From: an uncultured Collinsella sp.
GTDB taxonomy: Bacteria; Actinomycetota; Coriobacteriia; Coriobacteriales; Coriobacteriaceae
Direction of reading: 5' to 3'
Assembly (NCBI GenBank): GCA_934654585.1
Contig: CAKUGF010000014.1
Location: 1 to 51,354, forward strand
DNA length: 51,354 nucleotides
In this document: in pieces, positions 1 through 51,354 of the stretch
Numbering within the stretch: the stretch's first letter is position 1
Layout of the letters: each line of letters opens with the position of its first letter
Notes under the pieces: generated by a model
Told to the model about the DNA's origin: nothing
Seen by the model: the letters and a program-made list of their open reading frames with translations, nothing else
Database searches by the model: none
Program-made: the position numbers and the translations under genes

Positions 1-48
1 GATTCGTTACCACGGTCGTGCGCGAGAGCGCATGGAAGGGGAAGTATC

Positions 49-2799
<2,751 letters not shown>

Positions 2800-2839
2800 A
2801 GCAACGTTTCTCCTGCGTCTAACGTAGCCCCCCTTCATG

Positions 2840-2867
2840 CCGCCCGTCTCATTCGTGAGGCGGGCGG
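2840..2867 (+). terminator. Hairpin after ppdK
   Basis: A 12-bp stem (one G-T pair) closes on a TTCG tetraloop. The run after it is only TTGTC, so termination may be incomplete. Confidence 0.55.
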
Positions 2868-2913
2868 TTGTCATGTGCGGGTTTTGTCTTTTTGTCTGCG
2901 CAAAAAATAGTTC

Positions 2914-2941
2914 TTGCAGCGCAAACCAGCGCGTGTATACT
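2914..2941 (+). promoter_or_regulatory. Promoter of rplS
   Basis: TTGCAG (2914-2919) and TATACT (2936-2941) are separated by 16 bases, a good housekeeping sigma pattern, and lie just upstream of the rplS leader. Confidence 0.65.
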
Positions 2942-2962
2942 CGAATGCGTTTGTTCAACTAC

Positions 2963-2986
2963 GTGCCGGCCAAGGTGGTACGGCAC
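2963..2986 (+). promoter_or_regulatory. Hairpin in the rplS leader
   Basis: GTGCCG and CGGCAC arms form a 6-bp stem with an extra CCA/TGG pairing inside the loop, 13 bases before the Shine-Dalgarno of rplS. Ribosomal-protein leaders of this kind are known for L19 in other Gram-positives; whether this one binds L19 is an inference. Confidence 0.4.
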
Positions 2987-3010
2987 CTCTAGAAGAGTAA
3001 GGAATTGCAC

Positions 3011-3352
3011 ATGGATTACATCCGCGCAATCGAGCGCCAGCAGATCCGCGAGGACATCCCGCAGGTTCGCGTCGGCGACAACGTCAAGGTCCACTACCGC
3101 ATTAAGGAAGGCGACCGCGAGCGCATCCAGGTCTTCCAGGGCGACGTCATCCGCATGGCTGGTGCCGGTTCCCGCGAGACCTTCACCGTCCGCAAGATTT
3201 CCTTCGGTGTCGGTGTCGAGCGTACCTTCCCGCTCCACAGCCCCAAGATCGGCAAGCTCGAGGTTGTCCGTCATGGTCGCGTCCGTCGCGCCAAGCTGTA
3301 CTACCTCCGCGACAAGGTGGGCAAGGCTGCTCGTATTCCCGAGAAGCGCTAA
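3011..3352 (+). CDS. rplS: 50S ribosomal protein L19
   Basis: This 113-residue protein matches L19 throughout: the [11 protein letters not shown] start, [20 protein letters not shown], the VFQGDVI segment, and the basic C-terminus with [19 protein letters not shown]19 lies at the 30S-50S interface and supports bridge formation. The ATG at 3011 is preferred over an in-frame TTG six bases upstream, because AAGGA (2999-3003) is 7 bases from the ATG and family members begin MDYI. It is a single-gene unit here, with its own promoter and a terminator 34 bases after the stop. The usual neighbours rimM and trmD are not adjacent. Confidence 0.97.
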
Positions 3353-3386
3353 GACGATCGCAGCGTCTGTCCGCTCATTTGGACAA

Positions 3387-3416
3387 AAGGGTCACCTTCG
3401 GGTGGCCCTTCTTTTT
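3387..3416 (+). terminator. rplS terminator
   Basis: A 10-bp stem AAGGGTCACC/GGTGGCCCTT with a TTCG loop is followed by CTTTTT, a textbook intrinsic terminator. Confidence 0.88.
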
Positions 3417-3444
3417 ACTGATTCGCATGCAAGGAGGCCCCGGT

Positions 3445-4233
3445 ATGGCCAACATGACAAGCTCGGTTTCGGCGTCCCAGGTGGCCGGCGAGCTGGCGAG
3501 TGCCACGTTTGAGGAGATTCCCGCACTCGTGGAGCATTATCGCGAGGACCCTCGCCAACAGGTCATCAAGGCCTGCGAACGCGCCATGAAGCGCCATGCC
3601 AAGGAGCTCGGCGAGCGCGAGCGCGTCAATGGCATGTACGAGCTGATGCGCGAGCTGGGTGGCGACGGCGTTGTCGTGGGCGTTGATGAGGTCGGACGTG
3701 GATCTGTGGCCGGTCCTCTGACGGTATGCGCGGTGTGCCTTCCCATGGAGCCGCGCGTTTGGGGCATCAACGATTCCAAAAAGCTCTCACCTGCCCGCCG
3801 CGAGCTGCTGGCCGTAAAGATTGCCGAGGTGGCGACCGCCATCGGATACTGTCATATTCCGCCGGCGGATATCGACGAGATGGGTATGGCACGCGCCATT
3901 CGCGCCGCCGTTGCGGGCGCCGTTGCCGATACGGGCCTTGAGCCGGATTGCGTGCTTATGGACGGCAACCCGTTGGGTGCCGTTCCCAATGAGCGCGACG
4001 TGGTCAAGGGCGACGCCAAGATTGCCTGCATCGCCGCGGCGTCCATTATGGCTAAGGTCACGCGTGACGAGATGATGGTCGAGTACGATGCCGAGTATCC
4101 CGAGTACCATTTGGCCGAGTCGAAGGGCTATGCGAGCCCCGAGCACATCGAGGCCATTCGCAAACATGGACTTTGTCCGCTGCACCGCGTGAGCTTTTGC
4201 GGAAACTTTCTGCAGACTGAACGGCTTTTCTAG
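3445..4233 (+). CDS. rnhB: Ribonuclease HII
   Basis: This 262-residue enzyme cleaves RNA in RNA/DNA hybrids and removes single ribonucleotides from DNA. The catalytic core begins with GVDEVGRGSVAGP (Asp81, Glu82); the remaining acidic residues are likely Asp173 in VLMDGN and Asp208 in AKVTRD. NDSKKLSPARR, the KGDAKIACIAAASI stretch and the GYASPEHIEAIRKHG tail are typical. About 70 residues of charged, helix-prone sequence precede the core, as in longer Gram-positive RNase HII proteins. The ATG is chosen because AAGGAGG (3431-3437) lies just upstream; a longer reading to 3379 would begin inside the rplS terminator. The downstream terminator is very strong. Confidence 0.95.
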   Translation: MANMTSSVSASQVAGELASATFEEIPALVEHYREDPRQQVIKACERAMKRHAKELGERERVNGMYELMRELGGDGVVVGVDEVGRGSVAGPLTVCAVCLPMEPRVWGINDSKKLSPARRELLAVKIAEVATAIGYCHIPPADIDEMGMARAIRAAVAGAVADTGLEPDCVLMDGNPLGAVPNERDVVKGDAKIACIAAASIMAKVTRDEMMVEYDAEYPEYHLAESKGYASPEHIEAIRKHGLCPLHRVSFCGNFLQTERLF

Positions 4234-4280
4234 GTCAATTGTGGAGACAGGGACCTCAGGGGTTTTACAAACCTGCTGGT

Positions 4281-4324
4281 AGCGGGCCATGCGCAACGCG
4301 ATTGTTGCGCATGGCCCGCTTTTT
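4281..4324 (+). terminator. rnhB terminator
   Basis: A perfect 17-bp stem (4281-4297 with 4304-4320) with a 6-base loop runs into CTTTTTG. Confidence 0.92.
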
Positions 4325-4331
4325 GTCGGCA

Positions 4332-4351
4332 TTTGGTCAGCTTTTGGTTTG
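4332..4351 (+). promoter_or_regulatory. Candidate competence box, copy A
   Basis: Two TTTGGT direct repeats start 11 bases apart inside a 20-bp block that recurs, 18/20 identical, at 33704-33723 before comEA. It ends 71 bases before yraN. No clear -10 box follows. The regulatory role is inferred from the shared position ahead of competence genes. Confidence 0.45.
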
Positions 4352-4422
4352 CTTCCGGTACTTACCCGCATGAAACGTGCCCTCATCATCGGGGCAATGC
4401 AGTGTGCGGGAAAGGAGACCCC

Positions 4423-4908
4423 ATGTGTGCCGCAAGCAAAAAGAGCAAGACGCAGCAGCTCAAGGAACGTTGGGAAGACGGCGAGCTCGACTGCGGGGCG
4501 ATTACGCCCGAGTTTATCAAGGCACTCAGCCCGCGCGAACTCGGCATGTTGGGCGAGCTGATCACCATCGATTACTTTAACGAGCGCGGCTACACCTTGC
4601 TGGAGCAGGGCTATCGCTGTACCGAGGGCGAGGCCGATCTGGTGCTGCTCGACGAACTCGATGACATCGTGGTGATGGCCGAGGTCAAGACGAGGCGTGT
4701 CGCCCTTGACTGCACCACGCGGGTCTTTCCCGAGGAGGCTGTGGATGCCCAAAAACAGCGTCGGTATCGTCGCATCGCGAGCTGCTATCTCATGGAGCAC
4801 TATCCGCTCAAGGCGATTCGCTTCGATGCCGTGGGCGTGACCATCCGCGGCGGGCATATCGCCGAGATCGAGCATCAGTACAACGCGTTCGATTGGCAGG
4901 TGTCGTGA
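4423..4908 (+). CDS. yraN: YraN/UPF0102 family nuclease-fold protein
   Basis: This 161-residue protein has the UPF0102 pattern GELITIDYFNERGY, then EGEADLVLLDE and MAEVKTRR, which together give the E-D-ExK residues of the restriction-endonuclease-like fold. Members are widely conserved beside comM/dprA or rnhB; their molecular role is unsettled, with a nuclease or DNA-processing function suspected. The ATG at 4423 is chosen because AAAGGAGA (4411-4418) stands 4 bases before it; upstream in-frame starts lie next to the rnhB terminator. The stop overlaps the comM start (ATGA), which suggests translational coupling. It is the first gene of the comM-dprA unit and carries the candidate competence box in its leader. 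Confidence 0.85.
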   Translation: MCAASKKSKTQQLKERWEDGELDCGAITPEFIKALSPRELGMLGELITIDYFNERGYTLLEQGYRCTEGEADLVLLDELDDIVVMAEVKTRRVALDCTTRVFPEEAVDAQKQRRYRRIASCYLMEHYPLKAIRFDAVGVTIRGGHIAEIEHQYNAFDWQVS

Positions 4909-6431
4909 TGGCTTTCGATACCTTCGCCGTCCACGCCGCCTGTATTCGCGGCGTCGAGGCAATTCCCGTTACCGTCGAGGTCTCGCTTGCCGGGGGCGTC
5001 CCGGGCATTCAGATGCTCGGTATTCCCAGTATGGAAGTAATGGAATCGCGTGGGCGCATCCGGTGCGCCATGCGCTCAGCCGGTTTTGAGATTCCGCGGT
5101 CGGGCATTACCGTCAATCTGGCACCCGGCGATATCCGTAAAACCGGCAGTGGTTTTGACCTGCCGATTGCCATCGCGGTGTTGGCAGCCGACGGGCAGAT
5201 TCCCCGCGACAACCTCGATCGCTGCCTTATTGCGGGCGAGCTTGGCCTGGACGGCACGGTGCTGCCTGTCAAGGGCGAGGTGGCGTTCCAGCTGCTGGCG
5301 CGTGATATGGGGCTTTCCTTTATCGCCGGCAAGTCCGATCAGCATGTGCCGCTCGCGGGCGTGGACTGCGGGTTTATCGGCCACCTGTCGCAACTTGCCC
5401 AGGGCATGGGTGAGGCTGCACGACATTATCTGGACTCCGAGGGCGTGGAGGCCACCTTTGAGCCCGAACTCGATTATGCCGACGTCTTGGGGCAGGAAGT
5501 CGCCAAACGTGGCATGGCGCTTGCGGCGGCAGGTGAGCTCGGCTTGCTCATGATCGGCTCGCCCGGTTCGGGCAAGACGATGCTCGCGCGGCGCATGACC
5601 GGCATTTTGCCCGAGCTATCCCTCGAGGACCAGCAGGAAGCGTTGTGCATCCATTCGGTGCTGGGAGAGAACATCGACGGGTTGCTGGCAGGACACCGAC
5701 CATTTCGCAGCCCGCACCACAGCATTTCGACTGCGGGCCTTATCGGCGGCGGACGCCCGGTGCATCCGGGCGAGATCAGCCTGGCGCATGGCGGCGTGCT
5801 CTTTTTGGACGAGCTTGCCGAGTTTCCCACCGGCGTGTTGCAGACGCTTCGTCAGCCTATCGAGCGCGGCTACGTCAAGATCGTGCGTGTCGACGGCGCC
5901 TTTACCTTCCCGTCGCGCTTTCAGTTGTTGGCCGCGAGCAATCCCTGCCCCTGCGGCTTTTTGGGCGATCGCGAGGTCCCGTGTCGCTGCTCGGCCTCGA
6001 TGGTCGAGCGCTACCGGTCCAAGCTGCGCGGTCCCTTGGCCGACCGTATCGACATGATGCTCGACGTGACCCGCCCCGACCCTCAGATAATTATCGAGGG
6101 CGCGGAGGGCATGTCGTCGGCCGAGCTGCGCGACTACGTCGTACGCGGCAGGGCCTTTCGCGCGTGGCGTGAGGCCCGCATGGACGATGCGGATACCGAG
6201 GCCGAAGATGATGAGTCGCGCTCCATTGACGGCGTCGTGTCGACCTTTGCGCTCGACGATGCGGCGGAGAAGTGCGTGCTGGGCCTGTCGAAGCGCACGC
6301 ATCTCACGGGCCGCGGTATCGTGCGCCTGGTGCGTATCGCGCGCACGATCGCCGATGTCGCCGAAAGCGAGCGGGTGATCCAGGATCATGTGCTCGAGGC
6401 TGCGATGTACCAGGGGAGGAGGGACCAATAA
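4908..6431 (+). CDS. comM: ComM-type magnesium-chelatase-like AAA+ ATPase
   Basis: This 507-residue protein belongs to the YifB/ComM family, hexameric AAA+ helicases that promote branch migration when transforming DNA recombines with the chromosome. The N-terminal domain is Lon-protease-like in fold (about 1-180; LAPGDIRKTGSGFDLPIA). The ATPase core has Walker A GSPGSGKT (217-224) and Walker B GGVLFLDE (295-302). A cysteine cluster CPCG...CRC (about 347-361) is typical of the family, and the Mg-chelatase C-terminal helical domain ends the protein. The start is the ATG overlapping the yraN stop. The stop overlaps the dprA ATG (TAATG), so yraN, comM and dprA form one coupled unit. Confidence 0.94.
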   Translation: MAFDTFAVHAACIRGVEAIPVTVEVSLAGGVPGIQMLGIPSMEVMESRGRIRCAMRSAGFEIPRSGITVNLAPGDIRKTGSGFDLPIAIAVLAADGQIPRDNLDRCLIAGELGLDGTVLPVKGEVAFQLLARDMGLSFIAGKSDQHVPLAGVDCGFIGHLSQLAQGMGEAARHYLDSEGVEATFEPELDYADVLGQEVAKRGMALAAAGELGLLMIGSPGSGKTMLARRMTGILPELSLEDQQEALCIHSVLGENIDGLLAGHRPFRSPHHSISTAGLIGGGRPVHPGEISLAHGGVLFLDELAEFPTGVLQTLRQPIERGYVKIVRVDGAFTFPSRFQLLAASNPCPCGFLGDREVPCRCSASMVERYRSKLRGPLADRIDMMLDVTRPDPQIIIEGAEGMSSAELRDYVVRGRAFRAWREARMDDADTEAEDDESRSIDGVVSTFALDDAAEKCVLGLSKRTHLTGRGIVRLVRIARTIADVAESERVIQDHVLEAAMYQGRRDQ

Positions 6432-7363
6432 TGGATGAGGGGACCTTTGAACTGCATCCCGGCGATGCGTTGTATCCCAAGACCGTTCTGGAGCTTTCGG
6501 ATGTGCCCCGGACGCTCTATGTGCGCGGGGATCCCACGGTGCTATCGACGCCCGCGCTTTCCATTATCGGTGCTCGCAAGGCCTCGCCCTATGGCCTTGC
6601 CGTGGCGGAGCTTGCGGCAAAGGTGGCGGTTGAGGCGGGGGTGACGGTGGTCTCGGGCGGTGCGGTCGGCTGCGACCAGGCATCGGGCTGGGCTGCGGTC
6701 AATGCCGGGGGTAAGCATGTCGTGGTGCTGGGGACAGGTGCCGATGTGGTCTACCCGCGCTCGAGTGCGGGGCTTATCACGCGCACGCTCGATACGGGCG
6801 GCGCGATTGTGTCGATTTCGCCATGGGGGATGGGGCCGCGTAAGTTCGCCTTTCCGCGGCGTAATCGCGTGATCGCCGCCCTGTCGCAGGCGCTCTTTGT
6901 TTCCGAGGCGGGCATGCCCTCGGGTACGTTCTCGACGGCCGAGGCCGCTATGGACTTGGGGCGCGAACTGCTCGCGGTGCCGGGCTCCATCCTGTCGCCC
7001 GAGTCGCGCGGCACCAACTACCTCATCGCCAACGGAGCCTGCTGCATCATCGACGAGGAGTCTATCGAGATGGCCATCTCGCGTATTTACGGCACCCTGC
7101 GCTACTCGCGCCCCGACGCGCCCGGTATCGCGGACCTCGACCCCGCGCAGCAAGCCGTGATGCACGCGCTGATCGCCTCGCCGCTCAAGGTCGACGACAT
7201 CGCCGCGCTCGTCTCGCTCGATGCCGTCGGCGTGCTTAAGCTCTTGGGTTCGCTCGAGCTCGAGGGACTTATCGAGCGGATGATGGATGGAAGGTATGCG
7301 CCCTCAAAGTTTGCCCTTCACGCTCAGACACCCTTCGGTCACAATGGAAAACGTGTCAATTAG
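6431..7363 (+). CDS. dprA: DNA-processing protein DprA (Smf)
   Basis: This 310-residue protein is a DprA, which protects incoming single-stranded DNA and loads RecA during transformation. The Rossmann-like core shows SIIGARKASPYG (about 44-55), VVSGGAVGCDQASG (73-86), FPRRNRVIAALS, SGTFSTAEAA and SRGTNYLIANGA. A short winged-helix-like C-terminus follows (about 235-300). The SGG-x-x-G-x-D segment departs from the common SGLARGID-AAH form, and no N-terminal SAM domain is evident. GGGGAGGAGGG (6413-6423) upstream and the overlap with the comM stop support this ATG. Unlike in Bacillus, no topA lies between dprA and trmFO. Confidence 0.9.
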   Translation: MDEGTFELHPGDALYPKTVLELSDVPRTLYVRGDPTVLSTPALSIIGARKASPYGLAVAELAAKVAVEAGVTVVSGGAVGCDQASGWAAVNAGGKHVVVLGTGADVVYPRSSAGLITRTLDTGGAIVSISPWGMGPRKFAFPRRNRVIAALSQALFVSEAGMPSGTFSTAEAAMDLGRELLAVPGSILSPESRGTNYLIANGACCIIDEESIEMAISRIYGTLRYSRPDAPGIADLDPAQQAVMHALIASPLKVDDIAALVSLDAVGVLKLLGSLELEGLIERMMDGRYAPSKFALHAQTPFGHNGKRVN

Positions 7364-7377
7364 AAAGGTGTTTGCAG

Positions 7378-8715
7378 ATGCAGTTCGATCAGGTGACGGT
7401 TATCGGTGGCGGTCTGGCGGGTTCGGAATGCGCGATCCAGCTGGCAGATCGCGGGTTTGCCGTAAAGCTGTGCGAGATGCGTCCCCAGGTGAGCTCCCCG
7501 GCTCACCATACCGATCATCTGGCCGAGCTCGTCTGTTCCAACTCGTTTAAGTCGACCCGTCCGGATTCTGCGGCGGGCTTGCTCAAGGCCGAGCTCGAGC
7601 GCATGGGCTCAGTTCTGCTCGATTGCGCCCATCGCGCGGCCGTTCCCGCCGGCGGCGCCCTGGCGGTCGACCGTGTCAAGTTTTCCGAGCTTGTCGAGGC
7701 CGAGGTTGCCGCACGCCCCAACATTGAGGTCGTTCACGGCGAGGTCACGCAGATTCCCGAGGGTCATGTGGTCATTGCCGCCGGTCCTCTGTGCTCGCCG
7801 GCGCTGAGCGAAGAGGTCATGAAGCTCGTCGGCGGCGACGCTCTGGCGTTCTTTGATGCCGCGGCCCCGATCGTCGACGCTTCCACGCTCGATATGGACG
7901 TGCTGTTCTCGCAGTCGCGCTACGAGGAGCAGGGGGGCGGTGACTATCTCAATGCTCCGCTCAACAAGGAGGAGTACGAGGCCTTTATCGAGGCGCTCAC
8001 CACGGCCGACCGTGTGGTGCTCAAGGACTTTGAGGGCGGTGACCTATTCCAGGCCTGCCAGCCCGCCGAGGAGGTTGCGCGCACCGGCAAGGATGCCATC
8101 CGCTTTGGCGCCATGAAGCCCGTCGGACTCACCGACCCGCGTACCGGACGTCGTCCCTGGGCGGCGATTCAGCTGCGCGCCGAAAACAAGGAGAAGACCG
8201 CCTATAACCTGGTGGGCTTCCAGACCAACCTGACCTTCGGCGAGCAAAAGCGCGTCTTCCATATGGTGCCGGGCCTGGAGAACGCCGAGTTCTTCCGCTA
8301 CGGCGTCATGCATCGCAATACCTTTGTCGACGCCCCGCACGTGCTCGACGGCACTTTTGCCGTGCCCGGCACGAGCGTGCGCCTTGCCGGCCAGATCACC
8401 GGCACCGAGGGGTACATGGAAGCGGTTGCGACCGGTCTGCTCGCGGCGCTCAACACCTACGCCGAGGCTATCGGGGCCGCGGGCGTCGAGCTACCGCGCG
8501 TTGGCGCCCTGGGCGCGCTCGTGGGCTATGCGACCGATCCGGCGACGGTTGGCTACCAGCCCATGCACGTTAACTTTGGCCTGGTGCCGCCGCTCGAGGA
8601 CGGCAAGCGCCGCAGCAAACGCGATCGCTACCAGGCCTATGCGGACCGCGCCCTCGAGGCCCTCGATGCCTACCTGGCCACGCGCCCCGATCTGTTTGGA
8701 GGCGACCGGTCATAG
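7378..8715 (+). CDS. trmFO: Methylenetetrahydrofolate-tRNA-(uracil-54) methyltransferase
   Basis: This 445-residue flavoprotein makes 5-methyluridine at tRNA position 54 using methylene-THF and FADH2. The dinucleotide motif VTVIGGGLAGSECA opens the protein. CSNSFKS, the GPLCSPALS stretch, ETGEEL-family segments such as ARTGKDAIRFGAMKPVGL, and the C-terminal GQITGTEGYMEA and MHVNFGLVPPL are characteristic of TrmFO rather than the related GidA/MnmG. The ATG at 7378 is preferred to a TTG two codons upstream because GAAAGGTG ends 7 bases before it. Its stop (TAG 8713-8715) overlaps the proposed AUA start of xerC. Confidence 0.95.
   Translation: MQFDQVTVIGGGLAGSECAIQLADRGFAVKLCEMRPQVSSPAHHTDHLAELVCSNSFKSTRPDSAAGLLKAELERMGSVLLDCAHRAAVPAGGALAVDRVKFSELVEAEVAARPNIEVVHGEVTQIPEGHVVIAAGPLCSPALSEEVMKLVGGDALAFFDAAAPIVDASTLDMDVLFSQSRYEEQGGGDYLNAPLNKEEYEAFIEALTTADRVVLKDFEGGDLFQACQPAEEVARTGKDAIRFGAMKPVGLTDPRTGRRPWAAIQLRAENKEKTAYNLVGFQTNLTFGEQKRVFHMVPGLENAEFFRYGVMHRNTFVDAPHVLDGTFAVPGTSVRLAGQITGTEGYMEAVATGLLAALNTYAEAIGAAGVELPRVGALGALVGYATDPATVGYQPMHVNFGLVPPLEDGKRRSKRDRYQAYADRALEALDAYLATRPDLFGGDRS
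8698..8702 (+). promoter_or_regulatory. Shine-Dalgarno that points to a non-AUG start for xerC
   Basis: GGAGG lies inside the end of trmFO, 9 bases before the AUA at 8712. The only ATG/GTG/TTG in the xerC frame, GTG 8790, is 87 bases away and has no comparable site. Confidence 0.55.
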
Positions 8716-9632
8716 CCTTTGACCTGTACGACACCGTCGACTCGTTTATCGCTTATATCGCACGCGTCGAGGGGCTTTCTCCCAATACGGTGACCGCCTA
8801 CGCATCGCGGCTGGAGCGCTTTGCGGCCTGGTGCAAACGTACATGCACCGACGCGCGCGCGGCTGACGTGCGTACCGTTCGCACGTATTTGGCCGAGCTC
8901 TCGCGAGAGCAGGTGGCACCCCGCACGCTTGCGGCGCATCTTTCGGCCATCCGATCGCTCTATCGCTGGATGGCTGCCGAGGGCATTGTGGAGGGCGATG
9001 TGGTCTCGGCGATTTCCTCGCCCAAACTCCCGCGTGATCTGCCCGGTGTGCTGACGACCCAACAGGTGGAGGCGCTCCTCAAAACCCCCGACACCGCGAC
9101 GCCCGCGGGGTTGCGCGATGCGGCGATGCTCGAGCTGCTTTATGCCTCCGGTGCGCGCATCTCGGAGCTTTCGGCGCTCAATATAGAGTCCATTGACTGG
9201 TCAGAGCGCACGCTGCGGCTGTGGGGTAAGGGGAGCAAGGAACGCATCGTCCCCCTGTATCGCCGCGCACTCGAGGCGACTCGCACCTATGTCGAAGAGG
9301 GGAGACCGGCACTGCTCGCCCAGGCAAAGCATCGCGATGCCGCGAGCGGTCTGCATCCGCTGTTTATCTCGGCGCGCGGCAACCGCATGGGCGCCGCCAT
9401 GCTCAGGCGACGCTTTCATATGTTGGCGACGCTCGCCGGCATTCCGGCGGACATCGCCCCGCATGCGATGCGCCACACGTTTGCGACCGATCTGCTCGAG
9501 GGTGGCGCGGACCTGCGTTCGGTGCAGGAACTGCTGGGACACGCGAGCCTGTCCACGACGCAGATCTATACGCATCTCACGCCCGATCGGCTTAAGCGCG
9601 CCGTTGCTCAGGCCCATCCCCGTGGCGAGTAG
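8712..9632 (+). CDS. xerC: Tyrosine recombinase XerC-type, probable AUA start
   Basis: This is a Xer family site-specific recombinase that resolves chromosome dimers. With the start at AUA 8712 it has 306 residues, close to the usual ~298. The N-terminal SAM-like DNA-binding domain has FIAYIARVEGLSPNTVTAY at about 12-30, at the same offset as in E. coli XerD. The catalytic set is Arg149 (SGARISEL), Lys176 (GKGSKER), His251 and Arg254 (HAMRHTF), His277 (GHASLS) and nucleophile Tyr286 (TQIYTHL). Starting instead at GTG 8790 would remove 26 residues of the conserved N-terminal helix. XerC versus XerD is assigned from the trmFO neighbourhood. The body of the gene is secure; the start codon is inferred. 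Confidence 0.88.
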   Translation: MAFDLYDTVDSFIAYIARVEGLSPNTVTAYASRLERFAAWCKRTCTDARAADVRTVRTYLAELSREQVAPRTLAAHLSAIRSLYRWMAAEGIVEGDVVSAISSPKLPRDLPGVLTTQQVEALLKTPDTATPAGLRDAAMLELLYASGARISELSALNIESIDWSERTLRLWGKGSKERIVPLYRRALEATRTYVEEGRPALLAQAKHRDAASGLHPLFISARGNRMGAAMLRRRFHMLATLAGIPADIAPHAMRHTFATDLLEGGADLRSVQELLGHASLSTTQIYTHLTPDRLKRAVAQAHPRGE

Positions 9633-9681
9633 AAAGTGGTTCACGCGCTGAGTCGCCAAGGTGTGTGGTTTTGATTGCGGG

Positions 9682-9710
9682 TTGGCAGGACGAGGTAATC
9701 CTGCTATCAT
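9682..9710 (+). promoter_or_regulatory. Promoter of rpsB-tsf
   Basis: TTGGCA (9682-9687) and TATCAT (9705-9710) with a 17-base spacer, immediately after xerC. This implies a leader of roughly 135 bases. Confidence 0.75.
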
Positions 9711-9717
9711 TCATCGG

Positions 9718-9851
9718 GTTGCTTCACGGCAACAGGTTTTTATCACGCACGCGCGGCTACTTCATACCGTGGTGCCCGGGCTTTGGTAGCACATGTCCGG
9801 GTTGGTTTTGGAGGATGACCCCGCGCGGAGGCAAACCACAGGAGGTTTAAC
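9718..9851 (+). promoter_or_regulatory. Long rpsB 5' leader
   Basis: About 134 untranslated bases precede rpsB. Arms CCCGG (9775-9779) and CCGGG (9797-9801) can pair, and G/T-rich stretches before the Shine-Dalgarno could fold further. Feedback control by S2 is known in other bacteria; nothing here proves it. No other gene is visible in the interval. Confidence 0.35.
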
Positions 9852-10580
9852 ATGGCTACCAAGATTAATATCCGCACCCTGCTCGAGGCCGGCTGCCACT
9901 TCGGTCACCAGACCCGTCGCTGGAACCCCAAGATGAAGCCGTTCATCTTCGGTGAGCGCAACGGCATCTACATCCTCGACCTCAAGCAGACCATCCTCGA
10001 CGCCGACCAGGCCTACACCTTCGTCAAGAACGTCGCCAAGGGTGGCAACGTGCTGTTCGTCGGCACCAAGAAGCAGGCTCAGGAGGCCGTCAAGAACGCC
10101 GCTGAGCGCGCCAACATGCCTTACATCAACCAGCGTTGGCTCGGCGGTATGCTGACCAACTTCGTGACCATCCGCTCCCGCATCAACCGCATGGAGGAGC
10201 TCGAGGCCATGGTCGAGGACGGTCGCATGGCTGTTCTGCCCAAGAAGGAGCAGGCTGTTCTGGGTAAGGAGCTCGCTAAGCTCCAGACCAACCTCGGTGG
10301 CGCCCGCGATATGAAGGGTCTGCCCCAGGCTCTCTTCGTCATTGACACCAAGCGCGAGGAGAACGCCATCAAGGAGGCCCAGCGCCTGAACATCCCCGTC
10401 GTCGCTCTGATCGACACCAACTCCGATCCCGACGAGGTCGAGTACGGCATCCCCTGCAACGATGACGCTATCTCCGCTGTCACCCTTATGTGCGAGCTCA
10501 TGGCCGACGCCTGCCTCGCTGGCTCCGGCAAGGAGCAGGTCTCCGAGGCCGAGATGGCCGCTGAGCCCAAGGCCGAGTAA
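9852..10580 (+). CDS. rpsB: 30S ribosomal protein S2
   Basis: This 242-residue protein is S2, a late-assembling 30S protein that recruits S1-type mRNA-binding proteins in some species. Landmarks are [20 protein letters not shown], the [10 protein letters not shown] segment, [11 protein letters not shown], and [27 protein letters not shown]. The acidic tail is short. AGGAGGT (9840-9846) precedes the ATG. It is co-transcribed with tsf, 45 bases downstream, the classical rpsB-tsf pair. Confidence 0.98.
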
Positions 10581-10625
10581 ATCAGTCTTAGTTAATTCTT
10601 TTTCATCTCTTTGAAAGGAACCACA

Positions 10626-11495
10626 ATGGCCCAGATTACCGCCGCTATGGTCAAGCAGCTCCGCGAGATGACCGACTCCCCGATGATGGAGTGCAAGAAG
10701 GCTCTCGTCGAGGCTGACGGCGACATGGACGCCGCTGTCGACGTTCTGCGCAAGAACGGCCTTGCCAAGGCTGCCAAGAAGGCTGGCCGTGAGACCAACG
10801 AGGGCGCTGTCGCCGCGTTCGTCTCCGAGGATGGCAAGTCCGGCGCTCTGCTCGAGCTCTCCTGCGAGACCGACTTCGTCGGCTCCAACGCCAAGTTCAC
10901 CGGCTTTGCTTCCAAGGTCGCTGAGGTTGTCGCCACCACCGAGCCGACAGACGTCGACGCTCTGCTCGAGAAGCCGATGGGCGAGGAGACCGTTTCCTCT
11001 GAGCTCACCGAGATGATTCACATCATGGGCGAGAACATGAAGGTCGCTCGTTTCGCCGCTCGCAAGGCTGAGAATGGCGCCCTCGCTTCTTACATCCACA
11101 TGGGTGGTAAGATCGGCGTCCTCGTCGAGTTCGCCTTCGAGAAGGCCGAGACCGCTCAGGCCGAGTCCTTCAAGACCTTTGCTCACGACGTTGCCCTTCA
11201 GGTTGCCGCCGTCGCCCCGATCTGCGCTACTCGCGATCAGGTTCCGGCCGAGACCGTCGAGCACGAGAAGCAGATCTACATGGCTCAGGCTGCCGAGTCC
11301 GGCAAGCCCGAGGCCATCCAGGAGAAGATGGCTGTCGGCCGTCTGGAGAAGTTCTACAAGCAGTCCGTGCTCACTGAGCAGGAGTTCATCAAGGACAGCT
11401 CCCTCACCATCAAGAAGTACGCTGAGCAGGTCTCCAAGGAGCTCGGCGATACCATTACCGTCGTTGCCTTTGACCGTCTGGTCCGTGGCGAGTAA
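10626..11495 (+). CDS. tsf: Elongation factor Ts
   Basis: This 289-residue protein is the guanine-nucleotide exchange factor for EF-Tu. The N-terminal UBA-like domain is followed by the exchange segment: MTDSPMMECKKALVEADGD matches the usual TGAGMMDCKKAL pattern. SCETDFVGSN is the conserved NCETDFVA motif, and the coiled-coil and C-terminal modules end with the RLEKFYKQ region. Gly-Ala of the usual TGAG is replaced by Asp-Ser. The ATG at 10626 is chosen because AAAGGAA (10614-10620) stands before it; the frame is open five codons further up. A strong terminator follows. Confidence 0.97.
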   Translation: MAQITAAMVKQLREMTDSPMMECKKALVEADGDMDAAVDVLRKNGLAKAAKKAGRETNEGAVAAFVSEDGKSGALLELSCETDFVGSNAKFTGFASKVAEVVATTEPTDVDALLEKPMGEETVSSELTEMIHIMGENMKVARFAARKAENGALASYIHMGGKIGVLVEFAFEKAETAQAESFKTFAHDVALQVAAVAPICATRDQVPAETVEHEKQIYMAQAAESGKPEAIQEKMAVGRLEKFYKQSVLTEQEFIKDSSLTIKKYAEQVSKELGDTITVVAFDRLVRGE

Positions 11496-11518
11496 ATAAG
11501 CTCTTGTAGCTGGTAATG

Positions 11519-11553
11519 AGCAGGCTGTGGGTTTTACTCACAGCCTGCTTTTT
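11519..11553 (+). terminator. rpsB-tsf terminator
   Basis: An 11-bp perfect stem AGCAGGCTGTG/CACAGCCTGCT with a 9-base loop continues into TTTTC. Confidence 0.9.
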
Positions 11554-11574
11554 CATGGCTCTTCGTAGAGCCTT

Positions 11575-11583
11575 TGATAGAAT
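11575..11583 (+). promoter_or_regulatory. Extended -10 promoter of pyrH
   Basis: TGATAGAAT fits the extended -10 form (TG-n-TAGAAT); no convincing -35 box lies 17 bases upstream. Confidence 0.5.
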
Positions 11584-11613
11584 GTTGAGAGTTCAATCTA
11601 AAGGAGGATCGCT

Positions 11614-12336
11614 TTGTCCGACATCCGATATAAACGCGTGCTTCTGAAGCTTTCCGGCGAAGCGCTGATGGGCGATGGCCACTACGGCATCGACCCCAAG
11701 GTTACCGACCATCTTGCCAAGCAGGTCAAGGAGCTGCTCGCCGTTGGTCATGAGGTCGGCGTCGTTGTCGGCGGCGGCAACATATTCCGTGGCATGGCCG
11801 GCGCTGCCGGTGGCATGGAGCGTGCCCAGGCCGACTACATGGGTATGCTCGCGACCGTTATGAACGCGCTTGCCCTGCAGGATGCCTTCGAGCACAACGA
11901 TGTTCCTTGTCGCGTGATGAGCGCCATCCAGATGAACGAGATCTGCGAGCCCTACATTCGCCGTCGCGCCATCAACCATCTGTCCAAGGGCAACGTTGTT
12001 ATCTTTGCTGCCGGTTCGGGCAATCCGTACTTTACGACCGACACCGCCGCGGCCCTTCGCGCCTGTGAGATCGGTGCCGAGATTCTGATCAAGGCCACCA
12101 AGGTCGACGGCATCTACGATAAGGATCCCGTCAAGTGCGCCGATGCCGTCCGCTTTGACAAGATCACCTACCACGAGGTGCTCGTTCGCGGCCTGCAGGT
12201 TATGGATTCCACGGCTACGGCTCTGTGCCAGGATAACCGTATGCCCATTTTGGTCCTCAACATCGATGGCGAGGACACCGTCAAGCGCGCGCTCGCGGGT
12301 GAGCCCGTCGGCACGCTCGTCTATCAGGAGGATTAA
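11614..12336 (+). CDS. pyrH: UMP kinase
   Basis: This 240-residue enzyme phosphorylates UMP to UDP. It belongs to the amino-acid-kinase fold of bacterial PyrH, unrelated to eukaryotic UMP/CMP kinase. Motifs seen are [54 protein letters not shown] and [13 protein letters not shown]. The start is TTG, supported by AAAGGAGG (11600-11607). Two bases separate it from frr, and the pyrH-frr-uppS-cdsA-dxr-rseP series reads as one operon. pyrH supplies UDP for UDP-sugar and CDP-lipid precursors made further along the same cluster. Confidence 0.97.
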
Positions 12337-12338
12337 GC

Positions 12339-12875
12339 ATGGCAGAGAACATCACCGCCCACATGGACAAGTCGCTCGAGTCCCTCAAGCATAACTTCTC
12401 CAAGGTTCGCACCGGCCGCGCCAACGCCAACATTCTGTCCGACATCACCGTCGATTACTACGGTGTTCCTACGCCGGTCACGCAGGTTGCCGCCGTCAAG
12501 ACCCCCGAGGCCCACATGCTGCTGATCGAGCCGTGGGACAAGGCGCTCATCAACGCAATCGTCAAGGCCATCAGCGCCTCCGACCTGGGCATTACTCCCA
12601 ACTCCGATGGCACCGTCGTTCGTCTGCCGTTCCCGGCTCCCACCGAGGAGCGTCGTCGTGAGCTCGTCAAGGAGTGCCGCGAGTACGCCGAGCAGGCCAA
12701 GGTCTCTATCCGTAACATCCGCCGCGACTTCAACAACAAGCTCGAGCGCGACGAGGAGCTCACCGAGGACGATGTCCGTCGCGAGCAGGCCAAGGTCCAG
12801 AAGCACACCGATGAGTATGTTGCCAAGGTCGAGGAGCTTCTGAAGGAAAAAGAAGCCGAGGTCATGGAGATCTAA
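12339..12875 (+). CDS. frr: Ribosome recycling factor
   Basis: This 178-residue protein splits post-termination ribosomes together with EF-G. It shows the RRF features HNFSKVRTGRANANIL, DYYGVPTPVTQVA and LIEPWDKALI, and a long C-terminal helix with EERRRELVKECREYAEQAKVS. It is a few residues shorter than the usual 185. AGGAGG (12326-12331) inside the end of pyrH serves as its Shine-Dalgarno, and uppS begins two bases after its stop codon starts to clear the ribosome, so translation is likely coupled along the operon. Confidence 0.97.
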   Translation: MAENITAHMDKSLESLKHNFSKVRTGRANANILSDITVDYYGVPTPVTQVAAVKTPEAHMLLIEPWDKALINAIVKAISASDLGITPNSDGTVVRLPFPAPTEERRRELVKECREYAEQAKVSIRNIRRDFNNKLERDEELTEDDVRREQAKVQKHTDEYVAKVEELLKEKEAEVMEI

Positions 12876-12876
12876 G

Positions 12877-13671
12877 GTGCAATACGACGAGCATAAACTG
12901 GTCGAGTACTTTGCCGACGCCCCTGCGGGCGTCGGTTTTTCCGACCTTGACCTCAATAATATCCCGCGCCATATCTCGTGCATCATGGACGGCAACGGCC
13001 GTTGGGCCACGTCGCGCGGTCTTGCCCGCACTGAGGGCCACAAGGCCGGTATCGTCTGCCTGCGCGAGATCATTACCGCCTGCGTGCGCCTGGGCGTCGA
13101 CGTGCTTTCGGCCTATGCGTTTTCCACCGAAAATTGGAATCGCCCGCAGCACGAGGTCAACGTCTTGATGCATCTGTTTGCCAAGACGTTTATTGATGAG
13201 CTGCCGCTGCTCAAGCGCGAGAACGTGCGTGTCGTCTTTTTGGGTGACATTTCCGCGCTGCCCAAAAAGACCCGCGATGTCTTTGAGCGCGGCCTTGCCG
13301 AGTGCGCCGATCATACTGGCATGACGCTGGCGCTGGCTGTTAACTATGGTGCGCGCGCCGAGATCACCCGCGCCGTCCGCCGGATTGCGCTCGACGCCGC
13401 CGCTGGCAAGATTGATCCCGCGGCCATCGACGACAAGATGGTGGCGTCGCACCTGTACACCGCCGGTCTTCCCGATCCGGAGCTTGTGATTCGCACCTCT
13501 GGCGAGCTGCGCCTTTCGAACTATCTGCTGTGGCAGGTAGCTTATTCCGAGTTCTATGTCACCGATACCTATTGGCCCGACTTTGATCGTTGGGGCCTTG
13601 TCGACGCCATTTTGGCCTACCAGGGCCGTGACCGTAGGTTTGGTGGACTGAGCAAGACCGAGGAGGCTTAA
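12877..13671 (+). CDS. uppS: Undecaprenyl diphosphate synthase (cis-prenyltransferase)
   Basis: This 264-residue enzyme condenses isopentenyl diphosphate onto farnesyl diphosphate to build the C55 carrier for cell-wall synthesis. HISCIMDGNGRW holds the catalytic Asp38. The GHKAG loop, AYAFSTENWNRP and LVIRTSGELRLSNYLLWQ are diagnostic, and YWPDF closes the pattern. About 30 residues precede the core, slightly longer than usual. The start is GTG one base after the frr stop. Its substrates come from the MEP pathway, two genes of which (dxr, ispG) lie downstream in the same cluster. Confidence 0.96.
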   Translation: MQYDEHKLVEYFADAPAGVGFSDLDLNNIPRHISCIMDGNGRWATSRGLARTEGHKAGIVCLREIITACVRLGVDVLSAYAFSTENWNRPQHEVNVLMHLFAKTFIDELPLLKRENVRVVFLGDISALPKKTRDVFERGLAECADHTGMTLALAVNYGARAEITRAVRRIALDAAAGKIDPAAIDDKMVASHLYTAGLPDPELVIRTSGELRLSNYLLWQVAYSEFYVTDTYWPDFDRWGLVDAILAYQGRDRRFGGLSKTEEA

Positions 13672-13673
13672 TC

Positions 13674-14588
13674 GTGTCCGATCGTCCCAAGGCATCTGCT
13701 TCCAAGGCGCGTGCGTCTGCGGCACCTGCGCGCAAGGCTGCTGCTGTAGGAGCGCCTGCTGCGAAGGGCGGCGCCAGTTCGTGGCTGGCGGGCTTTATTA
13801 CCCGCGCTGCCGCCGGCATCGTTTACGCTGTCCTCTTTATCCTGTGCTTGGTTTTGGGTATTGTGCCCACGGCCATCTTTGTGTCCGTCATGAGTGGCCT
13901 GTGCTGCTATGAGTTCTTCCGCATGACGAGGCTCGATGGAAAGATGGCAAACGAGCGTATGGGCATCGCAGCTGCCGTGCTCTTTCCGCTGTCGGCACTG
14001 GGCGATTCAATGTTGTTGAATGCCCTGCTCTTTGCCCTGATGCTTGCGGTGGGCATTTGGTATGTCTGGTCGCCTCGTACCCGTATCTCGGATGTGGCCG
14101 TGACGCTCATGGGTCCCATCTACACTGGTTTTATGCTATCGGCCATCGTGCTGCTGCGCGATGCCGTGCCCGGTTTTGCCGGCGCCCTGCTTTCGGTTGG
14201 CATTTGCGCATCTCTTTGGGTCTCCGATTCGTTCGCCTATATCGTGGGTAGCCGTATCGGCAAGCACAAGATGGTCCCCAAGATTTCTCCCAAAAAGAGC
14301 TGGGAGGGCTTTGCCGGCGGCATTTTGGGCTCTGTCTTGATTTGGCTCATTCTGTGGGCCACGCACTTCTATAAGCTGAGCCTGCCCTATGCGCTGTTGT
14401 GCGGCGTGGTCGTATCCATCCTGGGCGTTATCGGCGACCTCATCGAGTCGCGTATCAAGCGCGGCGTGGGCGTCAAAGATTCCGGTAATCTCATCCCGGG
14501 TCACGGCGGCATGCTCGACCGTAGCGATTCGCTCATCTTTGGCTGCATCACCGCGCAGCTGCTGTTGATGATCGGAGGCGTGCTGTAA
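13674..14588 (+). CDS. cdsA: Phosphatidate cytidylyltransferase
   Basis: This 304-residue membrane enzyme makes CDP-diacylglycerol from phosphatidate and CTP. The family signature is clear at about 258-283: SRIKRGVGVKDSGNLIPGHGG followed by MLDR. Several hydrophobic helices span about 45-250. A soluble Ala/Lys/Ser-rich N-terminus of some 35 residues precedes the first helix and looks unstructured. The start is GTG, two bases after the uppS stop. The stop overlaps the dxr ATG (TAATG). Gene order matches the uppS-cdsA-dxr-rseP block of many Gram-positives. Confidence 0.95.
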   Translation: MSDRPKASASKARASAAPARKAAAVGAPAAKGGASSWLAGFITRAAAGIVYAVLFILCLVLGIVPTAIFVSVMSGLCCYEFFRMTRLDGKMANERMGIAAAVLFPLSALGDSMLLNALLFALMLAVGIWYVWSPRTRISDVAVTLMGPIYTGFMLSAIVLLRDAVPGFAGALLSVGICASLWVSDSFAYIVGSRIGKHKMVPKISPKKSWEGFAGGILGSVLIWLILWATHFYKLSLPYALLCGVVVSILGVIGDLIESRIKRGVGVKDSGNLIPGHGGMLDRSDSLIFGCITAQLLLMIGGVL

Positions 14589-15775
14589 TGGCTCATCAGA
14601 CCACCTATGGTCCCGACGGGCGTCTCCGCGTTGCCATTCTTGGTTGTACCGGTTCTATCGGTACTCAGGCGTTGGACGTGTGCCGTCAGCATGCCGATTG
14701 CCTGCAGGTTACGGCGCTTTCCGTTAACTCCAGCACCTCCGAGCTCGTAGCCGCTGCCCGTGAGTTTTCGGTTCCGGCGGTTGCCGTGGCGGATACCGCC
14801 CATGGCGCAGATGCCGTTCTGCAGGAGCTGCCCGAGGGTACCGAGCTTGGCGTTGGTGCGCAGGCGGTCTGTGATCTCGCGCGCCGCGACGATGTCGACT
14901 GCGTGCTTGTCGCCATCGTTGGCGCTGCCGGTCTCGAGGCGAGCCATGCCGCCCTGACCTCGAACAAGCGCCTTGCTCTCGCCAACAAGGAGTCCCTCGT
15001 CGTCGGCGGCGACCTGCTTATGCCGTTGGCGCAGCCGAGTCAGCTTATTCCGGTCGACTCCGAGCATTCTGCTATCTACCAGTGCTATCTGGGGGAGAAT
15101 CCGCGCGAGGCCCATTGCATTTGGCTCACCTGTTCGGGTGGTCCGTTCTTTGGCCGTACGCGCGACGAACTCGATCACGTGACGCGTGCCGATGCCCTGG
15201 CGCATCCCACGTGGGCCATGGGCGCTAAGATCACGATCGACTCTGCCACCCTCATGAACAAGGGTCTGGAGCGTATCGAGGCCATGCATCTGTTTGGCTG
15301 CGACCTCGACTTCATCAACGTGGTCGTGCAGCGCCAGTCCAAGATTCACTCCATGGTCGAGTTTGCCGATGGCTCCGTGATGGCGCATCTCGGTGCCTCT
15401 GACATGCGTATTCCCATCCAGTTTGCGTTTTCGTATCCCGAGCGCTGGGATACCCCGGCTCCGCGTATCGACTTCCGCGAGCTCGGACAGCTTACCTTCG
15501 ACGCTGCCGATATGGATACCTTCCGCTGCCTGGCGTTGGCCGAGCGTGCCGGCAAGACGGGCGGCACCATGCCGTGCGTGCTCAATGCCGCTAACGAGGT
15601 CGCCGTCGATGCCTTCCTGCACGATGCCTGCAGCTTTACCGATATCGACCGCATCGTGGAGTCCTGCATGGATGCCCACGAGGTCCAGACAGTTGCCTCG
15701 TTTGAGCAACTCGCCGATATCGATGCATGGGCGCGTGCCCAGGCGTTTGATGTTTTAGCCGCAATTCGCCCCTAA
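14588..15775 (+). CDS. dxr: 1-deoxy-D-xylulose 5-phosphate reductoisomerase
   Basis: This 395-residue enzyme converts DXP to 2-C-methyl-D-erythritol 4-phosphate with NADPH, the committed step of the MEP pathway. The NADPH loop is GCTGSIG (19-25). ALANKESLV, IPVDSEHSAIYQ, the metal- and substrate-binding MGAKITIDSATLMNKGLE, QSKIHSMVEF and the C-terminal NAANEVAV are all present. The usual SGGPF loop reads TCSGGPFF. It is translationally coupled to cdsA by a stop-start overlap, and rseP begins 23 bases downstream. Confidence 0.97.
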   Translation: MAHQTTYGPDGRLRVAILGCTGSIGTQALDVCRQHADCLQVTALSVNSSTSELVAAAREFSVPAVAVADTAHGADAVLQELPEGTELGVGAQAVCDLARRDDVDCVLVAIVGAAGLEASHAALTSNKRLALANKESLVVGGDLLMPLAQPSQLIPVDSEHSAIYQCYLGENPREAHCIWLTCSGGPFFGRTRDELDHVTRADALAHPTWAMGAKITIDSATLMNKGLERIEAMHLFGCDLDFINVVVQRQSKIHSMVEFADGSVMAHLGASDMRIPIQFAFSYPERWDTPAPRIDFRELGQLTFDAADMDTFRCLALAERAGKTGGTMPCVLNAANEVAVDAFLHDACSFTDIDRIVESCMDAHEVQTVASFEQLADIDAWARAQAFDVLAAIRP

Positions 15776-15798
15776 CCGTTAGGAATTTTGTTTCGTCT

Positions 15799-17160
15799 AT
15801 GGATACCGTTCTGAGCGTCCTCTCATCGGTCTTTTGGGGCCTTCTGATGCTTTCCGTCCTCGTGTTTTTGCACGAGGGCGGCCACTTTTTGGCGGCACGC
15901 GCTTGCGGTGTCCGCGTGACCGAGTTCTTTTTGGGCCTGCCGTGCCGCTTCGATATCCACCATACGTCTCGTCGCATCGGCACCAAGTTCGGTGTGACCC
16001 CGCTGCTGCTGGGTGGCTATGCTGCCATCTGTGGCATGGACCCAACGGACGTTTCGTGTGCCGACCGCGTGCTTGCTGCCATCTATCGCCATGGTCGCGT
16101 GACGGTTGTCGACCTCGCTGTCGATCTCGAGCTGTCCGAGGAGGACGTGCTCGAGGCCTGTGCCTTGCTGCTGGGCTGGGGCTCTATCGCTCCCTGGTAC
16201 GAAGAAGGGGAGAAGCCTTCGCCGAGCTACTATCCCACTAAGTATCAGACCCTGCCGCGTGACGCGGCTGGCTATACCACCTTTGACGGCCGTCGGTTCG
16301 ATCGCGAGCATGCGACTGCCGAGGGCGATGTGTGGGAGCTGCCGTGTAGCGAGGCCGAGTTTCTTGCGCAGGAGCGTTCGCATACCTATCTAGGCCAAGG
16401 TTTTCTCAAACGCGCCTTTATGCTGCTCGCTGGCATTATCGTCAATATCCTGACGGGCTTTTTGCTTCTTATGAGCATTTACTCCATCGCCGGTGTCACC
16501 GTGCCGGTGGATACCAACGTGATCGGGCAGGTCGACGAAGGCTCAATCGCCGCCAAGGCGGGCATCGAAGCCGGCGACTCGATTCTTTCGGTCGACGGTG
16601 CATCCTGTTCTACCTGGATGGACGTGTACGACGCCATCGGTAGCGCTGCGGGCAAGGATGATATCGCCATCGAGTATGAGCGTGACGGTAAGCAGTATTC
16701 GACCTCGGTTGCACTCAAGGAGGACGAGCGGTTAGGCGTATATGCCTCTACGCAGGTGGCCCATTTGGACCCGATTACCTCGGCTCGCCTGTCGTTCTCC
16801 TATGTCGTGCAGACGGCAGAGGGCGTGATGCGCTTACTGCAGCCGCAGCATACGATGGAGGTCCTCGATCAGTCTACCTCGATCGTCGGTATTAGCGTCA
16901 TGTCCTCGCAGGCAGCCGCTGCCGGCCCCGCCACGTTCCTGTCGTTTGCCGCGCTCATCTCGTTCTCGTTGGGCTTTATGAATCTGTTGCCGATTCCTCC
17001 GCTCGATGGCGGCAAGCTGCTTATCGAGATCATTCAAAAGGTCGCGGGTCGCGAACTTCCGCTCAAGGTCCAGACGATTGTGAGCTATGTGGGCATCGCA
17101 CTCTTTGCGCTGCTGTTTGTCTATATGCTTCGTTCCGACATCCTTCGATTTATCCTGTAG
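15799..17160 (+). CDS. rseP: Site-2 intramembrane metalloprotease, RseP/RasP family
   Basis: This 453-residue protease cleaves transmembrane substrates such as anti-sigma factors and signal-peptide remnants. The zinc motif HEGGH (His25, Glu26, His29) is in the first transmembrane helix and the third ligand is in NLLPIPPLDGG (395-405). A PDZ domain covers about 238-320. Between the first helix and the second (about 207-230) lies a ~115-residue soluble insert, part of which (about 86-130) has a winged-helix-like pattern. RasP-type proteins also carry inserts here, but of different sequence. AGGA stands 14 bases before the ATG, rather far. It sits between dxr and ispG, as in many Gram-positives. 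Confidence 0.93.
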   Translation: MDTVLSVLSSVFWGLLMLSVLVFLHEGGHFLAARACGVRVTEFFLGLPCRFDIHHTSRRIGTKFGVTPLLLGGYAAICGMDPTDVSCADRVLAAIYRHGRVTVVDLAVDLELSEEDVLEACALLLGWGSIAPWYEEGEKPSPSYYPTKYQTLPRDAAGYTTFDGRRFDREHATAEGDVWELPCSEAEFLAQERSHTYLGQGFLKRAFMLLAGIIVNILTGFLLLMSIYSIAGVTVPVDTNVIGQVDEGSIAAKAGIEAGDSILSVDGASCSTWMDVYDAIGSAAGKDDIAIEYERDGKQYSTSVALKEDERLGVYASTQVAHLDPITSARLSFSYVVQTAEGVMRLLQPQHTMEVLDQSTSIVGISVMSSQAAAAGPATFLSFAALISFSLGFMNLLPIPPLDGGKLLIEIIQKVAGRELPLKVQTIVSYVGIALFALLFVYMLRSDILRFIL

Positions 17161-17173
17161 GGGAGTGTTTGGA

Positions 17174-18256
17174 TTGTCTCTATCCCATCCTTTGCCGCGC
17201 GAGCTGACCCGTCCCGTGCATGTGGGCGGCGTGCAGATCGGTGGCGGCGCGCCGGTCGTGGTCCAATCCATGACCTGCACCGATACCGCCGATGCCCAGG
17301 CAACGCTTGCGCAGGTGCGCGCGTTGGTGCAGGCGGGCTGCGATATCGTCCGTGTGAGCGTGCCCACCGAGGCCGCGCTCGAGGGCTTCCGCACCATCTG
17401 TGCCGAGTCTCCGGTGCCGATTGTCGCCGACATCCACTTTAACCATAGGCTCGCCATTGGCGCCGTCGAGGCCGGTGCTGCCAAGTTGCGCATCAATCCC
17501 GGCAATATCGGCGATTGGGCTAAGGTTGACGCCGTCATCGACGCCGCAGGCGCCGCGGGTTGTGCAATTCGCATTGGTGTCAACGCCGGTTCGCTCGAGC
17601 AGGATATTGCCGAGCGCGACGATCTTACGCAGCCCGAAAAGCTTGTGATGTCGAGCGAGCGCTTCGTCAGGCACTTTGAGGACCGTGGCTTTACCAACAT
17701 TGTGCTTTCTGCCAAGGCCCATAGCGTGCAGACGACACTCGATACCTATCGTGCGCTGTCGCGTGAGATCCCCCATGTTCCGCTGCATCTGGGTGTGACG
17801 GAGGCCGGTACCAAGCTGCAAGGAACCATTAAGAGCTCGGTGGGCTTGGGTATCCTGCTCTCCGAGGGTATTGGCGACACCATGCGCGTGTCGCTTACGG
17901 CCGATCCGGTCGAGGAGCCGCCGGTTGCCTGGGGAATTTTGCAGTCGCTGGGCCTGCGCCGCCGTGGCCCCGAGATTGTCTCGTGCCCCACGTGCGCCCG
18001 CTGTCAGGTTAACCTGATTCCCATCGCCGAGGAGGTTACCGAGCGCCTTAAGAACTATTCCGCGCCGCTTTCGATCGCCGTCATGGGATGTGCGGTCAAT
18101 GGCCCCGGTGAGGCCTCTGACGCCGATCTGGGCGTTGCTTGCGGACGTGGTCAGGCCCTGCTCTTTTCGCATGGCGAGATCATTGGTAAAGTAGCTGAGG
18201 ATCACATTGTCGACGCGCTGATGGCCGAGGTCGACAAACTTATTGAGGAGAAATAA
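17174..18256 (+). CDS. ispG: 4-hydroxy-3-methylbut-2-en-1-yl diphosphate synthase (flavodoxin/ferredoxin)
   Basis: This 360-residue [4Fe-4S] enzyme performs the penultimate MEP-pathway step, turning MEcPP into HMBPP. The TIM-barrel part has VQSMTCTDTAD, GCDIVRVSVP, ADIHFN and LRINPGNIG. The cluster ligands Cys271, Cys274 and Cys306, with Glu313 in NGPGE, match the known positions in E. coli IspG. The TTG at 17174 is chosen because GGGGAG (17160-17165) lies 8 bases upstream; longer readings would run inside rseP. The stop codon is immediately followed by the proS ATG. Confidence 0.96.
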   Translation: MSLSHPLPRELTRPVHVGGVQIGGGAPVVVQSMTCTDTADAQATLAQVRALVQAGCDIVRVSVPTEAALEGFRTICAESPVPIVADIHFNHRLAIGAVEAGAAKLRINPGNIGDWAKVDAVIDAAGAAGCAIRIGVNAGSLEQDIAERDDLTQPEKLVMSSERFVRHFEDRGFTNIVLSAKAHSVQTTLDTYRALSREIPHVPLHLGVTEAGTKLQGTIKSSVGLGILLSEGIGDTMRVSLTADPVEEPPVAWGILQSLGLRRRGPEIVSCPTCARCQVNLIPIAEEVTERLKNYSAPLSIAVMGCAVNGPGEASDADLGVACGRGQALLFSHGEIIGKVAEDHIVDALMAEVDKLIEEK

Positions 18257-19978
<1,722 letters not shown>

Positions 19979-20008
19979 TTGGCGATTTCGCTTGAAGTTC
20001 GCTATGCA

Positions 20009-20056
20009 GGGCGGCCCTGCATTTCTCCAATGGGGGAGATGCAGGGCCGCCCTTTT
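20009..20056 (+). terminator. proS terminator
   Basis: GGGCGGCCCTGCAT pairs with ATGCAGGGCCGCCC, and the stem extends through TCTCC/GGGGA before TTTT. Confidence 0.88.
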
Positions 20057-20081
20057 ATCTTGCTGGCATGCTCAATCGCTA

Positions 20082-20125
20082 AAAGGAAAACCCCACAGCC
20101 CATGCGAGCTGCGGGGTTTTCCTTT
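20082..20125 (-). terminator. Second hairpin between convergent genes, likely terminator of the minus-strand kinase
   Basis: AAAGGAAAACCCC-A-CAGC pairs with GCTG-C-GGGGTTTTCCTTT. The stem ends in A/T runs on both strands, so it can act in both directions between proS and the minus-strand gene at 20157-20921. Confidence 0.75.
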
Positions 20126-20156
20126 GTGCCTCCGATGCGAATAAATCGCTCAGATA

Positions 20157-20921
20157 TTACTGATAATCGACGACGTCGATCCAGTTCTTAAGGAACTCAT
20201 CGTTCACGTTGCGCTTACGAGCGAGCTCGGAAGCAGCGACGATGCTCGTCCACTGACGCACGACCTGCATGGGCATGTCGGCGCGGTCGCAGTAGAGCTC
20301 CAGGTAGGCCTCGGCCTGATCCTTGCTGTTGAGAGCGAAGAGCAGGTAGGTCGTGGCAACGTCGGCGGCAGGGGAGCCCTGGGTGGCGTGTGCCCAGTCG
20401 CACACGTAGAGCTTGCCGTCGTCACCGACGATGACGTTGGAGGGGTTGAAGTCGCCGTGGCAGACCTTGAACTCCTTGGTCATGCCGTCCAGACGCTCCT
20501 GAAGGTTGTAGCGCGTGGTGGCATTGAGCTGATCCAGGCTGTCGATCATGCGGGCGAACTTGTCGCGCTGACGGTTGAGCAGCGGGGAGGTGTAGCCGTG
20601 GATCTCGATCTGGAGGTCGACGAACATCTCGAGGTACTCACCGAAGCGCTGGGGCTCGGCAGTCATCTTCTCGGCAAGGGTGGTGCCCGGGACCTTCTCG
20701 GTCACAAGCGCCCAGCCGTTGGCGTTCTCGAGCTGGGAAACCTCGAGAGCCTTGGGGCTGCGGATGCCGCACTCATTGATGCGGGCAAGATTCAAAGCCT
20801 CGTTGAACACGTCAGAGACAGGCTTGGTCTCGTTGAAGACCTTGACGATCTTGTCGCCCAGGTCGTAAACGACCTTGTTGCCACGACGGACGAGCTCGGT
20901 CTTGGAATCGGGTAGCAGCAT
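20157..20921 (-). CDS. Aminoglycoside-phosphotransferase-fold kinase of unknown substrate
   Basis: This 254-residue protein has the phosphotransferase (APH/choline kinase) fold. The catalytic loop is HGDFNPSN (155-162) and the metal aspartate is Asp175 in VCDWAHATQG. The N-lobe has KVVYDLGDKIVKVF and the E of ALVTEKVPG. It resembles an uncharacterised APH-like family found in gut anaerobes; there is no specific reason to call it antibiotic resistance. GAAAGGATG precedes the ATG. It lies 88 bases downstream of adhE on the same strand, separated by a GC-rich hairpin without a U-tract, so some read-through is possible. Substrate is unknown. Confidence 0.75.
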   Translation of the reverse strand: MLLPDSKTELVRRGNKVVYDLGDKIVKVFNETKPVSDVFNEALNLARINECGIRSPKALEVSQLENANGWALVTEKVPGTTLAEKMTAEPQRFGEYLEMFVDLQIEIHGYTSPLLNRQRDKFARMIDSLDQLNATTRYNLQERLDGMTKEFKVCHGDFNPSNVIVGDDGKLYVCDWAHATQGSPAADVATTYLLFALNSKDQAEAYLELYCDRADMPMQVVRQWTSIVAASELARKRNVNDEFLKNWIDVVDYQ

Positions 20922-20953
20922 GGTTGCATCCTTTCAACGATGCGATAGAAGCG

Positions 20954-20992
20954 ACGGCGGGGGTGTGTGAAACACCCGTGCACCCCCGCCGT
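20954..20992 (-). terminator. GC-rich hairpin between adhE and the kinase gene
   Basis: ACGGCGGGGGTG and CACCCCCGCCGT form a 12-bp stem. On the minus strand the following bases are CGCTTCTATC, not a U-tract, so it may be a weak terminator or an mRNA-stabilising 3' structure. Confidence 0.55.
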
Positions 20993-21009
20993 TAAAAACC
21001 GTGCTAAAA

Positions 21010-23658
21010 CTAGCAGACGGCGTAATCCTGAGGCTCGCGGCCGTAGTAGGCGTCCAGGTAGAGCTCCTTGATTTCGCTCATGAGCGGGTAGCGCGGGTTA
21101 GCGCCGGTGCACTGGTCGTTGAATGCCTGCTCGGTCATCTCGTCGAGGGTGTCGAGGAAGTACTGCTCGTCTACACCGTAGTCGGCGATGGTCTTCTTGA
21201 CGCCGATGAAGTCCTTGAGCTCCTCAAGCTTCGTGATGAAGTTCTCGAAGGTCTCCTTGTCGTCCTTGCCCTCGATGCCGCAGTACTTGGCCATCTCGGC
21301 GTAGTTGTGCAGCGCGTTGGGGTACGGATACTGGGAGAAGGTACCCATCTTGACGGGGGCCTCGGCGGCGTTGTAGCGCATGACGCGGGTCAAGATGACA
21401 GCGTTGGCGATGCCGTGGGGCAGGTGATGGAAAGCGCCGAGCTTGTGGGCCATGGAGTGGTTGAGGCCCAGGAAGGCGTTGGCGAAGGCCATACCGGCCA
21501 TGCAGGAGGCGTTGTGCATCTCCTCGCGGGCGTGCGGGTCCTTGGCGCCGTTCTCGAAGCTGGAGGGCAGGTTCTCAAAGACGAGCTTGGCAGCGCGCTC
21601 GGAGAGGCCCTTGGTGTAGTCGGAAGCCATGATGGAGACGTAGGACTCGATGGCGTGGGTCATGACGTCGATGCCGGAGGCAGCGGTCAGGCCGCGCGGG
21701 GCGGTCATGCAGTTGTCGGCGTCGACGATAGCCATGTTGGGGAGCAGCGCGTAGTCGGCGAGCGGCCACTTGATGCCGGTCTCCTTGTCGGTGATGATGG
21801 CGAACGGCGTGCACTCGGAGCCGGTACCCGAGGAGGTCGGGACGGCGACGAAGTAGGCCTTCTTGCCCATCTCGGGGAAGGTGAAGATACGCTTGCGGAT
21901 GTCCATGAAGTCCATGGCCATGTCCTCAAACTTGCACTCGGGGTGCTCGTACATCATCCACATGATCTTGCCGGCGTCCATGGCGGAGCCACCGCCGACG
22001 GCGATGATGACGTCCGGCTCAAAGAGGGCCATCTGCTTGGCGCCGCGACGTGCGCACTGCAGCGAGGGATCGGGCTCGACGTCGTAGAAGCAGTCGTGGG
22101 CGATGCCCATCTCGTCGAGCTTGGCCTCGATGGCGCGGGTGTTGCCATTCTTGAAGAGGAACTGGTCGGTGACGATGAAGGCGCGCTTCTTGCCCATGAC
22201 GGTACCGAGCTCGTCGAGGGCGACGGGCGTGGAACCCTTCTTGAAGTAGACCTTCTCGGGAGCGCGGAACCACAGCATGTTCTCACGGCGCTCGGCCACA
22301 GTCTTAACGTTGATCAAGTGCTTCACCCCAACGTTCTCGGAGACGGAGTTGCCGCCCCAGGAGCCGCAGCCCAGGGTCAGAGACGGCTTCATGCCAAAGT
22401 TGTACAGGTCACCGATGCCGCCGTGCGAGGACGGGGTGTTGATGACGATACGGCAGGCCTTCATGACGTGCTCGAACAGGCTGATCTTCTCGGCCTGGGC
22501 GGGGTGCACGTAGAGAGAGGCGGTGTGGCCCGGGCCACCGGCGAGCACCAGGTGCTCGGCCTTGTCGACGGCCTCCTGGAAGTCCTTGGCGTGGTACATG
22601 GCCAGGACCGGGGAGAGCTTCTCGTGGGAGAACTCCTCCTTGGCGGGGTCGGTGGAGGTGACCTCGGCGATCAGGATCTTGGTCTTGGCGGGAACCTCGA
22701 TGCCGGCGAGCTCGGCGATCTTGGCGGCGGCCATGCCGGGGATGCGGTGGTCGAGAGCGCCGTTCTTGAACATGGCGGCACGCAGGGCCTCCATCTCGGC
22801 ACCCTGCTTGACGAAGTAGCAGCCGCGCTTCTGGAACTCGGCCTTAACCTGGTCATAGATGGTGTCGATGACGGTCACGGACTGCTCGGAAGCGCAGATC
22901 ATGCCGTTGTCGAAGGTCTTGGAGTGGATGATGGAGTTGACGGCGAGCAGCACGTCGGCGGTGTCGTCGATGATGACCGGGGTGTTACCGGCGCCGACGC
23001 CCAGGGCGGGCTTGCCCGAGGAGTAAGCGGCCTTGACCATGCCCGGGCCACCGGTGGCGAGGATGATGTCGACGTCGCGCATGACCATGTTGGTCAGCTC
23101 GATGGAGGGGACATCGACCCAGCCGATGATGCCCTCGGGGGCGCCGGCCTTGACGGCGGCGTCAAGCACGAGCTTGGCGGCGGCGATTGTGCACTTGGCG
23201 GCAGCCGGGTGCGGGGAGATGATGATGCCGTTGCGGGTCTTCAGGCTGATCAGCGTCTTGAAGATCGCGGTGGAGGTGGGGTTGGTCGTCGGGATGACGG
23301 CGCCCACGATACCGATGGGCTCGGCGATCTTGGTGATGCCGTAGGCCTCGTCGCGCTCCAGGACACCACAGGTCTTGGTGTTCTTGTAAGCGTTGTAGAT
23401 GTACTCTGCGGCGTAGTGGTTCTTGATGACCTTGTCCTCAAGAACGCCGCGGCCGGTCTCCTCGATGGCCATCTTCGCCAACGGGATACGAGCCTTGTTG
23501 GCGGCCATGGCGGCCTCGTAGAAGATCTTGTCGACCTGCTCCTGCGTGTACGTAGCAAAAAGCGCCTGGGCCTCTCGCATCTGAGCGAGCTTAGCCTCAA
23601 GCGCCTCTACGTTGTCCACAATTGCGGGAGTAGTGTTTTCCGGTGACTTTTTCACCAT
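21010..23658 (-). CDS. adhE: Bifunctional acetaldehyde-CoA / alcohol dehydrogenase
   Basis: This 882-residue fermentative enzyme reduces acetyl-CoA to acetaldehyde and then ethanol, regenerating NAD+; it typically forms spirosome filaments. The N-terminal aldehyde dehydrogenase half contains the catalytic Cys255 in NGMICASEQS and the IPTTNPTST and GVGAGNTPVII segments. The C-terminal iron-dependent alcohol dehydrogenase half has VGGGSAMDAGK, PTSSGTGSECTPFA, and metal ligands around IDVMTHAIESYVS (~668) and LNHSMAHKLGAFHHLPHG (~736). AAGGAGACACAA precedes the ATG. The leader has an extended -10 promoter and two tandem palindromes that look like a repressor or activator site. Full length, intact. 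Confidence 0.97.
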   Translation of the reverse strand: MVKKSPENTTPAIVDNVEALEAKLAQMREAQALFATYTQEQVDKIFYEAAMAANKARIPLAKMAIEETGRGVLEDKVIKNHYAAEYIYNAYKNTKTCGVLERDEAYGITKIAEPIGIVGAVIPTTNPTSTAIFKTLISLKTRNGIIISPHPAAAKCTIAAAKLVLDAAVKAGAPEGIIGWVDVPSIELTNMVMRDVDIILATGGPGMVKAAYSSGKPALGVGAGNTPVIIDDTADVLLAVNSIIHSKTFDNGMICASEQSVTVIDTIYDQVKAEFQKRGCYFVKQGAEMEALRAAMFKNGALDHRIPGMAAAKIAELAGIEVPAKTKILIAEVTSTDPAKEEFSHEKLSPVLAMYHAKDFQEAVDKAEHLVLAGGPGHTASLYVHPAQAEKISLFEHVMKACRIVINTPSSHGGIGDLYNFGMKPSLTLGCGSWGGNSVSENVGVKHLINVKTVAERRENMLWFRAPEKVYFKKGSTPVALDELGTVMGKKRAFIVTDQFLFKNGNTRAIEAKLDEMGIAHDCFYDVEPDPSLQCARRGAKQMALFEPDVIIAVGGGSAMDAGKIMWMMYEHPECKFEDMAMDFMDIRKRIFTFPEMGKKAYFVAVPTSSGTGSECTPFAIITDKETGIKWPLADYALLPNMAIVDADNCMTAPRGLTAASGIDVMTHAIESYVSIMASDYTKGLSERAAKLVFENLPSSFENGAKDPHAREEMHNASCMAGMAFANAFLGLNHSMAHKLGAFHHLPHGIANAVILTRVMRYNAAEAPVKMGTFSQYPYPNALHNYAEMAKYCGIEGKDDKETFENFITKLEELKDFIGVKKTIADYGVDEQYFLDTLDEMTEQAFNDQCTGANPRYPLMSEIKELYLDAYYGREPQDYAVC

Positions 23659-23698
23659 TTGTGTCTCCTTGCGATCGGAGATTTACCCTACGCCTTGC

Positions 23699-23707
23699 AT
23701 GATAGCA
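23699..23707 (-). promoter_or_regulatory. Extended -10 promoter of adhE
   Basis: On the minus strand TGCTATCAT lies about 40 bases upstream of the start; no good -35 hexamer stands at 16-18 bases. Confidence 0.55.
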
Positions 23708-23750
23708 ATAAATAATTCGGTAAACGGTAAGATTCCCGTAAAAGGCACAC

Positions 23751-23780
23751 TAAAACGCTTCAACTAACTGAAACGTTTCA
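23751..23780 (-). promoter_or_regulatory. Tandem palindromic operator upstream of adhE
   Basis: TGAAACGTTTCA (23769-23780) is a perfect 12-bp palindrome, and TAAAACGCTTCA (23751-23762) is a degenerate copy, 18 bases centre to centre. A central CG inside such a palindrome is typical of LacI-family sites. They lie about 45 bases upstream of the adhE -10 box. The regulator is not in the window. Confidence 0.5.
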
Positions 23781-23822
23781 ACTAATAAACGCTGCCCGGA
23801 GCATTGGGGGACAGGTGCCGCT

Positions 23823-23871
23823 CATTGGGGACAGACTTACATGAGTGCTTTCACTCATTTGGGACAGACAT
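23823..23871 (+). repeat. Left 49-bp inverted repeat of the RAYT element
   Basis: It contains two TTGGG-n-ACAGAC words in direct orientation and, between them, a perfect 7-bp hairpin ATGAGTG-CTTT-CACTCAT. It is 46/49 identical to the reverse complement of 24816-24864. Confidence 0.85.
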
Positions 23872-23973
23872 CGATCTGGCATTTTTTCGTTCTGGGTCTG
23901 TTATTGCCATTCATTGGATATAAATTGGTTGCAGGCTCAGCATTTTGCGTTCTTTCTCTCCTTTTAGGCGTTG

Positions 23974-23991
23974 CCTGTACAGCCTGTACAG
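23974..23991 (+). repeat. Tandem CCTGTACAG x2 before the transposase
   Basis: Two exact 9-bp copies lie end to end, each containing the palindrome CTGTACAG, directly upstream of the transposase Shine-Dalgarno. This may be an operator or a translation-blocking structure. Confidence 0.7.
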
Positions 23992-24007
23992 TTTGAAAGG
24001 AGAGGCT

Positions 24008-24784
24008 ATGCCCCGATGCGCCCGCGCCGTTTCGCTCACCGGCTATTACCATGTCTATGACCGCGGCAATTCCAAACAGATTATTTTTGAAGATGACTCC
24101 GACCGCTATCGTTTTTTATCGGATATCTCGGACAGGTTCGCGTGCCATGAAGTGGCGGTGTTGGCTTGGTGCCTTATGGACAATCACTTCCATTTGATGG
24201 TTGATGATCCATTTGACAATCTTTCAAAGGCGATGCAGTGCGCATTGACGGCATATGCGAAGTATTTCAATAGGAAAACGGGAAGAACGGGACATCTGTT
24301 TGACAATCGCTATTCGCGGGTCGCGGTTGAGTCGGACACGCAGGCGGTGCAACTGCTCGACTATATTCATCTCAATCCCGTGAAAGGTGCGCTCGACTCG
24401 CTCGAGGCGTACCGCTGGTCAAGCTTCAAGGCATATCAGCTGGGCTACGATCCCTTTGACATCTGCGACGCGACCCCTATGCTCGATATTGTCGGAGGCT
24501 CCCGTTGCTATTGCGAGCATCTCGAGGAAGTTGCCGGGCGCATCTTGTCGGTGGAAGTTCTTCCACGCCGACGGATTCCAGATGAGGAGGCCCTTTCCGT
24601 TGCGCGTGAAGTCCTGCCGAGCATAGATCCTGCACTGCTCAAGGCCCTGCCGCGCTCCGAACGCGATGCCTGTTTGCTGAGGCTCAGGCGGGCGCATCTC
24701 ACGGTCAAGCAGATTGCCCGTATCACCGGTATCGGCGCTACAAGCGTGACCAAGGCCACTGCAGGCTGGAAGGAGGCTGCGTGA
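24008..24784 (+). CDS. REP-associated tyrosine transposase (Y1/IS200-like)
   Basis: This 258-residue protein belongs to the Y1 HUH single-strand transposases, RAYT branch. YHVYDRGNSKQIIF, then CLMDNHFHLMVDD with the HxH metal pair His60/His62, TGRTGHLFDNRYSRV and LLDYIHLNPVKGAL are the family blocks; Tyr119 is the likely nucleophile. WSSFKAYQLG and a C-terminal helix-turn-helix (LTVKQIARITGIGATSVTKAT) follow. GAAAGGAGAGG precedes the ATG. No frameshift is seen, so the gene may be active. RAYTs usually move short flanking palindromic repeats, which fits the repeats around it. Confidence 0.9.
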   Translation: MPRCARAVSLTGYYHVYDRGNSKQIIFEDDSDRYRFLSDISDRFACHEVAVLAWCLMDNHFHLMVDDPFDNLSKAMQCALTAYAKYFNRKTGRTGHLFDNRYSRVAVESDTQAVQLLDYIHLNPVKGALDSLEAYRWSSFKAYQLGYDPFDICDATPMLDIVGGSRCYCEHLEEVAGRILSVEVLPRRRIPDEEALSVAREVLPSIDPALLKALPRSERDACLLRLRRAHLTVKQIARITGIGATSVTKATAGWKEAA

Positions 24785-24791
24785 GGCAGGG

Positions 24792-24810
24792 GTGAGGACC
24801 GCTTCCTCAC
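24792..24810 (+). repeat. Hairpin just after the transposase gene
   Basis: GTGAGGA-CCGCT-TCCTCAC is a perfect 7-bp stem starting 7 bases past the stop. It has no U-tract and may belong to the transposon's 3' subterminal structure. Confidence 0.45.
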
Positions 24811-24815
24811 ACGTC

Positions 24816-24864
24816 ATGTCTGTCCCCAATGCGTGAAAACACTCATGTAAGTCTGTCCCCAATG
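24816..24864 (-). repeat. Right 49-bp inverted repeat of the RAYT element
   Basis: Reverse complement differs from the left copy at three positions. Its internal hairpin reads ATGAGTG-TTTT-CACGCAT, with one mismatch in the stem. Confidence 0.85.
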
Positions 24865-24871
24865 AATGCAA

Positions 24872-24902
24872 AAAGGCGCCCTCCGTAGGGGAGGACGCCT
24901 TT
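24872..24902 (-). terminator. rpmB terminator
   Basis: AAAGGCG-x-CCTCC pairs with GGAGG-x-CGCCTTT around a short loop. On the minus strand it ends in CGCCTTTTTG, correct for rpmB. Confidence 0.8.
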
Positions 24903-24970
24903 GGTAAGTTCTATGTGAACGCGAGGTCTTTGACCCGGAGAGTCCGAGGTACTTGTTGGTAAGACCTTAT

Positions 24971-25159
24971 TTAGGAGCGCGCAACCTTGCCGGATTTGAG
25001 GCAGGTGGAGCAAACGTTCATCTTGCGACGATGACCATCGACGACGACGTAGACGCGCTGGATGTTGGGGCGGAACTTACGGTTGGTGACGCGGTGAGAG
25101 TGGCTGATGGAGCGACCGGCAACGGGGTGCTTACCGCAAACTTCGCAAACTTTGGACAT
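24971..25159 (-). CDS. rpmB: 50S ribosomal protein L28
   Basis: This 62-residue protein is L28, with KVCEVCGKHPVAG, SHSHRVTNRKFRPNIQ and NVCSTCLKSGKV. Both CxxC pairs are kept, so this is the zinc-binding (C+) form. MSKVC is the family start and AAGGAGG lies 6 bases upstream, so the shorter reading is chosen over an open frame 16 codons longer. It is alone on the minus strand, with an extended -10 promoter behind it and a terminator after it; a transposon sits just beyond. Confidence 0.97.
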   Translation of the reverse strand: MSKVCEVCGKHPVAGRSISHSHRVTNRKFRPNIQRVYVVVDGHRRKMNVCSTCLKSGKVARS

Positions 25160-25213
25160 AACTGACCCTCCTTGGGCGACAAACGAACATGTCGCGTTAA
25201 CAAACAAGCCTGA

Positions 25214-25222
25214 ACTATAGCA
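25214..25222 (-). promoter_or_regulatory. Extended -10 promoter of rpmB
   Basis: TGCTATAGT on the minus strand, about 55 bases before the rpmB start, without a clear -35. Confidence 0.55.
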
Positions 25223-25436
25223 CAGAAGTCGCTCCCTGTGCGTAATCTACACAGAGATATTTCTCTTTTGGCGATAGTGCCCACGCCACGGCCCTGGACG
25301 TAGATCCGAATTGCGTGCAGCAGAGGGGATTATGCCAGCTCGCAACAAGGTTTTCAAGCGCGTCCCACAAATATATATAGGTTTATGGAGCGATTGGCAC
25401 CGTTTACGGATTGCCTTGTATTTAAGCTCGCAATTG
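25223..25436. other. Intergenic stretch between divergent rpmB and pyr operon
   Basis: No coding frame or RNA gene is recognisable in these bases. An AT-rich TATATATAG (25372-25380), preceded by TTTTCA at 25351, might be the -10 region of a pyr promoter about 240 bases ahead of pyrR, but both hexamers are poor matches. Confidence 0.4.
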
Positions 25437-25474
25437 AGCCCGAGGTTGGCTACACTATCCCTTGACCATTAAAG

Positions 25475-25489
25475 GGGTACGAGATACCC
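25475..25489 (+). promoter_or_regulatory. Small hairpin competing with the pyr antiterminator
   Basis: GGGTA-CGAGA-TACCC forms a 5-bp stem whose 3' arm is also the 5' arm of the larger stem at 25482-25538. That is the arrangement expected of an anti-antiterminator, though the usual PyrR loop consensus is not obvious in it. Confidence 0.4.
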
Positions 25490-25538
25490 ACATGGAATTA
25501 CATAGCTGCCAATCGAGCAGCCTTTCCTGTGGGTGTCT
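25482..25538 (+). promoter_or_regulatory. pyr antiterminator
   Basis: AGATACCCACA (25482-25492) pairs perfectly with TGTGGGTGTCT (25528-25538), with an inner GCTGC/GCAGC stem. Its 3' arm overlaps the 5' arm of the terminator at 25532, so the two structures exclude each other. Confidence 0.6.
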
Positions 25539-25599
25539 GGTCCGCTTTGAGCGGTCGGGCATCTATTTTTTTGACTGTGTCAGCAGTCAAGACATGTGA
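25492..25599 (+). CDS. Possible pyr leader peptide (35 aa)
   Basis: An ATG frame of 35 codons runs through the antiterminator and the terminator and stops 13 bases before pyrR. The terminator U-run is read as Tyr-Phe-Phe-Asp. AAAGGGG lies upstream with a long (14-base) spacing. In E. coli pyrBI a leader peptide is translated across a U-rich attenuator, so this could be meaningful, but chance is also possible. No homologue is recognised. Confidence 0.3.
   Translation: MELHSCQSSSLSCGCLVRFERSGIYFFDCVSSQDM
25532..25572 (+). terminator. pyr operon attenuator
   Basis: GGTGTCTGGTC (25532-25542) pairs along 11 positions, several G-U in RNA, with GGTCGGGCATC (25553-25563), capped by GCT/AGC and followed by seven T residues, all before pyrR. 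Premature termination here would control the operon. Confidence 0.7.
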
Positions 25600-26196
<597 letters not shown>

Positions 26197-26200
26197 TACC

Positions 26201-27145
26201 GTGGCGTTCAACCATAAGCACCTGATCGACATTACCGAGTACTCCGAAGAGGACATTAAGCTCATCCTCGAGACCGCCAAGGCGTTCTCCGAGGTCAACG
26301 AGCGTGCCATCAAGAAGGTCCCCACGCTCAAGGGCAAGACCATCGTTAACATGTTCAACGAGCCCTCGACGCGTACCCGCAGCTCCTTCGAGCTCGCCGA
26401 GAAGCGTCTTTCGGCCGACAGCCTCAACTTCGGCGGCTCCTCGACCTCCACGGTCAAGGGCGAGAGCCTCGTCGATACCGTCGAGACCCTCAACGCCTAC
26501 AAGATCGACTGCATCGTCGTGCGCGACAAGCACGCCGGCGCTCCCTACATCGTCACGCAGAACTCGCCCGCGAGCGTCATCTGCGCCGGCGACGGTAAGC
26601 ACAACCACCCCACGCAGGCCCTGCTGGACCTGTACACCATCTGGGAGCATAAGGGTGACTTCCACGGTCTGAAGGTCGCCGTCGTCGGCGATATCGCCCA
26701 CTCCCGCGTCTGCGGCTCGCTGATTCCCGCCCTTAAGATCATGGGCTGCGAGACTTACGCCGTCGCCCCCGGCACGCTGCTGCCGCCGGCACCCGATGTC
26801 CTGGGCTGCGATCATGTGACGAGCGACCTCGATTCCGTCCTGCCCGAGCTGGACGTTGTCTATATGCTGCGCGTGCAGCAGGAGCGCCTCGAGGGTGCCC
26901 CGTTCCCGACCATTCGCGAGTACCACAAGCTCTTCGGCCTGACCAAGGACCGCGAGAAGCTCATGAAGCCCGACGCGATCATCTGCCACCCGGGCCCCAT
27001 CAACCGCGGCGTCGAGTTCGACTCCTATATGGCCGACCACCCGCAACGCTCCGTCATCCTGGAGCAGGTCTACGCCGGTATCTGCGTGCGTATGGCTATC
27101 CTGTATCTGCTGCTTGGAGGTGCCGATAATGGCCTTGCTTCTTAA
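26201..27145 (+). CDS. pyrB: Aspartate carbamoyltransferase catalytic chain
   Basis: This 314-residue enzyme joins carbamoyl phosphate and aspartate, the committed step of pyrimidine synthesis. FNEPSTRTRSSFELA (52-66) binds carbamoyl phosphate; HPTQALLDLYTI, VGDIAHSRVCGS and CHPGPINRGVEF are further ATCase blocks. GTG 26201 is preferred to GTG 26189 because GGGAGGTGAG lies 8-10 bases before it, while the earlier codon would overlap that site. No pyrI regulatory gene is present, so a simple catalytic trimer is expected. The end overlaps pyrC by 17 bases. Confidence 0.96.
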   Translation: MAFNHKHLIDITEYSEEDIKLILETAKAFSEVNERAIKKVPTLKGKTIVNMFNEPSTRTRSSFELAEKRLSADSLNFGGSSTSTVKGESLVDTVETLNAYKIDCIVVRDKHAGAPYIVTQNSPASVICAGDGKHNHPTQALLDLYTIWEHKGDFHGLKVAVVGDIAHSRVCGSLIPALKIMGCETYAVAPGTLLPPAPDVLGCDHVTSDLDSVLPELDVVYMLRVQQERLEGAPFPTIREYHKLFGLTKDREKLMKPDAIICHPGPINRGVEFDSYMADHPQRSVILEQVYAGICVRMAILYLLLGGADNGLAS

Positions 27146-28418
27146 GAATGCCCACGTCGTCGACCCGTCCGTCGAGCTTGACGGTGTCGTTGACGTCCTG
27201 ATCGACGGCGACAAGATCGCCGAGGTCGGCGAGAATCTCGCCGCCGAGGGAGCCGAGGTCCGCGACCTTTCCGGCAAGTACCTCGTCCCCGGCCTGGTGG
27301 ACATGCACGTCCATCTGCGTGAGCCCGGCTATGAGGTCAAAGAGGACATCGAGAGCGGTACCCGCGCTGCTGCCAAGGGCGGCTTTACCGGTGTGTGCGC
27401 CATGCCCAACACCGACCCCGTCACCGACAACGGCACCGTCGTGGAGTTCGTCAAGTCCCGCGCTGCCGAGGTCGGCCACTGCCGCGTCTATCCTTCGGGC
27501 GCCATGACCCGCGGTCTTAAGGGCGAGGCCATGTCCGAGATGGGCGATATGGTCGCCCGCGGTGCCGTCGCCTTTACCGATGACGGTCGCGGCGTGCAGG
27601 GCGCGGGCATGCTCCGTCGCTGCATGGACTACGGCAAGATGTTCGGCAAGGTCTTCATGAGCCATTGCCAGGACGAGGACCTGGTCGGTCATGGCCAGAT
27701 CAACGAGGGCAAGGTCTCGACTCGTCTGGCCCTCGAGGGCTGGCCGGCGGCAGGCGAGGAGCTTCAGATCGCCCGCGACATCGAGATCGCCAAGCTGACC
27801 GGTGCCAAGCTGCACATCCAGCACATCTCCACGGCCCACGGCCTGGAGCTCGTTCGTGCCGGTAAGGCCGCTGGCGTTCAGGTCACCTGCGAGGCTACCC
27901 CGCACCACATGTTCCTGACCGAGAACGACCTGGACGAGACCTACAACACCTCGCTCAAGGTCAACCCGCCGCTGCGTACCGACGAGGACGCCGAGGCTAT
28001 CCGCCAGGGCGTCATCGACGGCACCGTCGACGCTATCGTCACCGACCACGCTCCCCACACCCCGTGGGAGAAGGCCCGCGAGTTCGAGCTTGCGCCCTTT
28101 GGCATGATCGGCCTCGAGACCTCGCTGGCACTCGTGCTCACCGAGCTGGTCAATACCGGCAAGATGAGCATGGGCCGCATGGTCGAGCTCATGGCCATCA
28201 AGCCGCGTGAGATCCTGGGCCTTGACCAGGTCCAGGTCAAGGCGGGCTCCGTCGCTGACCTGACCGTGTTCGATCCCACCGTCACCTGGACGGTCGGCGA
28301 GGACGGCTACGAGTCGCGCGCCGAGAACTCCGGTTTTGCCGGCCGCACGCTCACCGGCCGTGCCACCGATGTGTTTGTCGGCGGCAAGCAGACGCTTGCC
28401 GACGGCTGCATCTGCTAG
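27129..28418 (+). CDS. pyrC: Dihydroorotase
   Basis: This 429-residue zinc amidohydrolase closes carbamoyl-aspartate to dihydroorotate (class I type). GLVDMHVHLREPG carries metal ligands His60 and His62; MSHCQD, IQHISTAH and VTDHAPH hold the remaining ligands and the catalytic Asp. GGAGGTG (27118-27124 region) lies before the ATG, inside the end of pyrB. The downstream gap to pyrK is 92 bases, the largest in the operon, with no terminator-like hairpin. Confidence 0.96.
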   Translation: MALLLKNAHVVDPSVELDGVVDVLIDGDKIAEVGENLAAEGAEVRDLSGKYLVPGLVDMHVHLREPGYEVKEDIESGTRAAAKGGFTGVCAMPNTDPVTDNGTVVEFVKSRAAEVGHCRVYPSGAMTRGLKGEAMSEMGDMVARGAVAFTDDGRGVQGAGMLRRCMDYGKMFGKVFMSHCQDEDLVGHGQINEGKVSTRLALEGWPAAGEELQIARDIEIAKLTGAKLHIQHISTAHGLELVRAGKAAGVQVTCEATPHHMFLTENDLDETYNTSLKVNPPLRTDEDAEAIRQGVIDGTVDAIVTDHAPHTPWEKAREFELAPFGMIGLETSLALVLTELVNTGKMSMGRMVELMAIKPREILGLDQVQVKAGSVADLTVFDPTVTWTVGEDGYESRAENSGFAGRTLTGRATDVFVGGKQTLADGCIC

Positions 28419-28510
28419 CATAGCCTTATCGCTTTTGTGCGCGGCGCCCTTGCGGTGCCGCGCTTTCTGTTCGTTTGGTCCATGCAATCGCATGGGGGAT
28501 TGGAGCGTCT

Positions 28511-29302
28511 ATGCCCACACCTTCCACTGCACGCATGCACGACTTCGAGGTCGTCTCGAACCAGGAGATCGCCGACGGCATCTTCTCGCTCGTTATCTCG
28601 GCCCCCAAGCTTGCAAGTGCGCTCAAGCCCGGTCAGTTCGTGAATATCGCCGTGCCCGGCGATGCGTCCTCGCTGCTTCGCGTGCCCCTGAGCTTCTATC
28701 GCGCCGACGCCGAGGCCGGCACCGTCGAGCTGTGGTACGCCGTCGTGGGCGACGATACCCGTCGTCTGTCGCAGATGGCCCCTGGCTCCACCTCCAACCT
28801 GCTGGGCCCTGGCGGTCGCGGCTGGCTCGTTCCCGAGGGCACCAGGAAGGCGCTGCTCGTTGCCGGCGGCATCGGCGTTCCGCCCGTGCTCTGCCTGGCC
28901 GGTATGCTTGCCGAGCAGGGCGTGGACGTCGACGTGTGCTTGGGCTTTGGTACCGCGTCCAAGGCCGTGGGCGTCGATGAGTTCCGCGCGCTGGGCGCCA
29001 CGGTCAACGTGTGCACCGACGACGGCACGCTGGGCACGCACGGTTTCTGCACCGATCCTGCCGCCGAGCTGCTTGACGAGGGCGGTTACGACTACGTCGC
29101 CAGCTGCGGTCCCGCCGTCATGATGAAGAAGGTCGCCGTCGCTGCCGCCGAGGCCGGCGCGTATTGCGAGGTGTCGCTCGAGCGCATGATGAGCTGCGGC
29201 TTTGGCGCCTGCAACACCTGCAACGTCGAGACGGTCGACGGTATGAAGGGCGCCTGCATGTGCGGCCCCGTGTTTGATGCTTCCAAGGTGGTGGTCTTCT
29301 AG
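28511..29302 (+). CDS. pyrK: Dihydroorotate dehydrogenase electron-transfer subunit
   Basis: This 263-residue iron-sulfur flavoprotein passes electrons from dihydroorotate oxidation by PyrD to NAD+. It has the ferredoxin-reductase-type FAD site RVPLSFYR (57-64), the NAD-binding GGIGVPPVLCLA (119-130), and a [2Fe-2S] C-terminus with Cys229, Cys234, Cys237 and Cys249 or Cys251. The ATG follows a purine-rich GGGGGATTGGAG; an open frame of 12 more codons upstream lacks such a site. TAG of pyrK overlaps GTG of pyrD (TAGTG), so subunit synthesis is coupled. Confidence 0.94.
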   Translation: MPTPSTARMHDFEVVSNQEIADGIFSLVISAPKLASALKPGQFVNIAVPGDASSLLRVPLSFYRADAEAGTVELWYAVVGDDTRRLSQMAPGSTSNLLGPGGRGWLVPEGTRKALLVAGGIGVPPVLCLAGMLAEQGVDVDVCLGFGTASKAVGVDEFRALGATVNVCTDDGTLGTHGFCTDPAAELLDEGGYDYVASCGPAVMMKKVAVAAAEAGAYCEVSLERMMSCGFGACNTCNVETVDGMKGACMCGPVFDASKVVVF

Positions 29303-30225
29303 TGGGTACCGTGAACATGGCCGTCGATTTCGGCGGCGTCAAGATGCAGAACCCCATCAACACCGCAGCCGGTACCTTTGGCTACGGTTGGCAGTTCCAG
29401 AACTTCTTTGATGTGTCCCAGCTGGGCGCCATCACCACCAAGGGTTGCGCAGCCGAGCCCTGGCCCGGCAACCCCGCACCCCGCATGGCCGAGATTCCCG
29501 GCGGCATGATCAACTCCGTGGGTCTGCAGAACCCCGGCGTCGCCGCCTTCGCCCGTGAGTCCGGTCCGTGGCTCGAGCAGCTTTCCAAGGACGGCTGCCA
29601 GGTCATCTGCCAGGTTGCCGGCCACTCCGTCGAGGAGTTTGTTCGCGCGCTCGAGATGTATGTCGAGCTGTGCCCCTGGGCTGCCGGCTACGAGATCAAC
29701 GTGAGCTGCCCCAACATCGCCGCCGGCGGTGCCGCCATGGGCTCCACGCCCGAGGGCGCCTCTGCCGTCATGGCCGCCTGCCGCAAGGTGACTGACAAGC
29801 CGCTGTTCGTGAAGATGGCTCCGGTCAACGTCGCCGAGATCGCCAAGGCCCTCGAGGCTGCTGGTGCCGACGGTCTTTCGGTCATCAACTCCATCCAGGG
29901 TATGGCTATTGACGTCCACACCCGCAAGTCGCGCGTGGCCAAGCCCAAGGGCGGCCTTTCGGGCCCGCTGTGCCACCACATCGCCGTGCGTATGGTCTGG
30001 GAGGTTGCCCAGGCCGTCGATATCCCCATCAACGGTGTTGGCGGCGTCATGACCGGTGAGGACGCGGCCGAGTTTATCCTGGCTGGCGCCACCTGCGTGT
30101 CGGTCGGCATGGCCAACTTCGTCGACCCGTGCGCTTCGCTCAAGATCGCGCATGAGCTCGAGGCCTGGGCCGAGTCCCAGGGCGTGAAGGACATCAACGA
30201 GCTGGTAGGTGCGTTCGAATGCTAG
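29302..30225 (+). CDS. pyrD: Dihydroorotate dehydrogenase, class 1B catalytic subunit
   Basis: This 307-residue FMN enzyme oxidises dihydroorotate to orotate. KMQNPINTAAGTFGYG starts the barrel, INSVGLQNPG binds substrate, and the active-site base Cys136 in INVSCPNIAAGG marks a class 1 enzyme. NGVGGVMTGEDAAEFILAGA binds FMN phosphate. Presence of pyrK makes it class 1B, NAD+-linked, suited to an anaerobe. The GTG start overlaps the pyrK stop, with AAGGTGG 10 bases upstream; a GTG three codons on is possible. The end overlaps pyrF by 7 bases. Confidence 0.96.
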   Translation: MGTVNMAVDFGGVKMQNPINTAAGTFGYGWQFQNFFDVSQLGAITTKGCAAEPWPGNPAPRMAEIPGGMINSVGLQNPGVAAFARESGPWLEQLSKDGCQVICQVAGHSVEEFVRALEMYVELCPWAAGYEINVSCPNIAAGGAAMGSTPEGASAVMAACRKVTDKPLFVKMAPVNVAEIAKALEAAGADGLSVINSIQGMAIDVHTRKSRVAKPKGGLSGPLCHHIAVRMVWEVAQAVDIPINGVGGVMTGEDAAEFILAGATCVSVGMANFVDPCASLKIAHELEAWAESQGVKDINELVGAFEC

Positions 30226-30935
30226 AGACCGATGCCCGCGACCGCGTTATCGTCGCTCTCGACTGCGACCGTGAGCGTGCGCTCGAGCTCGCCCGCGAGC
30301 TTTCGGGTCACGCTGCCTGGCTTAAGGTCGGCATGACGCTCTATTACGCCGAGGGCCCTGAGATCGTCAAGACGTTCAAGGACCTGGGCTTTAAGGTCTT
30401 CCTCGACCTTAAGTTCCACGATATTCCGCATCAGGTGCGCGGTGCCGCCCGTTCGGCCTCGCTTGCCGGCGCCGACCTGCTTTCGGTCCACGGTCTGGGC
30501 TCGGGCGCTATGCTCGCCGCCTGCCGCGAGGGCGCCGAGGAGGCGCGCGAGGACCGCGCCAAGCTCGTCGCCATCACCGTGCTCACGAGCATGAACCAGG
30601 ATTCGCTCAGCGAGATCGGCATTGAGTCGCCGGTGGCCGAGGAGGCCGCGCGTCTGGCAAAGCTCGCCCAGGCCAACGGTATCGACGGCATCGTGTGCTC
30701 GCCGATGGAGGCCCACGATATGCGTGAGCTGCTGGGCCCCGATGCGCTCATCGTGACCCCGGGTGTTCGTCCGGTTGGTGCGGCGCTGGGAGATCAGTCC
30801 CGCGTGGCCACGCCTTCCCAGGCTATCGAGCGCGGCGCGAGCCATATCGTAGTGGGCCGTCCCATCACCGGCGCCGACGATCCTGTCGCCGCCTTTGATG
30901 CCATCGTCGCCGAGCTGGTCGAAAACGTCGCGTAA
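30219..30935 (+). CDS. pyrF: Orotidine 5'-phosphate decarboxylase
   Basis: This 238-residue barrel enzyme converts OMP to UMP. The catalytic array is in FLDLKFHDIPHQV (Asp63, Lys65, Asp68). RVIVALDCD, LKVGMTLYYAEG and the phosphate loop VTPGVRPVGAALGDQSR are typical. It starts inside pyrD (ATGCTAG overlap). It is the last gene of the operon. Orotate phosphoribosyltransferase (pyrE), needed between PyrD and PyrF, and carAB are not in the window. Confidence 0.97.
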   Translation: MLETDARDRVIVALDCDRERALELARELSGHAAWLKVGMTLYYAEGPEIVKTFKDLGFKVFLDLKFHDIPHQVRGAARSASLAGADLLSVHGLGSGAMLAACREGAEEAREDRAKLVAITVLTSMNQDSLSEIGIESPVAEEAARLAKLAQANGIDGIVCSPMEAHDMRELLGPDALIVTPGVRPVGAALGDQSRVATPSQAIERGASHIVVGRPITGADDPVAAFDAIVAELVENVA

Positions 30936-30980
30936 AAGATTCCCTTAAGTCACCACTTTTGGGTCTCATTAGCACAATTT

Positions 30981-31038
30981 AGCCCCTGTGCCTGCGAAAA
31001 CTTTCCCATCCTTTGTGTGGAATCGCAGGTCAGGGGCT
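30981..31038 (+). terminator. Long-loop hairpin after pyrF
   Basis: AGCCCCT and CCTGCGA pair with TCGCAGG and AGGGGCT across a small internal loop and a 25-base apical loop; CAACTTTT follows. Likely the pyr operon terminator, although the loop is unusually long. Confidence 0.5.
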
Positions 31039-31101
31039 CAACTTTTAGCGCAATATATTGCACTTTTTGCGGGTATCGTCTAACCTATGGAGCCGCGATT
31101 G

Positions 31102-31133
31102 GGCATTTTGTACGTTTTACGTGCTAAAATGCC
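31102..31133 (+). promoter_or_regulatory. Inverted repeat over the mihF promoter
   Basis: GGCATTTT and AAAATGCC flank 16 bases and enclose the extended -10 box, so a bound dimer would block the promoter. Autoregulation by the gene product is conceivable. Confidence 0.4.
31122..31130 (+). promoter_or_regulatory. Extended -10 promoter of mihF
   Basis: TGCTAAAAT is 44 bases before the mihF ATG; the -35 position is poor. Confidence 0.55.
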
Positions 31134-31174
31134 AAATATTGAATCAGATATAACCCAACTATTTGGAGGTACGA

Positions 31175-31483
31175 ATGGCACTCCCTCAGCTTACCGACGA
31201 GCAGCGCAAGCAGGCTCTTGAGAAGGCTGCTGCCGCACGTCACGCCCGCGCTGAGCTTCGCGAGCAGATCAAGAAGGGCGAGAAGTCCCTCGAGTCCGTG
31301 CTCAACTCCGATGACCCCATCGCTTCCCGCATGAAGGTTTCCACCCTCATCGAGTCCCTCCCCGGCTATGGCAAGGCCAAGGCCGCCAAGATCATGGAGG
31401 AGCTCGGCATCTCCGCTACCCGTCGCGTCCAGGGCCTCGGCGTCCGTCAGCGCGAGCAGCTCCTCGAGCAGCTGACCAAATAA
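31175..31483 (+). CDS. mihF: Integration host factor, actinobacterial type
   Basis: This 102-residue DNA-bending nucleoid protein matches mIHF of Actinobacteria: MALPQLTDEQRKQALEKAA, a helical arm (AAARHARAELREQIKKGEKSL), then the helix-two-turn-helix part MKVSTLIESLPGYGKAKAAKIMEELGI and TRRVQGLGVRQRE. It is unrelated to the IhfA/IhfB fold and is a good taxonomic marker. TTTGGAGGT precedes the ATG. It directly precedes gmk (TAAGTG junction), as in mycobacteria and streptomycetes. Confidence 0.95.
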   Translation: MALPQLTDEQRKQALEKAAAARHARAELREQIKKGEKSLESVLNSDDPIASRMKVSTLIESLPGYGKAKAAKIMEELGISATRRVQGLGVRQREQLLEQLTK

Positions 31484-32053
<570 letters not shown>

Positions 32054-32058
32054 GGTCC

Positions 32059-32340
32059 GTGTCCGTTGTAAAGCCTTGCATTGACGATCTTCTGGAGAAG
32101 ACCGATCACAACCGCTTCCTGCTCGCTTCGCTTGCTTCCAAGCGTGCCTGCGACATCAATAGCATGCTGCGTGGCCAGCACAACCGCGTGCTTGCCGTTC
32201 AGGATGTCGATGACATCACCATCGGTCTTTCTGGTGCCGATACCATCTCGATGGCTATGGACGAGATCGTCGACGGCGATATCTCCTACGACGAGGCCCG
32301 TTATGAGAAGGCGCTCGGCCACAAGGTTGCTGAAGCCTAA
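32059..32340 (+). CDS. rpoZ: RNA polymerase omega subunit
   Basis: This 93-residue protein has the omega pattern: KPCIDDLLEKTDHNRFLLAS, SKRACDINSM, then the acidic DEIVDGDISYDEARYEKALG tail. Omega helps assemble beta' and in some bacteria binds ppGpp. The GTG start has AAAGGATCTGAGG upstream. Its stop codon is directly followed by the thiI ATG. Confidence 0.92.
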   Translation: MSVVKPCIDDLLEKTDHNRFLLASLASKRACDINSMLRGQHNRVLAVQDVDDITIGLSGADTISMAMDEIVDGDISYDEARYEKALGHKVAEA

Positions 32341-33585
32341 ATGGCAGCTCGCGTCTGCCTGGTCCACTATCACGAGGTTGGACTGAAGGGCAAGAACCGC
32401 GCACATTTTGAGCATATCCTCATGGATAACATCAAGGCGGCTTTGGCCGCCTTTTCCGTGAATGCCGTGTCTCGAATTTCCGGTTATATCCTCGTGACCT
32501 TTAACGAGCATCAGGCTGACGAGGCGGCGCGTGTCATTCGCACCGTTCCCGGCGTCGCCCGTGTGTCCCTGGCATACCACACCAACCGCGACCCGCAGGA
32601 GTACTGCGCCGCCGCCGTCAAGGCGCTGCGCGAGTTCGGTCCCTTTGATTCGTTTAAGGTGCATGCCAAGCGCTCCAACACCGACTACGAGCTCACTTCC
32701 ATCGATATCAATCGACAGGTGGGCGAGGTGCTGTGCGAGGCGTTTCCCGATAAAAAGGTCCAGATGCACGACCCCGATGCGATGGTGCACGTGCTGGTGG
32801 TCCAGGGCAGCGTCTACGTGTACGCGCGCTCCGAGCGCGGCGTGGGCGGTCTGCCGGTAGGTTCTGCCGGTAAGGTCGTGACGCTGCTGTCCTCGGGCAT
32901 CGACTCGCCGGTGGCGACCTGGATGCTCGCACGTCGCGGTGCGGTATGCGTGCCGGTGCATTTCTCCGGTCGTCCGCAGACGCCCGATACGAGTGAGTAT
33001 CTGGTGCAGGACATCATCCGCGCCCTTGAGCCGGGCGTCCAGATCGGCCGCCTGTACGTGGTGCCGTTTGGCGATTGCCAGCGTGAGATTTCGGTCACCT
33101 GTCCCAGCAACCTGCGCGTGATCATGTATCGCCGCATCATGTATTCGGTTGCCGAGCGTATTGCGAACATCGAAGGCGCCAAGGCCATCGTGACCGGTGA
33201 GTCGCTTGGCCAGGTCGCCTCCCAGACGCTCGAGAACATCATGGCCGTCAACGAGGCCGTGAAGATTCCCGTGTTCCGCCCGCTCATCGGTTCGGATAAA
33301 CAGGAGATCATTGCGCGCGCCCAGGAGATCGGTACGTTCGATATCTCGACCGAGGCTGCGCCCGACTGCTGCACGCTGTTTATGCCGCGCCGTCCCGAGA
33401 CGCATGCCAAGCTCGACGCCGTGCACGAGGCCTGGGAGCTGTTCGATCACGAGGAGATGGTCGAGCGTCTGCTTAAGCAGACCGAGTACATCGACTTCGA
33501 GAGCAATACGTATAAGGCCCCCAAGACCTTAAAACGCAAACATTCGGAGCTTGCTCCGCGTGAGATTTACCAAGATCACGAGTAA
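32341..33585 (+). CDS. thiI: tRNA 4-thiouridine synthase ThiI
   Basis: This 414-residue enzyme adenylates U8 of tRNA for sulfur transfer and may feed sulfur to thiazole synthesis. HYHEVGLKGKNR opens an N-terminal ferredoxin-like region, a THUMP domain follows to about 165, and the PP-loop is SSGIDSP (184-190). TGESLGQVASQTLENI and PDCCTLFMPRRPET are typical of the catalytic domain. There is no C-terminal rhodanese domain, so sulfur must come through another cysteine, as in Gram-positive ThiI. It ends the mihF-gmk-rpoZ-thiI unit at a good terminator. Confidence 0.95.
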   Translation: MAARVCLVHYHEVGLKGKNRAHFEHILMDNIKAALAAFSVNAVSRISGYILVTFNEHQADEAARVIRTVPGVARVSLAYHTNRDPQEYCAAAVKALREFGPFDSFKVHAKRSNTDYELTSIDINRQVGEVLCEAFPDKKVQMHDPDAMVHVLVVQGSVYVYARSERGVGGLPVGSAGKVVTLLSSGIDSPVATWMLARRGAVCVPVHFSGRPQTPDTSEYLVQDIIRALEPGVQIGRLYVVPFGDCQREISVTCPSNLRVIMYRRIMYSVAERIANIEGAKAIVTGESLGQVASQTLENIMAVNEAVKIPVFRPLIGSDKQEIIARAQEIGTFDISTEAAPDCCTLFMPRRPETHAKLDAVHEAWELFDHEEMVERLLKQTEYIDFESNTYKAPKTLKRKHSELAPREIYQDHE

Positions 33586-33595
33586 TTGCCTGCAT

Positions 33596-33628
33596 AAACC
33601 GACGATGCGTTTGTATCGTCGGTTTTTT
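33596..33628 (+). terminator. thiI terminator
   Basis: An 11-bp stem AAACCGACGAT/ATCGTCGGTTT with an 8-base loop runs into TTTTTT. Confidence 0.9.
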
Positions 33629-33703
33629 GCTATCTGGGCATTTGGCATCAAACTGTTCATTCGCTGACGTGTGCCTGAATAAATGGACAGATTTGCGCAA
33701 GGT

Positions 33704-33723
33704 TTTGGTCGGCATTTGGTTTG
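33704..33723 (+). promoter_or_regulatory. Candidate competence box, copy B
   Basis: TTTGGT repeats begin at 33704 and 33715, 11 bases apart, in a block 18/20 identical to 4332-4351. It ends 76 bases before comEA, nearly the same distance as copy A before yraN. No ordinary -10 box is recognisable downstream. Confidence 0.45.
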
Positions 33724-33799
33724 ACCGCAAAACCTGGTTTGGGCGCGGGGGAGTTGGGGTCGCCATTTCCTGACACGATGGTGTTGGGAGGTTTTTGCT

Positions 33800-34510
33800 A
33801 TGGCGCAGCGCGAACAACATGAACGGGTTAAACGAATGGACCGCTGGGCGGGCAAGTTGCTCGGGCATAAGGCGGTGGTCGTGGCGATGCTCGTCGTTAT
33901 TGCGATGGCGAGCGGCTTGGCGATGGCGAGCTTTGGCGGCAAGTCCGATGGCGTCACGTTTGAGCGTGCAGACGGTGTGAGCGCTTCGGTGGAGCCGGGG
34001 TCTGACGATGGTTCGAACGATCGGGATTCCGAGGACAACTTATCTGAGGCCTCTGCCGAAACGGAGATGTACGTTGATGTTGACGGTGCTGTCGCATCGC
34101 CTGGCGTATACCGGCTCAAGGACGGCGCGCGGGTGGCACAGGCGATTGATGCCGCTGGAGGATTGACGCCTGATGCGGATGTGACGGGACTCAATCGGGC
34201 ATCCAAGGTCGCCGACGGGCAAAAGATTTACGTGCCTAAGGTGGGGGAGCAAACGGTTGCCGCTGGTGACGGTGCCGATGGCGGCGCCGCTGCGTCCTCG
34301 GGCGTGGGCGACGCGACGGGTCTCGTCAACATCAATACGGCAAGTGCCTCGGAGCTGCAGACGCTCTCGGGGATCGGGCCATCTATGGCGCAGTCGATAA
34401 TTGACGAGCGGACGCAAAACGGTGCGTTTACCTCGGTCGATGATCTGATGCGCGTATCGGGCATTGGCGAGAAGAAATTCGCGAAAATCAAAGATTGCAT
34501 CTGCGTATGA
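33800..34510 (+). CDS. comEA: Competence protein ComEA, membrane-anchored DNA receptor
   Basis: This 236-residue protein binds incoming double-stranded DNA at the cell surface during transformation. A basic N-terminus leads to one transmembrane segment (about 25-45). After an acidic Ser/Asp linker come an SLBB-type domain (about 89-150; YVDVDGAVASPGVYRL) and a C-terminal double helix-hairpin-helix (about 173-236; GLVNINTASASELQTLSGIG, then LMRVSGIGEKKFAKIK). TTGGGAGG precedes the ATG. The stop overlaps the comEC start (ATGA). It heads a competence operon carrying the candidate box shared with yraN-comM-dprA. Confidence 0.95.
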   Translation: MAQREQHERVKRMDRWAGKLLGHKAVVVAMLVVIAMASGLAMASFGGKSDGVTFERADGVSASVEPGSDDGSNDRDSEDNLSEASAETEMYVDVDGAVASPGVYRLKDGARVAQAIDAAGGLTPDADVTGLNRASKVADGQKIYVPKVGEQTVAAGDGADGGAAASSGVGDATGLVNINTASASELQTLSGIGPSMAQSIIDERTQNGAFTSVDDLMRVSGIGEKKFAKIKDCICV

Positions 34511-36810
34511 GTGCTGGCGAACGTGAACACGTGATGCCGCCGCGGCCCCTTATGCCTTGGACGATGGCGTTGTGTGCGGGGTTATGCACGAGTTGCGCTT
34601 TGGTGCTCAACGTGGCGGCTGATGTGCTGTTGGGGAATGACGTCCCGGCCGTGGGACTGCTGTGGGCTATTCCCGTTGCCTTGGTGCCGTGCGTCGCGGC
34701 CGCTCGATGTTGTGCGCGTCTTGTCCCGTGGAGTCGGTGGCTCTACGCCGCGGCCGTCGGTTTGCTGGCGGGCGCTGTCGTATCGACGTGGTGGGCGGCG
34801 GGTGCGCTGAGCGCCTCGAAGTCACTCGACGGCCGGGCGGCAAGTAGCCTTGAGTTTGTGGTGCAGGGCGACCCGTCCATAAACGATGAGACGTATTCCT
34901 ATACCTGTGATGCGCGTGCGGAGGGCATGCGCGTGGGGTTCGTTCGCCTGTCATGCGACCGCGAGCTCAATATTGGGTCGCAGGTGCGCCTCATTGGTCG
35001 CGTTTCGCGCTTTGAAAATGATTCATATGGACGCTCACGGGTGCTTCGCGGTGAGCTGCGTAAGGTCAAGGCCGTAAGGATCGTATCGGTCGAAGATGGC
35101 CATGCCGGGCCATTGTCTCGCCTGAGAAACGCGTTGCTTGCGACCATAGCCCCCTCGACCGACCCGGCGCGCGCCCTTATAGCCGGCATTGTCTGCGGCC
35201 GCTCTTCCGAGCTGCGCGCCCAGCCGGCGGGCGAATGGTTTTCGGTGACGGGAACGGCGCATCTCATTGCCGTCTCGGGCAGTCATCTTGCAGTCGTAGG
35301 GTTTGTGATCGAGGGAGCCCTGCAAAAGACGCGCTGCTCGCGTGGGCTGCAGCGGGCGCTTTTGGCGGTAACGCTTGTGACCTATGCTGCCTTTACGGGT
35401 GCTTCGCCCTCCGCTGTGCGTGCGTGCTGCATGGTGGCGGCGACGCTTGTCGCTAACGGCGCGGGACGTCGTCGGCACGGCCTTTCTGCGCTCTTTGTGA
35501 CCATGTCGATTTTTGTGCTGCTCCGCCCAACGGTGCTGTTCGAGATGGGATTCCAACTCTCGTGTGCCAGCGTCTTTGCCATCCTGTGCTTTTGTCCGTA
35601 TGCGACTTACGCTTTGGGCGAGCTTGGTGTGCCACCGGGCGTTGCCAGCATACTCTCCGTCACGTTGTGCTCGCAGCTGGCGACGCTTCCCATTACTATC
35701 CCTGCGTTCGGGACATTTTCGCTTATCGCCCCGCTTGCGAATGCGGTTATCGGCCCGGTGGTGAGCGTGCTGCTTGCCGTTTCGGTTATGCTGGTACCCT
35801 GCTCGATTGTTCCCCTGTTGCGGCCCTGGGTGCTGATAGTGCCCATGCTTGCCGCCCGTTGCGCGCTGTTTTTCGAGCAGCTTTTTGCCGCCATTCCGGG
35901 TGCATCCGTGAGCGTACCGACCGATTCCATCTGGATATACCTCGTGCCGTTATCTTTGGCGGTCCTCTTGGCATTGTGGCCGCGACCGCGTGCGCGTCCC
36001 ATGGCGGCGGGACTGCTGTGCTTGGCTCTCGCGGCGGTTGTCCCGTACGTCTACTGGGATCGATTCGCTCCGCCCTCGGTAACGATTCTCGATGTGGGTC
36101 AGGCCGATGCCATTCTTATCCGTCAGGGCGATACCGTGGCGCTCGTCGACTGCGGGCTTGACGAGCGTGTGGTAAGCGCGCTGGTGCGCAATAACGTTCA
36201 CCATATCGATGCCGTGTTTGTGACGCATTGGGATGAGGACCATTGGGGTGGCTTGCCCGCAGTACTGGAGCAGTTCCCGGTCGGAACGATCGCTGTGGCG
36301 GCGGATGCGCTGGAGGATGCCCCTGCCGAGGTTGTGGGGCGACCAGGTGTTTCGTATCGGCAGGTGACCTGTGGCGATGTCGTCGACATCGGTGCGTTTC
36401 GCGGCCGCGTGATGTGGCCGTTCGAATCGGTAGATGGTGAGGGTAACGAGGACTCGCTCGTCCTGCTGCTCACCTACGCACAAGAGGGCAAGCGCTTGCG
36501 CATGCTGCTGACGGGTGATGCCGAACTCGATCAAGAACGTGAGTTTGCGCAGGAAGTGGGGGACATCGATGTCCTCAAGCTCGGACATCACGGCTCCAAG
36601 GTCTCGGTCGACGGAGAGCTGCTGGACATCTTGAGGCCGGAGCTCTCGATCGCGAGCGCCGGCGAGGGTAACCGCTACGGTCATCCGTCGGATGCCTGCC
36701 GCGATGCCGTGAAAGATGCTGGCGGCGCGTTCGCGTGCACGATCGAGCACGGTGACATCACCGTCAAGCCGACCGTGAAGGGCTTTGCGATGCGATGCCA
36801 GCGACCGTGA
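34507..36810 (+). CDS. comEC: Competence protein ComEC, DNA uptake channel
   Basis: This 767-residue polytopic membrane protein forms the channel for single-stranded transforming DNA. Hydrophobic helices lie in the first ~95 residues, followed by an OB-fold-like external domain (about 100-190) and the Competence core (LIAGIVCGRSSELRAQ, AHLIAVSGSHLAVVGF). More helices run to about 510. The C-terminal metallo-beta-lactamase-like domain has VTHWDEDHWGG and LKLGHHGSK and may degrade the non-transported strand. The ATG overlapping the comEA stop is chosen; an internal ATG nine codons on is an alternative. All three regions are intact. Confidence 0.94.
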   Translation: MSAGEREHVMPPRPLMPWTMALCAGLCTSCALVLNVAADVLLGNDVPAVGLLWAIPVALVPCVAAARCCARLVPWSRWLYAAAVGLLAGAVVSTWWAAGALSASKSLDGRAASSLEFVVQGDPSINDETYSYTCDARAEGMRVGFVRLSCDRELNIGSQVRLIGRVSRFENDSYGRSRVLRGELRKVKAVRIVSVEDGHAGPLSRLRNALLATIAPSTDPARALIAGIVCGRSSELRAQPAGEWFSVTGTAHLIAVSGSHLAVVGFVIEGALQKTRCSRGLQRALLAVTLVTYAAFTGASPSAVRACCMVAATLVANGAGRRRHGLSALFVTMSIFVLLRPTVLFEMGFQLSCASVFAILCFCPYATYALGELGVPPGVASILSVTLCSQLATLPITIPAFGTFSLIAPLANAVIGPVVSVLLAVSVMLVPCSIVPLLRPWVLIVPMLAARCALFFEQLFAAIPGASVSVPTDSIWIYLVPLSLAVLLALWPRPRARPMAAGLLCLALAAVVPYVYWDRFAPPSVTILDVGQADAILIRQGDTVALVDCGLDERVVSALVRNNVHHIDAVFVTHWDEDHWGGLPAVLEQFPVGTIAVAADALEDAPAEVVGRPGVSYRQVTCGDVVDIGAFRGRVMWPFESVDGEGNEDSLVLLLTYAQEGKRLRMLLTGDAELDQEREFAQEVGDIDVLKLGHHGSKVSVDGELLDILRPELSIASAGEGNRYGHPSDACRDAVKDAGGAFACTIEHGDITVKPTVKGFAMRCQRP

Positions 36811-36818
36811 TGTCGTTG

Positions 36819-36848
36819 TTGGCGCGGGGCAAGTTCGTGGGCTAGAAT
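36819..36848 (+). promoter_or_regulatory. Promoter of holA
   Basis: TTGGCG (36819-36824), 18 bases, TAGAAT (36843-36848), just after comEC. Confidence 0.55.
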
Positions 36849-36888
36849 GACACGGGAGAATTGCTAGGGCCTGCGAGAGGGGAGCGCG

Positions 36889-37851
36889 ATGTCTGAAACC
36901 GGTCTGTTGCCGGCGTATCTAATTGTCGGTACCGACGGAGTCAAGCGCGATCACGCCGTCTCGCGTATGAAGGCTCGTCTGGAAAAGTCGGGTATGGTCG
37001 AGTTCAACCTCGACGAGCGCGACATGACCAAGGACCCCGATATCGAGTCGATTATCGGCTCGCTCAATACCTTTCCCATGGGTAGCGAGTTTCGCCTGGT
37101 GATCCTCGACGGTTGCTCTAAGCTCGCCAAGGCGGTCTCGGAACCGCTCGTTGAGTATCTGGCGAGTCCCAACCCCACGACGGTCTGCCTTATCATCGCC
37201 GACTCGCTTGCCAAGAACACGCGTCTGTATAAGGCGATCGCCAAGATCGATAAGAAGGCCGTAATCGACTGCGCGGGCACCAAGCGCTGGGAGTTGCCGC
37301 GCCGTGTGCAGCAGATGGCGACGCAGCATGGCAAGTCCATCTCGACGGCCGCGGCCGAGGAGCTCGTCTCGCGCTCGGGCGAAAACACCCGCATGCTCGA
37401 TAACGACCTGGCAAAGCTCGCTCAGATGGTCGAGGCGCCCCAGATTGAGCTTGCCGACGTGGAGCGCTGGATCGTACGTACAGCCGAGGTTCAGCCCTGG
37501 GACTTCCTTAACGCCGTCTCGGCCCGCGATATGCGCTGTTCGCTCGAGCTCTTTAAGCTGCTGCCGGCAAAGAGCTACGTGTGGACCTACACACTGCTGT
37601 GTGGTCGTATCCGCGAGCTTATCGTTGCCAAGGCGCTCGACTCCCGTGGGCAGGGGCGTGAGCTTGCCGCAACGCTCAAGCTCCAGTCCTGGCAGGTCAA
37701 GAACCACCTGACTTGGGCGCGCCGGTTTTCGATGGCTGAACTCGTCGCGGCCCTCGAAGGTGCCGTTGATGTGGAGCTCGCGCTCAAGGGTTCGGCCGAT
37801 TCGGAGACCGCACTTTTGCTCTGGATTACGAACATCTTGAGAAAATCGTGA
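36889..37851 (+). CDS. holA: DNA polymerase III delta subunit
   Basis: This 320-residue protein is the delta subunit of the clamp loader, which opens the beta sliding clamp. The pattern AYLIVGTDGVKRDHAV, FRLVILDGCSKL, and the later LVSRSGENTRMLDNDLAKLA with the C-terminal collar part WQVKNHLTWARRFS fits the HolA family, which has no functional Walker A. GAGAGGGGAG precedes the ATG. holA after comEC is the standard Gram-positive order, with rpsT next, and a separate promoter lies in the 78-base gap. Confidence 0.92.
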   Translation: MSETGLLPAYLIVGTDGVKRDHAVSRMKARLEKSGMVEFNLDERDMTKDPDIESIIGSLNTFPMGSEFRLVILDGCSKLAKAVSEPLVEYLASPNPTTVCLIIADSLAKNTRLYKAIAKIDKKAVIDCAGTKRWELPRRVQQMATQHGKSISTAAAEELVSRSGENTRMLDNDLAKLAQMVEAPQIELADVERWIVRTAEVQPWDFLNAVSARDMRCSLELFKLLPAKSYVWTYTLLCGRIRELIVAKALDSRGQGRELAATLKLQSWQVKNHLTWARRFSMAELVAALEGAVDVELALKGSADSETALLLWITNILRKS

Positions 37852-37900
37852 TGATACCTGCCTATTTGACAAATTCGTTCTATCCCTTTGAGGGGGAGCG

Positions 37901-37909
37901 TGCTATAGT
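37901..37909 (+). promoter_or_regulatory. Extended -10 promoter of rpsT
   Basis: TGCTATAGT, about 75 bases before the rpsT start. TTGACA at 37866 is too far upstream to be its -35. Confidence 0.55.
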
Positions 37910-37919
37910 AGGCGCTTGC

Positions 37920-37957
37920 ATGACCTCACCGTGTCTCAGAGGTGTCATACATTTTTT
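37920..37957 (+). promoter_or_regulatory. Hairpin and U-run in the rpsT leader
   Basis: ATGAC...CTC pairs with GAG...GTCAT around a short loop, with a 2-base bulge, and TTTTTT follows (37952-37957). This could be an attenuator controlling S20. Confidence 0.4.
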
Positions 37958-37959
37958 GC

Positions 37960-37979
37960 AAGGAACTCGAAAGGAACTC
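37960..37979 (+). repeat. Duplicated Shine-Dalgarno region of rpsT
   Basis: AAGGAACTC occurs twice, 11 bases apart; only the second is properly spaced from GTG 37985. Confidence 0.6.
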
Positions 37980-37984
37980 CAGAA

Positions 37985-38251
37985 GTGGCAAACATCAAGT
38001 CTCAGAAGAAGCGTATCCGCACCAATGAGGCAGCTCGCATGCGTAACAAGGCTGTCAAGTCCGAGCTCAAGACGCTGACCAAGCACGTCCAGTCCGCCGT
38101 CGCCGAGGGCGACGCCGAGAAGGCCCAGGCTGCCCTCAAGACCGTCACCAAGCGTCTCGACATGGCTGCCGCCAAGCATGTTATCCACAAGAACCAGGCT
38201 TCCAACCGCAAGTCCGGTCTTGCCAAGCTCGTGAACAGCATCAACGCCTAA
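37985..38251 (+). CDS. rpsT: 30S ribosomal protein S20
   Basis: This 88-residue protein is S20, a 16S-binding primary assembly protein: [25 protein letters not shown] and the tail [19 protein letters not shown] are diagnostic. It starts at GTG, with AAAGGAA 9 bases upstream; longer open frames upstream cross the leader hairpin. In E. coli S20 also uses a non-AUG start and is feedback-regulated at translation, so the GTG, duplicated Shine-Dalgarno and hairpin may serve control here (inference). A strong terminator follows. Confidence 0.96.
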
Positions 38252-38285
38252 GTTGTAAATTTCACACCACACAGATTACGCGCAT

Positions 38286-38322
38286 AAATGGAGCCTGTTT
38301 TATGGAACAGGCTCCATTTTTT
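38286..38322 (+). terminator. rpsT terminator
   Basis: AAATGGAGCCTGTT pairs with AACAGGCTCCATTT around TTATGG-type loop bases and ends in TTTTTT. Confidence 0.92.
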
Positions 38323-38334
38323 GTACCGCTCGGG

Positions 38335-38340
38335 TAAGAT
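38335..38340 (+). promoter_or_regulatory. -10 box placed 7 bases before lepA
   Basis: TAAGAT ends 7 bases before the lepA ATG, so a transcript would begin at or next to the start codon. It shares the preceding CCGCTCGGGTA with the dnaJ promoter at 42444. No convincing -35 is seen. Confidence 0.45.
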
Positions 38341-38347
38341 AGTCCGC

Positions 38348-40159
38348 ATGAATACTTCAATTGACATTTCCCACATCCGCAACTTCTCGATCGTTGCGCA
38401 CATCGATCATGGCAAGTCCACGATCAGTGACCGCATCCTCGAGCTCACCCATACCGTTGACGAGCGCGACATGGAGTCGCAACTGCTCGACACGATGGAT
38501 ATCGAGCGCGAGCGCGGCATCACGATCAAGTCCAATGCGGTCCGCGTCTCCTATGACGCCGACGACGGCGAGACGTATCAGTTCAACCTGATCGATACGC
38601 CGGGCCACGTGGATTTTACCTACGAGGTCTCGCGTTCGCTGGCCGCCTGCGAGGGCGCGGTACTGGTCGTCGACGCCACGCAGGGCGTCGAGGCGCAGAC
38701 CGTCTCCAACGCGACGCTCGCCATGAACGCCAACTTGGACATCGTGCCCGCCATCAACAAGATCGACCTGCCCTCGGCACATCCCGACGAGGTCAAGACC
38801 GAGATCGAGGACGACCTGGCCATTCCCGCCGATGACGCCGTGTGCGTATCGGGCAAGACCGGCGAGGGCATCCACGACCTGCTGGAGTCCATCGTCTTTT
38901 TGATCTCGCCTCCCAGGGGCGATGCTTCGGCGCCGCTCAAGGCACTCATTCTGGACTCTTATTTTGACGAGTACCGCGGCGTCGTGGCCACGGTGCGCGT
39001 CTTTGACGGTTCCATTAAAAAGGGCGATACCCTGCGCATGATGCAGGCCGAGGGCGACTTCTTGGTCGACGGCGTGGGCGTCAAGCGTCCTGCCGAGACG
39101 CCGGTCGATGCGCTGACCGTCGGCGAGGTGGGCTATGTGGTCACGGGCCTGAAGGACCCCGAGGCCGTGCGCGTGGGAGATACCCTTACCTGGGCGTCGA
39201 ATCCCTGCCCCGAGCCGCTGCCGGGCTACCGCGAGGCCAAACCCATGGTCTATACGGGCCTGTTCCCGATTGACAACAAGGATTACGAGAACCTGCGTGA
39301 CGCCCTCGACAAGCTGCACGTCAACGACCCGTCGTTGGTGTGGGAGCCCGAGACGTCGGTGGCGCTGGGCTTTGGCTTCCGCGTGGGCTTCCTGGGCCTG
39401 CTGCACATGGAGGTCGTCAAGGAGCGCCTGGAGCGCGAGTTTAACCTGGACCTCATCGCCACGAGCCCCTCGGTGGACTATCACGTCTACAAGACCGACG
39501 GCGAAATGATCGACGTTCGCAGTCCGCAGGACCTGCCCGAGGCCACGCGCATCGAGCGTATCGAGGAGCCCTACCTCAAGGCGAAGATCATCTGCCCGCC
39601 CGAGTATACGGGCGCTGTCATGCAGCTTGCCATCGAGCACCGCGGCATCACGACCGATATGATCCACCTGACGAGCAAGTCGGTCGAGATGCGCTTTGAC
39701 ATGCCGCTTGCCGAGCTCATCTTGGACTTCTTCGATCAGCTCAAAAGCCGCACCAAGGGCTATGCTTCGCTCGACTACGAGTTCAACGAGTACCGTCCCT
39801 CCGAGCTCGTCAAGCTCGACATCCTGCTTTCGGGTGACGAGGTGGACGCGCTGTCGTTTATCGTGCACAAGGACAAGGCCTATGGCCTGGCCCGCGGCCT
39901 GTGCGACAAACTTAAGGAAATCATCCCGCGCCAGCTGTTCGAGGTGCCTATCCAGGGTGCCATCGGCAACAAGATCATCGCTCGCTCCACCGTTAAGGCC
40001 CGTCGCAAGGACGTTTTGGCCAAGTGCTACGGCGGCGATATCTCGCGTAAGCGCAAGCTGCTCGAGAAGCAGAAAGAGGGCAAGAAGCGCATGAAGGCCA
40101 TCGGCTCGGTCGAGGTCCCGCAGGAGGCCTTTATGGCGATCCTCAAGGTGGACGAGTAG
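38348..40159 (+). CDS. lepA: Elongation factor 4 (LepA)
   Basis: This 603-residue GTPase acts on elongating or assembling ribosomes, and is often described as back-translocating. G1 is AHIDHGKST (17-25), then [29 protein letters not shown] and [11 protein letters not shown]-like domains follow, and the LepA-specific C-terminus [20 protein letters not shown] is intact. ATG 38348 gives the standard N-terminus; a longer frame to 38288 begins inside the rpsT terminator. No Shine-Dalgarno is visible and a -10 box is 7 bases upstream, suggesting a leaderless mRNA. Confidence 0.97.
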
Positions 40160-40163
40160 GTCC

Positions 40164-41207
40164 ATGGCGCTTTCCGAATACAGCAAGCGGCTGCTGGGCG
40201 CCTATGCCGAGCAGCCGTTCCTCATGGCCCCTATGGCAGGCGTGACCGACCCTGCCTATCGCATCATGTGCCGTCGCCGCGGTGCTCAGCTCGCCTACAG
40301 CGAGATGGTGAGTGTGGCCGGCCTTGCCTATGCCAGCAATAAGACCTGGCGCCTGGTGCTGCCTGCCGACGAGGAGCAGCAGATTTGCGTGCAGCTCTTT
40401 GGCTCCAAGCCCGATCAGTTTGCGAGCGCCGTCGCTGCCGTCGAGGAGCGCGTGGGCGATCGTCTGTCGCTGATCGATATCAATATGGCCTGCCCGGCCC
40501 GCAAGGTCGTTACCAAGGGCGAGGGTTCGGCGCTTATGCGTACGCCCGAGCTGGCCGAGAAGATCGTCGAGGCTGCGGTGGGTGCGGCGCATGTGCCCGT
40601 GACCGTCAAGATCCGCAAAGGTTTTTATGCCGAGGACCGTAACGCCGCGACATTTGCCCAGATGCTCGAGGGCGCCGGGGCTGCCGCGGTTGCCGTGCAC
40701 GGTCGTTGCGCCACGCAGCTCTACACGGGTCAGGCCGATTGGTCTGTGGTCGATGAGGTGGCTGACGCCGTCGAGATTCCCGTGATCGGTTCGGGCGATG
40801 TTTTCTCTGCCGAGGATGCGGCTGAACATTTGAGCAGCTCGGGCGCCAGCGCGGTGTTTATCGCGCGCGGCATCTACGGCAATCCGTGGGTGTTCGGCGA
40901 TGCACGCGCGCTTGCGCTCGATGGCACGCCGGTGCCGGCACGCAGCTCGGTCGAGCGCTTGGACGCCCTGCGCGAGCACCTGACGTTGACGCACGAGCTG
41001 TTGCCGCTCATGTCGCGCGCCCGCACGTATGCGAGCTGGTATCTCAAGGGCATGCCCCATGCCGCCGCCTGGCGCGCCCAGGTGGTTCGCTGCTCCACGT
41101 ACGAGGAGTTCATGGCGCTGGTCGATGATATCGAGCGCGATGTCGTGGCCTGCGAGGCCGCCCTTGCCGCCGGCGAGTCGGTGCCCGCGCATCCGCTGGA
41201 GGCTTAA
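40164..41207 (+). CDS. dusB: tRNA-dihydrouridine synthase
   Basis: This 347-residue FMN enzyme reduces uridines in the tRNA D-loop. FLMAPMAGVTDPAYR opens the barrel, the catalytic acid is Cys110 in DINMACPARKVVTKGEGSAL, VTVKIRKGF and HGRCATQLYTGQADW bind flavin and substrate, and GSGDVFSAEDA closes the phosphate site. The normally conserved HGRTR reads HGRCA. Assignment to the DusB subgroup rests on the overall pattern. It starts 4 bases after lepA. Confidence 0.92.
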   Translation: MALSEYSKRLLGAYAEQPFLMAPMAGVTDPAYRIMCRRRGAQLAYSEMVSVAGLAYASNKTWRLVLPADEEQQICVQLFGSKPDQFASAVAAVEERVGDRLSLIDINMACPARKVVTKGEGSALMRTPELAEKIVEAAVGAAHVPVTVKIRKGFYAEDRNAATFAQMLEGAGAAAVAVHGRCATQLYTGQADWSVVDEVADAVEIPVIGSGDVFSAEDAAEHLSSSGASAVFIARGIYGNPWVFGDARALALDGTPVPARSSVERLDALREHLTLTHELLPLMSRARTYASWYLKGMPHAAAWRAQVVRCSTYEEFMALVDDIERDVVACEAALAAGESVPAHPLEA

Positions 41208-41209
41208 GG

Positions 41210-42442
41210 GTGGCCGTTACCGCGCTATATGTGCACGTACCGTTTTGTGCTCAAAAGTGCCGCTACTGCGATTTCGACTCGCGCAGCTTTTCCCCGTGCG
41301 ACCTGGACACTGCGCTCAATGCCTATTTTGAGCAGCTGCATGTGCGCCTTGATGCCTTTGGCAATGCCGGGGCCCTCGAGCACGTCCGTACCGTCTACGT
41401 AGGCGGCGGTACGCCGTCGCTGGCGGGGGAGCGCCTGGTGGAGCTCGCTCGTCGCATCGTTGCGTGGTGTAAGCCCGTTGAGTTTACCTGCGAGGCCAAC
41501 CCCGAGTCGCTGACCACCGATCTTGCCGAAGCGCTTGCCGCGGCGGGTGTTACGCGCATTTCGCTGGGCGTGCAATCCCTCGATAACGATGAGCTTGCCG
41601 CTATCGGCCGCATTCACGATGCCGATCGGGCCCTCGCTGCCGTTGCGACGGTCAAAGACGCTGGTCTTGACGTGTCGTGCGACCTTATGTGCGGGCTTCC
41701 CGGGCAGACGGCGGCAAGCTGGGGACGCACGCTCGATGGCGTGCTCGCGGTGGCTCCGCACCATGTTTCGGTCTACCCGCTCACGCTCGAGGAGGGAACG
41801 CCCCTCTACCGCATGGCATGCCGAGACGAGTCTCTGGAACCCGATGAGGATTTTCAGGCCGCCTGCATGGATGTGGCGCGCGATCGCCTGAGTGCGGCCG
41901 GCTATCACCCCTACGAGGTGGCGAGCTATGCCCTCGATGGGCATGAGTGCGCCCACAATATCGCTTACTGGACCGGTCAGGGCTATTTGGGCCTAGGTCG
42001 CTCTGCCGCCGGCATGCTCGATACCGATGATTTTGTTCGCTTGGCCGGGCTTTTCCCCGGCGTTTCTTCTCGTGGAGATGCGTATCGCGTACGTCTGGTG
42101 CAGCGCGACGATGCCGCCACGGCGTTTGAGGCTGAATTCCTGTCTCGTCTCGAGGCGGCAGCCGAGGATCTGATGCTTGCCTGCCGCATGACGCGCGGCG
42201 TGGGGTCCGATCTGCTGGTGCGTGCCGCGCGGGTTATTCCCGTGGATGAACTGGTGTCCGCTTGCGACCGCGCCCTTGAGCTTGGACTTGCCGCTTGGGT
42301 GCCCGAGGCTGGCGATGCCCGCGAGGGGTCCATCGCCTCTGTCGACGTCATTGCGGGTCACATCCGCGCTCGTTTGGTGCCGACCCATTTGGGCTGGCTC
42401 GATGGAAATGTTCTGTTCGAGCTGTTTTGGGATCTAGCTTAG
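41210..42442 (+). CDS. hemW: Heme chaperone HemW (radical SAM, HemN-like)
   Basis: This 410-residue radical SAM protein belongs to the HemN/HemW family. The cluster cysteines are Cys13, Cys17 and Cys20 in PFCAQKCRYCDF; the extra N-terminal cysteine that marks true HemN is absent. VGGGTPSL, CEANPESL, RISLGVQS and HECAHNIAYWTGQGYLGLG are HemW-type. HemW delivers heme to target proteins rather than oxidising coproporphyrinogen. The family SNFA segment reads ASYA here. The GTG start is two bases after dusB. It is often annotated as oxygen-independent coproporphyrinogen oxidase. Confidence 0.9.
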   Translation: MAVTALYVHVPFCAQKCRYCDFDSRSFSPCDLDTALNAYFEQLHVRLDAFGNAGALEHVRTVYVGGGTPSLAGERLVELARRIVAWCKPVEFTCEANPESLTTDLAEALAAAGVTRISLGVQSLDNDELAAIGRIHDADRALAAVATVKDAGLDVSCDLMCGLPGQTAASWGRTLDGVLAVAPHHVSVYPLTLEEGTPLYRMACRDESLEPDEDFQAACMDVARDRLSAAGYHPYEVASYALDGHECAHNIAYWTGQGYLGLGRSAAGMLDTDDFVRLAGLFPGVSSRGDAYRVRLVQRDDAATAFEAEFLSRLEAAAEDLMLACRMTRGVGSDLLVRAARVIPVDELVSACDRALELGLAAWVPEAGDAREGSIASVDVIAGHIRARLVPTHLGWLDGNVLFELFWDLA

Positions 42443-42443
42443 G

Positions 42444-42458
42444 CCGCTCGGGTAGAAT
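42444..42458 (+). promoter_or_regulatory. Promoter -10 region of the membrane dnaJ
   Basis: CCGCTCGGGTAGAAT includes TAGAAT (42453-42458). The first 11 bases are identical to those before lepA (38326-38336). Confidence 0.45.
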
Positions 42459-42500
42459 TACCGCAATATATACGCTGCTGTGAGCAGGAGGTTGCCGCGC

Positions 42501-43604
42501 ATGGCGACGATGAACGAAAAAGACTACTACGAGATTTTGGGTGTCTCCAAGGACGCCACCTCGCGTGATATTCAAAAGGCCTTCCAGCAAAAGGCCCGCA
42601 AACTCCATCCGGACGTTAACAAGGAGCCGGATGCCGAGGAAAAGTTTAAAGAGGTTTCCGAAGCCTATGCCGTGCTTTCGGATGAGCAGAAGCGCGCGCG
42701 TTACGACGCCATGCGCTCGGGGAATCCCTTTGCCGGTGCGCCGACTGCTTCGCCCTATGGTGGCGGCTATGCTGGCAACACAGGCTATGGCAATCCCTTT
42801 GAGGGCGGTTTCCCCTTCGGCGGCGCCTGGGGCCAGCCGCGTCGCGGCCAGGCGGCCTACAACCCCGAGAGTGGCGCCAACGTGGTCGTCGACATCAAGC
42901 TCGATGCCAAGGAGGCCAAGAGCGGTGCCAGCAAGACCGTCCGTTACACGCGCTTCGATACCTGCGGTCATTGCGGCGGTTCAGGCTCCGTTTCGTCTGA
43001 GCATGCCCACACCTGTCCCAGCTGCGGCGGTCGCGGCCATATCGACGTCGACCTGTCTTTTCTGTTTGGCGCGGGCACGTTCCAGTCGGTTTGCCCCGAG
43101 TGCGGCGGTTCCGGCAGGGTCGTGGCCGATCCGTGCCCTGATTGCGGTGGCAGCGGCCGTACCCGCGTGACCTCCGAGCAGACGATCGAGTTCCCCGCCG
43201 GCACCCACGACGGAGACGAAGTGCGTATCCCCAACATGGGCCACGCCGGCACCAACGGCGCTTCGGGCGGTGACTTGGTCGGCCGCGCCCACGTGGAGGC
43301 CGAGCGCCTGGAAGGCAAGGCGCGCACCGGCTTCTACCTTATGGGCATCATCGCGCCGTTCTTGGTGCTATCGGCCATCTCGGGCGTGTTCTCGGCCTTT
43401 GCCGTGATGTGCTTCATTCCGTTTGCCATGGGCCTGTTTATGGTGCTCTCGGATGGCGTGCTCCATCGAAGTCTGCTGTGGTGGAAGCGCGGCGCGATGC
43501 AGTTTGCCAATGGTTTCGCCAACGGATTTATGTTTGCACTCGTGTCGGTATGGTTCGCAAGCTGCTCTCAGCGTGCCATGCTTTCGCCCTACGGAATGCA
43601 ATAA
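42501..43604 (+). CDS. Membrane-anchored DnaJ-like co-chaperone
   Basis: This 367-residue protein has a normal J domain (about 8-71, HPD at 36-38), a Gly/Phe-rich linker with GGF and GNPF repeats (73-120), and four zinc-binding CxxCGGxG repeats (155-158, 172-175, 198-201, 212-215). The second substrate-binding domain is cut short at about residue 272 and replaced by hydrophobic segments at about 278-317 and 336-354, giving two or three transmembrane helices. It therefore likely recruits DnaK to the membrane. AGGAGG (42486-42491) supports ATG 42501. It lies between hemW and an ordinary dnaJ. Confidence 0.85.
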
Positions 43605-43618
43605 CATTAAGCGTACTG

Positions 43619-43646
43619 TTTGCGATCTGCCCAGCTTGGGTATAGG
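43619..43646 (+). promoter_or_regulatory. Possible promoter of the second dnaJ
   Basis: TTTGCG (43619-43624), 16 bases, TATAGG (43641-43646). No CIRCE or HAIR operator is seen nearby. Confidence 0.4.
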
Positions 43647-43685
43647 ACGCACTGTGACAATAATGAAAGTCGGAAGGATTCGGTC

Positions 43686-44834
43686 GTGTCGGAAAATAGG
43701 GATTACTACGAGGTACTTGGCGTCGACAAGGATGCCGACGCGCGGACGATCAAGCGCGCGTTTCTAAAGAAGGCCCGTACCGTACATCCGGACGTTTCGG
43801 ACGACCCCGAGGCCGAGGCCAAGTTCAAGGAACTCAACGAAGCCTATTCCGTTCTTTCTGACGAACAGAAGCGCGCTAACTATGACCGTTACGGCACCGC
43901 CGACGGCCCTGGTGGCTCGGGCTATGTCGACATCAACGATATCTTTGGCGGCATGGGCATGGACGACCTGTTCTCGTCGTTCTTTGGCGGTGGCGCCAGT
44001 GGTGGCGCCCGCAGCCGTCGTGAGCGCCGTCGCGGTCGCGATATGGCCATCTCCCTCTCGGTGACGCTCGAGGAGGCGGCGCTCGGCTGCAAAAAGACGA
44101 TCAGCTACGACCGTCTGGCTCCCTGTGACGACTGCAACGGCACCGGCAAGGCCGAGGGTGCGACCGAAAAGCGGTGCGGCCGCTGCCACGGCACGGGCTA
44201 CGTGACGACGGTCCAGCGTTCTTTCCTGGGCCAGGTTCAGTCTTCCTCTCCCTGCCCCGACTGCCATGGTGAGGGCACGGTCATCGACCACCCCTGCGAG
44301 ACTTGTGACGGCCAGGGTCGTACTCCCTCGCACGAAAAGATCGATATCGATATTCCCGCCGGCGTCTCGACCGGTCGCCAGCTGCGAGTGAGCGGTTTTG
44401 GCGAGGCCGGCCTTCGCGGTGAGCCCTCGGGCGACCTGATCGTCAACGTCCGCGTTGCCGACCACGATCGCTTTAAGCGCAACGGCGACGACCTGTACCT
44501 GGTGAGCGATATCTCGATCGCGCAGGCGGCGCTCGGTTGCGAGATCGAGGTCGAGGGCATTATGCCTGACGAGGTCGTCAAGGTGACGGTTCCCGCCGGT
44601 ACGCAGTTTGGCGACACCGTGAGCGTCAACAACTTTGGCATGCCGCGCATCGGCGGTGGTGGCTCGCGCGGTCGCCTGGTCGTGCAGCTGCGCGTGGTCG
44701 TCCCCACCAATCTCTCCAACAAGCAGCGCGAGTTGCTCCGCGCCTTTGCCGACGAGATGGGTGACGACGTCGCATCCGGCAAGAAGTCGGTGACCGATCG
44801 TATCAAGAGTGCCCTCGACGATATCCTCGATTAA
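43686..44834 (+). CDS. dnaJ: Chaperone protein DnaJ
   Basis: This 382-residue protein is a complete type I DnaJ, which delivers substrates to DnaK. It has the J domain (HPD at 34-36), a Gly/Phe region with GGMGMDDLFSSFFGGG, four zinc repeats (CDDCNGTG, CGRCHGTG, CPDCHGEG, CETCDGQG), both beta-rich C-terminal domains and a dimerisation tail. GTG 43686 is chosen because GGAAGGA lies upstream and MSENRDYYEVLG is the usual N-terminus. hrcA, grpE and dnaK are not next to it. mtaB follows 9 bases after the stop. Confidence 0.95.
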   Translation: MSENRDYYEVLGVDKDADARTIKRAFLKKARTVHPDVSDDPEAEAKFKELNEAYSVLSDEQKRANYDRYGTADGPGGSGYVDINDIFGGMGMDDLFSSFFGGGASGGARSRRERRRGRDMAISLSVTLEEAALGCKKTISYDRLAPCDDCNGTGKAEGATEKRCGRCHGTGYVTTVQRSFLGQVQSSSPCPDCHGEGTVIDHPCETCDGQGRTPSHEKIDIDIPAGVSTGRQLRVSGFGEAGLRGEPSGDLIVNVRVADHDRFKRNGDDLYLVSDISIAQAALGCEIEVEGIMPDEVVKVTVPAGTQFGDTVSVNNFGMPRIGGGGSRGRLVVQLRVVVPTNLSNKQRELLRAFADEMGDDVASGKKSVTDRIKSALDDILD

Positions 44835-44843
44835 GGAGCGCGC

Positions 44844-46136
44844 GTGCTCGCACCCCATATTTCCGTCGTCAACCTCGGTTGCCGTGTCAACCGTGTTGAG
44901 TCCGACCGTATCACTGCCGATCTTATGCGCCTGGGCTTTGCGATGGCGGAGCCCCAGGACGCCGACCTGATCGTAATCAATACCTGCGCCGTTACGGGCG
45001 AGGCCGAGGCCAAGACCCGCAAGGCCGTGCGTCATGCGCTGGGCTACCCCGGCGAGCCTTACGTAGTCGTGACCGGCTGCGTGGTCAATCTGCACCCCGA
45101 GGAGCTGTTGGAGCTTTCGGATCGCGTGATCGCCGAGCCCTCTAAGATCGATGTCGCCGAACGTGTCTGCGAAGTGCTGGGCGTGGAGTCCGATAGCGTT
45201 GCCGCCTGCAGCGATGAGGATGTCGTCGATGTGCTGGGCCGTTCGCGCCTGGGTGTGAAGATCCAAGACGGCTGCAACCACCGCTGCACCTACTGCATCG
45301 TGTGGAAGGCCCGCGGCCCCGAGCGCTCTGTACCCGTGGAGGCCGTGCTCGAGCAGGTCCGCGAGGCCCAGGAGGCTGGCGTGCCCGAGGTGGTGCTGAC
45401 CGGCGTGAACCTGGGGGCCTATGACGGCAGGAGCGCGACCGACGAGCATGTCGAGATCGACGAGCTGCTCGAGGCCATCATGGAGCGCACCTCGATTCCG
45501 CACGTGCGCATCTCGTCGGTGGAACCCATGGATATCTCGGAGCGCCTGCTTCGCGTCATGGCGCGCTGCCCGCAGCGTATCGCCCCGTTTTTGCATCTGC
45601 CCGTGCAGTCGGGCTGCACGGCGACCCTGCACCGTATGGGCCGCCCCTATAGCGCCGATGCCTTTGAGGATACGGTACGCATGATTCGCGATATCCTTCC
45701 TCAGGCATCGCTTTCGTGTGACGTCATCGTCGGTTTTCCCGGCGAGACGGACGAGGAGTTTGAGCAGTCGCTGGCGCTCTGTCGCCGCGTTGGTTTCTCG
45801 CGCATGCACGTCTTCCGCTATAGCAAGCGCCCCGGCACCCTGGCGGCCGATATGCCCGACCAGGTGCCGCCCGAGGTCATGGCCGAGCGCAGCCGCCGTA
45901 TGCGCTCGGCGGCCCAGGAGCTCGCGGTTGCCGATGCCCGTCGTCGTGTGGGCACCGTCGAGCGTGCCGTCCTTGAGTACGGTGACAACTTGACGCTCGG
46001 CTCGTTCCATCATGCGCGTCTGGACGATACCCGTGGACTTACGGCCCCGTGCCTGCTCGATGTTGCTATCATCGGAGTCGATGATTCCGGCTTGGTCCAT
46101 GCTCGCAGGGAGGTCCATGGAAGCCTCGAAGATTAG
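44844..46136 (+). CDS. mtaB: tRNA threonylcarbamoyladenosine methylthiotransferase MtaB
   Basis: This 430-residue radical SAM enzyme adds the methylthio group to t6A37, forming ms2t6A. The N-terminal UPF0004 domain has cluster ligands Cys13, Cys48 and Cys79; the radical SAM cluster is Cys144, Cys148 and Cys151 in QDGCNHRCTYC. A C-terminal TRAM-like part follows. NLGCRVNRVES and lack of RimO- or MiaB-specific features favour MtaB. The GTG start is preceded by AAGGAG. Its last 20 bases overlap phoH. dnaJ-mtaB adjacency resembles the Bacillus dnaJ-prmA-rsmE-mtaB order. Confidence 0.92.
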   Translation: MLAPHISVVNLGCRVNRVESDRITADLMRLGFAMAEPQDADLIVINTCAVTGEAEAKTRKAVRHALGYPGEPYVVVTGCVVNLHPEELLELSDRVIAEPSKIDVAERVCEVLGVESDSVAACSDEDVVDVLGRSRLGVKIQDGCNHRCTYCIVWKARGPERSVPVEAVLEQVREAQEAGVPEVVLTGVNLGAYDGRSATDEHVEIDELLEAIMERTSIPHVRISSVEPMDISERLLRVMARCPQRIAPFLHLPVQSGCTATLHRMGRPYSADAFEDTVRMIRDILPQASLSCDVIVGFPGETDEEFEQSLALCRRVGFSRMHVFRYSKRPGTLAADMPDQVPPEVMAERSRRMRSAAQELAVADARRRVGTVERAVLEYGDNLTLGSFHHARLDDTRGLTAPCLLDVAIIGVDDSGLVHARREVHGSLED

Positions 46137-47103
46137 ACTAACCGTTCCCGAGGGGATTGACCCATCTCGCGTGCTGGGCGCCGGCGACGGCGTGCTTCGT
46201 GCGCTCGAGGGCCTCGTTCGCGCCCATGTGGTTGCTCGCGGCGACCAGATTGCCGTGAGCGGTGACCCGGACGAGGTCGAGCTGGTGGCGCGCTTTTTCG
46301 AGCATGCTTTTCGCGAGGCGGCTGCCGGGCGTACGCTTTCTGCCGACGACGTCTCGCGCTGCCTGGCCGTACTGCGCGACGGTGAGCACGACGCCTCGTC
46401 GCTGCGCGATGACGTGCTGCTGTCGTATCGCGGTCGCGTCATCCGTCCCAAGACCCTCGGTCAAAAGCGCTACGTGGATGCCATCCGCTCACATACCATC
46501 ACATTCGGTCTGGGTCCCGCCGGCACCGGCAAGACCTATCTTGCCATGGCGCTCGCCGTGGCGGCGCTCAAACGCCACGAGGTGGGCCGTCTGATCCTGA
46601 CGCGCCCGGTTGTTGAGGCGGGGGAGAATCTGGGCTTTTTGCCCGGCACCCTCGAGGAAAAGATCGACCCCTATATGCGTCCGCTCTACGATGCCCTTTT
46701 TGACATGATGGATCGCGAGCGCACCGATGAGCTCATGGAGCGCGGCGTGATCGAGATCGCCCCGCTTGCCTACATGCGCGGTCGCACGCTGAGCGATGCC
46801 TTCGTGGTGCTCGACGAGGCGCAAAATACCACGCCCGAGCAGATGAAGATGTTCCTCACCCGCTTGGGCTTTAATTCCAAGTTTGTGATTACCGGTGACC
46901 TGAGCCAGCGCGATTTGATAGGCCGTCGCGGCGGGCTGTCCGATGTCGAACAGATTTTGGGCCATGTGGACGATGTGGCGTTTTCACGCCTGGAGCGCGC
47001 CGATGTGGTGCGCCATGCCCTGGTGGGCCGTATCGTCGAGGCCTATGATGCATACGACGATGCGCGCGAGCAGCGCGCACACGATCGAAAGGAGCCCCGT
47101 TGA
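46117..47103 (+). CDS. phoH: PhoH-like ATPase
   Basis: This 328-residue P-loop ATPase has Walker A GPAGTGKT (133-140) and Walker B VVLDEAQN (230-237), with TRPVVEAGENLGFLPG and TGDLSQRDL typical of PhoH/YbeZ. The family is linked to RNA metabolism, and its partner YbeY is the next gene. An N-terminal region of about 115 residues is KH-like in position. ATG 46117 lies inside the end of mtaB with AGGGAGG just upstream, slightly close. The stop overlaps the ybeY TTG. Confidence 0.94.
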   Translation: MEASKIRLTVPEGIDPSRVLGAGDGVLRALEGLVRAHVVARGDQIAVSGDPDEVELVARFFEHAFREAAAGRTLSADDVSRCLAVLRDGEHDASSLRDDVLLSYRGRVIRPKTLGQKRYVDAIRSHTITFGLGPAGTGKTYLAMALAVAALKRHEVGRLILTRPVVEAGENLGFLPGTLEEKIDPYMRPLYDALFDMMDRERTDELMERGVIEIAPLAYMRGRTLSDAFVVLDEAQNTTPEQMKMFLTRLGFNSKFVITGDLSQRDLIGRRGGLSDVEQILGHVDDVAFSRLERADVVRHALVGRIVEAYDAYDDAREQRAHDRKEPR

Positions 47104-47609
47104 GTGTATTGATCAGCAACGATGCCGAGCTCGATACGCTGCTCGTAGCCCCCGAGGTGGAGCATATCTGCGCGGTTGTGCTTGCCGCCGAGGGCGTTGA
47201 GCGCGAGGTCGAGATTTCGCTTTCGTATGTCGACGAGGACGAGATGCACGAGCTCAATCACGAGTGGCGCGGTATCGACCGCACGACCGACGTGCTTTCG
47301 TTTGAATGTGATTCGGCCTTTGACGAGGACATTCCCGCCGACGAGACACTCGAGCTCGGCGACATTATCCTGGCGCCGCAGGTTATCGCCCGCCAGGCCC
47401 CCGGCTTTGGCAACAGCCCCGCCGATGAGTGCCGCCTGATGCTCGTGCATGGCATGCTGCATCTGTTGGGCTACGATCACATCGAGGACGACGAGGCCGA
47501 GGTCATGGAGGCTCGCGAGGATGCTATCCTGCGCGACCTGGCGCTCGAGCGCGGCGAGAATCCCAAGCATGTGCATGTCGGTCCTATCACCAACCATGCC
47601 CACGACTAG
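47100..47609 (+). CDS. ybeY: Endoribonuclease YbeY
   Basis: This 169-residue metalloprotein is YbeY, involved in 16S 3'-end maturation and ribosome quality control. The zinc motif is HGMLHLLGYDH (His117, His121, His127); RTTDVLSFE and LGDIILAPQV are the other family blocks. It starts at TTG overlapping the phoH stop, with AAAGGAG upstream. The gene continues the phoH-ybeY-dgkA-era-recO order found across Gram-positives. Confidence 0.95.
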   Translation: MSVLISNDAELDTLLVAPEVEHICAVVLAAEGVEREVEISLSYVDEDEMHELNHEWRGIDRTTDVLSFECDSAFDEDIPADETLELGDIILAPQVIARQAPGFGNSPADECRLMLVHGMLHLLGYDHIEDDEAEVMEAREDAILRDLALERGENPKHVHVGPITNHAHD

Positions 47610-47618
47610 GAGCCAGCT

Positions 47619-47996
47619 ATGATTCCCGGATCGAACAAGGACCATCCGTCCTTTTTAAAGTCGTTCTCCTATGCCATGGACGGCTTCGTCACCGCCGTTA
47701 AGACCGAGCGCAACATCAAGGTCATGCTGGTGGCGGGCGTGTGTACCGTCATTGCCGGTTGTATTGTTGGGCTCGATATCGTCGAGTGGGGCACCGTTAT
47801 CATCTGCTGTGGCCTGGTGATTCACGGCGAGCTGTGCAATACCGCCATGGAGGCGATCGTCGACCTGGCAACCCAGGAGCTCCACCCGCTGGCCAAGCGC
47901 GCGAAGGATATCGCTGCCGCTTCCGTATACGTTCTTTCCATTACCGCCGCGATCGTGGGCCTGCTGGTCTTTGCCCACGCGCTTGGCTTTATCTAG
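47619..47996 (+). CDS. dgkA: Undecaprenol / diacylglycerol kinase, DgkA family
   Basis: This 125-residue membrane protein belongs to the small trimeric kinases. The signature ELCNTAMEAIVDL and HPLAKRAKDIAAASVYV are clear, with three transmembrane helices (about 34-52, 55-72 and 100-122). Gram-positive members mainly phosphorylate undecaprenol to recycle the lipid carrier, which would complement uppS earlier in the window. AGGAG precedes the ATG. era starts 12 bases after the stop. Confidence 0.92.
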   Translation: MIPGSNKDHPSFLKSFSYAMDGFVTAVKTERNIKVMLVAGVCTVIAGCIVGLDIVEWGTVIICCGLVIHGELCNTAMEAIVDLATQELHPLAKRAKDIAAASVYVLSITAAIVGLLVFAHALGFI

Positions 47997-48008
47997 AAAG
48001 GGATTGCT

Positions 48009-49085
48009 ATGTCTGACACGATGCAGCCTACCGACGAAATGCTGGACGACGAGTCCCTGGACGCGGTGGATGTCGAAGATACCGAGGAGATCGAGGAGAT
48101 CGAGGAGTTCGACCCGTTTGAGGGCATGAGCGACGAGGAACTCGACGCTCTTTGCGACGCGGATGAGGTGTCCATGGGCTTTGGTGACGTGGAGCCCGGC
48201 TTCCGCAGCGGCTTCGTCGCCCTGGTCGGTCGCCCGAACGCCGGCAAGTCCACGCTGCTCAACGCCTGCTACGGCAAGAAGGTCGCCATCACCTCGCCGG
48301 TGGCCCAGACGACGCGTCGCCGCATGCGCGCCGTGGTCAACCGCCCGGGCTATCAGCTGGTCTTCGTCGACACGCCGGGCATCCATAAGCCCAAGGACGG
48401 CCTGGGTTCCGAGCTCAACAAGAGCGCACTGTTCGAGCTCAACGATGTGGACGTTGTCGCGTTTTTGATCGATGCCACCAAGCCTATCGGCAGGGGAGAC
48501 GCCTGGGTCGCCGAGCGTGTTAAAAATGCGCGCTGCAAGAAGGTCCTGGTGCTCACCAAGGCCGATGAAGCCGATCCTGCGCAGGTTATGGAGCAGCTCA
48601 AGGCCGCCCATGAGCTTATGGAATACGATGACGAGATCGTGACCTCGTCGGTCAAGAACTTTAATGTCGATGCGTTTATCGAGACCGTCGCGCACTTTTT
48701 GCCCGAGGGCCCACGCTGGTTCCCCGAGGACATGGGTACCGATGCCTCCGACGAGACGCTCGTGGCCGAGTTCGTGCGCGAGAAGGTTCTGCGCCGCACC
48801 CGCGACGAGATCCCGCACTCCGTGGGCGTGATCTGCGACGCGCTCGAGCAGACCAAGAAGGTGCTGCGCGTGCATGCCACCATCTATGTTGAGCGCGAGG
48901 GCCAGAAGGGCATCATCATCGGCAAGGGCGGCGAGATGATCAAGCATATCGGCATCGATGCCCGTCGCGATCTTGAGCGCATCTTTGGCACCCAGGCCTT
49001 TTTGGAGCTGGATGTGAAGGTCAAGGCCGGCTGGCGCGACGACGAGGCGCAGATTCGCCGCTTCGGGTACAACGCGGAGGATTAG
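48009..49085 (+). CDS. era: GTPase Era with acidic N-terminal extension
   Basis: This 358-residue GTPase checks 16S rRNA 3'-end maturation during 30S assembly. G1 is GRPNAGKS (74-81), switch SPVAQTTRRRM, G3 DTPGIHKPKDGLG, G4 TKAD instead of the usual NKxD, and a KH domain with GIIIGKGGEMIK that binds rRNA. About 65 residues precede the G domain, rich in Glu and Asp; ordinary Era begins only 5-10 residues before G1. AAAGGGA supports the ATG 48009. The extension is likely disordered. Confidence 0.95.
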   Translation: MSDTMQPTDEMLDDESLDAVDVEDTEEIEEIEEFDPFEGMSDEELDALCDADEVSMGFGDVEPGFRSGFVALVGRPNAGKSTLLNACYGKKVAITSPVAQTTRRRMRAVVNRPGYQLVFVDTPGIHKPKDGLGSELNKSALFELNDVDVVAFLIDATKPIGRGDAWVAERVKNARCKKVLVLTKADEADPAQVMEQLKAAHELMEYDDEIVTSSVKNFNVDAFIETVAHFLPEGPRWFPEDMGTDASDETLVAEFVREKVLRRTRDEIPHSVGVICDALEQTKKVLRVHATIYVEREGQKGIIIGKGGEMIKHIGIDARRDLERIFGTQAFLELDVKVKAGWRDDEAQIRRFGYNAED

Positions 49086-49094
49086 TCCACGTCA

Positions 49095-49844
49095 ATGGCA
49101 GGCTCTCGCACATATCGAACAAAGGTTCTCGTCCTCGACAAGACCAAGCTCAAGGAGACCGATCTGATCTTGACGATGCTCGACGAGCGGGGTCGGCAGG
49201 TGCGCGCCGTTGCCAAGGGCGCGCGCAAGCCCGGCGGTCGCTTGGCGGCGCGCTGCGAGCTGTTCTGCACGGTCGATATGCTGCTCGCGCACGGGCGCTC
49301 GCTCGATGTGGTATCGCAGGCCGAGCTGGTGGAGGCGCCGCTCGGTGCGGCCCCCGATTACGAGGCGACTTGTGCGGCGAGCGCGATTGCCGAGGTAGCG
49401 CGCGTGTGCTCGTTTGAGGATGCCGAGGACCCCTTTACCTTTGCTATTACGCAGCGGGCGCTTGCGCTCGTGGGGACGGGCCTCGATACGGCGCATATGG
49501 ACCTGCTGGTCGCAGCCTTTGTCTTTAAGCTGCTGTCGCATATCGGATACCGCCCCGATTTTTCCGCTTGCGTGCTGTGCGGCGACCCCATGCTGTCGCA
49601 TTTTTCGCCTCGGGCGGGCGGCCTGCTGTGCGGGTCGTGCGCGTCGAGCACCCCCGGTGCCGAGCTCGTATCGACCGGCGAGGTCGGATGGTTGCGCGCG
49701 CTTTTGGGCATGACCTTCGATGAGCTTATGGCCGAACATATCGACCCGCATACCGCGGCGTTTTTGCTGGGGCTTTCGCATGTGTGGGCCGCCACGCATA
49801 CCGATCAGCGGCTTCGTGCGATGGAATTCATGTTGGGTCGGTGA
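49095..49844 (+). CDS. recO: DNA repair protein RecO
   Basis: This 249-residue protein has an N-terminal OB fold (TKVLVLDKTKLKETDLIL, VAKGARKPGGRL) and a helical domain with a zinc site Cys159, Cys162, Cys179 and Cys182 (CVLCGD, CGSC). RecO loads RecA onto SSB-coated DNA with RecR and anneals strands in gap repair; it may also serve transformation. The nearest GGAGG is 14 bases before the ATG, inside the end of era. It closes the lepA-to-recO series. Confidence 0.93.
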   Translation: MAGSRTYRTKVLVLDKTKLKETDLILTMLDERGRQVRAVAKGARKPGGRLAARCELFCTVDMLLAHGRSLDVVSQAELVEAPLGAAPDYEATCAASAIAEVARVCSFEDAEDPFTFAITQRALALVGTGLDTAHMDLLVAAFVFKLLSHIGYRPDFSACVLCGDPMLSHFSPRAGGLLCGSCASSTPGAELVSTGEVGWLRALLGMTFDELMAEHIDPHTAAFLLGLSHVWAATHTDQRLRAMEFMLGR

Positions 49845-49868
49845 TGATGCGCAGGCGCTCGCCGCTTG

Positions 49869-49877
49869 TGGTAACAT
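49869..49877 (+). promoter_or_regulatory. Extended -10 promoter of rpsO
   Basis: TGGTAACAT, about 105 bases before rpsO, with no clear -35. Confidence 0.45.
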
Positions 49878-49946
49878 ACCGACCTGTTGGTACCTCGACC
49901 TTGGATGCTCGCTCCACCGGCGGCTTCCCAGTCCGAGGCGAATCGA

Positions 49947-49962
49947 GTCGCCCGCGGGCGAC
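49947..49962 (+). promoter_or_regulatory. Hairpin before the rpsO ribosome-binding site
   Basis: GTCGCCC and GGGCGAC are adjacent arms ending 8 bases before AAAGGTG. S15 represses its own translation in several bacteria; that role here is an inference. Confidence 0.4.
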
Positions 49963-49982
49963 GCAAAACGAAAGGTGAAACA

Positions 49983-50261
49983 ATGACTGTTTCCAAAGAG
50001 CGCAAGGCGGAGCTGACTGCCCAGTTCGGTAACACCCCGGTCGATACCGGTAACCCCAAGGTTCAGGTTGCCATCCTGACCGAGCGCATCAAGGAGCTGA
50101 CCGAGCACATGAAGTCCCACCAGAAGGACTTCCACACCCGTCGTGGCCTGCTCATGCTCGTCGGCCGTCGTCGTCGTCTTCTCTCCTACATCAAGAAGAA
50201 CGACATCGTCGAGTACCGTGAGCTCATCAAGGCTCTGGGCATCCGCGACAACATCCAGTAA
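49983..50261 (+). CDS. rpsO: 30S ribosomal protein S15
   Basis: This 92-residue protein is S15, which binds the central domain of 16S rRNA: FGNTPVDTGNPKVQVAILTERI, LTEHMKSHQKDFHTRRGLL and the RRRRLLSYIKKND core are conserved. The ATG at 49983 has AAAGGTG upstream; an open frame extending 32 codons further covers the leader and lacks family similarity. rpsO precedes pnp, the widespread pairing, with a terminator between them. Confidence 0.98.
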   Translation: MTVSKERKAELTAQFGNTPVDTGNPKVQVAILTERIKELTEHMKSHQKDFHTRRGLLMLVGRRRRLLSYIKKNDIVEYRELIKALGIRDNIQ

Positions 50262-50278
50262 TAGGATTTGTACATGCT

Positions 50279-50310
50279 AAGAGCGTCCTGCGCAGCGGGG
50301 CGCTCTTTTT
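50279..50310 (+). terminator. rpsO terminator
   Basis: AAGAGCGTCC pairs with GGGCGCTCTT (one G-U) and is followed by TTT. Confidence 0.82.
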
Positions 50311-50318
50311 GTGTAAGG

Positions 50319-50400
50319 GCGTGAACAATCACGCTCTACAGCGTGGCGGGGGCAGGGGGCCCACGTCACATGAGAAGCCCGCAGGCAAGGGGCCTGTGGG
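50319..50400 (+). promoter_or_regulatory. Structured pnp leader
   Basis: GCGTGA-ACAA-TCACGC is followed by CGTGG/CCACG, and CCCGCAGGC (50378-50386) pairs with GCCTGTGGG (50392-50400) directly before AAAGGAGA. In E. coli a leader stem is the target of RNase III and PNPase autoregulation, and this could be an analogue. No promoter was resolved. Confidence 0.4.
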
Positions 50401-50413
50401 GTAAAGGAGAACA

Positions 50414-51354
50414 ATGACACTCGTATCCAAGACCTTTGAGCTGTACGGCAAGACCTACACCTTCGAGTCCGGCGAGCTTGCCAAGCAGGCCACCGGCGCT
50501 TGCCTGGTCAAGCAGGGCGACACCACGATGCTCGACACCGTGGTCGTCTCCAAGGAGCGCAAGAACTACGACTTCTTCCCGCTGACCGTCGACTTCAACG
50601 AGAAGATGTACGCCGCCGGCCGCATCCCGGGTGGTTACCTCAAGCGTGAGGGCCGTCCCAGCGAGAAGGCCACGCTCACGGCCCGTATGATCGACCGCCC
50701 GATCCGCCCGAGCTTCCCGGACGGCTTCCGCAACGAGGTGCACATCGTCGCCACCTCGCTCGTCGCCGACCAGGTCAACCCCTTCGACGTCATCAACGTC
50801 ATGGGCGCCTCCCTGGCCATGACGCTCGGCGGCGTGCCCTTCGAGGGCCCGCTTGCCTGCGTGCGCATCGGCCGTAACGTGGAGACCGGCGAGTTTATCG
50901 TCAACCCCACCTATGAGGAGCGCGAGAACTCCGACCTGGACCTGGAGCTGGGCGGCTCTGCCGACTTCATCTCGATGGTCGAGGCCGGCGCCGAGGAGAT
51001 CTCCGAGGACGATATGCTCGCCGCCATGAAGTTTGGCCAGGAGGCTCTCGCTGCCTTCTGCCAGGCTCAGGACGAGTTCGTCGCCGAGTGGGAGCAGGTC
51101 AACGGCGCTATCGTCAAGAAGGAGTACCCGCTCGACCAGCCCGTCGAGGAGGTCCAGGAGCGCATCTTCGCCCACTACGATGAGATGGCCGCTGCCCTGC
51201 GCGACGCCGACAAGCTCTCTCGTATCGGTAAGGTCGAGGCTCTGAAGGAGTCCATCCGTGCCGAGTTCACCGATGAGGAGCAGGCCGCTTGGGAGCGCGA
51301 GATCCCCGTGGCGCTCAAGAAGCTCGAGAAGAAGGCCATGCGCACCATGGTCGT
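50414..51354 (+). CDS. pnp: Polyribonucleotide nucleotidyltransferase, 5' part
   Basis: The first 313 codons of PNPase are present; the gene runs off the window end. PNPase degrades RNA 3'-5' using phosphate and takes part in mRNA turnover. The visible part is the first RNase PH domain (VVVSKERKNYDFFPLTVDF, AAGRIPGGYLKREGRPSE, MIDRPIRPSFPDGF, ASLAMTLGGVPFEGP) and the start of the all-helical linker domain. AAAGGAGA lies before the ATG. The catalytic second PH domain, KH and S1 domains lie outside the window. Confidence 0.96.
   Translation, partial: MTLVSKTFELYGKTYTFESGELAKQATGACLVKQGDTTMLDTVVVSKERKNYDFFPLTVDFNEKMYAAGRIPGGYLKREGRPSEKATLTARMIDRPIRPSFPDGFRNEVHIVATSLVADQVNPFDVINVMGASLAMTLGGVPFEGPLACVRIGRNVETGEFIVNPTYEERENSDLDLELGGSADFISMVEAGAEEISEDDMLAAMKFGQEALAAFCQAQDEFVAEWEQVNGAIVKKEYPLDQPVEEVQERIFAHYDEMAAALRDADKLSRIGKVEALKESIRAEFTDEEQAAWEREIPVALKKLEKKAMRTMV

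Follow-up and report, generated by a model that had tools for sequence, protein, structure and literature searches.

Competence operons and their upstream arrays

The window, as we call the whole 51,354-nucleotide stretch of Collinsella DNA that was analyzed, carries two forward-strand operons of competence-type genes. One consists of yraN (4423..4908; UPF0102, Pfam PF02021), comM (4908..6431; Mg-chelatase-type AAA, PF01078, PF13541 and PF13335) and dprA (6431..7363; PF02481 and PF17782), the latter two as delimited by a gene caller. The other consists of comEA (33800..34510; SLBB and HHH domains, PF10531 and PF12836) and comEC (34495..36810, with its start at 34495 or 34603; Competence and metallo-beta-lactamase fold domains, PF03772 and PF00753). 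These domains agree with the gene names in the original prediction, which had also reported a 20-bp box common to the two leaders. Re-reading the sequence directly, we found the box as described: the 20-mers at 4332-4351 and 33704-33723 are identical at 18 of 20 positions, each holds TTTGGT twice at 11-bp spacing, and they end 71 bases before the yraN ATG at 4423 and 76 bases before the comEA ATG at 33800.

The repeat extends upstream of both boxes, such that each site spans 33 bp and consists of three 11-bp units in register, arranged head to tail, the best unit being TTTGGTCAGCT. The predicted activator array of yraN-comM-dprA (4321..4353, + strand) reads TTTTGTCGGCA-TTTGGTCAGCT-TTTGGTTTGCT, and that of comEA-comEC (33693..33725, + strand) reads TTGCGCAAGGT-TTTGGTCGGCA-TTTGGTTTGAC. 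Scored with a unit matrix from G025, a complete genome of the aerofaciens group, the three yraN units reached 27.5, third among 1478 piece-strand combinations scanned; the comEA array scored 18.1. Matches to the box pattern with up to three mismatches numbered 3 in the window, against a mean of 0.03 in 100 dinucleotide shuffles. Among 33 window leaders, cut by a rough gene caller that also supplied the start codons, two register pairs agreed in 18 of 20 letters, and both join the yraN leader to the comEA leader: one is the pair already noted, and the other aligns 33701 with 4318, a unit earlier. Shuffling gave any such pair in just 1 of 60 leader sets.

A second element, TCCGGTACTTACCCGCATGA (4354..4373, + strand), is fixed directly 3' of the yraN array. 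Allowing one mismatch, GTACTTACCCGCATGA gave 23 matches, with all eight aerofaciens-group genomes searched represented and none for the control; 20 of these loci were read, and all 20 had preceding 11-bp units in the same register. Terminator-like hairpins lie on the + strand behind the genes upstream of each operon, at 4281..4320 behind rnhB, where the T-run enters the first unit of the yraN array, and at 33596..33625 behind thiI.

No sigma-70-like promoter was found in the yraN or comEA leader of the window, nor a -10 at a fixed distance from either site, which bears out the earlier remark that both leaders lack a recognizable -10 box. In other Collinsella, a unit could be seen by eye 9-10 bp before TAGGAT or CATACT in part of the recA and yraN leaders. 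An unbiased scan anchored on the arrays gave no clear peak for a -10 at fixed distance, and column statistics gave hints only; these being too weak, a fixed -10 distance was dropped as a claim.

Distribution of the arrays among genomes

In G025, 27 matches corresponded to 22 places, of which 20 were examined (1351567 and 1661201 were left out). Four were set aside as chance, three (L137, L142, L144) inside called genes and one (L139) intergenic with no further units, leaving 16. These include yraN-comM-dprA, comEA-comEC, recA, rpsF-ssb and the Tad/Flp pilus operon, along with four weakly AbiEi- or nuclease-like genes and one adhesin. In 13 cases a called gene in the same orientation begins 76-216 bp beyond the site; for the other three (L131, L132, L133), with no called gene that near, open frames seen in the sequence were used instead. 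Inverted units were seen by eye at cpaB.

The strict box pattern matched 81 times across 58 genomes, versus once for a control pattern, with 1-8 matches in each of 16 genomes; occurrence as often at random loci, which would have told against the original prediction, was thus not observed, and recA, rpsF-ssb, dprA/comM, comEA/EC and Tad were among the sites. Exact matches to the box were found in 50 stretches, 26 in Collinsella/Coriobacteriaceae records and 24 in unrelated taxa. Gene assignment, from translations, covers the 26, and all of them precede box genes: yraN (14), comEA (9), recA (1), cpaB (1) and a 235-aa unknown (1).

Conservation before orthologous genes, the other test set for the motif, holds within the aerofaciens group, which keeps the box. 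With at most one mismatch allowed it is absent from 19 other genomes of the genus and 23 of other families, and there a literal reading of the test goes against the motif. The same operons nevertheless carry 11-bp arrays: the 27 of those 42 genomes that were testable have arrays of other, clade-specific units before recA, comEA and yraN. Period 11 was the best in 18 of the 27, including 8/8 other-family genomes; the nine with another best period all belong to the genus. Simple autocorrelation of comEA leaders was highest at lag 11 (0.300, vs. null 0.266, sd 0.006). For recA leaders lag 11 reached 0.284 (null 0.259, sd 0.007), with lags 15 (0.281) and 22 (0.282) near it and lag 33 (0.287) above it.

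Outside the aerofaciens group the rpsF array is weak, at 5/29 forward vs. 4/29 reverse over all genomes. Where the model was well trained (the 11-bp model beating the best other period by >3), rpsF gave 3/16 forward, 1 reverse, and 0 and 1 in nonsense controls, i.e., backward and complement readings; poorly trained genomes gave 3/13 forward, 1 reverse, and 2 and 1 nonsense. The nonsense controls were added after the reverse strand had failed as a control for cpaB (9/27 forward vs. 8/27 reverse over all genomes), possibly because inverted units occur there. In poorly trained genomes cpaB gave 1/12 forward, 2 reverse, and 0 and 0 nonsense. The leader sets comprised neither recA of G051 and G038 (interrupted or cut) nor cpaB of G024 (short upstream), and G038 gave no CpaB match.

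A candidate activator and its alternatives

SARPs, a family best known from antibiotic clusters, bind 11-bp direct repeats, with the 3' repeat placed a fixed 8 bp from the -10 element. The arrays have the direct repeats 11 or 22 bp apart that are expected of SARP sites, and we consider it rather probable that they are the operators of a competence regulon, whose activator would most likely be a STAND-SARP protein of the Coriobacteriales. This candidate was read from relatives of the window's genome (G025 and others). In G025 (C1:1222696-1225692) it has 999 residues, with a STAND NTPase, helical repeats, and a C-terminal OmpR-type winged helix plus BTAD. The SARP domain, at ~740-999, resembles AfsR, with an AfsR fold match over residues 732-993. 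PF03704 scored 35.4 bits (cutoff 22.1), though the BTAD model is unspecific alone, with matches in 10 of 14 control genomes that exceeded the cutoff in 7. PF00486 scored 22.7 bits in the protein scan, below its cutoff of 26.2, and 26.2, over cutoff, in the genome scan. The winged helix directly precedes BTAD as in SARPs, but the domain is C-terminal rather than N-terminal as in the small and large SARPs described, so we regard the candidate as carrying a SARP domain in reversed order and do not class it with the classical SARPs. MalT-type STAND regulators differ again, since MalT ends in a LuxR-type HTH where the candidate ends in its SARP domain.

Of 35 genomes, 33 yielded the candidate, with a single copy per Collinsella genome searched; none was found in G044 (78% complete) or in G051, which does have arrays. 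Its sequence diverges where the box changes. Its own leader bears box arrays that are clear in the aerofaciens group and weak elsewhere, where the three-unit test gave 3/15 reverse vs. 1/15 forward, and the test with nonsense readings 4/14 reverse vs. 1 forward, with 2 and 0 nonsense. Poorly trained genomes gave 2/10 forward, 1 reverse, and 1 and 1 nonsense; the array was found forward and not reverse in G036 and G038. Its recognition helix shows a modest co-variation with the unit, which falls to r 0.27, p 0.02 when the register is left free (p 0.05 after RecA). Exceptions are G009, with a helix of the GTCGG group and a different listed unit, and G041, with a VWA helix and a unit lacking TGGA.

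PhoB-type regulators share the SARP DNA-binding fold and also use direct repeats 11 bp apart, and G025 has 10 further Trans_reg_C proteins over cutoff besides the SARP. The arrays could accordingly be operators of an OmpR/PhoB-type response regulator, making the competence activator a two-component output, but this is unlikely. Four of the ten were compared with G023 orthologs (five have no close ortholog there, and L277 was left out); these are 69-93% identical with near-identical recognition helices, although the box unit differs between the genomes. Those four therefore cannot explain the unit switch and were ruled out as the binder. Nor was any response regulator among the box-bearing genes run through Pfam.

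The presence of recA and ssb in the regulon would also suit a DNA-damage response rather than competence, with the arrays bound by a WYL-type HTH regulator, either PafBC-like or the protein at G025:226797. The latter is a 261-aa HTH protein with a three-unit array in its own leader; its C-terminal half was taken as WYL by eye, with no WYL match in Pfam or NCBIfam. We regard this as a decidedly poor prospect. The mycobacterial RecA-NDp motif was not enriched, with 10 of 12 letters matched in 2 of 27 recA leaders vs. 0.7 expected and means equal to those of shuffles, and a PafBC motif upstream of recA was not accepted. A separate LexA-type box, CGAAC-N4-GTTCG, lies closer to recA than the array and is distinct from it. 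Damage control would thus already be provided, and the LexA box was rejected as the shared site of the regulon. Moreover, comEA/EC, Tad and dprA serve uptake or transformation. PafBC itself reads a single non-palindromic element (PMC6789036), and not 11-bp arrays.

There is a small chance that the arrays are a real regulon operator bound by some protein other than a SARP, response regulator or WYL regulator; G051, with arrays and no SARP found, would fit this, against which stand the SARP-like geometry, the leader arrays and the helix-unit co-variation. The consensus sequences of ComK AT-boxes and the ComX (sigma-X) cin-box are unlike the 11-bp units. That the boxes are DNA-uptake sequences or mobile-repeat remnants is very improbable, despite their nearness to competence genes and further near-identical 20-bp stretches common to two or three loci per genome, because uptake sequences number hundreds to thousands per genome, because the few strict matches per genome and the co-oriented downstream genes described above do not fit, and because the unit has changed in evolution and the period has been kept.

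Predicted regulon and its relation to known systems

The original reading, that an activator of competence binds at the box, gains support as a prediction, the box being kept in the aerofaciens group and its sites including uptake and recombination genes. From the arrays, their places, period and conservation, the regulator's domains and its leader arrays, we infer that the STAND-SARP protein binds the arrays, that binding activates and that competence is the outcome. Some signal would turn the N-terminal switch of the protein, several copies of which would bind the 11-bp head-to-tail half-sites on the same DNA face and recruit RNA polymerase to promoters poor by themselves. The regulon so turned on would supply DNA uptake (comEA/EC and the Tad pilus), protection and recombination of incoming DNA (ssb, dprA, comM and recA) and some accessory genes, and the protein's own gene would be a further target.

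The large SARP AfsR of Streptomyces coelicolor (PMC10936776) has its SARP domain at the N-terminus, unlike the candidate, and controls antibiotics rather than competence-type genes; AfsR/SARP sites there have two units, whereas Collinsella arrays commonly have three or more. The SARP-LAL PimR (PMC5930380) has an operator of three CGGCAAG heptamers with 4-bp spacers, comparable to the Collinsella units, among which are GGCAAG and GTCAAG, spaced 11 bp; it has a single target gene, pimM, in contrast to the multi-operon regulon predicted in Collinsella. Micrococcus luteus resembles the predicted Collinsella regulon in combining comEA/comEC with Tad/Flp pili, which are required for transformation in M. 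luteus (PMC4322843 and PMC12849477). The second of these, from 2026, states that little is known of competence control in Actinomycetota and that upstream signals and cascade in M. luteus remain to be identified; the word SARP is absent from the accessible part of a 2021 M. luteus mutant-screen paper (PMC8467076).

Titles and abstracts of the open-licence literature revealed no study of how competence is controlled in Coriobacteriia or Collinsella, none on the predicted regulon under SARP linked to natural competence or Tad plus comEA in Actinobacteria, and none on it among the matches listed for Eggerthella/Collinsella BTAD. The repeat before Collinsella uptake and recombination genes looks like the site of one activator, a candidate switch for natural competence, and the analysis names a candidate protein, its predicted operator and its presumed targets in a genus common in the human gut. 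If true, this would extend the SARP family into DNA uptake, and would exemplify a regulon that has exchanged the letters of its operator but retained its architecture.

Arrays at the two competence operons

Both TTTGGT direct-repeat boxes of the original prediction were read directly in the window, exactly as described. Each proved to be part of a more extended array, in which three 11-bp units follow one another in strict register: TTTTGTCGGCA TTTGGTCAGCT TTTGGTTTGCT at 4321–4353, before yraN-comM-dprA, and TTGCGCAAGGT TTTGGTCGGCA TTTGGTTTGAC at 33693–33725, before comEA-comEC. With a matrix built from 48 units at 16 sites of the relative G025, the yraN array scored 27.5 and the comEA array 18.1; no other piece of the window scored above 8.9. 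A terminator-like hairpin lies upstream of both arrays. Neither leader yielded a sigma-70-like promoter, and no constant distance from array to -10 element emerged. Judged from sequence, the arrays are very probably the operators of a competence-type regulon.

Directly behind the yraN array, at 4354–4373, is the 20-bp element TCCGGTACTTACCCGCATGA. It is common to two or three loci per genome in the aerofaciens group (within which the original box is kept, and to which the complete genome G025 belongs), and stood directly behind the array in all 20 loci read (L307–L326; 23 were found). The spacing register between array and element is fixed at yraN and at an adhesin gene, and also at a nuclease-like gene in G025. 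This element is possibly a core promoter or a second binding site.

The probable box regulon and related arrays

The genome nearest to the window, G001, had 20% of sampled words in common with it and gave 21 matches to TTTGGTN5TTTGGT at no more than one mismatch, versus 3 for the backward control. A stricter pattern gave 81 matches in 16 of 58 genomes versus 1 for the control, far from the random occurrence that would have told against the motif. Presence at orthologous genes, also proposed as a check, had a mixed outcome. An exact scan with 18 fixed letters, over one genome from each of 84,980 species, found 50 stretches, 24 scattered among unrelated taxa and 26 in Collinsella/Coriobacteriaceae; neighbourhoods were read for the latter group, and all 26 stretches lay before box genes (14 yraN, 9 comEA, 1 recA, 1 cpaB and 1 unknown). 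On the other side, the 16 genomes with the strict pattern all fall within the 35 of the same genus, and the box was gone from the other 19 of these and from all 23 genomes outside the genus.

Allowing three mismatches, the G025 chromosome gave 27 matches at 22 places versus 7 for the control; 20 places were fetched and 16 kept. These include yraN-comM-dprA, comEA-comEC and rpsF-ssb, and kept places also precede prmC and a small HTH regulator gene. At recA there are four units, with a separate LexA-type box closer to the gene. The cpaB array locus continues with ParA-type (TadZ-like) and T2SSE-type (TadA-like) genes of a Tad/Flp pilus; a Mutator-family transposase gene lies between array and cpaB (L129, 1661–2977), and may have cut this Tad operon off from its predicted operator. 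A thioester-domain/SpaA-fold surface protein gene (L141, 1612–5040) has the box followed by TCCGGTACTTACCCGCATGA, as at yraN, and this adhesin may be co-expressed with competence. Other box genes encode an IS200-like (RAYT-type) transposase (L136), a related pair that matches AbiEi weakly (L125, L130), and a second related pair whose DUF559/MTES_1575 nuclease-type matches fall below the cut-off (L131, and L016 of G001). Three further loci are L127, L133 and L134; of these, L127 and L134 were compared, and their genes had no match over the cut-off. The G025 stretch L132 has stops where L016 is an open frame. The window also has an IS200-like (RAYT-type) transposase gene, at 24008–24781, but, unlike L136, without a high-scoring box.

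Twenty-nine genomes (19 same-genus, 10 other-family) were picked for absence of the box; comEA, recA and comM were each present in all of them. Many of their leaders carry 11-bp repeats built from different units (TGTCGG, GTCAG, GCGGAAGGTTC, GCTGGAA, TTTGGAA, GTGACAGAAAA and others). When a tied three-unit array was fitted per genome at periods 8–15, period 11 was best in 18 of 27 genomes (10/19 same-genus, 8/8 other-family) and another period in nine; the mean score was 26.4 at 11 versus 17.5–19.6 elsewhere. With rpsF and cpaB leaders added, period 11 was best in 18 of 29 (8/10 other-family), with a mean of 33.1 versus 21.2–23.3.

A candidate regulator

The arrays are likely bound by a predicted STAND-SARP protein, comprising a STAND NTPase, helical repeats and a C-terminal SARP domain resembling that of AfsR. 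The SARP family itself is known; no description of this domain order and target set was found in the literature searched. SARP sites consist of direct repeats spaced by 11 or 22 bp, and the PimR heptamer CGGCAAG (PMC5930380) resembles the GGCAAG/GTCAAG form of the Collinsella unit.

In G001, G025, G008 and G012 the regulator gene has an array in its leader, in reverse orientation. Outside the aerofaciens group the signal is thin, at 3/15 reverse versus 1/15 forward, or 4/14 versus 1 by held-out models (nonsense readings 2 and 0); the array is reverse in G002, G023 and G047 and forward in G036 and G038. Inverted units facing the forward array were seen by eye upstream of cpaB (L129) and prmC (L140); this two-way layout recalls the reversed array before the regulator gene itself.

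Where the unit changes, so does the recognition helix. Helix ARNNLYSTISRLR goes with unit TTTGGTCAGCT; GRE-LYVTLS-LR occurs in five genomes with GTCGG/TTCGG-type units and recurs in G009, for which a different unit is listed; helices of VWS type occur in G038, G052 and G043, whose units contain TGGA, and G041 (VWA) does not fit. Over 17 genomes the helix–unit Mantel correlation was 0.40 (p 0.0006), or 0.27 (p 0.03) with RecA distance removed; when the register was left free it was 0.27 (p 0.02), or 0.21 (p 0.05) after the same removal. The unit list was fixed after the Collinsella helices had been seen, so this co-variation is support, not a blind test. The base-reading positions T88 and R92 of AfsR correspond, in the alignment, to S and R in aerofaciens-group proteins; other Collinsella have V, A, T, S or G at the first and S, A or T at the second. 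No SARP-domain protein was found in G051, of another family, despite its long arrays before comEA and yraN. About seven 11-bp GGTCGG/GTCAGG-type units precede yraN there, and more precede comEA (L164, L226).

rpsF-ssb and the Tad pilus as possible targets

Models trained on recA, comEA and yraN leaders were applied to the held-out rpsF and cpaB leaders. Among well-trained genomes an array was found before rpsF in 3 of 16 (against 1 on the reverse strand and 0 and 1 in the nonsense readings) and before cpaB in 8 of 15 (against 4 on the reverse strand and 2 in each nonsense reading). When all genomes were counted, forward and reverse were nearly equal, at 5 versus 4 of 29 for rpsF and 9 versus 8 of 27 for cpaB. 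For rpsF-ssb, clear signs of control shared with the uptake genes are confined to the aerofaciens group and a few other genomes. CpaB is present in 28 of the 29 box-less genomes, and the Tad pilus is required for transformation in M. luteus (PMC4322843). The Tad pilus is thus probably under common control with the uptake genes.
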